Positions 1 to 64,000 of a stretch of DNA of 64,000 nucleotides are shown in pieces. The DNA is taken from assembly GCA_023954375.1 (NCBI GenBank), contig JAMLIC010000041.1:1-64000 (forward strand). The letters are read 5' to 3'. The notes beneath the pieces are model-generated. The model ran no database searches and was not told the origin of the DNA. It saw only the letters and a program-made list of their open reading frames with translations. A program made the translations under genes and the position numbers. Positions within the stretch are counted from its first letter, which is position 1; every line of letters begins with the position of its first letter. This DNA comes from Planctomycetota bacterium. GTDB lineage: Bacteria; Planctomycetota; J058.

Positions 1-1457
1 GGCCCCCCGGGGTTTGGTGGGCCAAAAAGCGGGGGGGGGGGGTGCGGCGCCCCCCCCCGCGGCGCCGGGCGCCGGGCCCCCGCCGGCGCGGGGTCGGCCC
101 TCGTCCCGCCCGGCGCGCGCGACTCGATGCGCAGCCGGCCGCCCAGGCGCTCGGCCAGGAGGCGGACCAGGTAGAGCCCGAGGCCCGTGCCGCGCCCGGG
201 CGGCTTGGTGGTGAAGAACGGCTCGCTGGCCCGCGCGAGCACGTCCGGCGGCATGCCGGCGCCGGCGTCGCGCACGACGAAGCGCAGGAGCGGCCCGTCG
301 CGCGAGACCTCGAGGTTCACCGGGCCGGCGCCCTCGGTGGCGTCGAACGCGTTGGTCACGAGCGGCAGGAGCGCCTGCACGAGGTCCTCGCGGGGGACGT
401 CGACGTGCCCGGCGCGGTCGTCGAGGCGCAGGACGGGCCGCTGCGAGGCCGGCAGCTCCTCGCGCAGGTCGGCCAGCAGGTCGGCCGGCGCCACGCGCGC
501 CGGGGGCGGGACGACGCTGCGCTCGGCCTGGGCGCCCATGCGGTCGAGGATGCGCCGGCAGCGGTCGACCTCGGCGCGCACGAGGCGCGCGTCCTCCATG
601 AGGCCGCCCAGCCGGCCGAGGGCCTCCTCGTCGCCCTCCGGGGTGGCCTGCCGCAGCCGCTCCGCCGCGCGCTCGAGCTCGCGCGCCACGACGGCGATCG
701 TCCCCAGCGGCGTCCCCAGCTCGTGGGCCGCGCCGGCGGCCAGGGTCGTGAGCGACGCCAGCCGCTCGTTGCGCTCGGCGAGCGTGCGCGCGTGCGTGAG
801 CTGGTCCTCGCGGCGGCGGAGCGCCGTGGAGATCCGCTCGATGAACACGGCCGTCACGGCCGCCACCAGGATCAGGGCCACCCACGACCCGAGGAGGAAC
901 ACGCGCGGGGAGACCTCGCCGCCGGCGAGGTGGAGCGGCACGTGGTCGAGGAACAGCGCCCCGTAGCAGAGGGCGGACAGGGCGACCATCCACCAGGTCC
1001 AGCGCGGGCTGAGGACCGTGGCGGCCATGGCGACGTGGACCACGTAGAGGACGCCGAAGGGGTTCGTCGGCCCGCCGCTGAAGTAGAGGAGCAGCGTGAG
1101 GAGGAGCGTGTCGAGCGTCAGGACCGCCGGCACGAGCCCGCGGTCCGGCGCGCGCCGGGCGAGGAGCTGCTGCAGGACGACGTTGCTGGCCGCCGCGAAG
1201 AAGATGATGGCGACGAGCGGCCACACCGGGAGCTGCGCCTCGAGCAGCCACCACACGAGCAGCACGGTGAGCGCCTGCCCGGAGACGGCCACCCACCTGA
1301 GGCGGACGAGCCAGGGCAGCACGACCTCCGCCGCAGACCCGGCCGGGAAGCGGAGCAGCGCCGCGAGCGGCTGCGCCGGGGCCGGGCCGTCCCCTGACGA
1401 GAGCAGGACGGCCGGCGGCGTCTCGCGCGGCGGGGCCAGGGCGGGGTCGGCGCTCAC
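1..1457 (-). CDS. RegB/PrrB-like membrane sensor histidine kinase (3' end cut by window)
   Basis: The reading frame opens with GTG at 1457 and stays open to the window edge, giving about 485 residues. The first ~215 residues are strongly hydrophobic, with about six membrane segments. Residues 128-134 read GGPTNPF, which matches the GGxxNPF quinone-binding motif of the RegB/PrrB/ActS redox sensors. Around residue 245 the H-box reads AAHELGTPLGTI, the RegB type, and 55 residues after the His an 'RCRRIL' motif supplies a Cys close to where RegB has its redox-active Cys. An N-box (TNAFDATEG) and G-boxes (DAGAGMPPD, GTGLGLYLVRLL) follow. RegB-type kinases sense the respiratory quinone pool and phosphorylate a RegA-type regulator; no such regulator is next to it here. 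The last ~35 codons (below about position 110) become Pro/Gly/Arg-rich in a homopolymer-rich stretch, so the C-terminus is probably corrupted. The start is uncertain. Confidence 0.85.
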   Translation of the reverse strand, partial: MSADPALAPPRETPPAVLLSSGDGPAPAQPLAALLRFPAGSAAEVVLPWLVRLRWVAVSGQALTVLLVWWLLEAQLPVWPLVAIIFFAAASNVVLQQLLARRAPDRGLVPAVLTLDTLLLTLLLYFSGGPTNPFGVLYVVHVAMAATVLSPRWTWWMVALSALCYGALFLDHVPLHLAGGEVSPRVFLLGSWVALILVAAVTAVFIERISTALRRREDQLTHARTLAERNERLASLTTLAAGAAHELGTPLGTIAVVARELERAAERLRQATPEGDEEALGRLGGLMEDARLVRAEVDRCRRILDRMGAQAERSVVPPPARVAPADLLADLREELPASQRPVLRLDDRAGHVDVPREDLVQALLPLVTNAFDATEGAGPVNLEVSRDGPLLRFVVRDAGAGMPPDVLARASEPFFTTKPPGRGTGLGLYLVRLLAERLGGRLRIESRAPGGTRADPAPAGARRPAPRGGAPHPPPPLFGPPNPGG

Positions 1458-1580
1458 GCCCCCAGGATAGCGCCGCGCGCCCGCGCGCGGGCGCCCACGG
1501 CGCGCGCCACTCGACGGGACGCGCGGCGCGACCTGCATGTGGTGCGCGGGGGCGCGCGCCCGCGTGGGGTCGCCGGCGGG

Positions 1581-2879
1581 TCAGCCCGCGCGGCGGGGGA
1601 GCGCGACGTGGAAGGTGGACCCGGCGCCGGCGAGGGTCTCGACCCCGATGCGCCCGCCGTGCGCCTCGACGAGCTCGCGGCAGATCCAGAGCCCCAGGCC
1701 GTGGCCGCCCTGCCGCCCCGGCGCGAAGCGCTCGAACAGCCGGGGCACCTGCTCGGGGTCGATCCCGGGCCCCTCGTCGCGGACCGAGACGACGACCTCC
1801 TCGGGGCGGCCGGCGAGGTCGAGGGTCACCGTCCCGCCCGGCGGGCTGTGCTTGATCGCGTTCGTGAGCAGGTTGTCGAGCACCTGCCGCAGCCGGCCCG
1901 GGTCGGCGTCGACGACCACGTCGGCGCCGGCGGCCGGCGGCACGAGGAGCGCGACCCGCCGCGGCGCGGCGAGCGGCTCGACCCCGGCGGCCGCCTCGCG
2001 CAGGAGCGCCGCCGCGTCGACCCGCTCCCGGGCCAGCTCCAGGCGGCCCGCCTCGATCGCCGCCGAGTCGAGGAGCGCGTGCACGAGGCGCGACATCTGG
2101 TCGGAGGCGGCGCGGGTGCGCTCGGCCCAGCGCATGACCTCGGGCTGGCCGGCCCCGGCCGCGTGCCGCACGAGCATGACCGAGTTCATGAGCACGACGC
2201 TCAGGAGGTTGCGCAGGTCGTGGCTGACGATCGACAGGAAGCGGTCGCGCACGGCCAGCGCCGCCTCGGCGCGCTCCTGGACGCGCCCGCGCTCGTGGAC
2301 GGCCGCGGCCACGTCGCCCAGGCTGGTGAGCAGGCGCACGTCCTCGGCGTCGAAGCGCCGCCCCTCGTCGTGGGCCACGACCCAGATGGTGCCCAGCGGG
2401 CCCTGCTCGCCGACGAAGGGGAGCACGAGCCCCTCGACGATGTCCGCCGGGGCCAGGTCGGTGAAGTGGCGCGCCGGGCGGGCGTAGAGCTGCGGGCTCC
2501 CGCGGTCGAGGCACGTGCCGCACGGGCTGAAGCCGCGCGGGACCGTCCCGCCGACGGCGTGCGCGAGGGCGCCGGCCAGGGCCACCCAGCGGAAGACCTC
2601 CTCGCCGCGCTCGTCGCGGTCGAGGAGGCTCAGCCCGGCGGTGCCCGCCTGGCAGAGCTGGCGCGCGAGCCGGACGAGGATCTCCGGGACGGCGCCGGGA
2701 TCGCGCGCCGTGGCGCGGGCGAGCTCGCGCAGGGCGGCGCTCTCCGCGCGGTGATCGGGGTCGCGGGTCGGTCGCCGGGCGAGGGCGTCCGTGATGATGA
2801 CCTCCTCGAGGTCGACCACGCGCGTGACGTCCACCCTGGTTCCTGTCATCGCGGCGGAGCGCAGCACCTCGCGAGCCAC
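1581..2879 (-). CDS. Soluble GAF-domain sensor histidine kinase
   Basis: A 432-residue protein without membrane segments. Residues ~60-200 form a GAF domain with the typical 'GFSPCGTCLDRG' signature (usually SPCGxxLD). A HisKA domain follows with H-box FLSIVSHDLRNLLS, in which the usual Pro of HDLRNPL is Leu, and then an HATPase domain with N-box NLLTNAIKHS, DEGPGIDPEQ and GLGLWICRELVEAHGG. It is a complete cytoplasmic kinase that would sense a small ligand or a partner protein through GAF; no receiver domain is fused to it. It is on the same strand as the RegB-like kinase, 123 bases upstream of it, so co-transcription is possible. The GTG at 2879 gives the longest frame; an in-frame ATG at 2849 is an equally possible start and neither has a convincing ribosome-binding site. 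Confidence 0.9.
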   Translation of the reverse strand: MAREVLRSAAMTGTRVDVTRVVDLEEVIITDALARRPTRDPDHRAESAALRELARATARDPGAVPEILVRLARQLCQAGTAGLSLLDRDERGEEVFRWVALAGALAHAVGGTVPRGFSPCGTCLDRGSPQLYARPARHFTDLAPADIVEGLVLPFVGEQGPLGTIWVVAHDEGRRFDAEDVRLLTSLGDVAAAVHERGRVQERAEAALAVRDRFLSIVSHDLRNLLSVVLMNSVMLVRHAAGAGQPEVMRWAERTRAASDQMSRLVHALLDSAAIEAGRLELARERVDAAALLREAAAGVEPLAAPRRVALLVPPAAGADVVVDADPGRLRQVLDNLLTNAIKHSPPGGTVTLDLAGRPEEVVVSVRDEGPGIDPEQVPRLFERFAPGRQGGHGLGLWICRELVEAHGGRIGVETLAGAGSTFHVALPRRAG

Positions 2880-2960
2880 GATCCGGGCACGACCGGGACG
2901 GGACTTGCGCCGGGGGCCGCGGATTCCTCCCCGCGCAGCGGTGCGGAGAACCCCGCGGGG

Positions 2961-3782
2961 TCAGGGCCCGACGACGAAGCGGGAGCGCACCTGCTGCCGC
3001 GAGTAGGTGCGGGTGATGTCGAGGGTCCCCGGGGCGGGCTCGGACGGGGTCGCCGCCCGCCGGCGCTTCCTCGACGCCTCGGGCGCGGCCGCGTGCGGGG
3101 CCGCGGGGCGGCCGTGCGTCTCCAGCCACCGCTGGCCGCGCGCGAAGAAGTCGTCGAACTCGAGCGGGGTCATCGACCGCGCGAAGTAGGTGTCGCGGCG
3201 CACGGGCAGCACGCGGCACAGGGGCTCGCCGCGGGCGATCGTCACCCGCCTGGCGCGCGGGTCGAGCTCGAGCACGCAGTGCCAGGGGTAGCTGGCCGGG
3301 TACCAGTCGGTCTCGACGAGGGCCGACAGCGCGCGCCACGGGCGCTCACGCGGCTGGTTGGGGAGGTCGGTGAGGAGCAGGCACTCGTTCTGGTCGGTGC
3401 GCAGGTAGAGGAAGGTGCTGACCTTGACCTGGTGCTGGATCTCCTCGTAGACGTCGTCGCTGATCGGGTGCGGCAGGGTCTGCCCGCGCTCCCAGAACCA
3501 GGCGTACTCCTGCTCGAGCGGCCGGCCGGGGTCGTGGTCGCTCCCCGGCGGGGCCCAGGCGAAGTCGCTCTCGACCGTGACCGGCGCCTCGACGCGCCAG
3601 CCCCCGCGGCCGCGGACGAACGTCAGGTCGAAGTTGGCGAGCAGGTCGAAGCCGAACCCGTTGGCGGCCCGCACCGGCGGGCACTCCTCCGGCCACCCGC
3701 GCCCGGGCGGCCGCTTGACGTACACGTCCCGCGCCGGCGCGGGGTCGAGGAGGTCCTGGCGGAACTTGAAGAAGTGGAGCAT
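2961..3782 (-). CDS. DUF6065 family protein
   Basis: A 273-residue protein that starts at ATG 3782 with 'MLHFFKFRQDLLDP'. The segments AANGFGFDLLANFDLTF, LVETDWYPASYPWHC and IARGEPLCRVLPVRRDTYF look like the conserved core of DUF6065, a family of unknown function that has an 'ANxxGW' start, a 'VETDW' centre and a 'GEPxCxxxPV' end. The last ~60 residues are Ala/Arg-rich with a KRRRA cluster and lie outside the core. There is no signal peptide or membrane segment. The frame continues upstream for 142 codons but that part overlaps the DUF4058 gene and has no protein-like composition, so it is excluded. The gene is 34 bases downstream of DUF4058 on the same strand and may share its promoter. Family assignment is from memory of the pattern. 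Confidence 0.72.
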   Translation of the reverse strand: MLHFFKFRQDLLDPAPARDVYVKRPPGRGWPEECPPVRAANGFGFDLLANFDLTFVRGRGGWRVEAPVTVESDFAWAPPGSDHDPGRPLEQEYAWFWERGQTLPHPISDDVYEEIQHQVKVSTFLYLRTDQNECLLLTDLPNQPRERPWRALSALVETDWYPASYPWHCVLELDPRARRVTIARGEPLCRVLPVRRDTYFARSMTPLEFDDFFARGQRWLETHGRPAAPHAAAPEASRKRRRAATPSEPAPGTLDITRTYSRQQVRSRFVVGP

Positions 3783-3816
3783 GGGGCGCCCGTCATACCG
3801 CGCCCGGGGGCGACCG

Positions 3817-4587
3817 TCAGCGCTCCTGGGCGCGCGCGAGGACCTCGCGCGCCCAGGCCTCGTCGTCAGGGTCGAGCGGCGGCGGCGGGAGGGGGCGGCC
3901 GTGGTCGAGGTAGGCGTCGTAGCCGGCCCGGTCGTAGACCGTGTCGAGGATCGTCTGCAGGTCGACCTCGACGGCCTCGTCGCCGAGGAGCGGGACCCCG
4001 ACGGGCGGCAGGCGGTCGCGCAGGTGAATCGGGTAGACCTCGCACCTGGGACGCCGCTGCGCGCGGCTGACGACGACGTAGTAGGACGCCGGCGGCAGCG
4101 GTCTCGCCATGGGGACGCGCTCGCCGGCGCGGAGGAGGTCGATCTCGACCAGGTGCGCCGTGCTACGCAGGGTCCGCTCGCGCTTGGCGAGGTACTCCTG
4201 GCGCCCATCGCTTCCCTTCGGGCGCTTGTTGGTGGGCGAGAGGACCTCGATGACGGTCACGACCTCCTCGTCGCGAGAGAGGATGACGAGGTAGCGCTCC
4301 CTGACCTCCTCTGGAACGATCGTGGGGATCAGCACCGGCACGATCGTGGACGCCGCCCCCGCGTGAGGCGGATGCCCGCCCCCGCGACGATCGACGAGCG
4401 CCACGTCGGCGCGCATGGACTGCGGCTCGCGGTCGACGTACACCCGCTCCTCGATCCGCACGAGGTAGCGAGGCTTGAGCGCCGTCACGAGGGCATCGCC
4501 GAGCGCAGGGACGAAGCGGGCGTGGACCTCGGGCCATACCTGCGGGTCCTCGAGCCAGGGGTCCATGCCAGGGAACGGCGAGGGCAT
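3817..4587 (-). CDS. DUF4058 family protein
   Basis: A 256-residue cytoplasmic protein starting with MPSPFPGMDPWLEDPQVWPE, the hallmark N-terminus of DUF4058 (PFPGMDPYLE...W). Further family features are the YLVRIEERVYVD strand, a 'VTVIEVLSPTNKRPG'-like segment (here VIEVLSPTNKRPKGSDGR), the 'YLAKRERTLRSTAHLVEIDLLRAG' helix region and 'YYVVVSRAQRR'. The central E...K pattern (IEV...K) resembles nuclease-fold proteins, and DUF4058 has been linked to the PD-(D/E)XK fold, but no activity is established. These genes are common in cyanobacteria, Chloroflexi and planctomycetes, often in many copies. The ATG has a GGAGG ribosome-binding site seven bases upstream and a TACGAT -10 element just beyond it. 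Confidence 0.9.
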   Translation of the reverse strand: MPSPFPGMDPWLEDPQVWPEVHARFVPALGDALVTALKPRYLVRIEERVYVDREPQSMRADVALVDRRGGGHPPHAGAASTIVPVLIPTIVPEEVRERYLVILSRDEEVVTVIEVLSPTNKRPKGSDGRQEYLAKRERTLRSTAHLVEIDLLRAGERVPMARPLPPASYYVVVSRAQRRPRCEVYPIHLRDRLPPVGVPLLGDEAVEVDLQTILDTVYDRAGYDAYLDHGRPLPPPPLDPDDEAWAREVLARAQER

Positions 4588-4604
4588 CGTCGGCCTCCGC
4601 CGCT

Positions 4605-4610
4605 ATCGTA
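4605..4610 (-). promoter_or_regulatory. Probable -10 element for the DUF4058 gene
   Basis: On the minus strand the sequence reads TACGAT, 17 bases before the ATG at 4587, with a GGAGG ribosome-binding site between them. No clear -35 box is visible. It fits the TAnnnT pattern seen before several other genes in this window. Confidence 0.4.
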
Positions 4611-4642
4611 GCGCCGATGCGCTGCGAGCGCCGGACCTACGC

Positions 4643-6448
4643 TCATGCCCCCGCGGCGGCCGCCAGGGCGCCCGAGCGCCACAGGTCGCGGTAGCAGGGG
4701 ACGTCGCGCATCAGGTCGTCGTGCCGCCCCTGGGCCACGATCCGCCCCTCGTCGAGCATGACGACCCGGTCCATGCGCCGGGCGGTGGCCAGGCGGTGGG
4801 TGACGACCAGCGCCGTGAGCCCGGGCCAGCGCGCGATGACGCGCCGCCAGAAGCGCTCCTCGTTCTCCGCGTCGAGGGCGGCGGTGATGTCGTCGAGGAC
4901 GAGCACCTGCGGCGCGCCCAGGAGCGCGCGCGCGATCGTCAGCCGCTGGCGCTGGCCGCCCGAGAGGCCGCGCCCGCGGAGGCCGACCTCGTGGTCGAGG
5001 CCGCCCGGCATGGCGCGGACCTCGTCCGCGACGCCGGCGACGTCCAGCGCGTCCCACACGGCCGCCTCGTCGGTCGTCCGCCCGAAGCCGACGTTCTCGC
5101 GGAGGGTCGCGCTGAAGAGCACCGGGTCCTGCGGCACGAACGCCACCGCGCGGCGGAAGCTCGCCGCCTCGTGCTCGGCGAGCGGGCGCCCGTCGAGGAG
5201 CACCTGGCCCGCGTCGGGGGTGATCACGCCCGCGAGCACGCGCGCGGCGGTCGTCTTACCGCCGCCGATCGGACCGACGAGGGCGACCCGCTCGCCGCGG
5301 GCGAGCGCCAGGTCGACCCCGCGCAGCGCCGGCCGCGCCACGTCGCCGCCCTCGACGGGGTAGGCGTACTCGACCGCGCGCAGCGCGAGCCGCCCCACCT
5401 CGCCCACGGGCGCGGCCCCCCGGCAGGCCCCGCCCTCGCCCGCGCGGTCGAACTCCTCGAGCTCGTCGAGGCGCTCCATGCACACGAAGGCCTGGCGCGC
5501 GGTGACGAACAGGTTGGGCAGGTCCATCATCGGCCCGAGGAGCAGGCCCAGGTAGAGGTAGAAGGCGAAGAACTCGCCCAGGCCGAGGGTGCCGTCGATC
5601 ACGCGCAGGCCGCCCACGACGACGACCACGAGCTGGCCGACCACGTTGAGGGCCTGGAAGAACACGGAGAGCAGCACCCACAGGCGCGAGAGCGCCACCT
5701 CCGCCTCGGCGCGGCGCTCGAGCTGCGCGCGCAGGGCGTCGGCCATGCGGTCCTCGGCGAGGTGCGCCTGCACGACGGTCACGCCCGAGAAGGCGGCCTC
5801 GAGGTGGTCGCTCGTCTCGCTCGCGGCCGCGCGCTGGGCGGTCGTCGCCCTGCCCAGGCGGTGATGCAGGAGCACGAACACGACGACCATCCCGGGCACG
5901 GGGAGGAGCGCCCAGGCGGCCAGGCGGGCGTCGAGCCACACCATGAGCGCCAGGCACACGACGACCCTCGTCGACGAGTCGAGGGCGCGGAACAGGCCCG
6001 AGCAGCAGAACCAGGCGATCTTCGGGTAGCTGGCGATGTCGTCGGTGAGGCGCGTGACGACGTCGCCGGTGCGGAAGCGGTTGAAGAAGCGGTGCCCCTT
6101 GCGCAGGATCGCCGCGAAGGCGCGCTCGCGCAGGTCGAGGTCGATCTTGGCGTTCACCACCGCGCGCAGCCCCGGGTAGAGGGCCGCCACCCAGCGGAGG
6201 AGCCCGAGGCCGAGGAGGATCGCCACGACGCGCGTGACGCCCTGGTCGACCGTGGCCGCCTCGGCGGCGCGCGCGACGACGACCCGGTGGAGCTCGTCGA
6301 CGACCCGCCCGAAGACGAGCGGATAGGCGAGCGTGACGCCGGCCGAGACGGCCGTCATCAGCACGAGCACGAGGACCCACGGCCGGTGGCGGCCCCAGGC
6401 GCGGGCGATCCAGCGGGCCTTCGCGGCCAGGTAGGCGCGGCGGGTCAC
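4643..6448 (-). CDS. ABC exporter half-transporter, subunit with degenerate Walker B (TM287-like)
   Basis: A 601-residue type IV ABC exporter subunit: a six-helix membrane domain (residues ~20-320) and a nucleotide-binding domain. It has Walker A GPIGGGKTT, Q-loop FVPQDPVLF, a canonical signature LSGGQRQR, Walker B VLVLDDITAALD and H-loop VVTHRL. The catalytic Glu after Walker B is Asp, as in the degenerate half of heterodimeric exporters such as TM287/288 or BmrCD. The neighbouring gene supplies the complementary site, so the two should form one asymmetric pump. The GTG start at 6448 overlaps the TGA of the upstream gene in a GTGA, which points to translational coupling. Substrate unknown (drug or lipid export is usual for the family). 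Confidence 0.93.
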   Translation of the reverse strand: MTRRAYLAAKARWIARAWGRHRPWVLVLVLMTAVSAGVTLAYPLVFGRVVDELHRVVVARAAEAATVDQGVTRVVAILLGLGLLRWVAALYPGLRAVVNAKIDLDLRERAFAAILRKGHRFFNRFRTGDVVTRLTDDIASYPKIAWFCCSGLFRALDSSTRVVVCLALMVWLDARLAAWALLPVPGMVVVFVLLHHRLGRATTAQRAAASETSDHLEAAFSGVTVVQAHLAEDRMADALRAQLERRAEAEVALSRLWVLLSVFFQALNVVGQLVVVVVGGLRVIDGTLGLGEFFAFYLYLGLLLGPMMDLPNLFVTARQAFVCMERLDELEEFDRAGEGGACRGAAPVGEVGRLALRAVEYAYPVEGGDVARPALRGVDLALARGERVALVGPIGGGKTTAARVLAGVITPDAGQVLLDGRPLAEHEAASFRRAVAFVPQDPVLFSATLRENVGFGRTTDEAAVWDALDVAGVADEVRAMPGGLDHEVGLRGRGLSGGQRQRLTIARALLGAPQVLVLDDITAALDAENEERFWRRVIARWPGLTALVVTHRLATARRMDRVVMLDEGRIVAQGRHDDLMRDVPCYRDLWRSGALAAAAGA

Positions 6449-8307
6449 GCGACCACCTGCGCCGGCGCGGCGCGCAGCTCGGGGAACTGCAGGGCGGCGA
6501 GGCGGCGGTAGGCGCCGCCCTCGCGCGCCCAGAGGGCGTCGTGGGTGCCGCGCTCGACGATCCGCCCGCCCTCGACGACGAGGATCTCGTCGCAGCGGCG
6601 CACGGTCGCCAGGCGGTGGGCGACGATGAGCGCCGTGCGGCCGGCCAGCAGCCGGGCGAGCGACCTCTGCAGGTCGTCCTCGGTGCGCGGGTCGATCGCC
6701 GAGGTGGCCTCGTCGAGGACGAGCAGGTCCGGGTCGTGGACGAGGGCGCGGGCGAGGCTCACGAGCTGGCGCTCGCCCATGGACAGGTTCGCGCCGCGCT
6801 CGGCGAGGGTGGCCTCGAGCCCGCCGGGGAGGCGGCGGACCAGCCCGTCGGCGCCGACGACCTCGCAGGCGCGGGCGACGTCCTGCGGCGGGCGCGTCGG
6901 GTCGAACACGGTCAGGTTGTCGCCGAGGGTCCCGGGGAAGAGCGACACCTCCTGGAGCACGAGGCCCACGCGCGAGCGCCAGGCGGCGCGGGCGATCGTC
7001 GAGAGCTCGACGCCGTCGAGGGTGATCCGCCCGGCGGTGGGCTCATGGAAGCGCAGGAGCAGGCTGACGATCGTCGACTTGCCGCCGCCCGAGGCGCCGA
7101 CGAGGGCCACCTGCTTGCCGCGCGGGACCTCGAACGAGACGCCGCGCAGGGCCTCGACCTTCCCGTCGTAGGAGAAGCGCACGTCCTCGAAGCGCACCGC
7201 CTCGCGCAGGCGGACGTCGGCGAGCGCCCCAGGCGGGTCGGGCGCGGCGGGGCGCAGCGAGAGGATCCCGAACACGCGGCCGGCGGCGACGAAGCCCTGC
7301 TGCACCTGGCTGACGAACTCCGACAGCATGGCGACGGGCGTGAACGCCTGGCGCACGTACTCGAGGAAGATGATGAGCGTGCCCAGGGTCAGGCTCCCGT
7401 CGAGGACCTTCGCCACGCCGACCCAGATCACGAGCGCCGCCGTGGCCGCCTCGCAGAAGGCGAAGAACCCCCAGAACGCCTGGTTGATGAGGCTCGCCTG
7501 CGCCTCGGCGCGGTAGCGCCCGAGGTTCTCCACGTGCATGCGCGCCCGGGCCTGCGGCTCGTAGCCGTAGGCCTGCACGACGCTGGCGCCCTGGATGAAC
7601 TCGGCGAGCTGGGCCGTGAGCGCGGCCATGCGCCGGCGCGCCTCGCGGAACAGGCCGCGGACCAGGCGCACGAAGACGATCGTCGCCAGGGTCAGGCCGA
7701 GGACGACCGGCGCGACGACGAGCGTCGTGCGCGGGTCGAAGGCGAACATGAGGGCGAAGATCCCGAGGAAGGTCAGCCCGGCGCGGAACGCCTGGAGCGC
7801 CGTGGCCGTGAACAGGTTCTTGATCGCCTCGGTGTCCGACTCGACGCGGGCGATCAGCCGGCCCGGCGGGTAGTCGCGGTAGAAGGCCGGGTCGAGGGTC
7901 AGGGTGTGGCGGAAGAGGTCCTCCTTGAGGCGCAGGGTGCAGTCGACGCCCACGCGCGCCATGAGGAAGCCGAGCGCCGCCTCGAGCAGGAACCCGGTGA
8001 CGACGACGGCGACGAAGGCCAGGGCGAGGACCAGGACCCCTCCGCGGTCGGGGGAGACGGGCAGGAGCAGCGGGCGCGAGGGGGCGGGCTGGCCGCCCGC
8101 CGTGAGCGCCACGTCGACGACCTGGCCGAGCAGCAGCGGCCCCATGAGGCCCAGGGCCACGACCGCGAGGAGGAGCCCGAGCGCCTGGAGCAGCTCGCGC
8201 CGGTAGCGCAGCGTGTACGGGACGATGCGCGCGAGGACCTCGCGCCCCGTGAGGCGCGCCTCGACGCCCTGGTCGTCGTCGTCTTCGGGTAGGTCTTCGG
8301 AGGACAC
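6445..8307 (-). CDS. ABC exporter half-transporter, subunit with catalytic Glu (TM288-like)
   Basis: A 620-residue ABC exporter subunit with an acidic N-terminal tail (EDLPEDDDDQ), six predicted membrane helices up to about residue 340, and a C-terminal ATPase domain. Walker A is GASGGGKST, the Q-loop LVLQEVSLF, Walker B LLVLDEATSAID with the catalytic Glu, and the H-loop IVAHRL. The signature is LSMGERQ instead of LSGGQ. In heterodimeric exporters the subunit that keeps the catalytic Glu has the altered signature, so this protein and its downstream partner (canonical signature, Asp in Walker B) form one consensus and one degenerate site. It starts with GTG at 8307; a TCTAAT hexamer lies 15-20 bases upstream on the minus strand as a possible -10 box. 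First gene of a two-gene operon. Confidence 0.93.
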   Translation of the reverse strand: MSSEDLPEDDDDQGVEARLTGREVLARIVPYTLRYRRELLQALGLLLAVVALGLMGPLLLGQVVDVALTAGGQPAPSRPLLLPVSPDRGGVLVLALAFVAVVVTGFLLEAALGFLMARVGVDCTLRLKEDLFRHTLTLDPAFYRDYPPGRLIARVESDTEAIKNLFTATALQAFRAGLTFLGIFALMFAFDPRTTLVVAPVVLGLTLATIVFVRLVRGLFREARRRMAALTAQLAEFIQGASVVQAYGYEPQARARMHVENLGRYRAEAQASLINQAFWGFFAFCEAATAALVIWVGVAKVLDGSLTLGTLIIFLEYVRQAFTPVAMLSEFVSQVQQGFVAAGRVFGILSLRPAAPDPPGALADVRLREAVRFEDVRFSYDGKVEALRGVSFEVPRGKQVALVGASGGGKSTIVSLLLRFHEPTAGRITLDGVELSTIARAAWRSRVGLVLQEVSLFPGTLGDNLTVFDPTRPPQDVARACEVVGADGLVRRLPGGLEATLAERGANLSMGERQLVSLARALVHDPDLLVLDEATSAIDPRTEDDLQRSLARLLAGRTALIVAHRLATVRRCDEILVVEGGRIVERGTHDALWAREGGAYRRLAALQFPELRAAPAQVVA

Positions 8308-8400
8308 GGCGCCTCGCCCGGGCCATTAGAGCAGCTGCGCTGCGCAGAGGCGTCCTGACGTGGACGGAGGCCGCGCCTGTCGCGCCGATCCGGCCTCGGC

Positions 8401-9162
8401 TCAGCCCGTCTCGCCGAGCGCCCAGGAGGCGCGCTGGCGCACGATGACGTCGGGGTCGGACGAGGCGACCCGCTCGAGCGCCGGCCGCGCGGAGTGCAGG
8501 ACCCCGCCCTCGCGCCGCAGCGCCTCGAGCGCCATCAGGCGCTCCGGGCGCGGGGCCTGGGCGTCGGCGGCCACCCGGAGGAGCCGCCGCTCGGCCGCCG
8601 GGTGCTCCCGGTGCGCCCCGAGGCGGCCGAGCGCGCCCATGCGGAACGAGCGGAGCTCGTCGCCCGACGCGCCGCAGGGGCGGTCGAGGAGGCGCTCGAG
8701 CAGCGCGATCGCGCGGTCGGCCGGAAGGGATCGGGTCACCTCGTCCAGGGCCGCCAGCCGCCGGCCGAGGTCCGGCTCGCGCCGCACGGCCTGCTCCAGG
8801 CGGTCGAGGCGCGCCCCCTCGATCTGCAGGGCCTCGAGCTCGAAGGCGCGCTCACCCTGCGGACCGCCTCGGGTGAGCCCGGCGACGTGGACGACCGGCG
8901 AGGGCCGGCCGGGCGCGGGCCCGGAGGACTCGCGCGTCGGCGCCGCCCCCGGCGCGCCGCCGCCCGTGGCGAGGGCGACCAGGGAGGACCCCGCGCCCGG
9001 GAGCGGCGCCCGCGCGACGACCACGCGCCGCGCCGGCGCCTCGTGCTCGTGCAGGAGGACGGAGGACGACACGAGCGCGGCGGCGCCCGCGAGGCCCGCC
9101 GCCGCCGCCCCGCGGAGGACGAACCGCCGGCCGACCCGCCCGCGCCCCCCCCGCCGCGGCAT
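8401..9162 (-). CDS. Exported or anchored HEAT-like protein (last gene of the giant-protein operon)
   Basis: A 253-residue protein. The N-terminus is Arg-rich (PRRGGRGRVGRRFVLRG) followed by the hydrophobic stretch AAAAGLAGAAALVSSSVLL; this may be a membrane anchor or a Tat-like signal (GRRFVLR resembles RRxFL). Residues ~55-110 are low-complexity Pro/Gly/Ala linker, and the C-terminal ~140 residues are helical and Arg/Leu/Glu-rich with HEAT-like periodicity, ending in 'SSDPDVIVRQRASWALGE', a typical HEAT B-helix pattern. It starts at ATG 9162, which shares one base with the TGA of the lipoprotein gene (TGATG), so it is translated with the operon. It could be a scaffold in the envelope; nothing catalytic is visible. 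Confidence 0.75.
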   Translation of the reverse strand: MPRRGGRGRVGRRFVLRGAAAAGLAGAAALVSSSVLLHEHEAPARRVVVARAPLPGAGSSLVALATGGGAPGAAPTRESSGPAPGRPSPVVHVAGLTRGGPQGERAFELEALQIEGARLDRLEQAVRREPDLGRRLAALDEVTRSLPADRAIALLERLLDRPCGASGDELRSFRMGALGRLGAHREHPAAERRLLRVAADAQAPRPERLMALEALRREGGVLHSARPALERVASSDPDVIVRQRASWALGETG

Positions 9163-11810
9163 CAGTTCACGCTCCCGGGCACGAACTCGACGTTCAGCTT
9201 GAGGAGGAGGGTGCGCGCGTCGGGGCCGTCCAGCGAGTTGAAGGTCATCGTGTAGACGCCCGGGCGCAGCAGGTGGCTGGTCTCGATCGTCCCGTCGCTC
9301 GGGCGGTAGACGACCTCCAGCGACGCCGGGTCGACCTCCGCCTGGAACTGCACCCCGGTCGGCACCTCGCCCTCGTTGAACCGGGTGATGATGGCGTTCA
9401 CCCCGACCTCGAACACCGGCGTCGTGCGGAAGCGCACGCGGGCGCGCCCGGGCAGGACGAACATGACCTCCGACTTGGTCTGCGCCAGGTCGAAGGGGAT
9501 CACCTTGGCGTTCTGCACGAGCCCCGCGGCCGGCGCCAGCGCGGTCGGCTCGTCGCGCGCGTCGAACAGCTGCTCGACGCGCACCGCCTGCGTGAGCGAC
9601 GGGTCCCCCGGCTGGCGGGGGTTCACGCTGATCGTCAGGTCGAACGAGGCGCCCGCGCCGCCGATGTCGCTGTCGTCCAGCAGCGCGTTCGAGACGATCA
9701 GGTAGAAGACGAGCTGGTTGGCGTTCGCCGCCACGGGCAGGTAGAGCAGCGCCCCGCGCCCGAGCGCGCTGTCGTCGGAGCGCGCGACCGGGCGCCCGGT
9801 CGAGTCGAGGAGCTCCACGTGCGGGTCGAAGAAGCTCGTGCGCACGAGCACGAGCAGCTGGCTCTCGTTGAGGGTCAACCCCGTGCTGGGGATCTCGAAG
9901 CGGAAGACGCGCTGCTGCCCCTGCTGGATCGAGCCGGTGTTCACCGGGCGCTGCGTGACCGGCTCGAGGCGGGCGAAGTCGCTCGGGCGGAACGTCGGCA
10001 GCAGCACGCCGTTGTCGAACGTCGCGGTCGACTGGTTGTACAGCCGCGTGTAGTTGGGCGCGCGGCGCACGTTGTTCTGGTCGTTCTCCGGCGTCGCCCC
10101 CGCCGGCGGCGTGATGCGCACGAAGCTCGTGAAGCGCAGCGGCAGGCCCGCGATCCGGCCCTCGTTCGGCGTGGCGACGTCGAGCACGTAGGTGGCGCGC
10201 GTCTGCTGCAGGGCCGACGCCGGGAAGACGACCGTCTGCCGGTGGAGGATGCGCCCGCCCGTGGGCAGGGTCGCCGCGCCGGCGCGCTGGGCCGCCGTGA
10301 ACAGGGCGGCGATCGTCGCGGTGGCGGGGTCCCCGGCGCGGTCCCAGAAGAGCCCCACGACCGCCCGCGCCGCCGTGCTCGCGTCGACCGCCTGGATGAG
10401 GCCGTTGACGGTGGTCGTCGGCTCGACGACCGCCGTGACGGTGGTCCCCGCGACCGTGAGGACGATCCCGCTGCCCCCGGCGCCGCTCGGGTCGAGGACG
10501 AGCGTCCCGCCCTGGGCGACGTCCGCCGGGTTCACGAACAGGCCCGCCACGGTCCCGTCCGGATCGTGGACCCCGGTGGGCGGGCGGAACTCGTCGGTCG
10601 TGTTCAGGACCACGTCGACCGTGAGGTTCGTCGGCGCCGCGACCGCCGCGCCCAGGTTCGTCACCGTGAGGTTGCACACCGTCGTGGCGTCCGTCACGGC
10701 GGCGATCGGCGCCTCGAAGGAGACCGGCGCGAAGTCGAGGTCGGCGGGGGTGCCCGGCGCCGGCGCGTTGGGCGCCGGCATCCCGCCGAACGGCGCGCAC
10801 AGCTGCACCGGCGTGATCATGAAGGCGACGTTGTCGCCCGTGACCACGTCGCCGGCGATCTCCAGCGCGAGGACGAGGTAGTACTGGCCGGGCCGGATGA
10901 GCACCTCGCCGGACTGCTGGACGGCGATGAGCGTCTCGGGCGGCGCCTGGTTGGCGCTGGTGAAGCGCCGGGCGCGGGACACCTCGACCGCGCGGGGGAG
11001 CGCCTCCCGCCGGATGAGCAGCGACGTCGGGTCGACGCCCTTGGTCCGGGACAGGTACATGCTGACGGTCGAGCCGGCCGTCAGGGTGTCGGTCCCGTGG
11101 TTGAACACGGTCCAGCGCACGTTCTCGGCCCCGCGCCGCTCGACGCCGTTGTTCGACGCCCCGAGGCGGAGCGCGGCGGCCGTCTGCGCGGCCGGGCTGC
11201 CCGCCGTCGGAGTGGCCCCGGTCGGGTTGACCACCACCGCGGACGCCGCGCCCGGAACGCCGGAGCGGAGGACGTACTCACGGACGGCCGCATCGAACGT
11301 GCAGCTGAAGTCGGCGTAGGCGGCCGCCGGCGCCGCCCCGCTCGGGTTCAGCAGGCGCACCTTGGCCTGGATCTCGGCGGCGACGGTGGCGCCCGTGGAC
11401 GCCGCGTCGAGGGTGACCGTCTGCGCCGGGTCGCCGTTGACGGACAGGACGAGCTGGGCGCCGCCGGTCACCGAGGTGGCGGCGCCGCGGTCCGAGCGCG
11501 ACTCGCCGTAGCCGTCCGGGAAGCGGACCTCCTGCACGGGCAGCCCGGTGCGACCCTGGGCGTCCTGGGTCGGCGTGGCGCCGATGACGAGCGTCGCCAG
11601 GGTCGGCGCCTCGATCGCCGCGAGCGCCCCGTCAGGGGCGGTCGTGCGGACCTTCGACGTCTTCTCCTGGGTCGCGATGACGCCGATCGCGGCGCCGAAG
11701 TAGGCGGCGCCGCAGCCGCCGAGGCCCAGGGTCAGGACGCCGAGGAGCAGGAGCCGGAGGCGGGGCTGGGTCATCATGCAGTCCGTGGGGTTCTCCGTGG
11801 GCCGGCTCAC
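9162..11810 (-). CDS. Large lipoprotein with modules shared with the giant surface protein
   Basis: About 882 residues. The N-terminus RLRLLLLGVLTLGLGGCGAAYFG is a lipoprotein signal with lipobox LGGC. The chosen GTG start at 11810 has a GGGAGG ribosome-binding site and overlaps the giant gene's stop (GTGA); an ATG-ATG 33-36 bases further in would give a shorter signal peptide. Residues ~100-210 hold one copy of a ~85-residue module found four times in the giant protein. Repeated Ig-like or CARDB-like beta domains follow (for example VRWTVFNHGTDTLTAGSTVSMYLS and VCNLTVTNLG), then a segment like pre-peptidase C-terminal domains (VELLDSTGRPVARSDDS, FYLIVSNALLDDSD), and a C-terminal beta domain (GVYTMTFNSLDGPDARTLLL). 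No enzyme motif is seen. It probably sits in the outer membrane and works with the giant protein. Confidence 0.85.
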   Translation of the reverse strand: MSRPTENPTDCMMTQPRLRLLLLGVLTLGLGGCGAAYFGAAIGVIATQEKTSKVRTTAPDGALAAIEAPTLATLVIGATPTQDAQGRTGLPVQEVRFPDGYGESRSDRGAATSVTGGAQLVLSVNGDPAQTVTLDAASTGATVAAEIQAKVRLLNPSGAAPAAAYADFSCTFDAAVREYVLRSGVPGAASAVVVNPTGATPTAGSPAAQTAAALRLGASNNGVERRGAENVRWTVFNHGTDTLTAGSTVSMYLSRTKGVDPTSLLIRREALPRAVEVSRARRFTSANQAPPETLIAVQQSGEVLIRPGQYYLVLALEIAGDVVTGDNVAFMITPVQLCAPFGGMPAPNAPAPGTPADLDFAPVSFEAPIAAVTDATTVCNLTVTNLGAAVAAPTNLTVDVVLNTTDEFRPPTGVHDPDGTVAGLFVNPADVAQGGTLVLDPSGAGGSGIVLTVAGTTVTAVVEPTTTVNGLIQAVDASTAARAVVGLFWDRAGDPATATIAALFTAAQRAGAATLPTGGRILHRQTVVFPASALQQTRATYVLDVATPNEGRIAGLPLRFTSFVRITPPAGATPENDQNNVRRAPNYTRLYNQSTATFDNGVLLPTFRPSDFARLEPVTQRPVNTGSIQQGQQRVFRFEIPSTGLTLNESQLLVLVRTSFFDPHVELLDSTGRPVARSDDSALGRGALLYLPVAANANQLVFYLIVSNALLDDSDIGGAGASFDLTISVNPRQPGDPSLTQAVRVEQLFDARDEPTALAPAAGLVQNAKVIPFDLAQTKSEVMFVLPGRARVRFRTTPVFEVGVNAIITRFNEGEVPTGVQFQAEVDPASLEVVYRPSDGTIETSHLLRPGVYTMTFNSLDGPDARTLLLKLNVEFVPGSVN
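11225..11475 (-). repeat. Shared ~85-residue module, copy in the lipoprotein
   Basis: Pattern: a beta-strand pair (LVLSVNGDPAQTVTLD), a helix with 'TVAAEIQAKVRLL', a strand 'AYADFSCTFDAAVREYVLRSG' and a final 'ASAVVV'. The same order occurs four times in the giant protein. Borders are approximate. Confidence 0.6.
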
Positions 11811-11935
11811 GCGCGCCTCCCGCCCCGCGCCGCGACGAGGAGCGAGGCGAGCAGCAGGAGCGCCAGGCCCCCGCGGCCGGGGCCGCCGCGCCCGGCCGCG
11901 AGCGCGCAGCCGCCGGACGACTTCTTCTGGAAGGC
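11807..11935 (-). other. C-terminal Cys-TM-Arg sorting tail of the giant protein
   Basis: The last ~40 residues read SSGGC, a Gly/Arg-rich spacer, a hydrophobic segment LALLLLASLLVAA, then RGGRRA. This tripartite layout (conserved Cys, membrane helix, Arg cluster) is the design of MYXO-CTERM and related Gly/Cys sorting signals that are cut by intramembrane proteases. No such protease gene is in the window. Confidence 0.6.
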
Positions 11936-14900
11936 GCCGTCGACGAGGGCCATGTCCTGGCCGCCCGTGACGAGCAAGGCGGCCGTCGCCGGCGCGCTCG
12001 CCGTGACGATCGCGCCGCTCTGGTCGCGCACGACCGCGCGCACGGCGAAGCGGTACCAGCCCGGCGCCCGGAGCCGCAGCCGCGGCTGCGCGTCGCCCGC
12101 CGTCGTGTCGAGGAACACCGGCGAGCCGTCGAGCTGGGTCCACAGGTAGCGCACCGTCCCGCCGCCGGTCGTCGACGCGGCGGCCGAGAGCGTCGTCTCG
12201 GCCTCCTGGACCCCCGGCGCGAGGGCGATCGTCGTCGGCCCGCTCACCGTGACGACCGGCGCCTGGAAGGCCGCGTCGTCGACGCCGAACGCCACCTCGG
12301 TGACGTCGGCCACGCCGTTGGCATCCACGACCCGCAGGCGGAACGCGTAGACCCCCGGCGCCTGCGGCGATGCGGTCGCGGAGGCGCTCGTCTCGCCGGA
12401 GAGCGCGCAGGGCGGGCCCAGCACCTGCTCCCAGCGGTAGGTGACGGTCCCCGGGGCGCGGCTCACGCTCGACGAACCGTCGAGCTGGACCGACTGGCCG
12501 GCCGCCGCGCGGGCGGGGGCCGTGGCCACCGCCGCGGGCGGCCCCTGGCCATCGCTGCTCTGGGGGAGGACGGGGAGCTTCAGCGCCGCCGGTCGCGAGG
12601 CTAGGCCCGCGCTGTCCTCGACCGTGAGCTCGAGCTCGTAGAGGCCGGTGACGACCGTGACCGCGAACACGCCGCCCTTGCGGGACGTGAAGGCGAACGG
12701 GCCGCCGACCTGGCGCCACGTGTACTCGGAGATCACGCTCGTCGTCGACTGGCTCTGCGTCCCGTCGAGCATGACCGTGTCGCCGCTGCGCGCGAACCCG
12801 ATCACCGCGGCCGAGGTGCCGTCCGGCAGCCGGAGGCGGGCGACGTCGCGGCCGGCGGGCGGTCGGACGTAGCCCTTCGCCACGACGGCCCCGCCCGCGA
12901 TGACCTCGAAGCTCACCAGCCCCGTGCTCGACGGCGCGGGGTCGGCGGGGGCGAGGTAGGCCTCGAGGGCCTTCTCCTGGCCGTCGTCGAGCACGACCGT
13001 CGTCGGGGCGCTGGCCGGCGCCTGCGCGAGGAACACGGCGCGCCGGTGCCCGACCAGGCGCGGCCGCGCGACGGGGGCCGCGCGGGGCGACGGGACGAGG
13101 TCGTCGACCACCATGACGGACACGTCACGGGGCGCGCTCTCGACGCCGCCCGCGCCGCGGACGACGAGCCGCAGGCGGTAGAGCCCTGGCACCGGCGGCG
13201 TGAACTGGACGGTCGCCCCGGACACGGACAGCGGCACCGGCGTGGGCGACGCCACGGTCGACCACTGGAACGTGAGCGACCCGGGCGGCTGGCTGAGCGA
13301 GGCGTCGATGACCACCGGCTGGCGCGCGCGCCCGGTGAGGTCGGGGCCCGGGTCGGCGTAGGGCACGCCGACCCCGTTCGACACGAGGCGCGTGGTCGAC
13401 GGCGACGCCGTGGTGGGGATCGCCGGCGCCGTGGCCACGTAGAGCCTGATCGTGAACACCCCCTGCTCGGGCGGCGAGAACATGGGCGACGCCAGGGAGG
13501 CGTCGTCGAACGCGGTCACCACGGTCGTCCCGTCGGCGCGCGCCGCCGTCCACAGGTAGTTCAGCGTCCCCCCGTTGGGGTCGAGCGACTGGGTCCCGTC
13601 GAGCCGCACCGGGCCGTTGACCACGAGGGGGTTGGGGCCGGCGATGATCGCGATCGGCGGCTCGTCGGTGATGCGCACGCGGAAGTCGCGCACGACCTGC
13701 CCCTGCCCGTCGGTGAAGGCGTTGGGCAGCGGGTCCCCGGCGTCGTCGACGACCGTGACGATGAGGCGCAGGTTGTAGTCGCCCGGCGCCGTGACCCCGA
13801 GGATCCGCGCGAGCGGCGAGGTGTGGTCGGCGGTGGTCTGCCCCGGCGGGTTGCCGTCGCCGTTGTCGATGGTCAGCGTACCCGGGTCGGTGGTGCCGGT
13901 CTGCTCCCACCGGTAGCGCACCCGGCCGCCCGTGGTCAGGAGGGGGGGGAGGCTCTGGCTCGCGTCGAGGAGCACGTCGCCAGGCGCCGCGCGCAGCACC
14001 CCGTCGACCGTCCCGTCGTCATCGAGCACGACGGCGAAGCGCGCCGAGAGGTCCGACACGTTCGTCGACTCGGGCAGCGCGCGCGGCGCCGCGGCGCGGT
14101 CCTGCACGAAGCCGCCGTCGCCGGCGTCGATCCAGGCGAAGCGGGGCATGGCCGTCCCGGCTCCGGGCACGTTCGTCAGGCGGACGTCGATCCGGCCCCC
14201 GGAGACCACGACGTCGGAGTGGGTGCGGCCGGCGAGCAGGTTGAGGACCCCGTCCTGCGAGAGCACGATCAGGTCGTCCAGCGGCCGCGCCTGGCCGCTC
14301 GAGAGCGCGCTGCCCTGGTGCGAGGTCGCGTTGTCCAGGCCCAGGTTGGCCGACGCGTCCTGCGGCGTCCCGGTCGCGAGGACCTCGACGCGCGACGACG
14401 GGTCGGCGTTGCCGGCGATGAGGACGAGCTGCTGGCGCGGGGCGTCCCAGAGCGCGGTGAACCCGCTGTAGGCCGGCTGCAGCGACGGCGACTGGCTCAC
14501 GATCTGGCGCACGACCGTCTGCAGGCGCTCGGCGATCGCGCGGCCGCGGTCGTCGATGCTCGGCGTCGTGCCCGGCGTGACCGTGATCGAGAGGCTGAAC
14601 AGGCGCGGCGTGTCGCCCGACAGCTGGAGGCGGAGCTGGTCGGACGTGCCGGCGACCACCTCCATGGGCGGCCCGACCGTGGAGACGGCGAAGCCCGCCT
14701 GGGCGTCGCCAAAGCCCTGCCGCTCGAAGCCTGCCGCGCCGAGCCCGAGGTGCGCCGCCCCGTTGTTCCCGCCCTGCGGCGTGACGACCACCCGGGAGGA
14801 CGCCCAGTCCAGCACGAGGCGCGCGCCGTCGTGCTGCAGGCCGACGCCGGAGCGCAGCAGGAAGCGGCCCGTCCGCGCGTCATAGGTCGCGGTGAAGTTG

Positions 14901-17900
14901 TCGTAGGCGCGCTGCTTCAGCGGGTTCGCGGCGGTGAGGCCGCGCACGCCGGCCTGGATCGCCGCGGCGATCGAGGTCCCCGTCTGCACGTCCCCCAGGG
15001 CGATCGCCTGCGGGGCCTCGCCGTCGATCGAGATGAGGAACCCGTCGTTCACGGCGGCCGTGGTCACGTCGCCGGCCCCGAAGGCGCCCTTGTGGAAGCC
15101 CGCCCCCGCGCCGAGGCCCACGTCCTCGCTGAAGACGAAGCGCATCAGGTCGACGTTACCGTCGCCGTCCGTGTCCTCGCGCGTGACGTTCACGAGCGCC
15201 GGGACCGCGCCGTCGCGGATCTCCCCCTGGCCGTTCACGTTCGTCCGGGTGACCGTGTCCAGCGGGCGTCCGCCCGTGTTCGGGTCGCCGCGCAGCCCGC
15301 CGCTCAGCGGGCGGGTGTAGGTGAGGGTGAGCCCGTCGACGGAGGTGGTCGGCAGCTTGCCGTTGAAGAGCACGTCGATCGTGTCGTTCGACACCACGGT
15401 GCTCAGGAGCGAGGCCGAGCTCCCCCGGAGGGTGACGGTCTGGCCGCCCCGGGTCTGGGTGAGCTCGAACTGCCCCGCCGCCCCGGCGATCGAGTTCGGG
15501 TCGGCGCCGAGCGTGAACACGAGGCGCGCCCGGTCGATCTTGCCCGCCCCGTCATCGAGCATGGTGACCGACGCGATGGCGAAGTCCGGCTCGAGCACCC
15601 GGTAGTTCTCCGAGCGCGCCGTCACCGTGCCGCCGTTGATCGTGAGCGAGGCGTCGAGGAAGTGGATGTCGGCCGCGACCGCGTGCCGCACCGTGAAGGC
15701 GAGGACGCCCGAGGCGAAGTCCACGCCGCCCACGGGCGCAGGCGACACCGCGCCGTCCCGCCCGTTCGAGCCGGCGCCGACGAGCTGAAGGCCGGCCGTC
15801 GTGGCGGCCCCCATGGCCACGCGCGAGGTCGGCTGGGCCGGCTTCGTCGCCGCGCCGCTCACGAGCAGGTAGCGGGAGAACTCGGGCAGGAAGAACGCGT
15901 CGAAGCGGATCGTCGCCTCGCTGGTGGCGATCGTCTGCTCCCGGACCGCCTGCCGGATGCGGGAGGCGACGTCCGCGCCCGTCGAGGCGTTGGCGAACGG
16001 GAGCTGGGCGATCACCAGGCCGTTGAGGTCCGTGAACTCGAGCTGCCCGCTGTTCACGAGCGTGGCCGCCCCCTCCGCCGAGAGCCGGAAGCCGAGGCCG
16101 CCGACGTAGTTCGTGCCCTCGTCGGTGACGAGCGTGTCGAGCGTCGAGGTCGAGTCTCCGTACTGGATGTTGTGGAACGCGTCGACCGCGAACACGCGGA
16201 CGGGGAACTCGACGCCCTCGACCTGATCCTGCGGGGAGCCCTGGAAGACGGGCTGCCCGGTCTTGGCGCCGGTGTTGAGCGTCTGGCCCGGGAGGACGAT
16301 GACCGCCTTCGCCACCGCCGCCGGGTCGATCCGGATGGGCCTCGAGCGGTGCGCCGTGATCGCGCCCGGGAGGTCGTCGGTGAGGCTCGCCGGCTCGATG
16401 TCGAGGACATGCTGGAGCTGCGCCCGCGTGAGCGTGATCGTCCGCGCGAGCGTCGCGGTGGCCATGGGCGTGCCGGCGGCCGGGAAGCCGCCGTAGGTGT
16501 GGGTCGGCTGGAAGAACGCGGTCGAGCCGGTGAAGTCGTACTCGAAGACCGAGTTGTTCGGGTCCGACGTCGTGATGCGCGCCCGGCGGTCGCCGGCCGG
16601 CTGCATCTCGTGCAGCAGGACCGGGTTCGACAGCGCGTCGGTCACCGCGACCGTGATCGTGACGTTGTCCTCGCCGGCCGTCGCCCGCAGCGTGCCGCCG
16701 CTGAGCGTCAGCGAGCCGGGCGGGTCACCGACCGCGCTCTGGCCGGCGTTGAGCGTCTCCACGCCGCCGCCGCCGGTCGCCACGCTGACATAGACGATCC
16801 CGTGGGCGGGCGCGCCCGGCTTCACATCGAAGCGGTCCGTGGGCCGCAGCGTGGGCGTCGTCAGGTTCGGCACCGGGTTCTGGGGGGTGATCTGCAGGAA
16901 GTGGCCCGACCGGTTGAGCGTGAGGAAGCTCACGTTGCCGGTGTCGCCCTCGGTCACGGCGAACGGCCCCGCCGTGCCGCCGCCCGGCAGCGAGAAGGAG
17001 ATCTGCCCGGTGTAGTCGACCGGGTTGTTGTGCTGGTCGACCACGTAGGCGCGGACCAGGAACCCGGCGCCCGCCGTCTGCAGCGGCGGCGTGCCGGAGA
17101 GCGGGGTGGTCGCATCGCCGCGGCGGATGCGCTGCGAGGGCGGCGCCACCACCAGGACCACCCCGGCCGCCGCGCCGGGCACCGCCTGGTAGTTCGAGGC
17201 GCCCTGCTGCGTCACGCCGCCGCCGCCGAACGAGGCGCCGGTGGGCGCGATCGAGACCGTGTGGTTCAGGATGACGTTGAGGTCGTTCTCGTCGCGCGGC
17301 AGCGGCGGCTGGCCCGTGTTGTGGGCCGCCTGGCGCGCCGTGAGCGCGAAGGAGAACACGCCGTTCACGAACGTGCCGGACGGGTGCACGTCGAACGGGT
17401 CGGTGGTGTTCACGGTGACGTTGTCGCCGCCCGGGCCGGCGGTGACGTTGTTGCCCGAGTCGAGCAGCAGGACGCGGCCGTTCACCGCCGTCCCGACCGT
17501 CAGCACCCGCGTGTTGGTCGACCCCTCGACGCCCGGCGAGCCCGGGGTCGAGCTCGTCATGCCGTCGATGCGGTACATCGGGACGACCCGCCAGGAGTCG
17601 CCCGCCAGCCAGAGCTGCGCCCGCGTCGGGTCGGCGCCCTGGAGCGCGTTGAAGGTGAGCTGCGTCGTCGTGGCCGCCGTGATCCGGCCGTAGGCGCCGC
17701 CGTTGGTCGTGTTGACCAGCACCATGCCCACCATGTCGGCGCTGAAGGGCGTGCCGGCGCCGACCTGGAGGGTGGTGGCGGTGCCCGTGTCGCCGACGCC
17801 GAACGTGCCGGTCGCCGCGTCGGCGTGGTCGAAGATGTACTCGACCCGCTTGACGCCATCTGTCACGACGCGGAAGGTGCGCGTCGCCACGCCGGCCGGG

Positions 17901-20900
17901 GTCGCGAAGCCGCCGGTGTTGCTCACCTGGAGCGACCACGATGCGGGGGTCGCGCGGGTCGCCGGCGGCGCGGTGAGCCCCGTCACCGTGCGGCCCTGGA
18001 CGGAGAACTGGACGCGGCCGGTGCCGTCCCACGCCTGCCCCTGCGGCCCCTGGGTGCCGAACGGGTCCGTGCTGAGCACCGAGGCGGTGCTGCCGGCGAC
18101 GCTCGTCAGGCGGTTGTTGTTGGCGTCGAGGACGACCACCGTCCCCGCGAGCGCCTGGTTGGGGGCGATCGCGGGGTTGACGATCGCCTGGACGATCGAG
18201 GGGTTCCCGCCCGCGCCGTTGGGCGTCCCCTCGACGAGCAGCTCGTCGGGCACGCCCAGCCCCAGGCCGCGGTAGAGGAGCGCGACCTTGGTGCCGGCGC
18301 CCGGGTTCAGGGTGATCGGCCCCGACGTCGCGGTGACCGAGCCCGACGTCGCCGTCACGGTGACCTGGAGGCCGTTGGCGACGCCGCGGTAGGTGAGGCC
18401 CAGGCCGCCGGCGCTCAGGTTCGCCACGCCGTTGGTCCAGCCCGCGCCGGTGATCTGCGTCGGGGTGAGCGTGGGCGCGTTGCCGGGCGGGAACGGGTCG
18501 ATCGCGAAGCGGTCGGGCGTGCCGCCCGCGACGTAGGCGAGCGGCGCGATGTCGGTGGTCGTGACGACGCGGGTCACGCTGTCGTAGGCCACGATCACCG
18601 CGTCCGTCTTGAACGTGCCGCCGTTGTCGAACAGGTGCACGGTCCGCCCGACCACCGCCGCGGTCACGGCGGGGTCGTTGGTGGTGAACGTGGTCGAGGA
18701 GGCCGGGCCCTCGACCAGCAGCGTCCCGACCGTCGGGACCCGCGAGGCCGCGGCGACGCTCACGGTCAGGTTCGTCGTGCCGTTGAAGGTCGTGTTGACG
18801 TTCCCGGAGACGTCGACCGCCGTGAGCGTGTTCGTGCCTGCGAACGGGGCCCCGTTCTGCTGCACCCCGGCGACGCTCCACTGGAAGGCGGTGACGGTGC
18901 CCGGTCCGATCGGGACCTCGACGCCGCCCCGGGCGGGCAGCCCCGGACCCCCGCTGCCCACGCGGACGCCGCGGTGCTCGAACTGGCCCAGGCCCGTGTT
19001 GATGACCGGGCGGAAGATGATCGTCCCGCCCGCCGGGATCTGCCCGGTCCAGCGCCACCCGTTGGCCGCGCCGCCCAGCGTCGAGTTGATGCTGAACGTG
19101 CCGCCGGCGGCGGTGAACTGCGTCCTGAGGATGTGCGGCTGGTCGTTGTTGACGCCGCCGTTGCGGTTGGTGTTCGCGACGTTGTCGCCGACGCTGAAGC
19201 GCCAGGTGAGCGGGTCGAGGCGCACGAGGACGTCGAGCACGTCCGTGTTGAGGACCAGCGTGTTGTCGGCGTTCGCGCCGAAGCGGAACCCGGGCGCCTC
19301 GAGCGTGATCGCCTGGCCGTTGATCCCGACGACCTTGGCGACGGCGCCCGTGCGGCGGTTGACCAGGATGACGTTGTCGGGCGTGACCGCGGCCGTCGGC
19401 ATGCCCGTGTAGGTGAGGACGAAGGTGGTCCCGTCGTACGCCGTCGCCGTGCCCTGCATGTGGTGGGCGTAGGTGATGAGCCGGACGTCCTCGCCCTCGG
19501 TCGTGTACGTGTTGATCGTGTTGCCGGCCACGTCGCGGGCCACGAGCTGGGAGCCCGCGCTGTTCGCGTTCCACGCCGTGTCGTTCGTCTGCCCGACGTC
19601 CCACCGGACCAGCGCGGTCGCGTCCTGGAACCAGAAGTGGTCCACCGCGCCGGCGCCGATGCGGATGTTGTCGGTCGTGGTGGCGCCGCCCGGGTTGGCG
19701 GCGTTCGTCACCGACCCGAGGATCGGCCGGAGGGTGGTCCCGGTGGTGTTGAGGTTCGTCGTCCCCGTGTAGTTGCTCGTCAGGACGAGCTGGAGGTCGC
19801 CGGAGATCGAGGCGACCTCGTACAGGGTCCCCGGCTGGCTCGCGAACTCGATCCGCTCGCCCACGACCACCTGCGTCGTGAACTGGGTGGCCGCGCCGTC
19901 GACGACGTTCGACCCGTTGGTCACGGCGACCGTCCCGGCGAGGGCGCCGATCGTCCTGCCCGGCGTGACGCGGCTGACGTCGACCTGCAGCTGCACGTCG
20001 CCGTTGATGCCGAAGTAGCGCAGGTCGGCCTGCGGCGAGGGGCCGAGGCGGAAGGTGCCGTTGCTCCAGGCGAAGGCGCCGGCGCCGCCCTTGTCCAGGC
20101 GCACACGACCGAGGAGCGGCGCGCCCGCGCCGGGGTCGGTCGCGCCGAAGTTCAGGCGGCACCCCGGATCCGACGGGTTGATCGGCATGACGTAGACGAG
20201 CTCGGGCGTCGTCCCGGCGTGGGTCGTCAGGTCGAACCCGCTCCCGGCGATCGGGGTGTTCGGCCGGGCCTCGTACGTCTCGCCCGCCGCGCCCAGGCGG
20301 TTGTGGAACGCGTCGTGCGCGTGGACCTCGTAGGTGCCCAGGGGGTCGAGCGGCTGGCTGGGCTGCTGGACGAGCGTGTTCGAGAGCGCCCAGTGGAAGT
20401 GGGCCAGGGCGCCGGGGCGCACGGTGAACGCAGGGTTGGCGACGGGGTTGGCCGGCGGCGCGAGCGTGACCGGGATGAGGTTGGTCTCGACGCCGCCGGT
20501 CGACACGAGGACCGCGCGCAGGCTCTGGCCGTTGTTCTGGCTGCTCCGACCGTTGAAGCGCATGTTGGCGATGTTCGCCGTGTTGCCGGTGAACGCCGCG
20601 CTCTGCAGCAGGTTGGTGCCGCCCGCGCCGAACGCCACGGCGTCGGACTGGCTGGGGTCGGCCAGGGCATCCAGCTTGGGGAAGTCGACATCGCTCACGA
20701 CGTCGACGCGGATGCCGCCGGTGACCGCCGGGACGTCGCTGGCCTCGACGGCGTTACCCGCGGCGTCGAACAGCCGGAGCTGCCACGGCCCGACCCCGGC
20801 GGGGCCGAGGCCCGTCGGCGCCGCCGAGTCGTTCAGCGGCCGGCCGGCGTGGAGGATCCGCCCGTTCAGGCCGACCCACTCCACGTGCAGCGGGTCGCCG

Positions 20901-23900
20901 GCGTCGACGTTGTAGGTCGCGCCCTGCACGGTGACCGGCGCGCCATCCACGGTCACGCCGATGGTGATCGTCTGGGACCCGTCGGCGAGGGCCGCGCCGC
21001 GGTACTCGGGCGAGATCGTCGCCACGCCGTTGGTGAAGCGGGCGCTCGTGGCGCTCGTGCCGCCGCCGTCGGGCAGGCCGGTGAGCAGGTTCGTGGCCGA
21101 GAACGGCGCCCCGACCGGGGTCGGCGAGGTCGCCAGGCCGAACACCGCCCCGGCGCCGACGTCGTTCGTCGGGTTCCCGTAGCGGTCCTGGGCCTGCGCC
21201 GAGCCGGTGCTCGGCTGCGCCACGCGGAAGGTGGTGAAGCCCTGGAGCGTGACGCGCGACACCTTCGCCGGCGTGAACACGACCGTGTTGTCGACCCCGT
21301 CGACCTGCGAGGAGACGAGCGGGAGCTCGGCCAGGGTCAGGACCTCGAACGTGTTCCCTGCCCCCGGGGCGCCGCCGCGCGTCACCGTCGCCGCGCCGTC
21401 GTTGGTCCCGTTGTAGGCGAACGTCAGCGTGAGCTCGGTGTTCGAGGTCACCGTCTGGACGACGTAGAACACGCCGGGCTCGCTCGAGAACTCGATCCAG
21501 TGCCCCTGGAGGAGGTCGCTCTGGAACGAGGTGCCGGCGCCGGTGACCGTCGACGAGCCGTTCACGACGTTCACGGTCCCGGTGAGGACTCGCACGGCCG
21601 GGGCCAGCGGCTCGGTGATCGTGATCGTCGTGGCGGTGTTGGCGGCGATCACCGCCCGCCGGCCGACCGCCGGGCCGTCGCCCGTGAACAGGATCGTCTT
21701 GCCGACCAGGTCCCCGGGCGTCCAGTCGGCGCCGGCGGCGGTCTTGGTGATGACCAGCGGCGTCCCGGTCGCGGACTGGACGGCCCGCGGCGAGTTGGCC
21801 CCGTCCTGGCTCGCCACGCGCACCGACAGGCGCATGGGCCGCCCGTTGTTGTGCCCACCGCCGTACCGCAGGACGTTGCCCAGGTTCGTGGTCGCGCCGG
21901 GCGGGAGGAGGTCGACGTAGTCGACGTCCGGCGTCGCCTCGACCATCACGTCCGGCACCGGCGTCGCCGCGGGCGCCTCGTAGCTCAGGCGCGGCCGGTC
22001 GAAGCCCGGGTTGAAGGTCGACGCGACCCGGATGCGCAGGAAGCGCGCGGGCGAGCCGATGTTCGTCGTCGGGTTGCCGCCGGCATCGAGCAGCTCGACC
22101 GCCGCGCCGGTGGGGAACAGGCCGTCGATCCGGTAGATCGCGGCCGGGTCGCCGGCGGTCGCCGCGGACCCCTGCCCGTCGACGAGCTTCAGGGCGTCCA
22201 TGAGCGTCGTCGGGCCGGAGACGTCGACGAACGAGCCCACCGTGCTCGCGCCGGCGGTCGCGTCGACGCCCGAGACGACGACGTACCGGTTGCCGCTGAA
22301 CGCCACGCGCGCCTGGCTGTACGCCTTCTGCAGGGGCGCCGAGCTGGCGGTCATCTGCCGGATGGCGGTCTGCAGGGCGGCGGCGATCGCCGGGCCGTCG
22401 CTGGTGATCGCACCGACGACCATGCTGGCCGTGGGCGCGGGGTTGTCGCCGTTGAGGGCGACGGTGAAGCTGTAGGAGCCCGCGGGGATCGACGTGGCGG
22501 GCGCGCTGCCGCTCACCCGCCGCCCGAAGGCCGAGGCGAGCGTCCACTCGACGCGCGCGGCCTGGCCGGCGGCGAACGTCACCTGGAGCGGCGGCGTCGG
22601 CTGGAAGTTCGTCGTGTCCACCGTGGTCACGTGCCCGTCGTCGCTGGCCCGGTGCACGTGGAAGAAGGCGTCGCCCGCGGGCCCGACGAACCGGGCGGCG
22701 GTGCCCACGAGGTTGAAGGTGCCCGCGCCCGTGTCGAGCTGAGCGCCGTCGATCTGGTCGCCGCCGCCGCCCAGGTTGATGATGCTCCCGCGCGCGACCT
22801 CGTCGGCCGCGCCGGTGGTCGGCCCCGTCCGCGGGAGCACGCGCAGGTTGGGCGTCGTGCCCGGCGTCGGCGGGCGGTTGCCGTCGGCGTCGACGGCCTG
22901 GAGGAGCAGGCTCCCGGTGAACGGCGCGTCGACGGTCTGCTGGCCCACGCTCGCCGGCCAGGCCACCTGCGTGAAGTTGCCCGGGATGACCTTGACGACG
23001 TTGCTCCCGGCGGCGCCCGCGAGCGTGAGCGGCGTCCCGCCGATCGTGGCCGTCAGCGTGATGTTCGCCGTGTTGAAGCCCGGGGCGGCCTCCACGCCCG
23101 TGAGCCGGCCGCGGAAGCTCATGAGGTCGAGCACGACCTGGCCCGTGGCCGAGATCGCGCTCGTCGGGATCTGCGGCACCCCGCCGTCCCACTGGAGCGT
23201 CGCCCCGGCGCCGGTCTGTGCGCTCGTGAAGCTGACGTCGATCGGCTGCCCGCCGGTGTTGGTGGTCTCGTTGCCCGCCGCATCGAGGAGCTGGATGCGG
23301 AAGGTGTTCGGCCAGGCCAGGCGGTTGCGGACCGAGCCGACGGTCACGTTCTCGAAGCGGACCTGCGTGGCCGGGCCGCCGGTGATGGCGAACTGGGCCG
23401 ACGTCCCGCCGAGGTCGACGGGCACCGGCGAGCCGATCCCGGCCGCGACGACCTCGGGGTAGCGCTGGTAGCTGACCGTGCCCGCCGCGCTGCCGTTCGG
23501 GAAGGTGATCGTCCCCGCGACCTCGTCGATCACGAAGGCGACGCCGGTGCTGACCGTGACCGAGCCCGGGACGACCACGGGCGGCTGACCGTTGACCGAC
23601 GCCAGGGTGATCGTGTCGCCGTTGCCCTGGGCGCCGAACGGCTCGTTGTTCACCGCGACGGCGGCGCCCGGCGCGAGGACGACCACCTTCACGGTGTGGT
23701 TCGACGCCGCGTTGGCCGTGTTGCGCACGTGGCGCAGGGTCAGGGTGCGCGTCGCGGGCGCCAGGTCGGCGGGGAGGTTCAGCGCGATGACGGCGCGGCC
23801 GTCGCTCGTCCCCTGCTCGAGGGTGATCAGGGCGGGGTTGCCCACGCCGGTGAGCGAGAAGTCACCGACGGCCGAGAGGTCGAAGCCCGGGTCCGAGTAG

Positions 23901-26900
23901 CGGACGAGGAGGCGCGCGTCCTGGGCGATCGCCGAGGTGGTCGTGAGGTCGATCGGGTGCGTGGCGTCCGTGTTGCCGGCGGTCGCGGGCGACGGGACGA
24001 CGAGCACGTTCGCCACCTGCCCGGGCTGGACGATGAACCGCGGCGGGAAGGTCCCGGGCACGGCCGGGGCCGCGTCGATCGGCACGTTCAGGGCGTCGCG
24101 GGTCTCGACCGTCACCTGGTGCTGGCGGTGGCGGTTGGTCGAGTTGGTGAACCCGGTCAGGGCGACGAAGTACGTGCCGGGCGGCAGGCTCGAGCCCAGG
24201 TTGTCGCGCTGGCAGGAGAGCACGCCCGCGGCGAAGGAGAAGTTGGTCAGGTTGAGCCCGGGGCTGCTCGCGCCCGCATCGAACCCGGGCGCGCCGTTCG
24301 CCCACGCGTCGGCGCCGGCGTCGTACGTGAACACGAGGCGCGCGTCGGCGGGGAGGCGCGTGCTGGTGGTGAAGGTCACCGTGTGCTGCGCGCCCGCGGC
24401 GCCCGACCCGGCCGGGTTCAGGACGACGGTCGTCACCGTCGCCTGGTCGCCCACGAGGTTGAACGGCGGCGAGGAGTCGTTCGGGCCCTCGATGATGCTC
24501 CCCGGCGTCTGGTCGGCGCCGCCATAGCTGTGGGTCGACATCGCCAGGGCGTAGCTGCCCTTCGTGTCCACGTTCACCGCGCCGGCGGCGGCCGCGATCG
24601 TGATGCGGTGGAGGATCGGCGTGATGCCGTCGCCCAGGACGCCGACCCCGTCCTTGCGCGAGATGACGAGGGTGCTGTCCGAGCCGTCCGCCGGGTCGAG
24701 TCGCATGACCGCCCCCGAGAGCGGCACGAAGCCTGCGCCGAGGTCGACCTCCCACAGGCCGACCGCGCCGCCGAGGACCTGGCTGTCGAGCGCGCTCAGG
24801 TCGAACGTGACGCTGTTGTCGAGCGGGCTGCGCGGGAAGACGACCCGCACCTGGCCGTCCGACGGGATCTGCGTGAGGCTGCGGAACTGGAGCGTGTAGC
24901 CCGAGGGCTGCGCCGCTCGCGTCTCCGTGGGCGACGCGGTGACGTTCGTCAACTGCGCGCCCGAGAGCGAGAAGTTGGGCGTGTTCGTCTCGGCGAGCAC
25001 GCGGTCGCCCGCGGCGAGCACGGCCGGCGGGCCGCCGCTGCTCTGGCGGTACATCGACACCGTCGCGAAGAAGTCCGTGCCCTCGTCGTTCGAGTTCACG
25101 ACCTGCCGCAGGGTCAGCGAGTGGTTGCCGGCGGGCAGGTCGGCGGCGCCGATGTATCGGATCCACAGGATCGAGCCGTCGACCGCGTTGCCCGGGTCGA
25201 GCAGGACCTGCAGGTCGGCGTTCGGGACGGTGGCCGCGTTCACGGTCCAGGTCAGGTTCGTGGCCGGGTCCGCCGCGACGTTGGCGAAGCTGAAGGGGCT
25301 GGTCTGGGCGTTGCCCTTCTGCAACTGGACGCGGATGACGTGCGCGGGCGAGCCGCGGACGATGACCGGCGTGCTGAAGGTGATCGTGTGCGTCGAGGCC
25401 GCGCCCTTGGCCGGGGGCGAGACGGCGTCGGCCAGGCTCTGCGGGCTCGACTCGACGATCGTCGCCGGGCCCGAGCGGTTCTCGTCGGCCCCGGTGAGCT
25501 GGGGCGGGTCGATGCGCCACAGCGTCTCGAGGACGTCGACCTCGCCCCCGGTCAGGGCGTTGACGTCGACGACGATGTCGAAGGCGCCGGGGACGGTGCA
25601 GGGGATCGTGACGCCCGCCTGGGTGTCCGCGACCCCCACGACCTGGCCGATCTGCGCGCTCGCGTCGCGCCCCTGGTCGCGGTACGCGGTGATCGTCCGG
25701 TTCCCGGCCGTGCCCGTGACCTCGAGGTAGATCGCGCCGGTCAGGTCGGTCCCGTCGAACACCTGGCCCGCGGCGATCGAGGTGCTGACGAGCGTGAGCC
25801 GCCCGCTGGCGCCGAAGGTCCGCAGCCGGGGGCGGAGGGAGGTCGCCGGGTTGCGGAACGCCTCGATGCGGTAGCGCGTGTCGCCCTTGAGCGAGGTGTT
25901 CGTCACGACGTCCACGAGCTGGATGGCGTGGCGCACGGGGCTCGTGTCGCCGTTGGCGCCCAGGAGCGGGTCGCGCTCGAGGACGAGCCCCGTGCGGCTG
26001 ACGCCCGCCGAGGTCGAGCGCTGGATCGCGCGGATGCGGTAGCCGCCGTCGATGCCGGCCCAGGTGATCGCCTCGCCGGCGCCGCCGGTGAAGGTCGAGG
26101 CGGCGGTCAGGCTGTTGGCCAGCTTGACCTCGGCGTCCTCGAAGAAGAGCGTCACGAGGCCGTTGGCCGGCAGGGTCGAGCCCATCTGGAACGTGAACGT
26201 GTGGGTCGAGCTCTGCTGGTCGGCGGCGGCCGGGGCGACCGCGTAGGTGACGCTGCTCGCGGCGAAGCCGGCGCCGTCGACGTCGACCTGCGGGAGCGTG
26301 CCGCTCGGCCACGCGTCGACCGTCACGCCGTTGCCCGTGTTGAGGGTGCGGACGGCGGCGACCTGGTGGGTCGCGACGACCGTCGTGTTGCGCACGTTCG
26401 AGAGCGCCAGGCGCAGGAAGGGCGTCGTCGCGGCGTCGATCGTCGCCGTCGCGACGAGGCGCACGGTCAGGTTGTCGGGGAGGAGCGAGACCGTGTAGTT
26501 CGTCGTGGGCGTGTACGGCCCCCCGCCCGCCGCGGCCGTGGAGAGGACGACGTGCGTCCCGGGCGTGGTGCTCACGTTCGAGACGTTGAACCCGAGCGGG
26601 AACGTGACCTCGATGGCGTTGCCCGTGACCACGTCGGCGTTGAGGCGGAAGTCGAACGTGTAGGTCGTCGCGCTGGACCCGGCGGTGACGACCGGCCGGG
26701 GCGCGCCAGGGGGCGGCAAGGGGCTGGACAGGGCCACGTTCGTCAGGTCACCGCCGGTGAGCGTCACGCCCGCGCCCGCCTGGGCGTCGAGCGCCGCGTA
26801 GCCGCTCGCCTGGTCGTCGAGCGTGTGCACCCGGAGGCCGCTGGCCGGGTCGAACGTCTGCGCCTGGCTGGCGTTGCGCACACCCGTGACGGTGAGGTCC

Positions 26901-29900
26901 CACGCGCCGTGCGCCACGTCGGTCGCGCCGCCGTGGGTGATCGTCAGCACGTTGCCCGCGCCGCTGACGGTGGGCGTGAAGCCGCCCGCGGGCGCGGTGT
27001 TGACGGTCAGCCCCGCGGACGACACGTCGGTGTTGCCCGGGAACGTGACGATGATCCGCCCGCCGGTCGTCCCGCCGAGGCCCGGGAGGCGCGACTGCGT
27101 GTTGAACGTGACCCGGTAGCTCGCCCCGGCCGCGCCCGCGAGAGGGTTCGACAGGTTCACCAGCGTCACGCCGGTCACGGCGCCGCCGGTCGTCCGCACC
27201 ATGTTCGCGGCCGAAGCCGTCTGCGCCGACTGGTCGATCGTCGTCGCGCCGGCGGTGCGCGTCTCCACCTGCACCGGGAGGTCGCGGTTACCCCGGCGAG
27301 GGTTGGCGATCGCGTTGGTGAAGGTGAGCGTCATCGTGCCCGGCGTGAGGATGTTGCCAGTGCCGGCGGTGCGAGTGATCGTGATGATCGGGTCCGCCGT
27401 CCCCGGCGCCGACTTCGCGATCGAGAAGTTGCCGATGACCTGGGCGCCGTTGCTCGACGCCCAGCTCGTGTTACCGCCGCTCGCCGCCGAGATCGCCGAC
27501 AGGTCGATCGTGCCGGTCGGGTCGAAGAGCTGGAGGCGCACGACCCCGTCGTCCGGGATGTCCGACTTGGTCACGAACTGCACGACGTAGGTCGTCGAGG
27601 CCCCTGTCCCCGTGGCGCCCTGGGTGAGCGACGGGACGAGGATCGGGTCGGTCGAGGCGACCGTGTGACCCTGGATCGTGATCGCCTGCGCCGGGGTCGG
27701 TCCGTCACCCGCCGTCGTCGAGATCGTCGCCACGTAGTCGCCCGGGAGCGGCGGGTTGGCGCTGATCGCGCCCGTGAGCGTGATCCTGTGGAACCCGGCC
27801 TCGACCGGCGTCGTGCCAGTGTTCCGGATGATCAGGTCCTGCCCGTTGACCTCGAAGTCCGCCGTCACCAGGGCGCCCTGAGCGGCCTGGCGGATGGCGG
27901 CCTGCGCCGCGTCCGGGTCGAGGTACACGGGCGGCGTCGTGACGCTCGAGCGCGGGTCCGTTCGCCACGTGCCCGTCAGGCCGGCGTGGAGCACGAACCC
28001 CGACGGCATCGAGACCACGATCGCCCCGTTGGGCGGGACCTGCGAGTGCGTCGACAGCTCGAACGTGGTCGTCGCGACGGCCTCGTACGTGCGCGTCGCG
28101 GAGAGGGTCGCCCGGGGGGCGTTGCTCGTCCCGGGCCCCTGGAGCGCCTGGCCGGCGATCGTGAGCGGCGCCGTGGTCGGGCCCTCGATCGTCGCCGGGG
28201 TCGTGTTCAGGAGCTGCACGGTGACGCCGGCGGACCCGGGGAGGGTGGACGTGGTCGTGGCGGACGTGGGGAAGTTCCCGGCGAAGCGGATGCGGCGCTG
28301 CGTGGCCCCGCCGGCGAGCGCTGCACCCGTGTTCTGGAAACGGAACACCATCCGGCCTGACGCGTCGAGCCGCAGCGAGTGCGGCTTGACGTTCGCGAGG
28401 TTGTCGAACGTGACCGGGACCGGCGTCGCCGTGATGTCCTCGTTCGCCGCCCCCCGCAAGTTGCGGGCGATCACCACGCTCCCGTTGACCCCGCTCGCAC
28501 CATTGGCGACGAGGTTGACGTACCCCAGGCCGCTCGTGGTGCCGACGGTGCCGCTGGCGAGGAGGGTTCCACCGTTGCGCACCTCGATCGCATCGGCCGC
28601 CACAGACCCGCCCCGGACATAACGGAGCGTCACCTGCCCGTCGGCGTTGGTGTTCGTCCCCGCCCCGCCCACGCCGTAGGTGGCCCCGAAGACGATCCCG
28701 CTCAGGCTCAGGCTCCGGAGGGTCGTGTTCGTCGCGGCCGAGTAGGTCCAGATGCTGTCCTCGATGGCCGTCGTCACGTCGATGAAGAAGTTCGTGTTGA
28801 TCGACTGCGTGTGCGTGAACTCCACGTCGTACTGGATCGGGGTGTGGGTGGGGACGGTGCCGACACGGTCGGTCCCGTTCAGGCTGGCCGGATCGCCCGT
28901 GACCACCAGGTTGCCCGTGTCCACGACGTTGAACGTGGGCGAGGCGGCGTAGCACTTGAGGTTGTTGCTGTTGTTGGTCCTGGTGATGTTGTGAAAGATG
29001 AAGATGCGCGCCCCGCGGATCTCGTAGTCCGGGAGCGTGACCGTGAGGGCGAGCGGAGACGCCATCGTACGGTTGTTGCCGTTTGCGGTGTAGACCACGG
29101 CGTTGGGCGTCGAACTGCCGAAGAGCGCGACCGGGGCCGGCGCCGACCCAGCTGGAGTGTTGTAGTTGTTGACGCCCGGCGCCGAGGTGATCGTAAAGCC
29201 ACCACCGAGATGTCCGAAGTCGGGCCCGAACGGAGGAAAGGCGATGACGAACTTGTCACCGCCGTCGAGGGTGAAGCCTTGCGTCCCCGTGAGGCTGAAG
29301 GTGACCGACGCCCCCTTGGGGAGGTTCGGGTACGTTCCGCCGGCGGTGACGGTGAGGCCGATCTCGTTCGAGCTCACCTCGGCCTTGAAGTCGAGCGAGG
29401 TGGTGTTGTTGACGAACGTCGGCCCCTGCGGCAGGTTCATGTGCGGCCGATTCGTGCCCGTCGAGTCGAGGACGTTCGTCCCCACCTGCGACCCCGTGAA
29501 CGGCGCGTCCCGGGTCTGCAGGTCGATCGTGTAGTTGCTCGCGGCGGCGGCGGGGTTCCGCATGTTGCTGATCGACACGACCATCGTGCGCCCGCCTGGG
29601 GTGGCGGTGCCGGTGCCGTCCCGGACCAGGTAGATCTTCTTCGCGGAGTCATCGACCGTCGTGGTGAAGCCGCCGTCGATCCCGCTCCACCCGGTCACGC
29701 TCGCCGTCCCGAGGCCGAACGTGTTGGCGCGGTTGTCGAAGGTCAGCTCGAGCGTCCCGTCGGCGGGGAGACCCGTCGTCGTGCGGAACGTGAAGGTGTA
29801 GGTGGGGATGGGGGTGCTCGCCGAGGCGCCAGTCGTCTGATACGTGCGGCGGAACACGGGCGATGAGTCGATCGAGAGGAGCACCCGGGCGTTCGCGTTC

Positions 29901-31102
29901 TGCGTCGCACCCGCGGGCACGGGCGGCGCCCGGAGGCCCTGTGCGCCGAAGGGATTGATGGTGAGCGGAACCTGCCGCGGGAGGTCGCGGGTGGTCGCGA
30001 CCGTGAGCGACTGCCCCTGCACGAAGGTCGTCGCCCGGTTTTGCAGGTCAGGCGGCGGAGGCGGCGGTGCGAAGCTGACCACGAAGTTCCCAATGTTCCC
30101 CGGCGGGAGGAAGGCGCCCGTGCGGGTCCACGTGACCGTTCGCGCGGTCGGGTCGATGACCCCGCTCGAAAAGCCCACTGGTTGCGTGGTCGACGACCCA
30201 GTGCCCGCGTTGAGCGTCCAGTCTCCGGGGAAGGTCACGACGACCGTATCGCCAGTGGCGATCCCCGAGGTCACAGTCACAGCGTTGATGTTGAAGGTGT
30301 TCGTGATCTGTCCCGCCGTCCGGGCGGCCGGGTCGGGGGTGAAGCTGACGAGCTCCTGCTGCTGCCAAGTGATGCGCTTGTCGGCGAAGCTGCTGATGGC
30401 TCCATCCGTCAGCCGCACCGCGATCGGGCCTTCCGCGCAGTTGTTGGCGACGATCAGCGTCGCCTCTCCGCCCAGGAACGTAACCCCGGCCGGGTTGGGA
30501 GAGCCGAGCCCAGGGGTGGTCAGATCGTTCTGGCGAAAGCTCACGCCCGGAGTCCCGACGTACGTCGTGATCAGGTTCCCGAACCGGTCCTCCGCGCGGC
30601 AGGTGATCGTCGTCGCCGCGCCCACGTTGGGCGTGGTCGACCCCGTGACGAGCATGGAGAAGTGGTCCAGCGGCCCCGCCGTGAACGTCAAGGCCACCAC
30701 CTCGGTCGGGGCGAACGTGTCGCCGGTCGAGGCGAGCGTGATGTTCGTCGCACCCGTCTGGGTGGACGAGACGACCAGGAAGCCGGTCTGGCCGTCCAAG
30801 AGCGGGGTGGTGACCCCGTTCGTGAAGCTGAGCCCAGTCGTCGACGCCGAACCGCTCGGGGTGATGAACGTCCAGGTCAGCGGGAAGTTCGACGAGGTCG
30901 CCGTGAACGCCCCCGCTGGCATGCCGTCACCCGTGCCAGCGCTGTCGGAGAGGGTAATGACGATCGGATCGCCGACCGCGGCGCTGCCGACGGTCGGCGT
31001 GACGGTGATGATGTCTTGCCCCGACGCTGCCTGCGCGCCTCCTAGGGCACACAACACGAGAGCGGTCGCCCGGAGAGACGCGGTGCTCCTCGCGCGGCCC
31101 AT
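11807..31102 (-). CDS. Giant (~6431-residue) secreted multi-repeat surface protein
   Basis: The gene is 19.3 kb and in frame throughout. ATG 31102 has a GGAGG ribosome-binding site six bases away, and the next 28 residues form a Sec signal peptide (ASLRATALVLCALGGAQA). In order: about a dozen ~150-residue adhesion-type repeats (LPADGTLELTF...NPAAAASNYTIDLQTRDA pattern) to about residue 2490; many Ig/filamin-like domains with 'DAAGN', 'DRYGN' or 'DVSGN' motifs to about residue 5180; a section with shared modules and a DTDGDGNVD calcium-type loop; five or more PKD domains (DGTQSLDP, DGSSSVS); and a tail of SSGGC, a hydrophobic LALLLLASLLVAA stretch and RGGRR. The tail resembles MYXO-CTERM-like sorting signals. 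Expected mass is around 650 kDa. It is probably an adhesin, stalk or matrix protein of the cell surface. The 5' ~2.5 kb is visibly less GC-rich than the rest. Confidence 0.92.
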   Translation of the reverse strand: MGRARSTASLRATALVLCALGGAQAASGQDIITVTPTVGSAAVGDPIVITLSDSAGTGDGMPAGAFTATSSNFPLTWTFITPSGSASTTGLSFTNGVTTPLLDGQTGFLVVSSTQTGATNITLASTGDTFAPTEVVALTFTAGPLDHFSMLVTGSTTPNVGAATTITCRAEDRFGNLITTYVGTPGVSFRQNDLTTPGLGSPNPAGVTFLGGEATLIVANNCAEGPIAVRLTDGAISSFADKRITWQQQELVSFTPDPAARTAGQITNTFNINAVTVTSGIATGDTVVVTFPGDWTLNAGTGSSTTQPVGFSSGVIDPTARTVTWTRTGAFLPPGNIGNFVVSFAPPPPPPDLQNRATTFVQGQSLTVATTRDLPRQVPLTINPFGAQGLRAPPVPAGATQNANARVLLSIDSSPVFRRTYQTTGASASTPIPTYTFTFRTTTGLPADGTLELTFDNRANTFGLGTASVTGWSGIDGGFTTTVDDSAKKIYLVRDGTGTATPGGRTMVVSISNMRNPAAAASNYTIDLQTRDAPFTGSQVGTNVLDSTGTNRPHMNLPQGPTFVNNTTSLDFKAEVSSNEIGLTVTAGGTYPNLPKGASVTFSLTGTQGFTLDGGDKFVIAFPPFGPDFGHLGGGFTITSAPGVNNYNTPAGSAPAPVALFGSSTPNAVVYTANGNNRTMASPLALTVTLPDYEIRGARIFIFHNITRTNNSNNLKCYAASPTFNVVDTGNLVVTGDPASLNGTDRVGTVPTHTPIQYDVEFTHTQSINTNFFIDVTTAIEDSIWTYSAATNTTLRSLSLSGIVFGATYGVGGAGTNTNADGQVTLRYVRGGSVAADAIEVRNGGTLLASGTVGTTSGLGYVNLVANGASGVNGSVVIARNLRGAANEDITATPVPVTFDNLANVKPHSLRLDASGRMVFRFQNTGAALAGGATQRRIRFAGNFPTSATTTSTLPGSAGVTVQLLNTTPATIEGPTTAPLTIAGQALQGPGTSNAPRATLSATRTYEAVATTTFELSTHSQVPPNGAIVVSMPSGFVLHAGLTGTWRTDPRSSVTTPPVYLDPDAAQAAIRQAAQGALVTADFEVNGQDLIIRNTGTTPVEAGFHRITLTGAISANPPLPGDYVATISTTAGDGPTPAQAITIQGHTVASTDPILVPSLTQGATGTGASTTYVVQFVTKSDIPDDGVVRLQLFDPTGTIDLSAISAASGGNTSWASSNGAQVIGNFSIAKSAPGTADPIITITRTAGTGNILTPGTMTLTFTNAIANPRRGNRDLPVQVETRTAGATTIDQSAQTASAANMVRTTGGAVTGVTLVNLSNPLAGAAGASYRVTFNTQSRLPGLGGTTGGRIIVTFPGNTDVSSAGLTVNTAPAGGFTPTVSGAGNVLTITHGGATDVAHGAWDLTVTGVRNASQAQTFDPASGLRVHTLDDQASGYAALDAQAGAGVTLTGGDLTNVALSSPLPPPGAPRPVVTAGSSATTYTFDFRLNADVVTGNAIEVTFPLGFNVSNVSTTPGTHVVLSTAAAGGGPYTPTTNYTVSLLPDNLTVRLVATATIDAATTPFLRLALSNVRNTTVVATHQVAAVRTLNTGNGVTVDAWPSGTLPQVDVDGAGFAASSVTYAVAPAAADQQSSTHTFTFQMGSTLPANGLVTLFFEDAEVKLANSLTAASTFTGGAGEAITWAGIDGGYRIRAIQRSTSAGVSRTGLVLERDPLLGANGDTSPVRHAIQLVDVVTNTSLKGDTRYRIEAFRNPATSLRPRLRTFGASGRLTLVSTSIAAGQVFDGTDLTGAIYLEVTGTAGNRTITAYRDQGRDASAQIGQVVGVADTQAGVTIPCTVPGAFDIVVDVNALTGGEVDVLETLWRIDPPQLTGADENRSGPATIVESSPQSLADAVSPPAKGAASTHTITFSTPVIVRGSPAHVIRVQLQKGNAQTSPFSFANVAADPATNLTWTVNAATVPNADLQVLLDPGNAVDGSILWIRYIGAADLPAGNHSLTLRQVVNSNDEGTDFFATVSMYRQSSGGPPAVLAAGDRVLAETNTPNFSLSGAQLTNVTASPTETRAAQPSGYTLQFRSLTQIPSDGQVRVVFPRSPLDNSVTFDLSALDSQVLGGAVGLWEVDLGAGFVPLSGAVMRLDPADGSDSTLVISRKDGVGVLGDGITPILHRITIAAAAGAVNVDTKGSYALAMSTHSYGGADQTPGSIIEGPNDSSPPFNLVGDQATVTTVVLNPAGSGAAGAQHTVTFTTSTRLPADARLVFTYDAGADAWANGAPGFDAGASSPGLNLTNFSFAAGVLSCQRDNLGSSLPPGTYFVALTGFTNSTNRHRQHQVTVETRDALNVPIDAAPAVPGTFPPRFIVQPGQVANVLVVPSPATAGNTDATHPIDLTTTSAIAQDARLLVRYSDPGFDLSAVGDFSLTGVGNPALITLEQGTSDGRAVIALNLPADLAPATRTLTLRHVRNTANAASNHTVKVVVLAPGAAVAVNNEPFGAQGNGDTITLASVNGQPPVVVPGSVTVSTGVAFVIDEVAGTITFPNGSAAGTVSYQRYPEVVAAGIGSPVPVDLGGTSAQFAITGGPATQVRFENVTVGSVRNRLAWPNTFRIQLLDAAGNETTNTGGQPIDVSFTSAQTGAGATLQWDGGVPQIPTSAISATGQVVLDLMSFRGRLTGVEAAPGFNTANITLTATIGGTPLTLAGAAGSNVVKVIPGNFTQVAWPASVGQQTVDAPFTGSLLLQAVDADGNRPPTPGTTPNLRVLPRTGPTTGAADEVARGSIINLGGGGDQIDGAQLDTGAGTFNLVGTAARFVGPAGDAFFHVHRASDDGHVTTVDTTNFQPTPPLQVTFAAGQAARVEWTLASAFGRRVSGSAPATSIPAGSYSFTVALNGDNPAPTASMVVGAITSDGPAIAAALQTAIRQMTASSAPLQKAYSQARVAFSGNRYVVVSGVDATAGASTVGSFVDVSGPTTLMDALKLVDGQGSAATAGDPAAIYRIDGLFPTGAAVELLDAGGNPTTNIGSPARFLRIRVASTFNPGFDRPRLSYEAPAATPVPDVMVEATPDVDYVDLLPPGATTNLGNVLRYGGGHNNGRPMRLSVRVASQDGANSPRAVQSATGTPLVITKTAAGADWTPGDLVGKTILFTGDGPAVGRRAVIAANTATTITITEPLAPAVRVLTGTVNVVNGSSTVTGAGTSFQSDLLQGHWIEFSSEPGVFYVVQTVTSNTELTLTFAYNGTNDGAATVTRGGAPGAGNTFEVLTLAELPLVSSQVDGVDNTVVFTPAKVSRVTLQGFTTFRVAQPSTGSAQAQDRYGNPTNDVGAGAVFGLATSPTPVGAPFSATNLLTGLPDGGGTSATSARFTNGVATISPEYRGAALADGSQTITIGVTVDGAPVTVQGATYNVDAGDPLHVEWVGLNGRILHAGRPLNDSAAPTGLGPAGVGPWQLRLFDAAGNAVEASDVPAVTGGIRVDVVSDVDFPKLDALADPSQSDAVAFGAGGTNLLQSAAFTGNTANIANMRFNGRSSQNNGQSLRAVLVSTGGVETNLIPVTLAPPANPVANPAFTVRPGALAHFHWALSNTLVQQPSQPLDPLGTYEVHAHDAFHNRLGAAGETYEARPNTPIAGSGFDLTTHAGTTPELVYVMPINPSDPGCRLNFGATDPGAGAPLLGRVRLDKGGAGAFAWSNGTFRLGPSPQADLRYFGINGDVQLQVDVSRVTPGRTIGALAGTVAVTNGSNVVDGAATQFTTQVVVGERIEFASQPGTLYEVASISGDLQLVLTSNYTGTTNLNTTGTTLRPILGSVTNAANPGGATTTDNIRIGAGAVDHFWFQDATALVRWDVGQTNDTAWNANSAGSQLVARDVAGNTINTYTTEGEDVRLITYAHHMQGTATAYDGTTFVLTYTGMPTAAVTPDNVILVNRRTGAVAKVVGINGQAITLEAPGFRFGANADNTLVLNTDVLDVLVRLDPLTWRFSVGDNVANTNRNGGVNNDQPHILRTQFTAAGGTFSINSTLGGAANGWRWTGQIPAGGTIIFRPVINTGLGQFEHRGVRVGSGGPGLPARGGVEVPIGPGTVTAFQWSVAGVQQNGAPFAGTNTLTAVDVSGNVNTTFNGTTNLTVSVAAASRVPTVGTLLVEGPASSTTFTTNDPAVTAAVVGRTVHLFDNGGTFKTDAVIVAYDSVTRVVTTTDIAPLAYVAGGTPDRFAIDPFPPGNAPTLTPTQITGAGWTNGVANLSAGGLGLTYRGVANGLQVTVTATSGSVTATSGPITLNPGAGTKVALLYRGLGLGVPDELLVEGTPNGAGGNPSIVQAIVNPAIAPNQALAGTVVVLDANNNRLTSVAGSTASVLSTDPFGTQGPQGQAWDGTGRVQFSVQGRTVTGLTAPPATRATPASWSLQVSNTGGFATPAGVATRTFRVVTDGVKRVEYIFDHADAATGTFGVGDTGTATTLQVGAGTPFSADMVGMVLVNTTNGGAYGRITAATTTQLTFNALQGADPTRAQLWLAGDSWRVVPMYRIDGMTSSTPGSPGVEGSTNTRVLTVGTAVNGRVLLLDSGNNVTAGPGGDNVTVNTTDPFDVHPSGTFVNGVFSFALTARQAAHNTGQPPLPRDENDLNVILNHTVSIAPTGASFGGGGVTQQGASNYQAVPGAAAGVVLVVAPPSQRIRRGDATTPLSGTPPLQTAGAGFLVRAYVVDQHNNPVDYTGQISFSLPGGGTAGPFAVTEGDTGNVSFLTLNRSGHFLQITPQNPVPNLTTPTLRPTDRFDVKPGAPAHGIVYVSVATGGGGVETLNAGQSAVGDPPGSLTLSGGTLRATAGEDNVTITVAVTDALSNPVLLHEMQPAGDRRARITTSDPNNSVFEYDFTGSTAFFQPTHTYGGFPAAGTPMATATLARTITLTRAQLQHVLDIEPASLTDDLPGAITAHRSRPIRIDPAAVAKAVIVLPGQTLNTGAKTGQPVFQGSPQDQVEGVEFPVRVFAVDAFHNIQYGDSTSTLDTLVTDEGTNYVGGLGFRLSAEGAATLVNSGQLEFTDLNGLVIAQLPFANASTGADVASRIRQAVREQTIATSEATIRFDAFFLPEFSRYLLVSGAATKPAQPTSRVAMGAATTAGLQLVGAGSNGRDGAVSPAPVGGVDFASGVLAFTVRHAVAADIHFLDASLTINGGTVTARSENYRVLEPDFAIASVTMLDDGAGKIDRARLVFTLGADPNSIAGAAGQFELTQTRGGQTVTLRGSSASLLSTVVSNDTIDVLFNGKLPTTSVDGLTLTYTRPLSGGLRGDPNTGGRPLDTVTRTNVNGQGEIRDGAVPALVNVTREDTDGDGNVDLMRFVFSEDVGLGAGAGFHKGAFGAGDVTTAAVNDGFLISIDGEAPQAIALGDVQTGTSIAAAIQAGVRGLTAANPLKQRAYDNFTATYDARTGRFLLRSGVGLQHDGARLVLDWASSRVVVTPQGGNNGAAHLGLGAAGFERQGFGDAQAGFAVSTVGPPMEVVAGTSDQLRLQLSGDTPRLFSLSITVTPGTTPSIDDRGRAIAERLQTVVRQIVSQSPSLQPAYSGFTALWDAPRQQLVLIAGNADPSSRVEVLATGTPQDASANLGLDNATSHQGSALSSGQARPLDDLIVLSQDGVLNLLAGRTHSDVVVSGGRIDVRLTNVPGAGTAMPRFAWIDAGDGGFVQDRAAAPRALPESTNVSDLSARFAVVLDDDGTVDGVLRAAPGDVLLDASQSLPPLLTTGGRVRYRWEQTGTTDPGTLTIDNGDGNPPGQTTADHTSPLARILGVTAPGDYNLRLIVTVVDDAGDPLPNAFTDGQGQVVRDFRVRITDEPPIAIIAGPNPLVVNGPVRLDGTQSLDPNGGTLNYLWTAARADGTTVVTAFDDASLASPMFSPPEQGVFTIRLYVATAPAIPTTASPSTTRLVSNGVGVPYADPGPDLTGRARQPVVIDASLSQPPGSLTFQWSTVASPTPVPLSVSGATVQFTPPVPGLYRLRLVVRGAGGVESAPRDVSVMVVDDLVPSPRAAPVARPRLVGHRRAVFLAQAPASAPTTVVLDDGQEKALEAYLAPADPAPSSTGLVSFEVIAGGAVVAKGYVRPPAGRDVARLRLPDGTSAAVIGFARSGDTVMLDGTQSQSTTSVISEYTWRQVGGPFAFTSRKGGVFAVTVVTGLYELELTVEDSAGLASRPAALKLPVLPQSSDGQGPPAAVATAPARAAAGQSVQLDGSSSVSRAPGTVTYRWEQVLGPPCALSGETSASATASPQAPGVYAFRLRVVDANGVADVTEVAFGVDDAAFQAPVVTVSGPTTIALAPGVQEAETTLSAAASTTGGGTVRYLWTQLDGSPVFLDTTAGDAQPRLRLRAPGWYRFAVRAVVRDQSGAIVTASAPATAALLVTGGQDMALVDGAFQKKSSGGCALAAGRGGPGRGGLALLLLASLLVAARGGRRA
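11955..14015 (-). repeat. PKD-type domain array (five or more) in the giant protein
   Basis: Successive ~85-95-residue beta domains with the PKD motifs 'V.LDGTQSLDP', 'Y.W' and a terminal 'G.Y.LRLVV.D': for example VRLDGTQSLDPNGGTLNYLW, VIDASLSQPPGSLTFQW, VMLDGTQSQS, VQLDGSSSVSRAPGTVTYRW and TTLSAAASTTGGGTVRYLW. PKD domains are extracellular and often bind surfaces or polysaccharide. Borders are approximate. Confidence 0.8.
14370..14650 (-). repeat. Shared ~85-residue module, giant protein copy 4
   Basis: LRLQLSGDTPRLFSLSITV, then IAERLQTVVRQIV, then LQPAYSGFTALWD and QLVLIAGNADPSSRVEVL. Same strand-helix-strand order as the other copies; it follows copy 3 after a short linker. Borders approximate. 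Confidence 0.6.
14800..15055 (-). repeat. Shared ~85-residue module, giant protein copy 3
   Basis: FLISIDGEAPQAIALGDV, then SIAAAIQAGVRGL, then KQRAYDNFTATYDARTGRF and LLRSGVGLQHDGARLVL. This is the clearest copy. Borders approximate. Confidence 0.62.
15815..16065 (-). repeat. Shared ~85-residue module, giant protein copy 2
   Basis: LEFTDLNGLVIAQLPFANA, then DVASRIRQAVREQ, then IRFDAFFLPEFSRYLLVSGA and SRVAMG. It keeps the IRQAVR helix and the Y-LLVSG strand. Borders approximate. Confidence 0.58.
19725..19955 (-). repeat. 'GTVxVTNGSxxVxGxxTxF' module, copy A
   Basis: LAGTVAVTNGSNVVDGAAT, QFTTQVVVGERIEFASQPG, TLYEVASISGDLQLVLTSNYTG: a ~65-residue beta module. A second copy lies at 21385-21595. 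Similar modules are known from phage and secreted proteins. Confidence 0.6.
21385..21595 (-). repeat. 'GTVxVTNGSxxVxGxxTxF' module, copy B
   Basis: TGTVNVVNGSSTVTGAGT, SFQSDLLQGHWIEFSSEPG, VFYVVQTVTSNTELTLTFAYNG: closely parallels copy A in length and order, pointing to duplication within the gene or a mobile coding module. Confidence 0.6.
22215..22490 (-). repeat. Shared ~85-residue module, giant protein copy 1
   Basis: FTVALNGDNPAPTASMVVG, then AIAAALQTAIRQM, then LQKAYSQARVAFSGNRYVVV and SGVDATAGASTVGSFV. It is about 6 kb of coding sequence away from copies 2-4. Borders approximate. Confidence 0.6.
23640..30365 (-). repeat. Tandem ~150-residue adhesion-type repeats in the giant protein
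   Basis: About twelve diverged repeats share an opening 'A..TY.F.F.T...LP..G', a strand such as VRLQLFDPTGTIDLSAI or LELTFDNRANTFGLGTASV, a 'V.R..GTG....G' segment and a closing 'T.SN.RNP..A..YTI.L.TRDA' segment. Examples start near residues IPTYTFTFRTTTGLPADG, STTYVVQFVTKSDIPDDG, ASYRVTFNTQSRLPG, STHTFTFQMGSTLPANG and AQHTVTFTTSTRLPADA. The design is that of bacterial and archaeal surface-layer or adhesin repeats. The exact repeat number is uncertain. Confidence 0.7.
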
Positions 31103-31944
31103 CACGACCTCCGCTCCTGGCCGGCCGCCTTGACCTCGAAGGAGGCCGACTCGCAATGCATCGGGAGCCCACGCAAGCCGACCCGGGCGTCAAGCGCGGG
31201 AGACGTGGCCACTACGTCGAGAGTGACCTCGCCCACCAAAGTCAGATCCACGACCGAGCCGTCGACGCCGATGCGCACGACGCGAGGGCAGCCGAACTGC
31301 GCCGGCGCTCCATCGCGCAGGGGAACGATGCGCACGGCGAACGGTACGCCCGGCTCCTGAACCTCCGGCGTCCCGACGGCCAGGCCGCCCTCGAGGCGCT
31401 GGCCAGGCAAGAGCAACACGACCCCGTCCGGCGGCGCGAGCCACGCGAGCTCCACCTCGGCGACCACGGCGTCGTCGTAGGAGATCGAGAGGCGTCCCTC
31501 GACGGGTCGGGTGGCCGTCAGCGGGAGGGCCAGGGTCCCGTTGGCGTCGAACGAGGCACCCGCCAGCAGTTCGCGGGCGTCACCGCCCGGGCGCGCGACG
31601 CCGCCCATCTCGAGCGTCTCGACCACCGGGCCACGAAGGAGCAGCCCCTCGGGGAGCGTCGCCGAGCTCACGGGAGCGCCCGAAGCCAGGTCACGTGCCT
31701 CGAGTAGGAGGACCAGCGGCAAGCCGGCGTCCGTGCGAGTTGGCAGCGCGCGCGCCGAGAGCGCGAAGGGCAAGGTCGGCCGCGGGAGGCGCGGCGTTTC
31801 GGCCACGGCTCCTGGCGGCTCTTCAGCCCCCCCCGGCTCCCGACCGAAGAAGGACCAGACGCCGAGGCCGCCGAGGAGGCCGACGGCCACGAAGATGGTC
31901 AGTACAGACCGAGCGGGCTGGCCGCTGCGGGCGTCGTCGCTCAC
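31102..31944 (-). CDS. Single-pass membrane protein, first gene of the giant-protein operon
   Basis: A 280-residue protein of unknown family. It has a short polar N-terminus (SDDARSGQPARS), one membrane helix (VLTIFVAVGLLGGLGVWSFF, residues ~14-33), a Pro-rich linker, and then a ~220-residue beta-rich domain with repeated short strands (for example GRLSISYDDAVVAEVEL and VVDLTLVGEVTLDVVATS), presumably in the periplasm. Two Cys residues near the C-terminus (QFGCPRVV, MHCESAS) could form a disulfide. GTG 31944 is chosen because a GGGGGGAG ribosome-binding site precedes it by 3-4 bases; the frame upstream is intergenic in composition. The TGA shares one base with the ATG of the giant gene (TGATG). 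It may anchor or guide export or assembly of the giant protein; no motif proves this. Confidence 0.8.
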   Translation of the reverse strand: MSDDARSGQPARSVLTIFVAVGLLGGLGVWSFFGREPGGAEEPPGAVAETPRLPRPTLPFALSARALPTRTDAGLPLVLLLEARDLASGAPVSSATLPEGLLLRGPVVETLEMGGVARPGGDARELLAGASFDANGTLALPLTATRPVEGRLSISYDDAVVAEVELAWLAPPDGVVLLLPGQRLEGGLAVGTPEVQEPGVPFAVRIVPLRDGAPAQFGCPRVVRIGVDGSVVDLTLVGEVTLDVVATSPALDARVGLRGLPMHCESASFEVKAAGQERRS

Positions 31945-31995
31945 GATCTCCCCCCCCCTTCGACGGAACTCGAAGCCCCGCCTCGGGCCGCGGAC

Positions 31996-32024
31996 GTGAT
32001 AGCACCGGGCCCGGACCAAATCAA
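31996..32024 (-). promoter_or_regulatory. Sigma-70-type promoter for the giant-protein operon
   Basis: On the minus strand, TTGATT (32024-32019) is followed after exactly 17 bases by TATCAC (32001-31996). Transcription would begin about position 31989, giving a ~45-base leader before the GTG at 31944. It lies in an AT-richer stretch than its surroundings. Confidence 0.6.
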
Positions 32025-32474
32025 CAAATCCCGTGCCCCCGGGGGGTTGTGGTCCGGACGCTTGACGGCGTCGAGCGATGTGGTTGGCGCTCGCGGCGCC
32101 CGGGAGCGAAGGTTCCAGAGTGAAACCCGGTGAGGGTGCAGAATCCGCCCTCGCCCACCCGTCGACCGAGGCAAGCCTCACGCCCTGACCGGTCGAGGCG
32201 AGCACGAGGCGGGGGCTACCCCCGGTGCGGCAAGGAGTTCGACCGAGTTGCTCCTCACGCATGGAGAGCAGCGGCGGCGCCTCCTTGCCGGCCCCACCTC
32301 GCGATCGTCACCCGCGCCTCCCATGCAGCCGGCCATGTCAAGGGGTTCGGCATGTGTTCGCCGCGACATCTCGCGCGAGCTCGTGACACGGCTCCTTGGC
32401 ACGAACGACCCGGCATGACGAAGCGGCGACCCCTGACTGATCGCCTGTCACCCGCCTCATGGTGCAGGCTCTGG
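32025..32474. other. Divergent intergenic region (~450 bases)
   Basis: It lies between the promoter of the giant-protein operon and the glycosyltransferase gene. GC content is lower than in the genes and no protein-like frame is convincing. It holds a TTGACG hexamer at 32052-32057 with no matching -10 box, but no clear hairpin, repeat or RNA gene was recognised. Confidence 0.5.
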
Positions 32475-32480
32475 TACACT
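32475..32480 (+). promoter_or_regulatory. -10 element immediately before the TMTC-like gene
   Basis: TACACT, preceded by TG and one base (extended -10 form), ends 10 bases before the GTG at 32491. There is no ribosome-binding site between, so the transcript may be leaderless. Confidence 0.45.
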
Positions 32481-32490
32481 CGTCCGCCCC

Positions 32491-35151
32491 GTGGCCAGGC
32501 GCAAGAAGAAGAAGGGTCCGCGGCCGCCTCAGGCCGGCGTCGCGCCGGCGGACGCCTGCGACGACGGGCCCGAGGCGTGCCCCCGCTGCGAGCGCCCGGT
32601 CGACGACGACGCGGACGGCCGCGAGTGCCCCGCCTGCGGGGCGGCTCACCACGCCGCCTGCTGGGAGCCGGGCTGCGCCGCCTGCGCCGCGCGCCCGGCC
32701 GCGACGACGATCGTCGCCGCGCCCCCTCCGCCTGCGACGGGGCCCGTCACCGAGACGGTCACCGAGGCGACCACGGTCGCGGTGGCCGACCCGGCGCCCG
32801 AGGTCGTGGGCACGCCGGTGCCGGCCTCGCCGCCCGCGCCGCCCGAGCGCCCGCCCGAGACCGGCGCGTGGGGCGGGCTGCAGCGCTGGGTGGCCGGGCT
32901 GCGCGAGGAGTTCGCCACGCCGGGGGCGGCGGCCTTCCTGCTGGCGATCGTGGCGGTCGCCGCCTACGCGAACTGCTTCAACGTCCCGTTCCTGTTCGAC
33001 GACGCGCCGGTGATCACGCGCAACCGCCTCCTCTGGCAGTGGGAGACCTGGCCCGACCTGGTGCGCTGGAACCCGACCCGCGCCCTGACGAACCTGACGT
33101 TCCTGGCCAACTTCAAGCTCGCGGGCACGTCGGCGATCCAGCCCTACGGGGACACGTGGACCTACCACGTCGTGAGCCTCGCCCTGCACGTGGTGAACGC
33201 GCTCCTCCTGTTCAAGCTCGTGCGCGACCTCTTGCTGGCGCGCGCGGCGCAGGGCGGCCGCGAGGTCCCGCGCGGGCTGGAGCACTGGGCCGCCCTGCTG
33301 GCGGCGGTCGTGTGGGTCGCGCACCCGGCCAACACGATGGCCGTGACCTACATCGCCCAGCGCTACGCCCTGCTCGCCGCGACGGCCTTCCTCGGGACGC
33401 TCGTCCTCTACGTGCGCCTGCGCGCGCGGGTCGAGCGCGAGGGCGGGCTGGACGTGGGGCGAGACTGGCCGGCGATGCTCGGCCTCGCCGCCGCGGGCCT
33501 GTGCTGCTTCGCGACCAAGGAGAACGCGTTCGTCATCCCGGGCGCGGTCGTGCTCGTCGAGGCCCTGTTCTTCCGCGCGCGCTACCTCCTGCCCATGCTC
33601 GGCGTGGGGGCCGCCTTCGGCGCGGTGGGCGTCGGGATCCGCCTCTACCAGGTGGGCGGCGACATGGAGGCCTTCCTCCCCGCGCGCTCGCCGGCGAGCG
33701 ACCGCTGGCAGTACGCGACGACGCAGGTCGTCGTCACGCTCCGCTACCTGCACCTCTGGTTCATGCCGCACGACCTGTGCGTCGAGCAGAGCTTCCCCTT
33801 CGAGTGGGCCACCAAGGGCCGCGACATGGCGGTCGCCGCCCTCGGCCACGGCCTGATCCTCGCGCTCGCGGGGCTCCTCCTCGCGCGCGGGCTGCGCTTC
33901 GTCCCCTTCGCGGTCGCCTGGTACTACCTGACGAACCTCGTCGAGTCGTCGATCATCCCGATCCTCGACCCCATGGTCGACCACCGCATGTACCTGCCGA
34001 CGGCCATGCTCGCCCCGGCGCTCGCCGTGTCGCTGGCGCGGGCCTGGCCGTGGCTCGTCCGGCGCCTGCCCCGCGCCCGCGAGGCGGCGCCGCTCGCGTG
34101 CATGGGGCTCGTCGTGCTGATGGTCGTCGGCACCCTCGTTCGCAACGCCGCCTGGGCGTCGTCGACGGGGATCTGGGAGGACACGATCCGGAAGCGGCCC
34201 GACTGCGCCCGCGCCTACTCGAGCCTCGGCATGGAGCACCTCTACGCCGGCGAGTGGCTGCAGGCGATCCAGCCCATCGAGACGGCGCTCCACCTCGGCG
34301 CCTACCACGTCGAGGGCTGGAACAACCTCGGCAAGGCCTACCTCGAGCTCGAGCAGTGGGAGAAGGCGGCCCACGCGCTCGAGCGCGGGATCCAGGTCGA
34401 CAAGGTGGCGCCCTCGCCCTCGACGCCGCTGTGCTGGAACAACCTGGGCCTCGTGTTCTTCAACGTGGCCCTGCGCCACACCGACCCGGCGAAGCGCAGG
34501 GAGTCGCTGGAGCTCGCCGCGTCGCGCCTGGCGGAGGCGGTGCGCCTCGACCCCGGCTACGAGATGGCCTGGATCAACCTGGGCAACGCCCGCTTCCAGC
34601 TGATGAACCTGAGCGAGGGCGAGCAGCGCCGGCTGCACGCCGAGGGCTGCGTCGCCGCGCTCGGCCAGGCGGAGCGCGTGGCCCTCCGCCGCGGCGGCGC
34701 CCTCTCCGTCACGGCCTACCGCTACCGGTCGCTGGCGATGGCCGAGATGGGCCGCGCGCTCGACGCGTTCCCCTTCGCGCTCGACCTCGCCGAGCTCTAC
34801 GGCGCGACGACGCCGCAGGTGCTCGAGGACCTGGGGCGCCTCGCCGTCGCCGCGGCCGAGCAGCACCGGGCCGACGCCGCCGCCGGCGACGCCGGCCCGG
34901 CCGCCGCCGCGCCGGCCGCCCCGCCCGAGGCGCTCGGGAAGGCCCTGACGGCCGCCGCGACCGGCCTCGACGGCCTCCTCGCGCGCGAGCCCGGGCGCGT
35001 GAGCGCGCGCGCCCTGCGGGCGAAGGTCGCCCTGTGCGCGGGCGACCGGGCGAAGGCCGTCGCGCTGCTGCGCGAGGGCCTCGACGCCGCCGAGGCCGGC
35101 TCGGCCGACGCGGCGGCGCTCGAGGCGGAGCTGCGGCGGGTGGGGGAGTAG
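32491..35151 (+). CDS. TMTC-like membrane glycosyltransferase with N-terminal RING-like zinc finger and TPRs
   Basis: An 886-residue protein starting at GTG 32491. After a basic N-terminus (MARRKKKKG) comes a cluster C30-x2-C33...C46-x2-C49-x4-H54-x2-C57-x4-C62-x2-C65 with 'HHAACW', resembling prokaryotic RING/treble-clef fingers. A Pro/Thr/Val-rich linker leads to ~10 membrane helices from residue ~150. The loop FLFDDAPVITRN and the segments TRALTNLTFLANF, TYHVVSLALHVVNAL and HPANTMAVTYIAQRY match the TMTC/PMT-like GT-C glycosyltransferases, which use a lipid-linked sugar on the outer face; the DD pair is the likely catalytic acid. Residues ~570-790 are tetratricopeptide repeats (WNNLGKAYLELEQWEKAAHAL, WNNLGLVFFNVAL). 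It would glycosylate exported proteins, possibly including the neighbouring giant protein (inference). Confidence 0.85.
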   Translation: MARRKKKKGPRPPQAGVAPADACDDGPEACPRCERPVDDDADGRECPACGAAHHAACWEPGCAACAARPAATTIVAAPPPPATGPVTETVTEATTVAVADPAPEVVGTPVPASPPAPPERPPETGAWGGLQRWVAGLREEFATPGAAAFLLAIVAVAAYANCFNVPFLFDDAPVITRNRLLWQWETWPDLVRWNPTRALTNLTFLANFKLAGTSAIQPYGDTWTYHVVSLALHVVNALLLFKLVRDLLLARAAQGGREVPRGLEHWAALLAAVVWVAHPANTMAVTYIAQRYALLAATAFLGTLVLYVRLRARVEREGGLDVGRDWPAMLGLAAAGLCCFATKENAFVIPGAVVLVEALFFRARYLLPMLGVGAAFGAVGVGIRLYQVGGDMEAFLPARSPASDRWQYATTQVVVTLRYLHLWFMPHDLCVEQSFPFEWATKGRDMAVAALGHGLILALAGLLLARGLRFVPFAVAWYYLTNLVESSIIPILDPMVDHRMYLPTAMLAPALAVSLARAWPWLVRRLPRAREAAPLACMGLVVLMVVGTLVRNAAWASSTGIWEDTIRKRPDCARAYSSLGMEHLYAGEWLQAIQPIETALHLGAYHVEGWNNLGKAYLELEQWEKAAHALERGIQVDKVAPSPSTPLCWNNLGLVFFNVALRHTDPAKRRESLELAASRLAEAVRLDPGYEMAWINLGNARFQLMNLSEGEQRRLHAEGCVAALGQAERVALRRGGALSVTAYRYRSLAMAEMGRALDAFPFALDLAELYGATTPQVLEDLGRLAVAAAEQHRADAAAGDAGPAAAAPAAPPEALGKALTAAATGLDGLLAREPGRVSARALRAKVALCAGDRAKAVALLREGLDAAEAGSADAAALEAELRRVGE

Positions 35152-35158
35152 CGGGCGG

Positions 35159-36070
35159 CTACGGCCTCGGCAGCGGCACCCGGTCCAGGTCGCGCACGGC
35201 CCGCACCCGCGGGAAGACTGCGCGCGCCTCCTCCACGAACGGCTTGGTGCTCGGGTAGCGCTGGGAGAAGTGCGTGAGCACGAGCGTGCCCAGGACGCCG
35301 CCCTCGGCGGCGATCGTGGCCGCCTCGCGGGCGGTCAAGTGCTTGTGGTCGCGCGCCAGGTCGGCGTGCTCCTCGAGGTAGGTCGACTCGACGACGGCGA
35401 GGTCGGTCCCGCGGACGAGCGCCAGGGCGCCCTCGCAGGGGCGCGTGTCCATGACGAACCCGAAGGCGGCCCCGCGCTTGTGCTCGGTCACCTCGGCCAG
35501 GGTCACGGGGCCGTCGGGCGCGTCGACCTTCCCCTCGCGCTGGAGCTTGCCGACGAGGGGCCCGCGGACGCCCCTCGCCTCGAGCTTCTCCTTGTCGAAG
35601 CGGAGCCCGTCGCGCTCCTTGACCCGGTAGCCGAACGTGTCGACCGAGTGCTCCAGCGGGTGCGCCTCGATCGTGAACGTGGCGTCCTCGACCACGACGC
35701 CCGCCTCCTTGACCGGGCGCGGGACGAGCTCGACCGTGCGGTGGAAGATCGTCGAGCGGATCAGCCGCTCGTAGTAGGCCTGCCCGCTGCGGGGGAAGAA
35801 CACCTCGACGGCGTGCGGGACCCGGTCGAGCGAGAGCCGCTGGACGATCCCCGCCAGGCCGAGGGCGTGGTCGCCGTGGAAGTGGGTGATCAGCACCCGG
35901 GTGACCTCGGGCACGGCGATGTCCGCCATGATGAACTGGCGCTGCGTGCCCTCGCCCGGGTCGAAGAGGAAGCTCACCCCGTCCCAGCGCAGCAGGTAGC
36001 CGTTGTGGTTGCGGTAGCGGGTGGGCACCTGGCTCGAGGTGCCGAGCGCCACGAACTCGCGGAGGCTCAC
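35159..36070 (-). CDS. rnz: Ribonuclease Z
   Basis: A 303-residue metallo-beta-lactamase-fold endonuclease that trims the 3' end of tRNA precursors. The zinc motif HFHGDHALGLAGI is present, with the N-terminal FLFDPGEGTQRQ segment, an ATFTIEAHPLEHSVDTFGYR substrate region (His for metal), and the C-terminal motif LVLTHFSQRY. Its length is normal for the short (RNase Z-S) type. It starts with GTG 36070 and is divergent from the radical SAM operon; the AT-rich hexamer TATACT at 36106 has a usable mirror image (AGTATA) on this strand, so one small site could serve both directions. It ends eight bases from the end of the glycosyltransferase gene. Confidence 0.95.
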   Translation of the reverse strand: MSLREFVALGTSSQVPTRYRNHNGYLLRWDGVSFLFDPGEGTQRQFIMADIAVPEVTRVLITHFHGDHALGLAGIVQRLSLDRVPHAVEVFFPRSGQAYYERLIRSTIFHRTVELVPRPVKEAGVVVEDATFTIEAHPLEHSVDTFGYRVKERDGLRFDKEKLEARGVRGPLVGKLQREGKVDAPDGPVTLAEVTEHKRGAAFGFVMDTRPCEGALALVRGTDLAVVESTYLEEHADLARDHKHLTAREAATIAAEGGVLGTLVLTHFSQRYPSTKPFVEEARAVFPRVRAVRDLDRVPLPRP

Positions 36071-36105
36071 GTGGGGTCCGTCCTGGGTGTCGCCGGGGGG
36101 CGCGC

Positions 36106-36111
36106 TATACT
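36106..36111 (+). promoter_or_regulatory. -10 element for the radical SAM operon
   Basis: TATACT lies 45 bases before the ATG at 36156; a GGAGG ribosome-binding site sits at 36148-36152. It is the only AT-rich hexamer in this 85-base divergent spacer. No good -35 box is visible. Confidence 0.5.
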
Positions 36112-36155
36112 ACCCCGCGCGGAACCGGACCGGGCAGGTCCGGTCCCGGAGGATC

Positions 36156-37232
36156 ATGGCCGGTCGGCTCCTGCGACTCTACCGGGACGGGGCGAAGTTC
36201 GCGCGCCTGGCGCTGCGGCGCCGCGCGCGCACGCCGCGCGAGGTGCAGCTCGAGGTCACCAACCGGTGCAACCTCGACTGCGACATGTGCCCGCGGCTGT
36301 CGCTCCTGAAGGTCCCCGAGCAGGACATGTCGCGCGAGACGTTCGAGGCCGTGCTCGCGCGCCTCGACCGGCCGCACGTGGTCACGCTCACCGGGTGGGG
36401 CGAGCCGCTCATGCACCCCGAGCTGTTCGGGTTCATCGACCGGCTGCTCGAGCGCTGGCCGGGCGTCGACGTGGGCTTCACCACCAACGGCCACCTGCTC
36501 ACCGACGGGGTCGTCGACAAGGTCCTCGCCCGGAGGGTGGCCCGGATCAACGTGTCGCTCGAGGAGCTCCCCTGGGCCGACGCGCCCCCGCCGCCCGCCG
36601 AGACGAACCCGCTCAAGGGCCACCAGAACCGCGTCGCGCGCGACGGCCACCCGACGCCGCCGAAGGTCGTCGAGCACCTGCGCCGCTTCCTCGCGCGCCG
36701 CGCCGCCCGGGCCGCGCGCGGCGAGCCGGCCCCCGAGGTGCGCCTGCAGGTCGTGCTCTTCCCCGGCGGCGGCGAGGTCGTCGAGCGGCTGGTCGACTTC
36801 GCGGCCGACCTCGGCTTCCAGGCGGTGAACATCGTGCGCCTCGACGTGCGCGGCCGGCCCGACCTCGCCCGCCCGGGCTTCGAGGAGGAGCGCGCGCTGA
36901 TCGCCCGCGCCCGCGCGCGCGGCGCCGCCCGCGGCGTGCCCGTCGGGTCGGTGAACGACCACGGCGTCCTCCTGCGCCTCGCCTCGCACGGCGACCGCGC
37001 CTGCCTGCGCCTCGACAGCTACATCTACGTCGACGTCCACGGCAACGTCGCGCCCTGCTGCCTGCTCCGCTCGGTGAAGGTGGGCAACCTCGTCGAGCAG
37101 CCGCTCGCCGAGGTCTGGAGCGGCGACGCCCTGCGCGCCTTCCAGGGCCGCGAGCCGCACCCGGCCTGCCGCGGCTGCGACGCCTTCCACCACGGCCAAG
37201 CGACGCCGGATGCCATGACGGGGGTCCGATGA
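36156..37232 (+). CDS. Radical SAM/SPASM protein
   Basis: A 358-residue enzyme. The radical SAM cluster motif is CNLDCDMC near residue 38, preceded by the typical 'VQLEVTNR' strand; LTGWGEPLMHPE is the GxGEP SAM-binding motif. The C-terminal part has the SPASM pattern: CLRLDSYIYVDVHGNVAPCCLLRSVKVGNL...EVWSG...CRGCDAF, for one or more extra Fe-S clusters. Between them is a ~60-residue Pro/Arg-rich insertion (ADAPPPPAETNPLKG...). SPASM proteins modify peptides or small substrates; the substrate is unknown and no precursor peptide is adjacent. The ATG at 36156 has a GGAGG site. Its TGA overlaps the ATG of the next gene (ATGA), so both radical SAM enzymes probably act in one pathway. Confidence 0.9.
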   Translation: MAGRLLRLYRDGAKFARLALRRRARTPREVQLEVTNRCNLDCDMCPRLSLLKVPEQDMSRETFEAVLARLDRPHVVTLTGWGEPLMHPELFGFIDRLLERWPGVDVGFTTNGHLLTDGVVDKVLARRVARINVSLEELPWADAPPPPAETNPLKGHQNRVARDGHPTPPKVVEHLRRFLARRAARAARGEPAPEVRLQVVLFPGGGEVVERLVDFAADLGFQAVNIVRLDVRGRPDLARPGFEEERALIARARARGAARGVPVGSVNDHGVLLRLASHGDRACLRLDSYIYVDVHGNVAPCCLLRSVKVGNLVEQPLAEVWSGDALRAFQGREPHPACRGCDAFHHGQATPDAMTGVR

Positions 37233-38683
37233 CCAGGGTCACCTTCCTCGAGCCGCCCGCCGTGACCGAGCGCAACCCGGAGCGCTTCGCCGGCTGCACC
37301 TACGAGCTGTATCACTTCCCCGACCTGGGCAACCTCTACGCGTTCACCATGCTCCACGAGCGCGGCGTGGAGGTCGACTACCTCGACGCGAGCCTGCTCG
37401 GCGACGACGCGGCGGCGTTCGAGCGGCGCCTGGCCGAGCGCCCGGCCGACTGGTACGTGCTCCACGCCGTCGTCCTGGCCAAGCCGACCGACCTCCACTG
37501 GATCGCCGCCCTGCGGCGGCTCCAGCCCGCCGCGCGGATCGTCGTCCACGGCCCCGAGGCCACGCGCGTCCCGGCGGAGTACCTCACCGTCGGCGGCGCC
37601 CTCGACCCGCAGGTGATCGTCGTCCGCGGCGAGATGGAGCGCGCGCTGGTCGACCTCGTCCTCGGGCAGATGCCGGCGCCGCCCTACGGCGTCTCGCGCG
37701 TCGAGGCCGGCGAGGTGAAGACCTACGCGCCCGACCCGCGGGGCTACATCCCGTTCGACGACCTGCCGATCCCGGCGCGCGACCACCCGGCGCTCGACCG
37801 CTACCGCGACCGCTACTTCAACCCGAAGTACCAGGGCCGCCCCCACGCGCTCGTCCTCACGTCCCGCGGCTGCTCGTTCCGCTGCTCGTTCTGCGTCCCC
37901 AACGCGATCTCTTTCGCGCGCGAGATGGAGGCGTTCGCCACGACCGGCCGGAAGCCCCCCGTCGCGCAGGCCAGCCCCGAGCGGATCGCGCGCGAGTTCC
38001 AGTGGCTGAAGGACCGCGGCTACCGGTCGGTGCACATCGCCGACGACCAGTTCCTGTGGGCGCGCAAGCGCACGCTCGAGGTCTGCCGCCTGCTCGAGCC
38101 GATCGGCATGGAGTGGGGCATGCTCTCGCGCGCCGACTTCCTCACCGACGAGGAGGTCGTCATGGCGCTGGCCCGCGCCGGCTGCGTCTCGATCGACATC
38201 GGGGTCGAGTCGCTGCGCCAGGAGGTCCTCGACAGGATCAACAAGGACCTGAAGGTCGAGGACGTCTACACGGCCGTGCGGCTGCTCCGCAGGCACGGGA
38301 TCTCGCCCAAGCTGAACATCATGTTCGGCACGACGCCCGACGAGACGCCCGAGGACGTCTACTGGACGGTGGCCGAGCTGAAGAAGCTCGACGTCACGAA
38401 CGTGATGTTCGCCATCGCCACGCCGTTCAAGGGCACGGCCTTCTACGAGCACTGCCGCGACAACGGCTACCTGATCGACGAGAGCGACGACCTCAACCCC
38501 ATGGGCAAGGCGATGATCAGCTACCCGCGGCTGACGAACACGCAGCTCGAGGAGCTCGAGCGCTTCGCCTACCGCAGCTTCTACCTGCGGCCCAAGGTCG
38601 TCGTCGACCGCCTGCGGCGCGCCCGGACCGTGAAGGACCTCGTGCAGGACCTGCGCGTCGCGGCGCGGGTCCTCTTGCACTGA
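37229..38683 (+). CDS. B12-binding-domain radical SAM protein
   Basis: A 484-residue protein with an N-terminal Rossmann-type cobalamin-binding-like domain (residues ~1-150; LYAFTMLHERGVEVDYLDASL, IVVHGPEATRVPAEYL) and a radical SAM domain with CSFRCSFC near residue 214. SVHIADDQFLWARKR, IDIGVESLRQEVLDRINK and SPKLNIMFGTTPDETPEDV are the usual Elp3/MiaB-type strands of this class. The DxHxxG cobalamin motif is not evident, so B12 may bind base-off without it or be absent. Such proteins include methylases and cyclases of lipids or natural products. It is coupled to the preceding SPASM gene by a four-base ATGA overlap and ends two bases from the convergent Mpo1-like gene. Confidence 0.88.
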   Translation: MTRVTFLEPPAVTERNPERFAGCTYELYHFPDLGNLYAFTMLHERGVEVDYLDASLLGDDAAAFERRLAERPADWYVLHAVVLAKPTDLHWIAALRRLQPAARIVVHGPEATRVPAEYLTVGGALDPQVIVVRGEMERALVDLVLGQMPAPPYGVSRVEAGEVKTYAPDPRGYIPFDDLPIPARDHPALDRYRDRYFNPKYQGRPHALVLTSRGCSFRCSFCVPNAISFAREMEAFATTGRKPPVAQASPERIAREFQWLKDRGYRSVHIADDQFLWARKRTLEVCRLLEPIGMEWGMLSRADFLTDEEVVMALARAGCVSIDIGVESLRQEVLDRINKDLKVEDVYTAVRLLRRHGISPKLNIMFGTTPDETPEDVYWTVAELKKLDVTNVMFAIATPFKGTAFYEHCRDNGYLIDESDDLNPMGKAMISYPRLTNTQLEELERFAYRSFYLRPKVVVDRLRRARTVKDLVQDLRVAARVLLH

Positions 38684-38684
38684 G

Positions 38685-39239
38685 TCACGCCGTCGCCGCG
38701 ACGACCTCGCGCGCGGCCCCGTTGCGGCCCTGGTGCTCCACCGCCGGCGCCGGCGCGCCGCCGGTGACGAGGCGCTTGAGCTGCCCCACGTCCCACACCG
38801 GCCCGGCGACGAACGACAGCGGGTCGTCGGCGAAGGCGGGCGCCTTCTTCTCGAACACGCCGTGGCCGATGATGTTCAGCACCCAGCCCGCCGTGAACGA
38901 CGAGGCCGAGGCGAACCAGAACGGCCCGAGCGGCCGGAAGGCGAGCAGGCCGGCGGCGCCGCCGAGGATCATGGGGATCCCGACCACGTGCAGGGCCCGG
39001 TTGACCGGGTCCTGGTGGGTCGCCTCGTAGAAGGCGACGGCGTGGCGCCAGCGCTCCTCGCCCGTGCCCTCGAAGGCGTTGACCCGGCGCCACTCCTGCT
39101 CGAGCCCGGCGAAGCCCTTGGCGAACAGCCCCAGCGCCAGCGCCTTCTGCCCGGCGAGGAGCGACGCCATGCCGAGCGAGGCGCAGGCCAGGTCCCGGTT
39201 CTTCTTCACCGAGAGGTGGTCGATCAGCTTGGCGAGCAT
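38685..39239 (-). CDS. Mpo1-like (DUF962) family membrane protein
   Basis: A 184-residue protein. Residues ~65-90 read AFYEATHQDPVNRALHVVGIP, and later NIIGHGVFEKKAPAFADDPLSFVAGPVW; both His-rich stretches are the conserved core of the Mpo1/YGL010w family, in which four His bind Fe(II). Yeast Mpo1 is a dioxygenase that removes one carbon from 2-hydroxy fatty acids. Two or three hydrophobic segments (PMILGGAAGLLAF, PFWFASASSFTAGWVLNII) fit a membrane protein. The ATG at 39239 has an AGGAGG site and a recognisable promoter upstream. The ~55-residue N-terminal helix region before the core is longer than usual. Bacterial function is not established. Confidence 0.85.
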   Translation of the reverse strand: MLAKLIDHLSVKKNRDLACASLGMASLLAGQKALALGLFAKGFAGLEQEWRRVNAFEGTGEERWRHAVAFYEATHQDPVNRALHVVGIPMILGGAAGLLAFRPLGPFWFASASSFTAGWVLNIIGHGVFEKKAPAFADDPLSFVAGPVWDVGQLKRLVTGGAPAPAVEHQGRNGAAREVVAATA

Positions 39240-39263
39240 GGCGGGCCTCCTGCGAGGCCGCCG

Positions 39264-39293
39264 ATCGTAACGGCTGGCGCCCGGTGAAGTAAA
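39264..39293 (-). promoter_or_regulatory. Promoter of the Mpo1-like gene
   Basis: On the minus strand TTTACT (39293-39288), 18 bases, then TACGAT (39269-39264), followed by an AGGAGG ribosome-binding site and ATG at 39239. The -35 box matches four of six consensus bases. Confidence 0.55.
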
Positions 39294-39313
39294 GCGTTCG
39301 CCTCCCGCCCTGG

Positions 39314-40507
39314 CTAGTCCTCCACCCCGTGGAGCTCCACCAGGAACACGAGGGTCGCGTTGGGCGGGATCGAAGGCGGCGAGCCGCGCGGGCCGTAGCC
39401 CAGGTCGGCCGGGATCGTGAAGCGATAGACGCCGCCGACCTTCATCAGCTGCAGCCCCTCGTTCCAGCCCTGGATCACCTGCCCCAGGCGGAAGGTGGCC
39501 ATCTCCCCGCGCGCGAACGACGCGTCGAAGAGCGTCCCGTCGGTCAGCCAGCCCGCGTAGTGGACCGTCACCTGCTCGCCCATCTTCGGCTGGCGGCCGG
39601 TGCCCTCCTTGATGACCTCGTAGCCGAGGCCGCTCTCCGTCTTCTTCAGCTTGTCCGCCGGCGTCGCGGCGAACTCGGGGACGGGAATCGGCGCGACGAT
39701 GTCGACCATCTCGAGCTCCCACACCGTCGTCGAGTTCGGCGGCAGGCCGGGCATCCCCCGGGCGCCGAAGCCGAGCGCCGGCGGGACCTCCAGCCGCACC
39801 TTGCCGCCCTTCTTCATCAGCAGGACGGCCTCCTTCATGAAGCGCAGGTTGAGGTCGCCCGCGCGGGCGCGGATCTCCTGCCCGCTGTCGGCGCTGCAGT
39901 CGAGGAGCTTGCCCTCGGTGGTCCAGAACGCGTAGCGGAGGACGAACGTGTCCTGGTCGGTGCAGGCCGGGCCATCGCCCTCGGCGAGCAGCTCGACCTT
40001 GAGCCCGCTCGGGGTCGTCGTCTGCTTCTCCGGGTCGGCGGCGCGGAACTCGGGCGCCGCCGCGGCGACCTGCACCTCGAGCAGCTCGACCTCGAAGATC
40101 AGCGTGGCCCTGGGCGGGATCGTCGGCGGGCGGCCCTGCTCGCCGTAGGCGAGCTGGTAGGGGATCACGAGCTTGTGGCGGGCGCCCGGCGTCATGAGCG
40201 CCAGGCCCTCGTTCCAGCCCTCGATCACCTGCCCGAGCCGGAAGGTCGCGGGCTGGCCGCGCGCGACCGACGAGTCGAAGATCGTCCCGTCCTCGAGCCA
40301 GCCGGTGTAGTGGACCGTCACCGCGTCGCGCAGCTTGGGGCGCGGGCCCTCGCCGCCGGGCGTGAGGATCGAGTAGCGCAGGCCGGACGCGGTCGTCACC
40401 GGGTCCTTGTCGGCCGGGATCGGCCGGCGGTCCTGGGCCTGGACGGAGAGCACGCCGGCCAGGCCGAGGAGGGCGGCGGCGGCGCTGAGGGCGAGGGGAC
40501 GCTTCAT
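39314..40507 (-). CDS. Exported FKBP-type peptidyl-prolyl isomerase with three FKBP domains
   Basis: A 397-residue protein with a Sec signal peptide (KRPLALSAAAALLGLAGVLSVQA). It has three FKBP units: residues ~40-135 (YTGWLEDGTIFDSS, VIEGWNEGL, YGEQGRPPTIPPRATLIFEVEL), ~150-260, and ~280-395 (YAGWLTDGTLFDAS, VIQGWNEGL, YGPRGSPPSIPPNATLVFLVEL). The first and third keep the FKBP active-site residues; the middle one is degenerate (LRYAFWTTEGKLLDCS, no GW pair) and carries two Cys. It would assist folding of exported proteins in the periplasm, a plausible need beside very large secreted beta proteins (inference). The ATG at 40507 lacks a strong ribosome-binding site. Confidence 0.92.
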   Translation of the reverse strand: MKRPLALSAAAALLGLAGVLSVQAQDRRPIPADKDPVTTASGLRYSILTPGGEGPRPKLRDAVTVHYTGWLEDGTIFDSSVARGQPATFRLGQVIEGWNEGLALMTPGARHKLVIPYQLAYGEQGRPPTIPPRATLIFEVELLEVQVAAAAPEFRAADPEKQTTTPSGLKVELLAEGDGPACTDQDTFVLRYAFWTTEGKLLDCSADSGQEIRARAGDLNLRFMKEAVLLMKKGGKVRLEVPPALGFGARGMPGLPPNSTTVWELEMVDIVAPIPVPEFAATPADKLKKTESGLGYEVIKEGTGRQPKMGEQVTVHYAGWLTDGTLFDASFARGEMATFRLGQVIQGWNEGLQLMKVGGVYRFTIPADLGYGPRGSPPSIPPNATLVFLVELHGVED

Positions 40508-40591
40508 CGGGATGCCTCGGGTGGGGCGAGGAGGATACCAGGCGACCGCGCGTCGGGTGCCTTCGTGCCCGCGGGGTCTGGCGCCACCAGG

Positions 40592-40597
40592 TAAGCT
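40592..40597 (+). promoter_or_regulatory. -10 element immediately before lgt
   Basis: TAAGCT ends nine bases before the ATG at 40607 with no ribosome-binding site between; a leaderless transcript is likely. Confidence 0.4.
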
Positions 40598-40606
40598 CGG
40601 CGCCCC

Positions 40607-41881
40607 ATGCTCCCGCACATCGAGCTGCCGTTCATCACCCTGCCCACCTACGGCCTGTGCATGGTCGTCGGCACCGTGCTGGCGCTGGCCCTCGCCGTCC
40701 GCTGGGCGGGGCAGCGCGGGGTCGACCGCGAGCTCGTCGTCGAGCTGGCCCTCGTCGGCCTCGTGTGCGGCCTCCTCGGCGCCCGGGTCGTGTTCCTGGT
40801 CGAGCAGTGGGACACCATGTTCGCCGACCGACCGCCGGGCCGGCTCAGCCCGGGGCCCGTCGAGCCGCTCGACCCGGGCGACGTGCTGGTCCTGCGCACC
40901 CACGCCGGCGAGGCCCGCGTGACCTTCACCGGCGACGAGGTCGACGCGCCGCGCGCCGCGGCGCGGATCGATGCAGAGGCAGGGGCGCGTGACGTCGAGA
41001 CCCGCGTGCGCGCCCGCTCGCGGCGCGGCGGCGACGGGATGGTCACGGCCATCCGCGGCTTCGTCGTGCGCACGCGCGCCCGCGGGCCGGACGCCTGGCT
41101 CGAGGTCGTCGACGGGCCGGCGGCGCGGAAGCTCGGGCTCCAGCCCGGCCTCACACGGGGTCAGGCCGTGCCGCTCACGCGCGTGCTCGACCTGACGCAG
41201 GGAGGCCTCACCTACTTCGGCGCGGCGATCGGGGTGGTCGCCGGCTGGATCTTCTGGCTGCGCCGCCGCAAGGCCGACACGCTGGTCGTGTTCGACACGG
41301 TGGCCCCGGTCCTCCCGCTGGGCCTGTTCTTCGGCCGCCTCGGCTGCCTGGCGCAGAGCTGCTGCTGGGGCCGGGAGGCGGGGCCGGGCGCGCTCATCGA
41401 GGTGAGCTACCCCCGCTGGAGCCTCCCCTGGCTGCAGATGGCCGAGGAGCGGCTCCCCTGCACCTTCGACCCGCACCTCGGCAAGCGCGAGCTCACCCCG
41501 GCCATGGAGGCGGTCCTCGGCCCGGCGGGCCTCCTCGACGGCACCCCGCCGCTCCACGCGACGCAGCTCTACGAGGGGGTGGGCGTCCTCGTGATCGCGG
41601 CGCTGCTCGTCGCCTACCGCGCCCGCCTGCAGACGCGCGTCGGGCAGACCTTCGTCCTCACGCTCCTCCTCCAGGCCCCGCTGCGCTTCGTCGTCGAGCA
41701 CCTGCGCCGCGACCACGACGTCTTCCTGCAGGCCTTCGGCTACCCGCTCACCGAGACGCAGGTCGTCGCGCTCGTGATCGTGCTCGTGGCCGTCCCGCTC
41801 TTCGTGTGGCTCGCCCGGCGCGGCCGCCCGGTCGCGCGCCCAGCGCCCGCGCCGGCGGCGCCGGAGGCCGTGGCGTCATGA
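40607..41881 (+). CDS. lgt: Prolipoprotein diacylglyceryl transferase with a large insertion
   Basis: A 424-residue membrane enzyme that adds diacylglycerol to the lipobox Cys. The family is usually 260-300 residues. Residues 1-72 match the Lgt start (LPTYGLCMVVGTVLA, GLLGARVVFLVEQWD), and residues 199 onward match the rest: GGLTYFGAAIG, GRLGCLAQSCCWG, HATQLYEG. Between them is a ~115-residue soluble insertion (about 75-190) containing a basic beta-like segment and 'LGLQPGLTRGQ'. At the position of the E. coli catalytic His103 (GLSFHGG) this protein has Phe; many homologues have Tyr there. The Arg of the Lgt signature GRLG is kept. It is coupled to the next gene by an ATGA overlap. The lipoprotein in the giant operon is an obvious client. 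Confidence 0.88.
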   Translation: MLPHIELPFITLPTYGLCMVVGTVLALALAVRWAGQRGVDRELVVELALVGLVCGLLGARVVFLVEQWDTMFADRPPGRLSPGPVEPLDPGDVLVLRTHAGEARVTFTGDEVDAPRAAARIDAEAGARDVETRVRARSRRGGDGMVTAIRGFVVRTRARGPDAWLEVVDGPAARKLGLQPGLTRGQAVPLTRVLDLTQGGLTYFGAAIGVVAGWIFWLRRRKADTLVVFDTVAPVLPLGLFFGRLGCLAQSCCWGREAGPGALIEVSYPRWSLPWLQMAEERLPCTFDPHLGKRELTPAMEAVLGPAGLLDGTPPLHATQLYEGVGVLVIAALLVAYRARLQTRVGQTFVLTLLLQAPLRFVVEHLRRDHDVFLQAFGYPLTETQVVALVIVLVAVPLFVWLARRGRPVARPAPAPAAPEAVAS

Positions 41882-42621
41882 GCCGCAGCCGGCTCGTCGT
41901 CGCCTTCGCGTTCGCCTACTGCGCGCTCCTGTTCGCGCTCCTGGCGCCGCTCGCCGCCCTGTGGCCGACGCTCGGCTGGCGCAACCGCCTCTCGCTCCTC
42001 GCCGGCCGCCTCGCCGCGCGCGCCTGCCTGGCCCTGGCCGGGATCAAGGTCGTGCTCGCCTCGGGGCGCGAGCACCTCGCGCACCGGCCGGCGGTGTTCC
42101 TCTTCAACCACACGAACACGCTCGACTTCTTCATCAACGGCGTGCTCGCGCGCCCCGGGTGGCTCGTCTTCGGCAAGCGCGAGAACGCCTGGCTGCCGTT
42201 CATCGGCTGGGGCTGGGCGCTCGGCGGTCACCCGCTGATCGCCCGGGGCGACCGGAGCCACTGGGAGGGCGTGCTCTCGCGCGTCGAGGACCTCGTGCGG
42301 CGCGGGTGGTGCACGATCATCGCGCCCGAGGGGACCCGCAGCCGCGACGGGCGCCTGGGCGAGTTCAAGAAGGGCGCCTTCCACCTGGCCCTGGCCGCCG
42401 GTGTCCCGCTGGTGCCCATCGTGATCCGCGGCGCGGCCCCGCTGTTCGACGCCCACGGCCCGCTGCCCGGGACGATCGTGGTCGACGTGCTGCCGCCGGT
42501 GCCCACGACCGGGTGGACGCCCGAACGCCTGGAGGAGCACGTCGCGGCCATCCGCGGGCTCTACCTGGCCGCCCTCGGCGACCCCGCCGCGCACCTCGGG
42601 CCCGCCGCGGGCCAGGGCTGA
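41878..42621 (+). CDS. Lysophospholipid acyltransferase (PlsC family)
   Basis: A 247-residue membrane acyltransferase. An N-terminal hydrophobic helix (VVAFAFAYCALLFALLAPLAAL) is followed by the HX4D motif NHTNTLDFF, then GKRENAWLPFIGWGWALGG, the phosphate-binding motif PEGTRSRDG and GVPLVPIVIRG. These are acyltransferase motifs I-IV of 1-acylglycerol-3-phosphate acyltransferases; it would make phosphatidate for membrane lipid synthesis. ATG 41878 overlaps the lgt stop (ATGA), so lipid acyl transfer and lipoprotein modification are co-expressed. A strong hairpin 16 bases after the stop probably ends the operon. Confidence 0.92.
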   Translation: MSRSRLVVAFAFAYCALLFALLAPLAALWPTLGWRNRLSLLAGRLAARACLALAGIKVVLASGREHLAHRPAVFLFNHTNTLDFFINGVLARPGWLVFGKRENAWLPFIGWGWALGGHPLIARGDRSHWEGVLSRVEDLVRRGWCTIIAPEGTRSRDGRLGEFKKGAFHLALAAGVPLVPIVIRGAAPLFDAHGPLPGTIVVDVLPPVPTTGWTPERLEEHVAAIRGLYLAALGDPAAHLGPAAGQG

Positions 42622-42636
42622 CCCATCGAGGGCGCG

Positions 42637-42670
42637 GGCCGGGCCCCCGCCCCGGCGTGGGGGCCCGGCC
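42637..42670 (+). terminator. Hairpin terminator after lgt-plsC
   Basis: A perfect 12-bp stem (GGCCGGGCCCCC with GGGGGCCCGGCC) and a 10-base loop, immediately downstream of the acyltransferase stop. There is no T tract, as for most candidates in this GC-rich genome. Confidence 0.5.
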
Positions 42671-42762
42671 GGCCTTCCCGGGGCGACGGTCCCGCGCGTC
42701 TCCCCGCCCGGCCCTCGCCGTGCTGTCTCCCTGGGAGGTACGCGGCTCCCGGGGAGGCCGGG

Positions 42763-44265
42763 ATGAACGTTCTCTTCGTGACGGCCGAGGCTCACCCGCT
42801 CATGAAGACCGGCGGGCTCGCCGACGTGTGCGGCAGCCTGCCGGCCGCGCTGCGGGCGCTCGGCCACGACGTGCGCCTGCTCATGCCCGCCTACCCGCGC
42901 GCTTGCGAGCAGGTCGCCGACCTCGCGCCGGCCGGGCGCCTCACGGGGCCCGCGCGGCTGCTCCGCGGCACCTTCCCGGGCACCCGCATGCCGGTCTACC
43001 TCTTCGACGCGCCGGGCTCGTTCGACCGCGCCGGGAACCCCTACCTCGGCCCCGACGGGCGGGACTGGCCCGACAACGCGGCGCGGTTCGCGGCGCTGTG
43101 CCGGGCCGCGGTCGCCGTGGGCATGGGCCGCGCCGGCCTCGACTGGCGCCCGGAGGTCGTGCACGCGCACGACTGGCACACGGGCCTCGTCCCCGCGCTC
43201 CTCTCGCGCGAGCGGCGCCGCCCCGCGACCGTGTTCACGATCCACAACCTCGCCTACCAGGGGCTCTTCCCGCGCGAGGCCTTCGACGCGCTCGAGCTCC
43301 CCGCGGCGCTGTGGTCCGTCGACGGCCTCGAGTTCCACGGGCAGCTGTCGTTCATCAAGGGCGGGATCGCCTTCGCCGACCGCGTCACGACGGTCAGCCC
43401 GACCTACGCGCGCGAGATCTGCACGCCCGAGCTGGGCTGCGGGCTCGACGGCCTCCTGCGCGCGCGCGGCGAGGACCTGGTCGGGATCCTCAACGGCGCC
43501 GACTACGGCGTGTGGGACCCCTCGCGCGACCCGCTCATCGAGCGCCCCTACGACCCCGGGACGCTCGAGGCGCGCGCCGACAACAAGGCGGCCCTGCGCG
43601 ACCGGCTCGGGCTGGTCGACGACCCGCGGCTGCCGCTGGTCGCGTCGGTCGGGCGGCTGGTCGAGCAGAAGGGCGTGGACCTCCTCGTCGACGCGCTCCC
43701 GCTGCTCATGCGGCGCCCGGTGCAGCTGTTCGTGTGCGGCACGGGCGACCGCGCCTTCGCCAAGGCGCTCGAGCGCGAGGCGGCGCGGCACGACGGACGG
43801 CTCGCCGTGCACGTCGGCTACACGGAGGAGCTCGCGCACGCGACGTGGGCCGGGGCGGACATCTTCGTCATGCCGTCGCGCTTCGAGCCCTGCGGGCTGA
43901 CGCAGCTCTACAGCCTGCGCTACGGGGCGGTCCCCGTGGTGCGGCGCACGGGCGGCCTCGCCGACACGGTCGTCGACGCCGACCCCGCCTCGCTGCGCGC
44001 CGGCCGGGCGACCGGGTTCACCTTCGCCACGTGCACGCGCGAGGCGCTGGTGCAGGCGCTCGACCGGGCGATGGCGTGCTGGCGGCGGCCCGCCCTCTGG
44101 CGCAAGCTCGTGCGCGCGGGGATGGCGCAGGAGTTCAGCTGGACCCGCAGCGCGAGGAGCTACGTGGCCCTGTACGAGGCGATCCGCCCGCCCGCGCCGG
44201 TCGGCCGGCGCGCGCCCTGGCGCGCGAGGGCGATGGAGGGGCGCGCCCGGGCCCGCTTGAGGTAA
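42763..44265 (+). CDS. glgA: Glycogen synthase (ADP-glucose type, GT5)
   Basis: A 500-residue glycosyltransferase that extends alpha-1,4-glucan from ADP-glucose. The N-terminal ADP-glucose motif is MKTGGLADVCGSLP; further family marks are HAHDWHTGLVPALL, FTIHNLAYQGLFP, SVGRLVEQKGVD and the C-terminal catalytic region MPSRFEPCGLTQLYSLRYG. Its length is normal (about 480-500), with a short basic Arg-rich tail (RAPWRARAMEGRARARLR) not usual for the family. ATG 42763 has a GGGGAGG site. No other glycogen gene is next to it. Confidence 0.95.
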   Translation: MNVLFVTAEAHPLMKTGGLADVCGSLPAALRALGHDVRLLMPAYPRACEQVADLAPAGRLTGPARLLRGTFPGTRMPVYLFDAPGSFDRAGNPYLGPDGRDWPDNAARFAALCRAAVAVGMGRAGLDWRPEVVHAHDWHTGLVPALLSRERRRPATVFTIHNLAYQGLFPREAFDALELPAALWSVDGLEFHGQLSFIKGGIAFADRVTTVSPTYAREICTPELGCGLDGLLRARGEDLVGILNGADYGVWDPSRDPLIERPYDPGTLEARADNKAALRDRLGLVDDPRLPLVASVGRLVEQKGVDLLVDALPLLMRRPVQLFVCGTGDRAFAKALEREAARHDGRLAVHVGYTEELAHATWAGADIFVMPSRFEPCGLTQLYSLRYGAVPVVRRTGGLADTVVDADPASLRAGRATGFTFATCTREALVQALDRAMACWRRPALWRKLVRAGMAQEFSWTRSARSYVALYEAIRPPAPVGRRAPWRARAMEGRARARLR

Positions 44266-44298
44266 AACCGCTGGGGGGCGCGCGCGCCGGGGGACCTC

Positions 44299-45327
44299 AT
44301 GGCGGACGACGACGCGGACGAGCGGGCCCGCCGCGAGCGGGCCAGGCGGCGGCGCGCCCGGGAGGCGGCCCAGGCGACCGAGGCGAGAGATCGCCGGCGC
44401 CGGGAGGCGTCGGCGCCGCCGTCCGACCAGGAGGTCGGCGACGAGGCCTCGTCGATCGAGGGCGGCGGCGCCCTGGCCGGGCGCGCCGGCGAGGAGCGGC
44501 GCAAGTGGTCGCTCGACGACGTCGTGGTCGCCCTGCGCACCCGCTCGCGCCTGCTCGAGGACGGGACCGTCCACGTCAACGAGAAGCTCCTGCGCGCCCT
44601 GGCCAAGGTGGGCGCGCGCGCCCTGCCGCCGGTGCTCGAGCTCCTCGACGACACGCGCTGGACCGCGCGCTGGGCCGCCCTGGCGGCGGTGCAGCGGATC
44701 GCGCTGCGCGATGACGCGCTCGACACGGACGAGCTCGTGCCCCGCCTGGCGGCGATGCTGGAGGACGCCAAGGGCCGCGTGCGCGCCAAGGCGGTCGAGG
44801 CGCTGGCCGCCCTCCGCGGCGCGAAGGAGGAGGTCCTGCCGGCGCTCGTGCGCGCGCTCGGGGACTCGAACGCCGAGGTCAGCCGCCTCGCGGTCATGCA
44901 CGTCCTCGAGCTCGGCTTCGACCCCGATGACCTGACCGAGCGCATGGTCGAGGTGCTGACGAAGAAGCGCAGCGTCTACATCCGGGTCGGCGCGCTGCTC
45001 GTCCTCCTGCACCTCGGCAAGGCCGCCAAGCCGGCGGTGCCCCACCTCATCGAGGCCCTCGAGGACCCGGCGCCGGAGGTGCGGGAGTACGCCAACCTGG
45101 CGCTCACCGCGATCCGCACCCCGTCGATGCGCCTGCAGGTGATCCGCACGGCGTCGATGCGCCTGAAGGCGGTCGAGGACGCGCCGGCGGCGGACGCGAA
45201 GGCGAAGAAGAAGCCCGCCGCGCCGGCCGCCGACGATGATGACGAGGACGACGGCGACGAGAGCGACGACAAGCCGGCCGGCCCGCGCCGCCCGCTCATC
45301 CGGCGGCGCCGGCGCCGCCTCCGCTGA
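44299..45327 (+). CDS. HEAT-repeat protein with charged tails
   Basis: A 342-residue cytoplasmic protein. Residues 1-70 are highly charged (DERARRERARRRRAREAAQ) and probably coiled coil. Residues ~80-285 hold about six HEAT/armadillo-like helical pairs, for example GARALPPVLELLDDTRWTAR, VRAKAVEALAALRG and AVPHLIEALEDPAPEVREYA. The tail is Lys/Ala then Asp/Glu-rich and ends in eight Arg-rich residues (RRRRRRLR). HEAT proteins are protein-interaction scaffolds. It follows glgA by 33 bases and may be co-transcribed, though a TAAAAC hexamer lies at the junction. No function is recognised. Confidence 0.85.
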   Translation: MADDDADERARRERARRRRAREAAQATEARDRRRREASAPPSDQEVGDEASSIEGGGALAGRAGEERRKWSLDDVVVALRTRSRLLEDGTVHVNEKLLRALAKVGARALPPVLELLDDTRWTARWAALAAVQRIALRDDALDTDELVPRLAAMLEDAKGRVRAKAVEALAALRGAKEEVLPALVRALGDSNAEVSRLAVMHVLELGFDPDDLTERMVEVLTKKRSVYIRVGALLVLLHLGKAAKPAVPHLIEALEDPAPEVREYANLALTAIRTPSMRLQVIRTASMRLKAVEDAPAADAKAKKKPAAPAADDDDEDDGDESDDKPAGPRRPLIRRRRRRLR

Positions 45328-45506
45328 CGTCCGTCTCGCGCGGCCTGCCCGTGGGTCCGATGTTCCCGCGGGTCCGTCCGAGGATGGAACGCAAGCCCGA
45401 GACGAACGGGAGGCGGAACGCGTAAGCCCTCACGCCACAATACGACGTCGCCTGGAGCGGGCCTTGCTCATGACCCGGCGGGAATGCGAGAGGGGACGTC
45501 AGGGTC

Positions 45507-45755
45507 ATGAAGCACGCGTTCGAGAACTACGACGACCGGTTCTCCTGCCCCAACTGCCAGGCGGGCCTGCCCTTCGACGAGTTCCCCCAGACCTGCGAGG
45601 ACTGCGGGTTCCTGGTCGAGGTGTTCAAGAGCCGCGAGGAGGCCCTCGTCGCGATGACCACCTTCGAGGAGGACCCCGACGCCATCACCACCCGCCCCGG
45701 CCACGTCTACGGCCTCGGCTGGGTGATCGCGCACACGCGCCTGCTCCTGGCCTGA
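45507..45755 (+). CDS. Small zinc-ribbon protein
   Basis: An 82-residue protein with two CxxC knuckles (C14-x2-C17 and C30-x2-C33; SCPNCQAG and TCEDCGFL), a classic zinc ribbon, followed by an acidic helix (SREEALVAMTTFEED) and a C-terminal GLGWVIAHTRLL segment. No family name is recognised. It is preceded by a 179-base non-coding stretch and followed by a symmetrical hairpin. Codon use is like the neighbours, and the residue pattern (hydrophobic core plus Cys pairs) supports a real gene. Confidence 0.75.
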   Translation: MKHAFENYDDRFSCPNCQAGLPFDEFPQTCEDCGFLVEVFKSREEALVAMTTFEEDPDAITTRPGHVYGLGWVIAHTRLLLA

Positions 45756-45787
45756 CTGACGTCCTATCCCCTGACGCTCCCTGATCG

Positions 45788-45811
45788 CGGGCCACGCCGA
45801 GGCGTGGCCCG
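45788..45811. terminator. Bidirectional hairpin between convergent genes
   Basis: CGGGCCACGC and GCGTGGCCCG form a perfect stem of at least ten base pairs with a CGAG loop, placed between the zinc-ribbon gene (plus) and the HEAT gene (minus). It could end transcription from both sides. Confidence 0.6.
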
Positions 45812-45874
45812 TTCGCGTTCCGGAGCGCTCCGCGCGGGTAGCTCTTCGTGCGGCCGCCGCACAGGATCGCCGAC

Positions 45875-48749
45875 CTAGGGCGCCCGGATCTCCCGCAGGG
45901 CAAGCCGAACGGCGCGGCGGATGTGGCCGGCGTGATGGACCAGGCCGGACTCGAGGATCGGGATCGCCTTCCGGGCGGCCGGGCCGAAGCGGGCGAGGGC
46001 GGCGAGGAGGGCCTTCGCCGTCCTCGGAGCGTCGCCGTGCTCGCGGAGCGCCGCGAGGAGCGCCGGGACCGCGAGGTCGGGGCGCGCGGCGATCCGATCG
46101 AGCGCGCGGGCCACGTGCTCCGCGTCCTCCCAGGCCGCTTCGCCGAGCGCCCGGACCAGCGCCGGGACCGCCGACTCGGCGACGGGACCCAGCCACGCCA
46201 GCGAACGCGCGGCGGCCCCGATCCGCTCGGGGTGGCCGAGGTCGGCCACGAGCCCCGGCAGGGCCTGCGCGGGCTCGCCCGCGATGGCGGCCGCCGCCAG
46301 GCGGAAGGCCGGCGCGGCGCAGTCCTCTTCCCCGATCGAGGTCAGGCGAGGGAGCGCGGCCCGCGCGGGCGGCCCGATCCCCACGAGGGTTAGCGCGGCG
46401 TGCACGCGGACCTCGTCGTCGACGTCGGGGTCGAGCGCGGTGATCAGCGTGTCGAGGGCGGGCAGCGCGGCGGCGCCGTACGCCGCCAGCGCCTCCGCCG
46501 CGACCGCCGTCCACCAGGGCGGGTCGGCCGCGCCGACGACGCGCGCGAGGGCGGGGACGACCCGCTCGGGGGTGCCGCCGACCTCGCCGAGGGCGCTGGC
46601 CGCGGCCAGTCCGAGGTCGCTCCGGTCCTCCTCCAGCGCGCGCAGGAGCCCGGGGACCGCCGCGCGAGCGGCCGGCCCGAGCCGGCCGAGCGACCATGCC
46701 GCCGCCTCCCTCACCTCGGACTCGGGGTCGTCGAGGCAGGCCGCGAGCCGCTCGGCCACCGGCGGGCCGCCGACGAACCCGAGCGCCTCGGCCGCGGCCG
46801 CGCGCAGCTCCGGCTCGTCCTCTCCCAGGAGGTCGAGCAGCGCGGGCACGGCGGGCGCCGCCGCGGGGCCCAGCTCGGAGAGGATCCCGGCGACGATGAC
46901 CCGGTGGTGGGCCGCGAGGTCGGTACAGCCGAGGAGGTCCAGCAGCGTGGGGGCGGCCGCCTCCCCGATGCACGCCAGGGCGGTCAGCGCCTCGTCGCGC
47001 CACCGGTCGTCGTCCCCCGCGAGGCGGCCGATCGGCCCGGCGGCGGCCGCGAGCCGGGCCTCACCGGCGGCGATCAGCGCCACCGCGCGGACGACGTGGT
47101 CCTCGTCCTCGAGGCGGCCGATCAGCGCGGCCGCGGCGCGCGGGTCGTCCGGGGCCGCGGCCGCGAGCGCCGCGCTCGCCTCGGCGCGCACCTCGGGATC
47201 GTCGTCCTCCGCGGCGGCGCGGGCGAGGGCCGCCGCGGCCACCCGCGCCTCCGGGCCGATCCCCTTGAGGACGTAGCAGGCGCGCCGGCGCAGCTCGGAG
47301 TCGGGCCCGAGGAGGACGCGCTCGACGAGGGCCTCCGCGCAGCGCGCCCGCGGCTCGCCGAGCTCGAGGAGGCTCACCAGGGCCATGAGCCGGACCTCGC
47401 CGTGCGGGTCGTCTCCGACCGCGCGCCAGAGCGCCGGGACGGCGCGGGCGCGCTGCGCGGTCGCGCCGCCCATCATCGCCCCGGCCGCCGCGGCCCGGAG
47501 GTCGTCAGGCTCCCCGGCGCGCTCCAGCAGCCCGACGAGCCGGTCGACGACGTGCCCGTCGAGCGCGGGGACGCGGCCCAGGGCCTCGACCGCCGCCAGA
47601 CGCACGGCGGGCGACGGGTCGTCGACGGCGTCGGTCAGGGCGGGGACGGCGGCCTCGGCGTGCCGACCGACGACCGCGAGCGTCCCCGCGGAGAGCGCGC
47701 GCAGGTCCGCGTCGGGCTCGCGCAGGAGGGCGGCGAGCCCCGGCGCGACCGCGCGGAACTCCTCGGCCGTCGGCTCGACGTACCCCTCCGCGCGGCCCGT
47801 GCAGCTCGGTCCCAGCTCCTCGTGGCCGACGCCGCTCACGACCCGCGCGGCCGCCGCGCGCGCCGCCGGGTCGGGGTGGCGCAGGAGCGGCTCGATCAGG
47901 CGGAGCGCCGGGCCGCCCAGGTCCACCAGCCACCGCGCCGCGGTCTCCCGCAGGCGCTCGTCGGGGCCGACGAGCGCCGCGAGCACCACCTCCGGCCGGG
48001 CGCCCGCGAACGGATGCTCCGGCTCGCGGTAAGGCGGGTAGGGCGCCTCCGGCGGCACCTCGTGCGTCGGGTCGAGCTGCAGGACGGCGCGCCGGGCCGT
48101 GCGCTGCAGGTCCGGCTCACGCTCGTCCGACGCCGCGGCCAGCAGCGCCGGCAGGGCGGCGCGCCCGTGAGGGCCGGCGCGCGCGGCCCAGGGTGTAGGC
48201 CGCGCTCCCGCGCACGCCCGGGAGCGGGTCGTGCGCCAGGCGGTCGACGAGGCGGGCGATCGCCTCCGGCGGGAGCGAGCCGACGTGGTCCAGGGCCCGG
48301 CAGGCGCCGGCGCGCACGCCACCCGAGGCGTCCGCCAGCCCCCGCAGGAGGGCCGGGAGGACCTCGTCGCGGCGCGAGGGGACCTGCGCGAGCGCCCGGA
48401 GCGCCGCGGCGCGCACGTCCGGCTCGGGATGGTCCGCGCTCGCGGCCACCAGCGCCGGGAGCGCCGCTGCGGCCGCTTCGCCGAGCCTCCCGAGCGTCTG
48501 CGCCGCCACCAGCGCGACCGCCCGCGCGGGCTCACCCAGGGCGCGGCTCAGCGCCGGGACGGCGTGGGTCATCCGCACGCGGCGCCAGGCGAGCTCGCAC
48601 AGCGCGTCGGCCGCCTCCGCCCGCGCTTCGGCGTCGCCCCCGTCGAGCAGGGCCGCCCACTCGCTCACCGTCCGGCCCTCGTGCGAGGCCTCCTGGGCCC
48701 AGGCCGGGGCCGCGGCGAGCGCGAGCAGCAGGAGCGACGCGAAGCGCAC
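45875..48749 (-). CDS. Exported HEAT-repeat protein, apparent frameshift near 48185-48200
   Basis: The N-terminal part (48749 to ~48190) has a signal peptide (RFASLLLLALAAAPAWAQ) and HEAT repeats such as PALSRALGEPARAVALVAAQ and PDVRAAALRALAQVP. The rest is in another frame: ~20 HEAT/PBS-lyase-like repeats (RLAAVEALGRVPAL, VREAAAWSLGRLGPAARAAVP) down to KAIPILESGLVHHAGHIRRAVRLALREIRAP. The join is one base off in a GCGCGCGCC run: frame 1 reads AAYTLGRA and frame 2 resumes GPHGRAALPALLAAASDE, so a single indel restores a ~958-residue protein. This is probably an assembly error or a recent mutation. GTG 48749 is chosen because GGAGGG lies four bases upstream; GTG 48761 is the alternative. HEAT domains here would bind envelope partners; it is next to the vWA gene and likely co-transcribed. 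Confidence 0.8.
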
Positions 48750-48787
48750 GATGCCCTCCACGGCGGCGGGGCGACCCGGGTTCCCGG

Positions 48788-50068
48788 CTACCGCCGCCCG
48801 CCCGCGCGCTCCTCCTCGTTGATCTCCATGAGCACCGGCACGAAGCGCTCCATCGCCGGCCGCAGCCCCTCGCCGAAGATCAGCAGGAGCACCTCGCTCA
48901 CGAGCCGGGCCGGCTCGCGCAGGAGGAGGCTCCGCCCGCCGCCGCGCTCGGCGATCTGGGCCAGCTCCGGAACGGCCGTGCCGCCGGTCGACACGGCGTG
49001 GGTCACGATCCCCAGGCGCTCGCGCATGGTCGCGGCGAGGTCGAGCGTCATCGCGACGTCCGGCTCGTGCGGCGGCGCGTCGCCGATGATGATGACCGCC
49101 TTCGCCGAGGCCTTGCGCCAGCCGAAGTCCGGCCGGCAGGTGGCCTCGAGCCCCTTGTCGACGCCCTCGGGGATGTCGCCGCCGCCGACCGCCTGGACCT
49201 TGTCGAGCGTGGCCCGCAGGCGACCCATGTCGGCCGTCAACGGCTCGAAGACCTTGAGGTGGTCGTCATAGGTGACGAGCCCGAGCCGCCGGTCCTCGAC
49301 GACGAGCGCCAGCATGTGCGTGAGGAGCTCGATCCGCGCCTTGGCCTCCGAGATCACCGCGCCCATGGAGCTCGTCTGGTCGAGGCAGATCCCGACGTCG
49401 ATCCCGCCCCGGCGCAGCTCGCGCAGGGTCGAGGCGACGGGCGGGATCCGCGGCCGCACGCTCGTGCCGCCGGCGGCGACCTCGGCGTCGACCTTGGCCA
49501 CGGTCGCCGGGTCGAAGCCCGACGCGTCGAACGGCGGCGGCGGCGGCTCGACCGGCAGGCCGTCGGCCGCCTTGCGCAGCCAGGCGCGCCAGCGCCCGGC
49601 GTCGGGGCCGAGGTCCTCGCCCGCCAGCGCCGCGAGGAGCGACCGCGCCACGCGGCGGTGGTAGTGGGCCTTCACCTTGAGCACCTCGACCAGCGCGGTC
49701 GCCAGCGGCGCGCCGCCGCCCTTGCGCAGGTCCTCGGGCGTGGAGCGCGCCAGCCCGTGCAGGGCGAAGGCCTTGACCATGGCGTGCGCGTCGCCGAGCG
49801 CCCGGGCGAGCGGCGCGACGGCGCGGCGGTCCTCGGCGTCGGCCAGCTCGATGCAGAGGATCGCCTTCTGCACCCAGTCGGTCGCCTGCGTCAGCTCCTG
49901 GTCGAGCTGCGCGATCCGCCGGCCCGCCTCGGCCCACGCGCGCTGCCGCGCCAGCCCCTCGCGCACGCGCGCGCGCTCGGGGTCGTCGTCCCCGGGCGGG
50001 TCCTGGGCGCGCGCCGGGGCGCCGACGACGAGGAGGAGCGACAGGACGAGCCCGAGCGTTCGCGACAT
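48788..50068 (-). CDS. Exported von Willebrand factor A-domain protein
   Basis: A 426-residue protein with a signal peptide (SRTLGLVLSLLLVVGAPARAQ). Residues ~30-180 are helical with HEAT-like repeats (AVAPLARALGDAHAMVKAFALHGLA). A vWA domain spans ~225-420, with a MIDAS-like motif ICLDQTSSM (DxTSS instead of DxSxS), a conserved strand LGLVTYDDHLKVF, GGGDIPEGVDKGLEA for the second MIDAS loop, and AVIIIGDAPPHE. The metal site is therefore probably functional. It lies 38 bases upstream of the exported HEAT gene, so the two probably form an envelope complex. Divergent from rtcB, with a ~107-base spacer. Confidence 0.88.
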   Translation of the reverse strand: MSRTLGLVLSLLLVVGAPARAQDPPGDDDPERARVREGLARQRAWAEAGRRIAQLDQELTQATDWVQKAILCIELADAEDRRAVAPLARALGDAHAMVKAFALHGLARSTPEDLRKGGGAPLATALVEVLKVKAHYHRRVARSLLAALAGEDLGPDAGRWRAWLRKAADGLPVEPPPPPFDASGFDPATVAKVDAEVAAGGTSVRPRIPPVASTLRELRRGGIDVGICLDQTSSMGAVISEAKARIELLTHMLALVVEDRRLGLVTYDDHLKVFEPLTADMGRLRATLDKVQAVGGGDIPEGVDKGLEATCRPDFGWRKASAKAVIIIGDAPPHEPDVAMTLDLAATMRERLGIVTHAVSTGGTAVPELAQIAERGGGRSLLLREPARLVSEVLLLIFGEGLRPAMERFVPVLMEINEEERAGGRR

Positions 50069-50175
50069 GACGACCTCGGGGTCAGTGTCCTGGGCGACGG
50101 CGCCGGGGGCAAGGCGGGTGCGGCGGCCGCACCCGGCTGGTAGCTTCCGCCCCGTTCCGGACCGAGGGAGTGGAG

Positions 50176-51408
50176 ATGAGCGACGAGCGCGGCTACGAGG
50201 TGCTGCCGGTCGAGGGCGGCGTGCCGGTGAAGGCGTGGATCAAGGGCGTGCCCCTCGAGGAGGCGGCGGCCCAGCAGCTGCGCAACGTCGCCCGCATGCC
50301 GTTCGTCCACCGCTGGGTGGCGGCCATGCCCGACGTCCACTGGGGGATCGGCGCCACGGTCGGCAGCGTGATCCCGACCGCCGGCGCGATCATCCCGGCC
50401 GCGGTCGGCGTCGACATCGGCTGCGGCATGATGGCCACCCGCACGACGCTCCGCGCGAGCGACCTCCCCGACGACCTGCGCTCGCTCCGCACGGCGATCG
50501 AGGCCGCCGTGCCGCACGGCCGCACCGACAACGGCGGGCGCAACGACAAGGGCGCCTGGCGCGAGCCGCCCGACCCACAGCGTCAGGCCTGGGGGGAGCT
50601 CCAGGCGGGCTACCGCCGGATCATCGAGCGCCACCCGAAGCTCGACCGTGGCAGCCACGTGACCCACCTGGGCACGCTGGGGACAGGGAACCACTTCATC
50701 GAGGTGTGCCTGGACCAGGACGACCGCGTGTGGGTCATGCTCCACAGCGGCTCGCGCGGCGTCGGTAACCGCATCGGCTCTTACTTCATCGAGCTCGCCC
50801 GCGAGGACATGCGGCGGTGGTTCATCACCCTGCCCGACAAGGACCTGGCCTACCTGCCCGAGGGGACCGAGCACTTCGCCGACTACGTCGACGCGGTCTC
50901 CTGGGCGCAGGACTACGCGCGCCGCAACCGCGAGCTGATGATGCAGGCCGTCCTCGCCGCCGCGCGCGCCGCGCCGGGGCTGCCGCCGTTCGAGGCGGAC
51001 CTCGAGGTGGTGAACTGCCACCACAACTACGTCGAGCGGGAGCGCCACCACGGCAAGGACGTGTGGGTCACCCGCAAGGGGGCCGTGCGGGCGCGCGCGG
51101 GCGACCTGGGGATCATCCCCGGGAGCATGGGCGCGCGCTCCTACATCGTGCGCGGCAAGGGCAACGCCGAGAGCTTCCACAGCTGCAGCCACGGCGCCGG
51201 CCGGGCCATGTCGCGCGCCGAGGCGAAGCAGCGCTTCTCGCTCGAGGACCACGCCCGCGCCACCGAGGGGATCGAGTGCCGCAAGGACGCCGACGTGCTC
51301 GACGAGACGCCGGCGGCCTACAAGCCGATCGACGCCGTCATGGAGGCGCAGCGGGACCTCGTCGAGGTGGTCCACACCCTCCGGCAGGTCGTGTGCGTGA
51401 AGGGCTGA
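50176..51408 (+). CDS. rtcB: RNA-splicing ligase RtcB
   Basis: A 410-residue GTP-dependent RNA ligase that joins 3'-phosphate and 5'-OH ends. The Mn-binding motif VGVDIGCGM (Cys83), the HLGTLGTGNHFIEV metal-His region, LHSGSRGVGN, NCHHNYVERE, GIIPGSMGARSYIVRGKG and SCSHGAGRAMSR (with the guanylated His) are all present, so it should be active. ATG 50176 is preferred over GTG 50170 because an AGGGAG site lies five bases upstream. A TAGCTT hexamer at 50139 is a possible -10. One base separates it from the next gene. No archease or RtcA is visible nearby. Confidence 0.96.
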   Translation: MSDERGYEVLPVEGGVPVKAWIKGVPLEEAAAQQLRNVARMPFVHRWVAAMPDVHWGIGATVGSVIPTAGAIIPAAVGVDIGCGMMATRTTLRASDLPDDLRSLRTAIEAAVPHGRTDNGGRNDKGAWREPPDPQRQAWGELQAGYRRIIERHPKLDRGSHVTHLGTLGTGNHFIEVCLDQDDRVWVMLHSGSRGVGNRIGSYFIELAREDMRRWFITLPDKDLAYLPEGTEHFADYVDAVSWAQDYARRNRELMMQAVLAAARAAPGLPPFEADLEVVNCHHNYVERERHHGKDVWVTRKGAVRARAGDLGIIPGSMGARSYIVRGKGNAESFHSCSHGAGRAMSRAEAKQRFSLEDHARATEGIECRKDADVLDETPAAYKPIDAVMEAQRDLVEVVHTLRQVVCVKG

Positions 51409-51409
51409 C

Positions 51410-52030
51410 ATGGGCACGAAGGCCTGGTTCCCGACGCTGATCTACGAGGCCCCCCTGCAGCCGCGGGGGGCCGCCGCCCTCAACGAGGAGCTCCTGCGCG
51501 AGGCGGCGCTCTTCCGGCGCGAGGACGCCGCCGGCCGCGCCTGGTCGAAGGAGAACTACCCGGGCGGCTACACCTCCTACGGCTCGCTGAACAAGCTGCA
51601 CAAGGTCTCGTCGACCTTCACCGAGCTCCAGACGAAGCTCGACCGCCACGTGCGGGCCTTCGCCCGCGCGCTCGACTGGGCCCTGCCGCCGGGCAAGGCG
51701 CTCGAGATGACCGACTGCTGGCTGAACATCATGCCGCGCCGGGTGGCGCACGGCCTGCACCTGCACCCGACCTCGGTCGTCAGCGGGACCTACTACGTGC
51801 AGACGCCCCCCGGCTGCTCCGGGATCAAGTTCGAGGACCCGCGGCTCCCGATGTTCATGGCGGCGCCGCCCCGGCGCCCGCGCGGCCGCCCCGAGCAGCG
51901 GCCGCACGTCGTCTACGAGGCCCGCGCCGGGCGCGTCGTCCTCTTCGAGAGCTGGCTGCGCCACGAGGTCGTCGCCAACCGGGTCGCCGAGGAGCGCGTG
52001 AGCATCAGCTTCAACTACTCGTACTTCTAG
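51410..52030 (+). CDS. 2OG-Fe(II) oxygenase-like protein (TIGR02466 type)
   Basis: A 206-residue protein starting MGTKAWFPTLIYEAPL, with YGSLNKLHKVSSTFTEL, the central MTDCWLNIMPRRVAHGLHLHPTSVVSGTYYV and the C-terminal VVLFESWLRHEVV...RVSISFNYSYF. The pattern of a His-rich strand followed by an FxSWLRHxV strand and an R-SISFN end is that of the TIGR02466 putative 2OG-Fe(II) oxygenases, a family common in phages and marine bacteria. The usual first His-x-Asp pair reads H-x-H here (HLHP). It begins one base after rtcB and must be co-transcribed. The substrate is unknown. Confidence 0.8.
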   Translation: MGTKAWFPTLIYEAPLQPRGAAALNEELLREAALFRREDAAGRAWSKENYPGGYTSYGSLNKLHKVSSTFTELQTKLDRHVRAFARALDWALPPGKALEMTDCWLNIMPRRVAHGLHLHPTSVVSGTYYVQTPPGCSGIKFEDPRLPMFMAAPPRRPRGRPEQRPHVVYEARAGRVVLFESWLRHEVVANRVAEERVSISFNYSYF

Positions 52031-52039
52031 CCTGGATTA

Positions 52040-52059
52040 TGCATGAGCGAGGCCATGCA
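52040..52059 (+). terminator. Small hairpin after the rtcB operon
   Basis: TGCATG, an 8-base loop and CATGCA, nine bases after the oxygenase stop. Weak (6 bp) and with no T tract; it may be part of the repeat element that follows. Confidence 0.3.
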
Positions 52060-52145
52060 ACCGCCAAGAGCGACCGGTAAACAGGCCAGGATCGTCGACA
52101 GGCCTTCGTTTTCACGAATGTTCGCGCCGCGACACCGCCAAGGCG

Positions 52146-52351
52146 AAGAATTGAACCGCCAAGACGCCACTCGGTCGCTTGCCCGGACCGCTTCGCGGGT
52201 CCCGGGCAAGCGACCGAGCGCCAAGGGGGTGAGAGATGCTCCGCCACAAGCTCTTCGTTCTTACCTACTTTCTCCCTTGGCGCGCGCGCACGCGGGGACC
52301 CGCGAAGCGGGTCCCCGCGTGCGCGCGTGGCGTCTTGGCGGTTCAATTCTT
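52146..52351. repeat. Nested palindromic intergenic element (25-bp terminal inverted repeats, two internal hairpins)
   Basis: The 25-bp arm 52146-52170 is a perfect reverse complement of 52327-52351. Inside are a 17-bp perfect hairpin (52170-52186 with 52202-52218) and a 21-bp perfect stem with a GAA loop (52283-52303 with 52307-52327). CGCCAAG or its complement occurs repeatedly here and just upstream. The stretch is less GC-rich than the genes, with no protein-like frame. It resembles a MITE- or REP-like element or a structured transcript. Similar CGCCAAG-rich spacers are remembered from planctomycete genomes, but this was not checked. Confidence 0.75.
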
Positions 52352-52394
52352 TCTTCTTCTGCCAGAGCTTTGCGGTGCTCGTGAGTAATCCCGG

Positions 52395-53145
52395 CTAGTC
52401 GTCCTCGAGGCAAGGCGGCATCGCGCCGCCCTCGAACAGGTCCGGCATGGTGAGCGCCTTGCGCTTCGGCGGCGGTGACCGGCGCGGCGGCGGCGCGGGG
52501 CCGTCGTCGTCGGACCGCGGGACGAGCCCGAAGACCCACGCGGCGAGGTCGAACGTGCCCGGGCGCGGGTTCGCGGCCGGCCGCGGCGGCGCCGGCGCGG
52601 CCGGCGGCGTGGGCCGCGGCGCCGACTCGGCCCGGGGGGGTGCGGCCGGCTCCCGGCGGATCAGCCCCTGACGGAACGGCTCCGCCGGCGTCTCCTCCGG
52701 CCGCGGGACCATGCCGAAGACCCAGGCGCTCAGGTCGAACCGTTCGACCGAGGCGCGCGCGGTCGGTCCGCCCGCGGGAGGCGTCGGTCCCGCCCCGCCG
52801 CCCACCGCAGGCCGGGCCGAGCCTGGCCGCGGCGGCTCGCCGCTCGAGGCGGCGGCGTCGGGCCGGGGGGCCCCGAGGCCCCGCGCCCAGGCGCTCAGGT
52901 CGAACGCCGGCGCGGGCGACGCGGCCTGGGGCCGGCCTCCGGCGGTCGCGCCGGGGCCTCGGCCGGCCGCCCCGCGGCCGCGGGAGGGCGCCCGGCCGGG
53001 CGGCGACGAGGGTGGTGCCGCCGCGCTCGCCCTCGTCGGGCCGGTGCCGGCGCACGCACCTGGTGCCATCCCGCTCGGCGCGGCCGCCTCGCGGGCGCTC
53101 GGGGCGCCGCACGCTGGTCGTTCCACCTCGCTCGGAGACCGTCAC
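52395..53145 (-). CDS. Low-complexity protein with three FDLSAW repeats (possible frameshift)
   Basis: The C-terminal ~175 residues contain three copies of a motif: AFDLSAWARGLG, RFDLSAWVFGMVPR and TFDLAAWVFGLVPR, spaced by 55-65 residues of Pro/Ala/Arg-rich linker, and end in KALTMPDLFEGGAMPPCLEDD. Upstream in this frame the sequence is featureless. In the neighbouring frame from GTG 53145 there is instead a repeated 'ERGGTT-VRRP' pattern (ERGGTTSVRRP, ERDGTRCVRR, ERGGTTLVAARP), so a one-base frameshift around 52960-53020 is suspected; the total length is one base off a multiple of three. Without it, the protein would start at GTG 53126. No family recognised. The small gene before it ends 12 bases upstream. 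Confidence 0.5.
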
Positions 53146-53157
53146 GGCCGCCTCACC

Positions 53158-53370
53158 TCACGCCACGGCCGGCGCGGACAGGCCCCGGCGGACGCTGAGG
53201 GTGGGGCGCTCCGCGAGGACCTCGAGCGGCTCGAACTGCGCCGCCCAGAGCCAGCGCCAGGCGCCGGCGCGATGGACGAGGAACTTCGTCTGGTCGTCGG
53301 CCGGCCCCGACTTGTGGACGGCGAAGACCGTGACCACCTCGTTCGTGGTGCGGTCGTGGACCTGGAACAT
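53158..53370 (-). CDS. Small conserved-looking hypothetical protein (70 residues)
   Basis: It starts with ATG 53370, directly preceded by an AGGAGG site. The sequence MFQVHDRTTNEVVTVFAVHK, then FLVHRAGAWRWLWAAQFEPLEV has alternating hydrophobic residues typical of a small beta barrel or SH3-like fold, with a Trp-rich centre. No family recognised. It is followed 12 bases later by the FDLSAW-repeat gene, so the two may be one transcript. Confidence 0.6.
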   Translation of the reverse strand: MFQVHDRTTNEVVTVFAVHKSGPADDQTKFLVHRAGAWRWLWAAQFEPLEVLAERPTLSVRRGLSAPAVA

Positions 53371-53659
53371 CGCGCCTCCTCGCTCCGGCGGTTCCGCGTC
53401 GCGTCCCTCGACGGATGCACGCCGCCGCCCGGCGCGTCGCACGCCACGTGCCCGCCCGGCGGGCGCCGGCGGGCGCGACGGCGCAGCGGGTTAGCGCCGC
53501 CGTGGGGCGTTCGGGGGCGCGCCGTCGACCTCATCCGCGACGCCGTGTCGGAGGTCGCGACACCCTCCCGTGCGGGGTCCCCGTCACAACGCGAGCGCCT
53601 CCGGCGTCCGGCCGCACGGTCGCGCGTTTGCTCGACCCGGCTGGCCGAGGAGCGACGCC

Positions 53660-54904
53660 ATGGCACGCATCGCGGTGGTCGAGGACGAGGCGCTGATTCG
53701 CGAGCTGATCGCGGAGCTGCTCGGGGGTCGTGGTCACGAGCTGGTCGAGTTCGCCGGCTGCGTCGCGGCCTACGACGCGCTCGAGCACGACCCGCCGGAC
53801 CTCTTGGTGTGCGACGTGCGCCTCCCCGACGGGAGCGGCCTCGACATGGTCGCCCGGCTGCGCGCCACGTTCGGCGACGCCCGGCTGCCGGTGCTCATGC
53901 TCTCGGGCCTCAAGACCGAGGCCGACTTCCTCCGCGGCTACGCCGCCGGCGCCACCGACTACCTGGCGAAGCCCTTCACCCCCGACGAGCTGCTCGCCAA
54001 GTGCCAGGTGCTCCTCGCCCGCAGCGCGCGCCAGGGGGCCGGCGTCGCCACCGGGGCCGACCAGCTCCCCGTCGACGACCACGGGCTGGCGTTCGGCCGC
54101 TACCAGGTCCTCGGCGTCCTCGGGCAGGGGAGCTACGGGGTCGTCTACAGCGCGACCGACGCCCAGGAGGAGCGGCCCGTCGCGCTGAAGGTCCTCTCGG
54201 CGCTGCCCGCCAGCCAGCCGGAGTGCCGCCTGCGGTTCCTGCGCGAGACCTACGCCCTCTCCGCCATCCGCTGCCCGCGCGTGGCGCGGATCCACGACTT
54301 CGGCGCGAGCGAGGGGCGCCTCTACTACGCCATGGACCTCGTGCCCGGGCCCACCGTCGAGCGGCAGGTCCGCCATCACGGGGTCGCCGTGGAGGCGGAG
54401 GTGGTCGCGCTCCTGCGCGGGCTGGCGCAGGCGCTCGAAGCGCTCGCCGCCGCGGACCTCGTCCACCGCGACCTCAAGCCGGCCAACGTGATCCTGCGCG
54501 ACGGCCGCTGGGACCGGCCGGTCCTGGTCGACTTCGGCCTGGCGAAGCGGCCGTTCGACCGCGGCCTCACGGACGCCCAGATGCTCATCGGAACGCCGGG
54601 CTACATGCCGCCCGAGTGCATCCGCGGCGAGGCGCCCGACTCGCGCAGCGACCTCTTCTCGCTCGGCCTCGTCGGCCGCTACGCGGCGATGGGCGTCGAG
54701 GCGTTCCCGGAGCTCATGGGGCTCCCGCTGCTCCAGGCCATGGCGTCGCGGCCGGTGAACCTCCCCCGCAGCGTCAGCCCCGGCCTCCGCGAGGTCCTCC
54801 GCCGCCTGACCGCCGTCGACCGCCGCCGGCGCACGCCGGCGCCCGCGGCCCTGCTGGCCGAGCTCGACGCGCTCGAGGGCCGGCCCGTCCAGGTGGCGGG
54901 CTGA
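53660..54904 (+). CDS. Receiver-domain / Ser-Thr protein kinase fusion
   Basis: A 414-residue cytoplasmic protein. Residues 1-120 form a response-regulator receiver: VEDE near the N-terminus, phospho-acceptor Asp52 (LLVCDVRLPDG), Ser82 at the switch Thr/Ser position, and Lys104 (YLAKPF). Residues ~146-405 are a Hanks-type kinase: GQGSYGVVYSA, Lys177 (VALKVL), HRDLKPANV with Asp271, DFGLAK with Asp291, and GTPGYMPPE. All catalytic residues are present. A histidine kinase would therefore control a Ser/Thr kinase directly through phosphorylation of the receiver. There is no membrane segment. ATG 53660 has a GAGGAG site. The stand-alone receiver 65 bases downstream may act in the same pathway. 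Confidence 0.93.
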   Translation: MARIAVVEDEALIRELIAELLGGRGHELVEFAGCVAAYDALEHDPPDLLVCDVRLPDGSGLDMVARLRATFGDARLPVLMLSGLKTEADFLRGYAAGATDYLAKPFTPDELLAKCQVLLARSARQGAGVATGADQLPVDDHGLAFGRYQVLGVLGQGSYGVVYSATDAQEERPVALKVLSALPASQPECRLRFLRETYALSAIRCPRVARIHDFGASEGRLYYAMDLVPGPTVERQVRHHGVAVEAEVVALLRGLAQALEALAAADLVHRDLKPANVILRDGRWDRPVLVDFGLAKRPFDRGLTDAQMLIGTPGYMPPECIRGEAPDSRSDLFSLGLVGRYAAMGVEAFPELMGLPLLQAMASRPVNLPRSVSPGLREVLRRLTAVDRRRRTPAPAALLAELDALEGRPVQVAG

Positions 54905-54968
54905 GCGGGTGAGGACTCATCAAGGTTGATGATGTGAAAGCCGGGGGCCTGCGTGTCACCCTCCCGGT

Positions 54969-55322
54969 ATGCGTCGGGCGCTCGTGGTCGATGACGAGGA
55001 GCTGCTGCGGGACCTGCTCTCCGAGCTGCTGAGCGGCGCCGGCTGGGCGGTCCACGTCGCCGCCGACGCCGCCGCGGCGCTGGGGCGCCTCGCCGAGGGG
55101 CGCTTCGACGTGGCGCTCGTCGACCTGCACCTCGGCGGGCCGGTCGACGGGGTGCGCCTGTGCCGGGACCTGCGCGAGGCCCAGCGGGGCCTCGCCGTGC
55201 TGCTCATGTCTGGCGAGGTCGACCCGGCGGCGGCGGCCGCGGCCGGCGCCCAGGGCTTCGTGGGGAAGCCCTTCCAGCGCGACGAGCTGCTCGCGGCGCT
55301 CGAGCGGGCGCTCGTGGGGTGA
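54969..55322 (+). CDS. Stand-alone response regulator receiver
   Basis: A 117-residue single receiver domain: VVDDEELLRDLL, phospho-acceptor Asp52 (VALVDLHLGG), Ser81 (LLMSGEVD) and Lys100 (FVGKPFQRDELL). There is no output domain, so it probably acts as a phosphate sink or binds a partner, like CheY or Spo0F. It follows the receiver-kinase fusion on the same strand by 64 bases. Its cognate histidine kinase is not in the immediate surroundings. Confidence 0.9.
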   Translation: MRRALVVDDEELLRDLLSELLSGAGWAVHVAADAAAALGRLAEGRFDVALVDLHLGGPVDGVRLCRDLREAQRGLAVLLMSGEVDPAAAAAAGAQGFVGKPFQRDELLAALERALVG

Positions 55323-55343
55323 GGGGGGGCGACCCGGCGCCGG

Positions 55344-55349
55344 TATGAT
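55344..55349 (+). promoter_or_regulatory. -10 element immediately before the pseudouridine synthase gene
   Basis: TATGAT ends nine bases before ATG 55359, with no ribosome-binding site between; a leaderless transcript is likely. Confidence 0.5.
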
Positions 55350-55358
55350 CCCGGGCCG

Positions 55359-56294
55359 ATGCCCCCCCGCGACTTCACGGTCGACCGCGACGACGAGGGC
55401 GCGCGCCTCGAGGGCTTCCTGCGGCGCCGGCTGGGCTGGGCGCGCACGCTCGCCCTCAAGGCGCTGCGCAAGGGCTGGGTGCGCATCGACGGGCGCCGCG
55501 CGCGCGCCGACGCCCGGCTCGCGGCGGGGCAGGTCGTGCGCGTCACCAACTACGCCCTCCCGCTGCCGGAGGCCGACGCGCCGCCCGCCGCGCCGGCGCG
55601 CCCCGCGCCGCCCGCCGCGGTCGAGGACGCCCGCGCCAGCCTGCGCCGGGTGGACGAGGACGTGGTCGTGTCGGCCAAGCCCGCCGGGGTCGTGGTCCAC
55701 GCCGGGAGCGGTCACGCGTGGGGCTGGATCGACGCGCTGGCCGCGGCCCTCGGCGACGCGGCGCCGCCCGTCCCGGTCGGGCGCCTCGACCGCGACACGT
55801 CGGGCCTGCTCGCCTGCGGCCGCACCCGCGCCGGCGCGCGGCGGCTGTTCGAGGCCCTGCGCGCCGGCGCGCTCGCGCGCACTTACACGGCGGCCGTCCA
55901 CGGCCGGCTCCCGGGGGAGGGCGTGATCGACCTGGCGCTCGAGAAGCGCGGCGCGCCGGGCGCCGAGCGGGTCGAGCCGAGCGACGCCGGCCGGGCCGCG
56001 CGCACGCGCTGGCGCGCGGTCGAGGCGCGCGCCGAGGCCACCCTGCTCGCCCTCGAGCTCGACACGGGGCGCACGCACCAGATCCGCGCGCACCTCGCCG
56101 CCCTGGGGCACCCGCTCCTCGGCGACCCGCGCTACGGGACCGCCGCGAGCGCCGCGCTCACGCGGCGGCTCGGCCTCGACCGGCTGTTCCTCCACGCCGG
56201 CGCCCTGCGCCTCCCGCTCGAGGGGGGCGAGGTGGTGACGCTCCTCGAGTCGCTGCCGCCCGCGCTCGAGCGCGCCTGGTCCCTCCTGGGGTGA
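55359..56294 (+). CDS. RluA-family pseudouridine synthase
   Basis: A 311-residue enzyme. The N-terminal ~75 residues form an S4 RNA-binding domain (GARLEGFLRRRLGWARTLALKALRKGWVRI-type pattern), followed by a Pro/Ala linker and the catalytic domain with motif VGRLDRDTSGLLACG (catalytic Asp), ARTYTAAVHGRLPGEGVIDLAL, and TGRTHQIRAHLAALGHPLLGDPRYG. This layout fits RluC/RluD of 23S rRNA; which uridine it modifies cannot be told. Length is normal. The start follows a TATGAT box by nine bases, suggesting a leaderless mRNA. Confidence 0.92.
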   Translation: MPPRDFTVDRDDEGARLEGFLRRRLGWARTLALKALRKGWVRIDGRRARADARLAAGQVVRVTNYALPLPEADAPPAAPARPAPPAAVEDARASLRRVDEDVVVSAKPAGVVVHAGSGHAWGWIDALAAALGDAAPPVPVGRLDRDTSGLLACGRTRAGARRLFEALRAGALARTYTAAVHGRLPGEGVIDLALEKRGAPGAERVEPSDAGRAARTRWRAVEARAEATLLALELDTGRTHQIRAHLAALGHPLLGDPRYGTAASAALTRRLGLDRLFLHAGALRLPLEGGEVVTLLESLPPALERAWSLLG

Positions 56295-56315
56295 TCGACG
56301 GCCGCGCCCGCGCGC

Positions 56316-56321
56316 TATGCT
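56316..56321 (+). promoter_or_regulatory. -10 element immediately before the ECF sigma gene
   Basis: TATGCT ends eight bases before GTG 56330. No ribosome-binding site is present; a leaderless transcript is likely. No ECF-type promoter (AAC at -35) was recognised here. Confidence 0.45.
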
Positions 56322-56329
56322 GGGTGTCG

Positions 56330-56944
56330 GTGGCCGACGACGACCGGCAGAGCGACCTTGAGCTCCTCGAGCGCTACCGCCGGGGCGACGCGCGGGCCAT
56401 GGACCGCCTCGTCGAGCGGCACGCCGGCGCGGTCTACGCCTTCGCGCGGCGGATGGTCGGCGACGGGCCCGGGCTCGACGACCTCGTGCAGGAGGTGTGG
56501 CTCAAGGTCCTGCGCGGGACGGGCGCCTTCGACGGGCGCAGCCGCTTCACCACCTGGCTGTTCGCGGTCACCCGCAACGCCTGCCTCGACCACGCGCGCC
56601 GGCGTCGGCGCGCCCCCCCGGGCGCCGAGGGGGCCGGCGAGGCGGAGGCCGCCGCGTCCGCCGTCGACGGCGTCGTCGACCCGGGGCCGCCCGTGCTCGA
56701 CCGCGTCGCGCGGCGCGAGCTCGGCGCCATGCTCGAGCAGGCGGTCGCCGCCCTGCCGCTCGAGCAGCGGGAGGTGTTCCTCCTGCGCGAGCACACCGAC
56801 CTGAGCTTCGAGGAGATCTCGGCGTCGCTGGGGGTGCCCCGCGACACGGCCAAGAGCCGCATGCGCTACGCCCTGGCCCACGTGCGCCGCTTCCTGCGCG
56901 ACCGCCTCGGCATCGAGCTGGAGGTCCCCCCCCGTGGACTGTGA
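56330..56944 (+). CDS. ECF-type RNA polymerase sigma factor
   Basis: A 204-residue sigma-70 family factor with region 2 (LLERYRRGDARAMDRLVERH, DDLVQEVWLKVL, RFTTWLFAVTRNACLDHARRRRR) and region 4 (ALPLEQREVFLLREHTDLSFEEISASLGVPRDTAKSRMRYAL). These two domains alone define an ECF sigma factor. The linker is a Gly/Ala/Glu-rich stretch. GTG 56330 is preferred; an in-frame GTG at 56324 is possible. Its stop overlaps the GTG of the anti-sigma gene by 11 bases, so the two are translationally coupled. The target promoters are unknown. Confidence 0.94.
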   Translation: MADDDRQSDLELLERYRRGDARAMDRLVERHAGAVYAFARRMVGDGPGLDDLVQEVWLKVLRGTGAFDGRSRFTTWLFAVTRNACLDHARRRRRAPPGAEGAGEAEAAASAVDGVVDPGPPVLDRVARRELGAMLEQAVAALPLEQREVFLLREHTDLSFEEISASLGVPRDTAKSRMRYALAHVRRFLRDRLGIELEVPPRGL

Positions 56945-57692
56945 GGCCTACCAGGCCGACCTGCCCGACCTGCTCTACGGCGAGCTCGAGGCCGACGCCA
57001 GGCCGGTCGTCGAGGCGCACCGGCGCGGCTGCGCCGCCTGCGACGCGCTCACGCGCGAGCTCGAGGCGGTCAAGGGCGCCCTGCCGCCCCTGCGCCCGCC
57101 GCCGCTGCTCGCCGCCCGGCTCAAGCTCGCCGCGCGCGACGAGCTCCTCGACCGCGGCGCGCCGTCCTTCGCCCCCGCCGCGCCCGAGCCTGCCACGCTG
57201 CGGGTCGTGAGCGCGGTCGTCCTGGCCGCGTGCGTGGGGCTGGTCGGCTTCGCGCTCGGGACGGCGTGGCGCCCCGCCGCGACCGCGCCCGAGCCGGGCG
57301 TCCTCCGCCCGCCCGGCGCGCCGGCCGAGCTGCCGCCGGCGCCCGACTGGGCAGAGCCCGAGCCCACGCGCCCGCCCCCGCGGGCGGCGCCGCGCTCGCC
57401 CGACGCCTGGCAGCGCGTGCTGTTCGACTCGGCGGCCAACCTGCGCCGGCAGGGCGAGACCCGCCAGGCCCTCGAGTTCTTCCGCCGGGCCCGCGCCGTC
57501 GCCCCCGAGGGGCCGCTGGCCGCGGCCGCCATGGTCGGCGAGGCCGAGGCGCTCCTGCGCATGGGCGAGGCGGCCGAGGCCGCCCGCCTCCTCGAGGAGG
57601 CGCGCCGCGGGATCCTCGGCGGCCGGCTCGCCGGCGGCCCGGGCCTCCTGCAGCGGATCGCGGAGCTGACGGCCGAGACGGAGCGCCGCTGA
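56934..57692 (+). CDS. Membrane anti-sigma factor with zinc-finger domain and TPR-like tail
   Basis: A 252-residue protein. The N-terminal ~70 residues hold a zinc-binding anti-sigma motif (AHRRGCAACDAL: His-x3-Cys-x2-Cys). One membrane helix follows (VVSAVVLAACVGLVGFALG, about residues 85-105), then a Pro/Glu-rich spacer and a C-terminal helical part with TPR-like pattern (QGETRQALEFFRRARAVAPEG, AEALLRMGEAAEAARLLEEAR), presumably outside the cytoplasm as a sensor. It is in the usual position directly after its ECF sigma factor, which it would hold inactive until released. It starts with GTG at 56934. Confidence 0.88.
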   Translation: MDCEAYQADLPDLLYGELEADARPVVEAHRRGCAACDALTRELEAVKGALPPLRPPPLLAARLKLAARDELLDRGAPSFAPAAPEPATLRVVSAVVLAACVGLVGFALGTAWRPAATAPEPGVLRPPGAPAELPPAPDWAEPEPTRPPPRAAPRSPDAWQRVLFDSAANLRRQGETRQALEFFRRARAVAPEGPLAAAAMVGEAEALLRMGEAAEAARLLEEARRGILGGRLAGGPGLLQRIAELTAETERR

Positions 57693-57825
57693 CGGAGCCC
57701 TGGCGACGACGGGGCGGTCCGGTCAAGTCAGCGGGCGAATGACCTTCCCTGGCGCGCATCACGCTCGCGCGCCTGCTCGCTGGCGAGCGCGTCGTGGTCG
57801 GCCCGGCGGCCGTGCGTCGTCACGG

Positions 57826-58562
57826 TCACTGCGTGTCGTCGCGCAGGACCTGCTCGCGCGGGGCGAGCTCCTCGTACGCCTGCGCCTGCGCGGGCGTGAG
57901 CAGCCGCGCCAGCTCCTGGCGGGCGTTCTGGGTGTTGGTGCGCACCTGCTCGTCGAAGCTCGAGCGCGCGATCGTGCCGGCCGCCAGCGCGTCGACCAGC
58001 CGCTGCCGCTCCTGCGCCTCGGCCTCGAGGATCGCCACGAGCACCGGCTCCTGCGCGGCGGTCAGCCCGACCTTCTCGCGCATGATCTGGACCTTGATCT
58101 CGCGCTCGCGCTGCAGGCGCCGCTGCCAGCCGAGGCGCTGGTTCTCCTCGAACGCCAGGCGCTCCTCCTCGCTCTCGAAGTCATAGACGAGGTGGATCAC
58201 CCGCCCGTTGCCGCGCCCGCCGTCCGCGGCCACGTCGGCCGCCGCGCGCCGGCCCTCGGCCTGCGCCTCGGGCGACAGCGGCGGCGGCGTGATCGGCGGC
58301 GGACCGCCCGTGTCCCCGCCGCCCGCGGCGACCGGCGCGCCCGGCCCTCGGGCGGCCGCGGCGGCGGCGCTGGCGCCTCGTCGCCCGCGTGCCGCCCCCC
58401 GGGCCCCAGCGCGACCACGGGCCCCCCGGGCCCCTGCGCCGGCCCCGCCTGGGGCCCCGCCGCCGGCCCGCGAACCTCGCGCTCCGGCCGCAGGCTCCCG
58501 CTGACGAGCACCCCGCCCAGGAACGCGACCCCGACGAGCACCGCGACGAGCCAGGGCTTCAT
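57826..58562 (-). CDS. Membrane-anchored LTxxQ (Spy/CpxP-like) protein, apparent frameshift near 58330
   Basis: The start is ATG 58562 with an AGGAGG site; it encodes KPWLVAVLVGVAFLGGVLVSG, a signal anchor, and a Gly/Pro-rich linker. The frame then runs out of sense after PPRPPEGRA, while a shifted frame continues GAPVAAGGGDTGGPPPITPPPLSPEAQAEG... and the helical domain. The length (737 bases) is one base short of a multiple of three, so one indel in this GC-rich segment restores the protein. The helical part has VGLTAAQEPVLVAIL and LLTPAQAQAYEEL, two LTxxQ motifs of the Spy/CpxP/ZraP family of periplasmic chaperones or metal sensors. It was judged as one gene because both halves fit. No stress-response partner is adjacent. 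Confidence 0.7.
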
Positions 58563-58705
58563 CGCCACCTCCTGGGCCTCACGCCGCTCCATGTCCCTCA
58601 TGGCGCTGCAGAAGCCATCGACTCGACCATACCCCGCCCCCGCGCCGCCTTCACGCTCGGGCCCGCGGGCCGCCCCGCCCGGCATCCGCGACCGCAGCCG
58701 TCGAG

Positions 58706-60196
58706 CTACCTGGGGACTTGCATGGAGAGGCAGTGGATCGCGCCGCCGTAGCGGATCGACGTGCGCGAGTTGATCCCCACCGCGCGGTAGCCGAGCGCGG
58801 TGTAGGCGTCGAGCGCGGCGCGGTCGGCGGCGGCGTTGCCGTACTGGGGCACCAGCGCCACGCCGTTGGCGAGGACCGAGTTCGTGTAGGTGGCGAACTC
58901 GTCGTAGCTGCGGGCCGCGTCGGCGCGGCTCACCCGGTAGCCGAGCGCCGCGAACTTGCGCGCCGCCTCCTCGGTGACGCCGTGCTGCCGGTGGCTCGAC
59001 GGGTAGCGCGAGACGAGGGCGTCGCCGTCGGTCATCACGCGGGCGAACATGTCGATGTGGGTCGTGCCCTCGTTGACGAGCGGCTCGAAGAACTCGACGC
59101 GGTTGACGCCGAACTTCTCGAACTCCCGGCGCACGGCGGCCGTCGTCATGTTGTTGAACCAGAGGACGCCGTTCGACGACATGGCCGTGCCGCGCCCGTC
59201 CGTGGCGAAGTTGCCGCCCTCGAAGTTGAGGTTCACGGCGACCCGCTGCCACCCGCGGTGGTTGGCGTAGGCCTGGGGGAAGCGGTCGTCGCGCGGGCGG
59301 TTCGGGTAGTACTTCGTGTCGGCGACCACGCGCTCGCCCGAGGGGCTCTTGAGCACGATCGGGCCGTAGTCGCGCATCCACACCGAGTCGAGCGCGGCGA
59401 CGATGAAGGTGACCTCGTCGAGCGGCACGTTGCGCCGGGTCATCTCGTAGCGCACCTCGGCCGCGACCGCGTTCGACGTGACGACGACCTCGGCGATCGC
59501 GCCCGAGCCGTTGAGGCCGCGGAAGGCGTCGGCGTAGGTGTCGACCACCATGTAGGTGTCGTTGCAGCCGAAGAGGACCGCCTCCATCGGCGCGTGCTCC
59601 GCCGGGGCGCGGGCGGGCCCGTTGGCCACCGGGGCCGGCGCGGCCGCCGGGTAGGCCCGCCCGTTCACCGACGCCGCGGCCAGCTCGAACGTGCGCGGGC
59701 CGGCGATCGACTGGGTCTCGTACTTCACGATCCCCACGCCCTTCGCGAACCAGATCTGGGTCGTGCCGGCGTCGGCGACCGAGGTCTGCAGGGTCAGGCG
59801 CGTGACGTCGCTGAAGGTCCCGGCGGGCGTGGTGAGCGTGGTGTTGCGGGCGGCGACGCGGACGGTGCCGCGGTTCTGGGCGACGTTGATCGTCTGCGTC
59901 GACCCGACGGGCCCGCTCAGGTTGGCGACCGCCTGCGCGTCGCGGCCGTCCCAGAACCAGAACCAGTCGTAGTTCGGGAAGGTGTGGACCCACATGGAGC
60001 CGAACCCGGCGAAGTCGTCCCACAGCCGCCAGTTGCCGGACTCCATCTGGATCTGGGCCCGGACGTCCTGCCCGCCCGGACCGCTGAAGCGGTACCAGTC
60101 CGACCGGCGGTTGCTCACGAACTCGTTGGCGTGAGCCGGGAGGGTGGCGGCGAGCAGGGTGAACGCGACGATCGCGGAGAGGCGGCGGGTCACCAC
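58706..60196 (-). CDS. Secreted agmatine/peptidylarginine deiminase-like enzyme
   Basis: A 496-residue protein with a Sec signal peptide (RRLSAIVAFTLLAATLPAHA). Residues ~25-200 are a beta-rich domain of unknown type (WYRFSGPGGQDVRAQIQ, FSDVTRLTLQTS). Residues ~205-495 match the PAD_porph/agmatine deiminase family: DSVWMRDYGPIVL, VNLNFEGGNFATDG, NEGTTHIDMFARV (catalytic His and Asp) and GGAIHCLSMQVPR (catalytic Cys near the C-terminus). All catalytic positions appear present. The exported form is reminiscent of the Porphyromonas peptidylarginine deiminase, which turns peptide Arg into citrulline; agmatine deiminases are usually cytoplasmic. GTG-GTG at 60196/60193 start after an AAGGAG site. 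Confidence 0.88.
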   Translation of the reverse strand: MVTRRLSAIVAFTLLAATLPAHANEFVSNRRSDWYRFSGPGGQDVRAQIQMESGNWRLWDDFAGFGSMWVHTFPNYDWFWFWDGRDAQAVANLSGPVGSTQTINVAQNRGTVRVAARNTTLTTPAGTFSDVTRLTLQTSVADAGTTQIWFAKGVGIVKYETQSIAGPRTFELAAASVNGRAYPAAAPAPVANGPARAPAEHAPMEAVLFGCNDTYMVVDTYADAFRGLNGSGAIAEVVVTSNAVAAEVRYEMTRRNVPLDEVTFIVAALDSVWMRDYGPIVLKSPSGERVVADTKYYPNRPRDDRFPQAYANHRGWQRVAVNLNFEGGNFATDGRGTAMSSNGVLWFNNMTTAAVRREFEKFGVNRVEFFEPLVNEGTTHIDMFARVMTDGDALVSRYPSSHRQHGVTEEAARKFAALGYRVSRADAARSYDEFATYTNSVLANGVALVPQYGNAAADRAALDAYTALGYRAVGINSRTSIRYGGAIHCLSMQVPR

Positions 60197-60255
60197 GCGA
60201 GACACTCCTTCGTCCTGGGACCCACCCTCCCGACAAGGGCCGGCCCGTGTTGAGC

Positions 60256-60275
60256 GGTCAGGGAGAGCCCTGACC
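60256..60275. promoter_or_regulatory. Perfect 8-bp inverted repeat in a divergent spacer
   Basis: GGTCAGGG, AGAG and CCCTGACC lie 60 bases upstream of the deiminase gene in the ~400-base spacer shared with the chemosensory operon. It could be an operator or a small RNA hairpin. A TATCAT hexamer at 60380-60385 on the plus strand is a possible -10 for the operon. The rest of this 400-base spacer shows nothing else clear. Confidence 0.35.
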
Positions 60276-60599
60276 CGGATGTCTCGGTGGCCGGATCGAG
60301 CGTGCGGCGAGCGCACGCGATCACGGGCCGTCGCCCCGTGAAACGCAAGCGGGTGGCCGAAGCACAACCTCCGTGCAGGTATCATGCTTACGTTCTCGTG
60401 ACCGCCCGTTTCCCAGACCTGGGCAACAGATCGTGTGCACTCTGGACGACACCGGGGGTCCTGCAAACGGCGTTGCCAGACCCGTTTACACGTCCATGAC
60501 GGGTCGGCCGGCCGGGCCCGCTACCGTCGATCCGTGGGCCGACGGACGGGGCGCGCGGGAGGTCCGCGCCGCACCACCGAACGAGAGAGGAGGGGGCCG

Positions 60600-62693
60600 G
60601 TGCCCGACGTCCAGGACCTGCTGCGCCACGCCGTCCCCCGCCTGAAGAAGGACGACGACGCGGCCAGGAAGCTCGAGCGGCGGCTGGTCCGCATGGCGCG
60701 AGCGGCGGTGACCGCCGGGGCCGAGCGCCTCGAGGGGCTCGGGGTGCGGCTCAAGCGTCGGCCGACCGGGGACGACCTGGAGGCGCTCCGGGACGCCCTG
60801 GGCGACAAGGGCTTCGTCACCCTGTTCCGCGGCCTCAAGGACGAGCTGGCGGCGACCCTCAAGAAGGGGGACACGCCGGCGAAGCGGCGTCCGTCGTCCG
60901 CCTCGGGGCGGGCCGCGTCGGCGTCGGGGCGAACGGCGAAGAAGAAGCGGACGTCGTCGTCCTCCGGGCGGGCCCGGCGCGCCGGGTCGGGCTCGGGGCG
61001 GATGACGATCTCGTCCCACGACGACACGGGCTCCGGCTCGGGCGAGCTGGCGGTGCCCGACGAGCTGGCGCTCCCGCCCGACGAGCCCTCCCTGACCGTC
61101 CCCGATGAGCTGACGCTCGGCGACGCGCCGCTGTCGATCCGCTTCGACGCGGAGCCGGCCGCGGGCGCGCCGCCCGCCGGCGCCGCGGCCCGCGACGAGG
61201 ACGACGCCGACCCGGCGCGCGCGGCGGACCGCGCGGTCGCCCGCTACCGCGCGGCCGGCGACCCCGACGAGCTGGACCAGGCGAAGAAGCTCTACACGCG
61301 CGCGGCGAAGGCGGCCGAGCACGACCTGGCCCGCGGGGCGGCCCGCGCCGGCCTGGCGCAGGTGGCGCTGCTCCTCGGCGACGCGGACCGGGCGGCCGAG
61401 CACGCGGAGAAGGCGCTGGCGCTGTTCCCCGACGAGCCGGTGGCCGCGCGCGTCCTCCTGCGGGCCCGCCGCCCGGGCGAGGGCGAGCGCGAGCGCCTCG
61501 CGGGCGCGCTCGCCCGCGCGCGCGCGGCCCTGCGCCGCTCCGACCGCGCGGCCGCCCTCGCCGCCGGCGAGGAGCTCGAGGCGCTGGCGCCGAGGGAGCC
61601 GTTCGGGCCCATGGTGGCGCTGGCGGTGCAGCACGAGCAGGGCGAGCGGCAGGGGCTCGAGGCCGCGATCGCCCGGGTGTGGGAGCGCTACCCCGCGTCG
61701 GTCGGCCTCGCCGACCTGCCGCTCGGCGAGGAGCTCGAGCGCCCGGTCGTGCTGGCGCCGCTCCTGTGGGTGCGCCAGCGGATCGAGCAGGACGGCGGGG
61801 CCGCCCTCACCCAGACCGTCAAGGACGTCGACTCGAAGCAGAACGTGATCGCCGGCGCCGTGCAGGTGGCGCTGGGCGTGGCGCGCGCGGCGCTGGCGAC
61901 GCGGGCGCAGCTCGGGCCGCTCGAGGAGCAGGAGCTGCGCAAGTGGGTCGGCCAGGCGCTCCTCGCCGCGCAGTACTACGACCACGCCAAGGACGTCCTG
62001 GCGCAGGCGCGGACGCTCGACCGCAACAGCGGCCACGTGCTCGAGATCAACCGGGACGAGCAGAGCTGCGGCGTCATGAAGCGCGCCTTCGACAAGCCCG
62101 GCGTGAAGGCGCGCTCGGGCAAGCTCGACGGGGTCGGGCTCGTGCAGCTGCGCAAGGCGATCGCCGCGCGCCTGCAGGCGGTCCTGGCCCAGAAGGACGA
62201 GGCGCTGGGGACCTACGAGCAGGACGAGGAGCGCATCATCGCGGCGGTGACCGCCGCGCCCGAGCGGCGCAAGAAGGTCGAGGCGCGGGCGAAGAAGGCG
62301 GGGCAGCCGAGCCCGTTCGACCGGCTCGACGCGATCGAGCAGGAGCTCTCGGGCCTCGATGAGCCGCGCGCGGCCGCGCCCGAGCCGGAGGCGCCGGCGG
62401 GCGGGGGCCTCCTCGGGCGCTGGAAGGGCGGCCTCTCCAAGGCGCTCGACAAGGCCAAGAGCGCCGCCAAGGGGGCGGAGCTGGCGCTGCGCAAGGGCGT
62501 CGCCGCGAGCAAGCAGAAGGAGGCCGCCCGCGCCCTGGCCGTGCGGCTGCGCGACCGCCCCGACGGCGGCTGGGGCGACGCCGAGCTCGACCGCCTGATC
62601 GACCGCTGGCAGGAGGTCTCGTCGCGGGCCGAGGCGCTCGAGGAGGAGGCCGAGGAGCTGCGGCGGGCGGCCGGCAAGGCCGGACAGGTGTGA
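60600..62693 (+). CDS. TPR/coiled-coil protein, first gene of the chemosensory operon
   Basis: A 697-residue cytoplasmic protein of unknown family. The N-terminal ~95 residues are helical (LLRHAVPRLKKDDDAARKLER); then a Ser/Arg/Gly linker with repeated 'SASGR' units (SSASGRAASASGRTAKKK, SGSGSG) and a Pro/acidic segment. Residues ~200-330 have TPR-like helices (AAEHDLARGAARAGLAQVALL, AAEHAEKALALFPDEP). A central region contains NVIAGAVQVALGVARAAL and YYDHAKDVLAQARTL; the C-terminal third is Lys/Glu/Ala-rich coiled coil. GTG 60600 has an AGGAGG site. Its TGA overlaps the GTG of the CheW gene (GTGA). It may be a scaffold of the signalling array (inference from the operon). Confidence 0.75.
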   Translation: MPDVQDLLRHAVPRLKKDDDAARKLERRLVRMARAAVTAGAERLEGLGVRLKRRPTGDDLEALRDALGDKGFVTLFRGLKDELAATLKKGDTPAKRRPSSASGRAASASGRTAKKKRTSSSSGRARRAGSGSGRMTISSHDDTGSGSGELAVPDELALPPDEPSLTVPDELTLGDAPLSIRFDAEPAAGAPPAGAAARDEDDADPARAADRAVARYRAAGDPDELDQAKKLYTRAAKAAEHDLARGAARAGLAQVALLLGDADRAAEHAEKALALFPDEPVAARVLLRARRPGEGERERLAGALARARAALRRSDRAAALAAGEELEALAPREPFGPMVALAVQHEQGERQGLEAAIARVWERYPASVGLADLPLGEELERPVVLAPLLWVRQRIEQDGGAALTQTVKDVDSKQNVIAGAVQVALGVARAALATRAQLGPLEEQELRKWVGQALLAAQYYDHAKDVLAQARTLDRNSGHVLEINRDEQSCGVMKRAFDKPGVKARSGKLDGVGLVQLRKAIAARLQAVLAQKDEALGTYEQDEERIIAAVTAAPERRKKVEARAKKAGQPSPFDRLDAIEQELSGLDEPRAAAPEPEAPAGGGLLGRWKGGLSKALDKAKSAAKGAELALRKGVAASKQKEAARALAVRLRDRPDGGWGDAELDRLIDRWQEVSSRAEALEEEAEELRRAAGKAGQV

Positions 62694-63166
62694 GCAAGGA
62701 GCAGGAGAGCCTCAAGGTGCTGCGCGTGCGCGCCGGCGGGCGCGAGTTCGCCCTCGACGTCGGCCTCGTGCGCGCCATCGACCGGCCGGCCCACCGCGTG
62801 CGCCTGCCCGGCGCGCCGCCGTATGTGCGCGGGGTCGTCGAGGTGCGCGGCCAGGCCGTCGCCGTCGTCGACCTGGCGGCGCGCCTCGGGCTGCCGCCGC
62901 AGGCCACCGCCGAGCCGGCGGTCGTCGTGGTCGACTCGCTCGAGCCCGTCGGCCTGTGGGTCGAGGCGCTGGGCGACGTGGACGCGGTCGCGCCGGGCTC
63001 GCTCGTCGACCTCGGCCCCCCGGGCCTCGCGGCGGGGCTCCGGGCGGTGGCGGTCGACGGCACCGTCGTCCTCGAGGTGGAGCCGCTCGTCGACGGGCGC
63101 GCGCTCGAGCCGGCGGCCCCCGTCCTCGCCCCCCTCGACCTCGACGGCCCGGAGGACGGCCCGTGA
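62690..63166 (+). CDS. CheW-like coupling protein
   Basis: A 158-residue CheW domain: LRVRAGGREFALDVGLVRAID, PPYVRGVVEVRGQAVAVVDLAARLG, VVVVDSLEPVGLWVEALGDV. CheW joins chemoreceptors to the CheA kinase. The core G-x-V-x-[LV]RG-x-[AV]-[VL]-P[VI]-x-DL motif reads RGVVEVRGQAVAVVDL, with Ala for the usual Pro. The last ~30 residues are low-complexity Pro/Asp-rich. Start and stop overlap both neighbours as GTGA, so it is tightly coupled within the operon. No CheA is visible before the window ends. Confidence 0.9.
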   Translation: MSKEQESLKVLRVRAGGREFALDVGLVRAIDRPAHRVRLPGAPPYVRGVVEVRGQAVAVVDLAARLGLPPQATAEPAVVVVDSLEPVGLWVEALGDVDAVAPGSLVDLGPPGLAAGLRAVAVDGTVVLEVEPLVDGRALEPAAPVLAPLDLDGPEDGP

Positions 63167-64000
63167 GCGACGCGATGCCCGGCGCCGGGGGACCGGCCCG
63201 GCCGCTGCAGGCCGACGAGGTCGTCAGGTGGGGCCTGCGGGCCGACGCCCTGGGCGCCGAGGCGGCGCGTCGCGGGGCGGAGGTCGAGGACCGCCTCGGC
63301 CAGGGGATCCGCGCCGTCGAGCGGGCCGTCGACGCCCAGGCGGCGGCGCCGGACGCGCTCGAGGGGGCCGAGGAGCAGGCGCGGCGCATCGAGGAGATCG
63401 CGCGCGAGACGGGCAAGGCCGCCGTGCGCTCCGACCTGCTGGCGCTCAACGTGCAGGTCGAGGCGGCCCGCCTGGGCGAGGAGGAGCAGGGGCTGGAGAA
63501 GGTCGGCGACGACCTGCGCCGGCTGGCCGACCAGACGACGCGCGGCGCGCACGAGCTCGAGGCGCTGGCCTCGGGGCTCCTGGGCGAGGTGACGGCGGCG
63601 CGCCGGGCCTGGGCGCAGGGGGCGGCGCAGCTCGAGGCCGCGCGCGCGCAGCTCGAGTGGGCCCTGCGCGCCGCCGAGGAGGCGGGCCTGTCGCTCTCCG
63701 AGGCCCGCGGCGCCGCGGCGGCGTTCTCGGCCGCCGCCGCCGCGCGCGGCGAGCGCGGGGAGCGCGGGTGGGACGAGGTGGACGTCGAGACCGCGTCGCG
63801 GCTGGCCGCCGCCGCGGAGGTGCGCGACGAGACGATCAACCGCCTCGCGCGGGCGGTCGCCGGGCGCCTGCAGCGCACCGGCGAGGAGCTCGAGCGCGAG
63901 GCCGCGGCCGCCGCCGACGTCGGGCGCCGGCTCGACGAGCTCGAGCGCCATCTCCGCCAGCAGCGCGAGCTCGTCGGGGCCGCCGACGAGGTCGCGCGCC
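63163..64000 (+). CDS. Soluble MCP-like chemoreceptor signalling protein (3' end cut by window)
   Basis: At least 279 residues, starting at GTG 63163 (GTGA overlap with cheW-like) and open at the window edge. Residues ~85-125 read IARETGKAAVRSDLLALNVQVEAARLGEEEQG, a close match to the MCP hairpin core (I-xx-IA-xx-TNLLALNAAIEAARAGE-xx-G); the following LEKVGDDLRRLADQT matches the V-EVR-LA element. The rest is Ala/Glu/Arg-rich coiled coil. There is no membrane segment or ligand-binding domain in the visible part, so this is a cytoplasmic receptor or a reduced signalling core, perhaps of an alternative-function chemosensory system. Start codon choice follows the operon pattern; an ATG follows four codons later. 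Confidence 0.85.
   Translation, partial: MSDAMPGAGGPARPLQADEVVRWGLRADALGAEAARRGAEVEDRLGQGIRAVERAVDAQAAAPDALEGAEEQARRIEEIARETGKAAVRSDLLALNVQVEAARLGEEEQGLEKVGDDLRRLADQTTRGAHELEALASGLLGEVTAARRAWAQGAAQLEAARAQLEWALRAAEEAGLSLSEARGAAAAFSAAAAARGERGERGWDEVDVETASRLAAAAEVRDETINRLARAVAGRLQRTGEELEREAAAAADVGRRLDELERHLRQQRELVGAADEVAR

Follow-up and report, generated by a model that had tools for sequence, protein, structure and literature searches.

Introduction

The closest described counterparts of the locus reported here are the MrtX-sorted MYXO-CTERM proteins of Myxococcus xanthus, such as TraA, which combine a signal peptide with a C-terminal Cys motif, a helix and an Arg-rich tail, and whose tag has been described as specific to myxobacteria (PMC11980579). 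In TraA, a constant anchor displays a part for recognition that varies; the open reading frames of traA and traB overlap, and the partner of TraA is an OmpA-type barrel protein (PMC11980579). In MXAN_5598, a large adhesin bearing an internal MYXO-CTERM tag is fused to an outer-membrane barrel (PMC11980579). Very large surface proteins are also found in the Gram-positive Apilactobacillus kunkeei, in which Giant1-5 are presented as extracellular proteins of 3000-8000 aa encoded by clustered, consecutive genes (PMC12863079).

The locus lies in a window of 64,000 nt, the whole stretch of DNA analysed here (positions 1 to 64,000, forward strand, of contig JAMLIC010000041.1, assembly GCA_023954375.1), from a Planctomycetota bacterium of lineage J058; the source is an uncultured Planctomycetota class. 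It encodes a giant protein of 6431 aa, termed P2, together with three smaller proteins, P1, P3 and P4. Like the MYXO-CTERM proteins, P2 starts with a signal peptide and ends in a Cys motif followed by a helix and an Arg-rich tail; like TraA, it carries a variable part on a constant one within overlapping reading frames; and, as for MrtX-sorted proteins, a candidate CPBP protease and a type II secretin are encoded in the genome. In contrast to TraA/TraB, the host belongs to Planctomycetota rather than Myxococcota, the partner is a lipoprotein instead of a barrel protein, an extra gene encodes a helical solenoid and the giant, at 6431 aa, is a fibre built of beta repeats, while tag and protease, unlike those of the MYXO-CTERM/MrtX system, fall short of the curated cut-offs or only just reach them. 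P2 resembles Giant1-5 in being a very large, predicted extracellular surface protein encoded in a cluster, although here a single giant is accompanied by small partners. P2 is a variant of the known sortase-type surface giants, and its function may be adhesion, recognition, or contact with prey or kin.

The genomes compared, which appear to be metagenome assemblies, include the window's own genome (G000), a congener (G001), two members of the same family (G004 and G005), a member of the same order (G007), two genomes of a sister family (G010 and G011) and two of family f26 (G056 and G032).

Organization of the four-gene block

The four genes and the segments defined within and around them are as follows.

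P1: 31102..31944, minus strand, 280 aa, N-terminal membrane helix and extracytoplasmic domain.
P2: 11807..31102, minus strand, 6431 aa, Sec signal peptide, beta repeats, PKD domains and C-terminal sorting tag.
P2 variable part, residues 1-5175: 15578..31102, minus strand, delimited by BLAST against the other giants of the family.
P2 conserved stalk, residues 5176-6410: 11873..15577, minus strand, flagellin/P3-like modules followed by PKD domains.
P2 sorting tag, residues 6393-6431: 11810..11926, minus strand, KKSSGGC, hydrophobic helix and Arg-rich tail, with the Cys at residue 6399.
P3: 9162..11810, minus strand, beta-rich lipoprotein sharing a module with P2, with tentative CARDB/PPC-like domains.
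P4: 8401..9162, minus strand, 253 aa, N-terminal membrane helix, disordered linker and all-helical HEAT-like solenoid.
Replaced block: 8335..32470, no strand assigned, containing exactly P1-P4, delimited by blastn of the window against the congener.

All four genes are open, overlapping frames, as the initial annotation had claimed. The P1/P2 and P3/P4 junctions have the sequence TGATG, with an overlap of 1 nt each, while the P2/P3 junction reads GTGA and overlaps by 4 nt; purine-rich, Shine-Dalgarno-like GGAGG/GGGAGG motifs lie within the 3' end of each preceding gene. Since the spacing seen most often between genes of a bacterial operon is an overlap of 1 or 4 nt, the junctions are by themselves unremarkable. 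A scan upstream of P1 revealed nothing promoter-like; a TTGATT-N17-TATCAC arrangement was noticed by eye only and set aside. The P2 frame displays a strong and clean coding bias in all stretches sampled, with a GC content of 0.65/0.56/0.975 at the three codon positions, and is therefore not a chance frame. The predicted N-terminal signals were also confirmed, comprising membrane helices in P1 and P4, a signal peptide in P2 and the lipobox LGGC in P3.

P1 contains a single N-terminal membrane helix and is without a family match in Pfam or NCBIfam.

Architecture of the giant, the lipoprotein and the solenoid

The N-terminal part of P2 comprises a series of divergent beta repeats of ~140 aa, followed in the middle by modules that appear Ig/filamin-like on reading of the sequence, none of which is matched by Pfam. 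Modules resembling P3 occupy residues ~5330-5600, and the final ~600 residues form tandem PKD domains (Pfam K319L-like_PKD, 3.7e-36). Neither RTX repeats (Pfam) nor an autotransporter C-terminal beta-barrel or TPS domain (Pfam and NCBIfam) were found. Major differences between the giants lie in the long N-terminal part: the giants of G001, G004 and G005 contain no BLAST match to residues 1-5175, and residues 250-2500 lack one in all 57 relatives. The stalk, in contrast to this variable part, shares 33-36% identity between the window and the other giants of the family, which are 40-43% identical among themselves, and it can be aligned to the giant of the same-order relative. The constant part consists of the last ~1250 residues of the giant and P3, plus P4 within this family.

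The module shared by P2 and P3, which had been proposed from the sequence, was recovered between P3 residues 97-219 and the giant (E=4e-8). P3 may start at ATG 11777, giving 871 aa with a compact lipoprotein signal, or at GTG 11810, giving 882 aa with a better ribosome-binding site. Its structure model (871 aa) is all-beta, with a poor pLDDT of 59. A PPC-like match (Foldseek, 5sv5, TMt 0.75 over 127 columns) was obtained on this low-confidence model, and a CARDB match below threshold was observed in one P3 homologue; whole-length Foldseek matches (TM <0.4 on the weak model) were treated as meaningless, and a sequence search of the PDB returned nothing. The named matches to a P3 profile are mostly Planctomycetota metagenome assemblies (HKST-UBA89, ACE_PLA31, J058, NORP233 and OFTM393), with one further match labelled merely uncultured bacterium. 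Among 392 genomes of the phylum, the P3 family is nearly confined to one class; a P3-like frame in G255 was discarded as a contig-edge fragment with no giant in view.

The AlphaFold model of P4 displays an all-helical solenoid with pLDDT >90 over most of residues 110-250, in which eight helices (residues 101-250) are arranged in tandem antiparallel pairs as in HEAT repeats. The HEAT-like character suggested initially is supported by this model, although the Pfam HEAT_2 match falls below cut-off. The best Foldseek matches are helical-repeat, alphaRep and HEAT proteins with weak E values, and a sequence search of the PDB gave weak matches only, the best being an artificial alphaRep (E=0.1). The solenoid would be located in the periplasm, tethered to the inner membrane. 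In the congener, the membrane helix and the solenoid of P4 (L032, about 9261-9937) lie in different frames, reflecting either an assembly frameshift or a broken gene.

The sorting tag and its candidate machinery

P2 ends in KKSSGGC, a helix and RGGRRA, and its GGC is invariant across an alignment of six tails. The layout is that of MYXO-CTERM proteins, from the N-terminal signal peptide to the Arg-rich tail. The P2 tail itself matches neither TIGR03901 nor any other CTERM model, while the tail of the giant from G004 scores 20.2 against TIGR03901 (cut-off 20). Three other proteins of the window's own genome exceed that cut-off (C34, 27.4; C59, 23.6; C22, 20.4), and the model matches in 0/14 control genomes. 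Further proteins encoded in this genome share the tail; among them are two M10 metalloproteases of the matrixin type, which carry TIG or carboxypeptidase-regulatory domains and have the same Cys tag at their end (C59, L144; C34, L143). Matches to TIGR03901 are also abundant in two single Planctomycetota genomes of family f26, with 27 in G056 and 20 in G032 (E <= 0.01), many of them above cut-off.

A candidate myxosortase-like CPBP protease is encoded in the same genome (G000:C63:28538-28852, within a 253-aa frame) and has counterparts in most relatives searched. It scores 80 for MrtP (cut-off 250) and 77.9 bits for Mrt_core (cut-off 100); the CPBP protein of G010 reaches 99.0 for Mrt_core, and no CPBP protein in the genomes searched attains the curated myxosortase cut-off. 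The type II secretin GspD is found above cut-off in the window's genome. Because the window tail and the CPBP proteins miss the curated cut-offs, P2 is not filed as a proven MYXO-CTERM member, and its sequence suggests that it works like one. An Lgt-like prolipoprotein diacylglyceryl transferase of 424 aa, whose Pfam match is split in two stretches, is encoded at 40607-41881 on the plus strand; an enzyme of this type is predicted to provide the lipid-donor step for Cys sorting tags.

Replacement of the block and gene order in relatives

Comparison of the window with the congener by blastn revealed identities of 89.4% up to position 8334 and 90.6% from 32471 (~89-91% over the flanks), and the proteins encoded in the flanks (ABC, TPR, hydrolase and radical-SAM) share 84-96% identity; the slot itself lies between the ABC and TPR genes. 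Between these points, only short patches of 66-77% identity in reverse orientation and one 37-base match were detected. The slot of the congener holds giant, P4 and P3 in the opposite direction, with the order of P3 and P4 exchanged relative to the window. P3 is 42% identical between the two and the giant stalk/C-terminus 36%, while the N-terminus cannot be aligned; the congener's P3 is nearer to that of another genus (G004, 52%) than to that of the window (42%). In the P3 tree the window falls outside the other family members, with a support of 89/95 that is not decisive. P3 runs toward the TPR gene in G003 and G006 as in the congener, so the window probably shows the derived arrangement. The difference is most simply explained if a cassette of a more distant lineage replaced the original one. 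A phase-variable inversion was rejected, the ends of the block sharing only short inverted matches of 12-14 bases.

In G001, G004 and G005 the order is giant, P4 homologue (in a ~700-bp gap) and P3, and P1 is absent; in G003, whose contig begins inside P4, P4 is followed by P3. P1 was not detected in G001, G003, G004 and G005 at the threshold used; elsewhere it was found only in G007, where it adjoins a P3 homologue without a giant, and P1 would be an optional accessory gene. A separate contig of G007 holds a giant of 4960 residues, next to which lies an unrelated gene. The initial annotation had read the four genes as what looks like a self-contained display system, with an anchor role for P1, and had named a related giant apart from its partners as a finding that would refute this. 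The block does behave as one unit: the difference from the sister species coincides precisely with it, and giant, P4 and P3 occur together in three other genomes of the family. A conserved four-gene order is contradicted by these same genomes, where P4 lies between giant and P3; a giant without a neighbouring partner gene does occur in G007; and P1 is displaced as anchor by the giant's own C-terminal tag and by its absence from the family relatives searched.

In both sister-family genomes, a single open frame covers the C-terminal region of the giant together with the P3 homologue; it measures 3151 aa in G010 and 1557 aa in G011, and in each it is truncated upstream, where the contig or stretch ends. 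At the fusion junctions an internal tag, SGGC...helix...RR or GGGC...helix...RRRRR, is followed by the lipoprotein signal LVMSSGC or SLNAAGC. The arrangement is similar to that of MXAN_5598, in which a sorting tag in mid-frame likewise precedes another envelope protein; it differs in that a lipoprotein bearing a signal of its own makes up the downstream part, and in that the sister family has two-gene versions. The strongest indication of joint action by giant and P3 comes from this fusion.

Other single frames in which a GGC-helix-Arg tag is followed by an in-frame signal peptide were observed in G010 (C1 ~142799, L050) and G007 (C77 ~193562, L047). Polyproteins joined by such tags may be recurring in this Planctomycetota class.

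Proposed mechanism and alternatives

We propose, with a probability of roughly 55%, that the block is an exchangeable surface-display cassette, comprising an anchored giant, P3 as its partner and P4 as a helper, which is swapped at a fixed slot. Sec would export the giant, and the C-terminal helix would retain it in the inner membrane; lipidation and cleavage at the sorting tag would follow, and then export by the type II system. Its last ~1250 residues would form a constant stalk working with P3, probably at the outer membrane and through direct contact, while the first ~5000 residues would form a long variable fibre touching the outside world, possibly in adhesion or recognition. P4, confined to this family, would help in assembly or hand-over, and recombination in the flanking genes would swap the whole unit between strains, leading to altered surface specificity. 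An extended version of this model is doubtful at present: the slot would be a polymorphic surface-identity locus at which whole cassettes are exchanged, even reversed, the giant-lipoprotein polyprotein of the sister family would be cut by a sorting protease and by lipoprotein signal peptidase, and the system would be a non-myxobacterial counterpart of TraA/TraB.

Several alternatives concern the export and fate of the giant. Directly downstream in the window, on the strand of the giant, are two ABC exporter genes (6445-8307 and the next one), as would suit a type I-secreted adhesin; this is highly improbable given the Sec signal peptide, the C-terminal helix with its Arg tail and the lack of RTX repeats in Pfam, and in the congener the same ABC gene is part of the conserved flank and is directed away from the giant. 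That another sorting enzyme (rhombosortase or exosortase) processes the giant, or that the C-terminal helix simply keeps it in the inner membrane, is unlikely. The failure of every myxosortase model to reach cut-off and of CTERM models to score the window tail would fit this reading, but the Cys is invariant in all six tails and TIGR03901 exceeds its cut-off in an orthologue; moreover, GlyGly-CTERM remains below cut-off for one tail from the same genome, and PEP-CTERM models are absent from the NCBIfam matches of all seven tails.

It is rather improbable that the window and the congener differ through fast divergence and a local inversion instead of foreign replacement, even though the two cassettes are of one family and occupy the same slot. 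Inversion alone cannot yield the exchanged P3/P4 order or the presence of P1, the inverted repeats at the ends never exceed 14 bases, and the window's P3 is less similar to that of the congener than the congener's is to that of another genus, despite flanks with 90% DNA identity. A comparably low likelihood is assigned to a structural role of the giant in the envelope, in which it would build an S-layer or wall-like sheath and would not be an adhesin or recognition fibre. Planctomycetota have unusual envelopes, and giants with PKD/Ig-like repeats could build envelopes too; however, one would expect conservation of a coat protein, whereas P2 is single-copy with an N-terminal region unmatched in relatives, and the swap pattern is a better fit to recognition.

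Implications

The display-cassette model would extend Cys-type C-terminal sorting from myxobacteria (PMC11980579) to giant fibres of an uncultured Planctomycetota class, and it names a specific protease as candidate. Two facts are the most interesting and go beyond what was initially claimed for the locus, namely the inverted swap at the slot and the polyprotein of giant and lipoprotein: the fusion suggests which protein physically partners a fibre of >6000 residues, and the allelic swap at a fixed slot offers a testable case of surface-specificity exchange. The presence of a different, flipped unit at the same spot in the sister species suggests an exchangeable “surface identity” cassette.

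Follow-up and report, generated by a model that had tools for sequence, protein, structure and literature searches.

A homologue of the insert of DUF3383-type phage tail sheaths recurs in a giant secreted protein and a lipoprotein of Planctomycetota: evidence from profiles and a predicted fold

Introduction

In the account of PMC9230969, the additional domains of phage tail sheaths lie away from the tube and may make the virion more stable or help it to adhere to the host cell. Two such insertions are close to the subject of this paper. The insertion domain (InD) of the sheath of Vibrio phage XM1 has been reported to resemble domain D3 of FliD, and its description calls it unique to XM1 (PMC10457771), and the authors of the Pa193 work use the term 'flexible domain' for residues 91-210 of the sheath protein gp32, which are embedded in its core (PMC11042391). 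DUF3383 has also been met on flagella: in a table published in 2017 it is the seventh most frequent domain of flagellin hypervariable regions, with 24 cases (PMC5595980).

Here we analyse a stretch of 64,000 nucleotides (the window) of a Planctomycetota genome (GCA_023954375.1, contig JAMLIC010000041.1, positions 1 to 64,000). A sequence-only reading of this DNA had pointed out a module of about 85 residues, with one copy in a lipoprotein and four in a giant protein, had likened it to modules of phage tail sheaths and flagellar hook-associated proteins, and had taken its presence in two operon partners as a sign of co-assembly or of a common ligand.

Results

Genes of the locus

The giant gene (11807..31102, minus strand) encodes a secreted protein of 6431 residues from an ATG at 31102, a start chosen because this ATG overlaps the TGA of the upstream gene in the junction sequence TGATG; the open frame itself begins at a TTG at 31156 (6449 residues), and residue numbers are counted from this TTG. 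Its signal peptide was called by eye. The lipoprotein gene (9162..11777, minus strand; 871 residues, lipobox LGGC) begins 29 nt downstream of the giant gene's stop, and four orthologues of its product are 38-43% identical to it. CARDB-like and PPC-like domains had been seen by eye in the lipoprotein; Pfam matched neither, and the claim was dropped. Upstream of the giant gene lies an operon gene of about 280 codons (31102..31944, minus strand), for which a GTG at 31944 was taken by eye as the start; its product has a hydrophobic stretch at the N-terminus and no match in NCBIfam. The last operon gene (8401..9162, minus strand; 253 residues), HEAT-like by eye, overlaps the lipoprotein gene in another TGATG. 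In G001, G004 and G005 a homologue of this last gene separates the giant gene from the lipoprotein gene, and a homologue of the upstream gene adjoins the lipoprotein gene of G007. Five relatives are found in named database records, four from Planctomycetota MAGs and one from an uncultured bacterium.

Near its C-terminus the giant protein has five PKD stretches, the C-terminal half being matched by Pfam PF22352 at E 3.9e-36; the top-scoring stretch lies at 12293..12499 (minus strand). The protein ends in what reads as a sorting-type tail (11810..11920, minus strand), in which SSGGC is followed by a hydrophobic helix and then by an end rich in Arg, and this pattern is kept in four relatives (G001, G004, G005 and G007). 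The Cys motif, transmembrane helix and Arg-rich end of all five proteins are reminiscent of MYXO-CTERM, the cysteine of which is thought to be lipidated before myxosortase cleaves (PMC11980579). The NCBIfam search gave a weak match, below the cut-off of the curated model, that extends into the myxosortase tail of NF038112 (E 5.8e-4). By its tail pattern the giant protein is probably anchored at the cell surface.

Five copies of the module

The limits of the module were set with an iterated profile, and significance was judged by leave-one-out profiles against 100 block-shuffled versions of both proteins. All five copies were found in the minus-strand frames where they had been placed. In the giant protein, copy 1 spans residues 2888-3002 (22151..22495; leave-one-out score 27.3 bits), copy 2, the most divergent, residues 5032-5136 (15749..16063; 13.0 bits), copy 3 residues 5365-5483 (14708..15064; 45.8 bits), following the FSED strand of its host domain, and copy 4 residues 5498-5618 (14303..14665; 28.7 bits), in tandem with copy 3; copy 5 is formed by residues 101-216 of the lipoprotein (11130..11477; 40.0 bits). 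The length of about 85 residues had been set too short: the copies measure 105-121 residues, and the C-terminal part of the module, often with A-x-L-x-L-G, lay outside the segment first noted.

Each held-out copy was found by the profile of the other four, at 13.0-45.8 bits against a top score of 6.1 bits in the shuffled controls (n=100), and the presence of five copies within the window is beyond chance. The other four copies are 27-41% identical to copy 3. With one copy as query against its own genome (10.1 Mb, 115 contigs), the lipoprotein copy was recovered at E 2e-9; copy 2, as a single sequence, gave a marginal best E of 0.042 against the giant's other copies and 2.6e-4 against the lipoprotein copy. 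A proteome-wide check had also been proposed, and the five-row profile, run against this genome at E <= 10, returned exactly these five places and no sixth copy among the 150 of 247 candidates scored.

Relation to phage tail sheaths

The proposed likeness to a phage tail sheath module is supported by profile search, by profile-profile comparison and by fold. In Pfam, DUF3383 (PF11863) matched three of 27 module copies at E <= 0.1, with a best E of 0.012; its curated cut-off of 34.9 bits was reached by none of the 27 (13.7 bits for a window copy), and no other Pfam family matched the module at its own cut-off either. For profile-profile comparison, DUF3383 was represented by an alignment of 11 phage proteins, several of them annotated as tail sheath: the AP22 protein, of which the sheaths of Pa193 and E217 are sequence relatives, and ten of the twelve other stretches fetched, with a cut gene (L115) and an unannotated one (L119) excluded. 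The module matched this alignment at a probability of 92% (E 6.8e-7, score 49) in a region just past residue 110, against scores of at most 15.6 for 50 column-shuffled profiles and 12.2 for the reversed profile, and the five window copies alone gave 91.6%.

Broader searches returned little. Neither a tblastn search of 50,697 phage records with two copies of the module nor a search of IMG/VR with one copy found a relative, and a profile search of PDB sequences gave nothing credible, the 110 chains at E <= 10 being judged chance matches (best a Dps-like ferritin at 0.0064, and many G-alpha chains aligned to the helix region). The 11 PHROGs families matched were each hit by just one copy of the 27 (best E 0.0017), with no family shared between copies, and were not used. 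A DUF3383 search of 149 Planctomycetota genomes was without a match, as were the control genomes, and is hence uninformative.

The AlphaFold2 model of copy 3 (15 sequences, pLDDT 82.8, pTM 0.77) has the order of strand pair, helix and strand pair that had been read from the letters. When it was compared with 529 chains by VIA-align, the best match was the Pa193 sheath at residues 103-211, with Z 9.5 over 101 residues, followed by the sheaths of E217 (Z 8.6) and XM1 (Z 8.3). Flagellar chains came lower, with Z 7.4 for V. cholerae flagellin and 6.4 and 5.1 for the outer domains of FliD and FlgK, a range below 8 in which a match may reflect just a common arrangement. This is the comparison with phage-tail and FliD/FlgK modules that had been suggested as a check, and the sheath insert comes out best. 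Foldseek alone was weak against the PDB (best E 0.31); among viral models it gave E 2e-3 to 4e-3, the best (E 2e-3) being named as a tail sheath protein and the next having no name. Since sequence and fold reach the DUF3383-type sheath insert separately, both point to one domain, and homology of the module to the domain inserted in the sheaths of DUF3383-type contractile phages is supported by the profiles and the predicted fold.

One might object that such likeness is compositional or convergent, with Ala- and Gly-rich beta-alpha-beta segments being picked up in high-GC genomes, and the weak Foldseek E-values and a poor second model (see below) would suit this objection. We nevertheless regard it as very improbable: the DUF3383 match is lost with column-shuffled and reversed profiles, the copies themselves are lost with block shuffles, sequence and fold lead separately to the same insert, and 87 of 98 genomes searched with the five-copy profile were without a match at E <= 0.01.

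The flagellar side of the proposed likeness held in part. True flagellins of other Planctomycetota carry the module, and the model matches flagellin and FliD moderately in fold, so that it may share the general fold of their outer domains; the matches to FlgK and FlgE, however, are weak, and Flagellin_IN is unmatched. A Pfam scan of the 27 copies found no match to that family (PF07196), which was rejected as a parent family at an hhalign probability of 2.3% against 30 planctomycete repeats; its profile-profile score was 16.5, with shuffles up to 13.4.

Occurrence in other genomes

The remaining 11 of the 98 genomes, the module's own included, were matched by the five-copy profile. In genomes of the same genus and of the same family the module is present in orthologues of both the giant protein and the lipoprotein. 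This profile alone also led to hosts of other kinds, as assigned by Pfam: a tail sheath in G058 (E 4.8e-13), the transporter CstA in G006 (E 5.5e-16) and again in G005, and a flagellin in G047 (E 9.5e-7). A larger profile (A2), made of the 27 copies at i-E <= 1e-3, was run on 392 Planctomycetota genomes with no more than 11 candidates scored in each, and at least 16 of them were matched at E <= 0.001. In the organism's own class it matched 8 of 12 genomes. Further hosts found with A2 are a second sheath (G127), a second flagellin of G047 and the flagellin of G168, which has seven module stretches at i-E < 0.05. The G127 sheath is near-identical to that of G058, has genes for tail tube, baseplate, Pvc16 and eCIS_core as neighbours, and belongs to an extracellular contractile injection system.

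Weak A2 matches at E 3e-5 to 4e-4, not counted as proven, fell in FlgK (G167), FlgE (G067 and G133) and topoisomerase III (G187). A match of the five-copy profile in G025 (E 0.003), interrupted by one stop, was dropped.

Insertion sites and age of the copies

The module behaves as a plug-in domain, as empty and filled sites exist for both CstA and the lipoprotein. In CstA of G003 and G004 (578-594 residues) the PF02554 match runs uninterrupted over 1-353, whereas in CstA of G006 (725 residues) the module separates a match to 1-208 from one to 218-352. The corresponding site of the lipoprotein holds 15 residues in G011, a member of another family of the same class in which the A2 profile found no module, versus 142 in the window protein, the module lying within the 142. 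In the giant protein, tandem copies 3 and 4 have on either side a part for which the alignment shows conservation in G001, G004 and G005. A second model with these copies in place (4 sequences) has the strand and helix order alike in both copies but was poor (pLDDT 54), so that the proposed nesting of modules within host domains of the giant protein is based on the sequence alignment.

A tree of 31 copies, in which the G168 flagellin is represented by two of its seven stretches, joins copy 3 to the first of the tandem copies in three relatives (86/92), copy 4 to the second ones in G001, G004 and G005 (95/80) and copy 2 to a G007 copy (98/90). Of the four copies in the giant protein, three can thus be paired with copies in relatives; copy 1 has no supported place, and the five lipoprotein copies group together at 79/82, which is not firm. 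Recent duplication was rejected, a single clade of the five window copies having a p-AU of 0.006, a value to be taken with caution given the long branches. From the placements and the rejected clade together, most copies are old and have stayed in place, with no recent burst.

Conservation

Over 111 well-filled columns of the 27 copies, conservation is highest at glycines and hydrophobic positions, and the sole invariant column is a glycine. Such a pattern is more in keeping with a structural module than with an enzyme. Several polar positions are moderately conserved (R41 74%, Q37 67%, D62 65%, R67 and S72 63%), which leaves room for a binding role. The module could then be a carbohydrate- or ligand-binding domain through which the giant protein and the lipoprotein bind the same cell-surface polymer, a role that the secreted, PKD-rich nature of the host protein and those polar columns would fit, as would the adhesion to host cells suggested for additional sheath domains (PMC9230969). 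Yet the 27 copies contain no invariant polar or aromatic cluster, and the module occurs in CstA and a tail sheath as well, with no common polymer in view; we think such a binding domain unlikely.

Discussion

Taken as a whole, we consider it likely that the module is an independently folding alpha/beta plug-in, homologous to the DUF3383 sheath insert, and that its copies, one inserted in the lipoprotein and four in the giant protein, provide an exposed structural spacer and contact surface. In such an arrangement the module would sit in a loop of its host domain and leave that domain unbroken; it would add bulk and protein-protein contacts, as inserts on sheaths and flagella do; by analogy with these it would be surface-exposed and outward-facing; and its role would be structural and not ligand-binding. 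The giant protein and the lipoprotein would form one assembly. A more far-reaching idea is that in Planctomycetota a roaming plug-in of the sheath type has been inserted repeatedly in proteins of the surface and membrane that are not related (injection-system sheath, flagellin, CstA, the giant protein and its lipoprotein), giving them a docking face in common through which they recognise each other or one partner, but we hold this to be unlikely.

The earlier step from shared module to co-assembly or common ligand is not carried by the sharing alone. A sheath, flagellins and CstA also hold the module, and because these hosts have no obvious common partner its sharing says little. Other evidence suggests that the two proteins work together. 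They are encoded in one operon; within the class the lipoprotein profile matches 9 of 12 genomes, some to the module alone, and the giant region 6 of 12; and in the outgroups G010 and G011 the giant tail runs unbroken into the lipoprotein lipobox, 106 and 79 residues on. No module was found in the lipoprotein part of these one-frame proteins, and the partnership is for that reason independent of the module. This bears on the proposal that the modules bind each other and zip the two proteins into one assembly. Genes that overlap or lie close, five copies carried by two partners and the single open frame for both genes in G010 and G011 are what it would predict, but a partnership that in the outgroups needs no module in the lipoprotein part, together with identities of 27-41% to copy 3, which do not suggest a common self-binding face, makes us judge such zipping improbable. 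On the preferred reading, that of a structural spacer, we infer from the gene arrangement that giant and lipoprotein may co-assemble.

The type of domain is known, and its hosts in the giant secreted protein, the lipoprotein and CstA appear to be new: in the open-access literature we found no paper reporting the module in CstA, in any lipoprotein or in a giant protein of planctomycetes, CstA not being a search term by name. A domain so far seen on phage sheaths and flagella is reused here in proteins that are no part of such appendages, namely a secreted protein of more than 6400 residues, a lipoprotein and a transporter. With filled and empty sites at hand in relatives, insertion in CstA and in the lipoprotein can be tested directly. 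The giant protein and the lipoprotein are, moreover, a conserved pair without a name, encoded in a single frame in some lineages, and both could be annotated with the help of the module.

Comparison with the described systems shows how the domain has been placed. The PF11863-type insert of Pa193 gp32 and E217 gp31 has the same order of strand pair, helix and strand pair as predicted for the module, and the 'flexible domain' of Pa193 gp32 (91-210) is likewise set into the core of its host. Both sheaths differ from the module in sequence, at 14-17% identity in the fold alignment, and in context, the sheath core being absent from the giant protein and the lipoprotein, in neither of which Pfam finds a sheath family around the module. 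Flagellin DUF3383 domains have their counterpart in the planctomycete flagellins found here, and the module extends beyond them to the giant protein, the lipoprotein and CstA. The InD of XM1 and the module are both insertions, with predicted likeness of fold at Z 8.3; whereas its description calls that domain unique to XM1 (PMC10457771), the fold predicted here occurs in bacterial proteins that belong to no phage.

Giant and lipoprotein genes

In two outgroup genomes (locus L046 on G010:C1 and locus L151 on G011:C356), the giant protein and the lipoprotein are read as a single uninterrupted open frame, in which the lipobox lies 106 or 79 residues, respectively, past the Cys-helix-Arg tail of the giant protein, with no intervening stop. 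The shared frame is either a natural fusion or one that undergoes cleavage. The order of the neighbouring genes also varies: in the window the HEAT-like gene (8401-9162) is downstream of the lipoprotein gene, whereas in three relatives (loci L033, L035 and L036) it sits between the giant and lipoprotein genes.

Residues 1-3200 of the giant protein gave zero Pfam matches at E <= 1. By eye, its N-terminal half (window 24000-31000) seems to be made up of long, degenerate repeat units, each about 130-170 aa in length. The strand opposite the giant gene has an open frame of 5104 codons (window 13046-28360, + strand), most likely a by-product of the high G+C coding sequence.

The module in other proteins

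In two carbon starvation proteins CstA, the module lies between positions 208 and 218 of the profile; one of these proteins is in locus L042 (G006:C652, 7837-10011) and the other in locus L043 (G005:C603, 7214-8362), where the frame ends early, at 383 aa. DNA topoisomerase III of locus L131 (4157-7306) has a weak match at residues 724-786, which is odd, the enzyme being cytoplasmic.

A 2102-aa flagellin (locus L125, 5591-11896) contains seven module-like stretches, short and long forms of which lie adjacent to each other; this protein may be a bridge between the module and the shorter flagellar repeats. In a planctomycete extracellular contractile injection cluster (locus L127, G127:C1, 10309-19279), the module is found in the sheath, where it forms an additional insert after sheath domain II, which is itself weakly matched.
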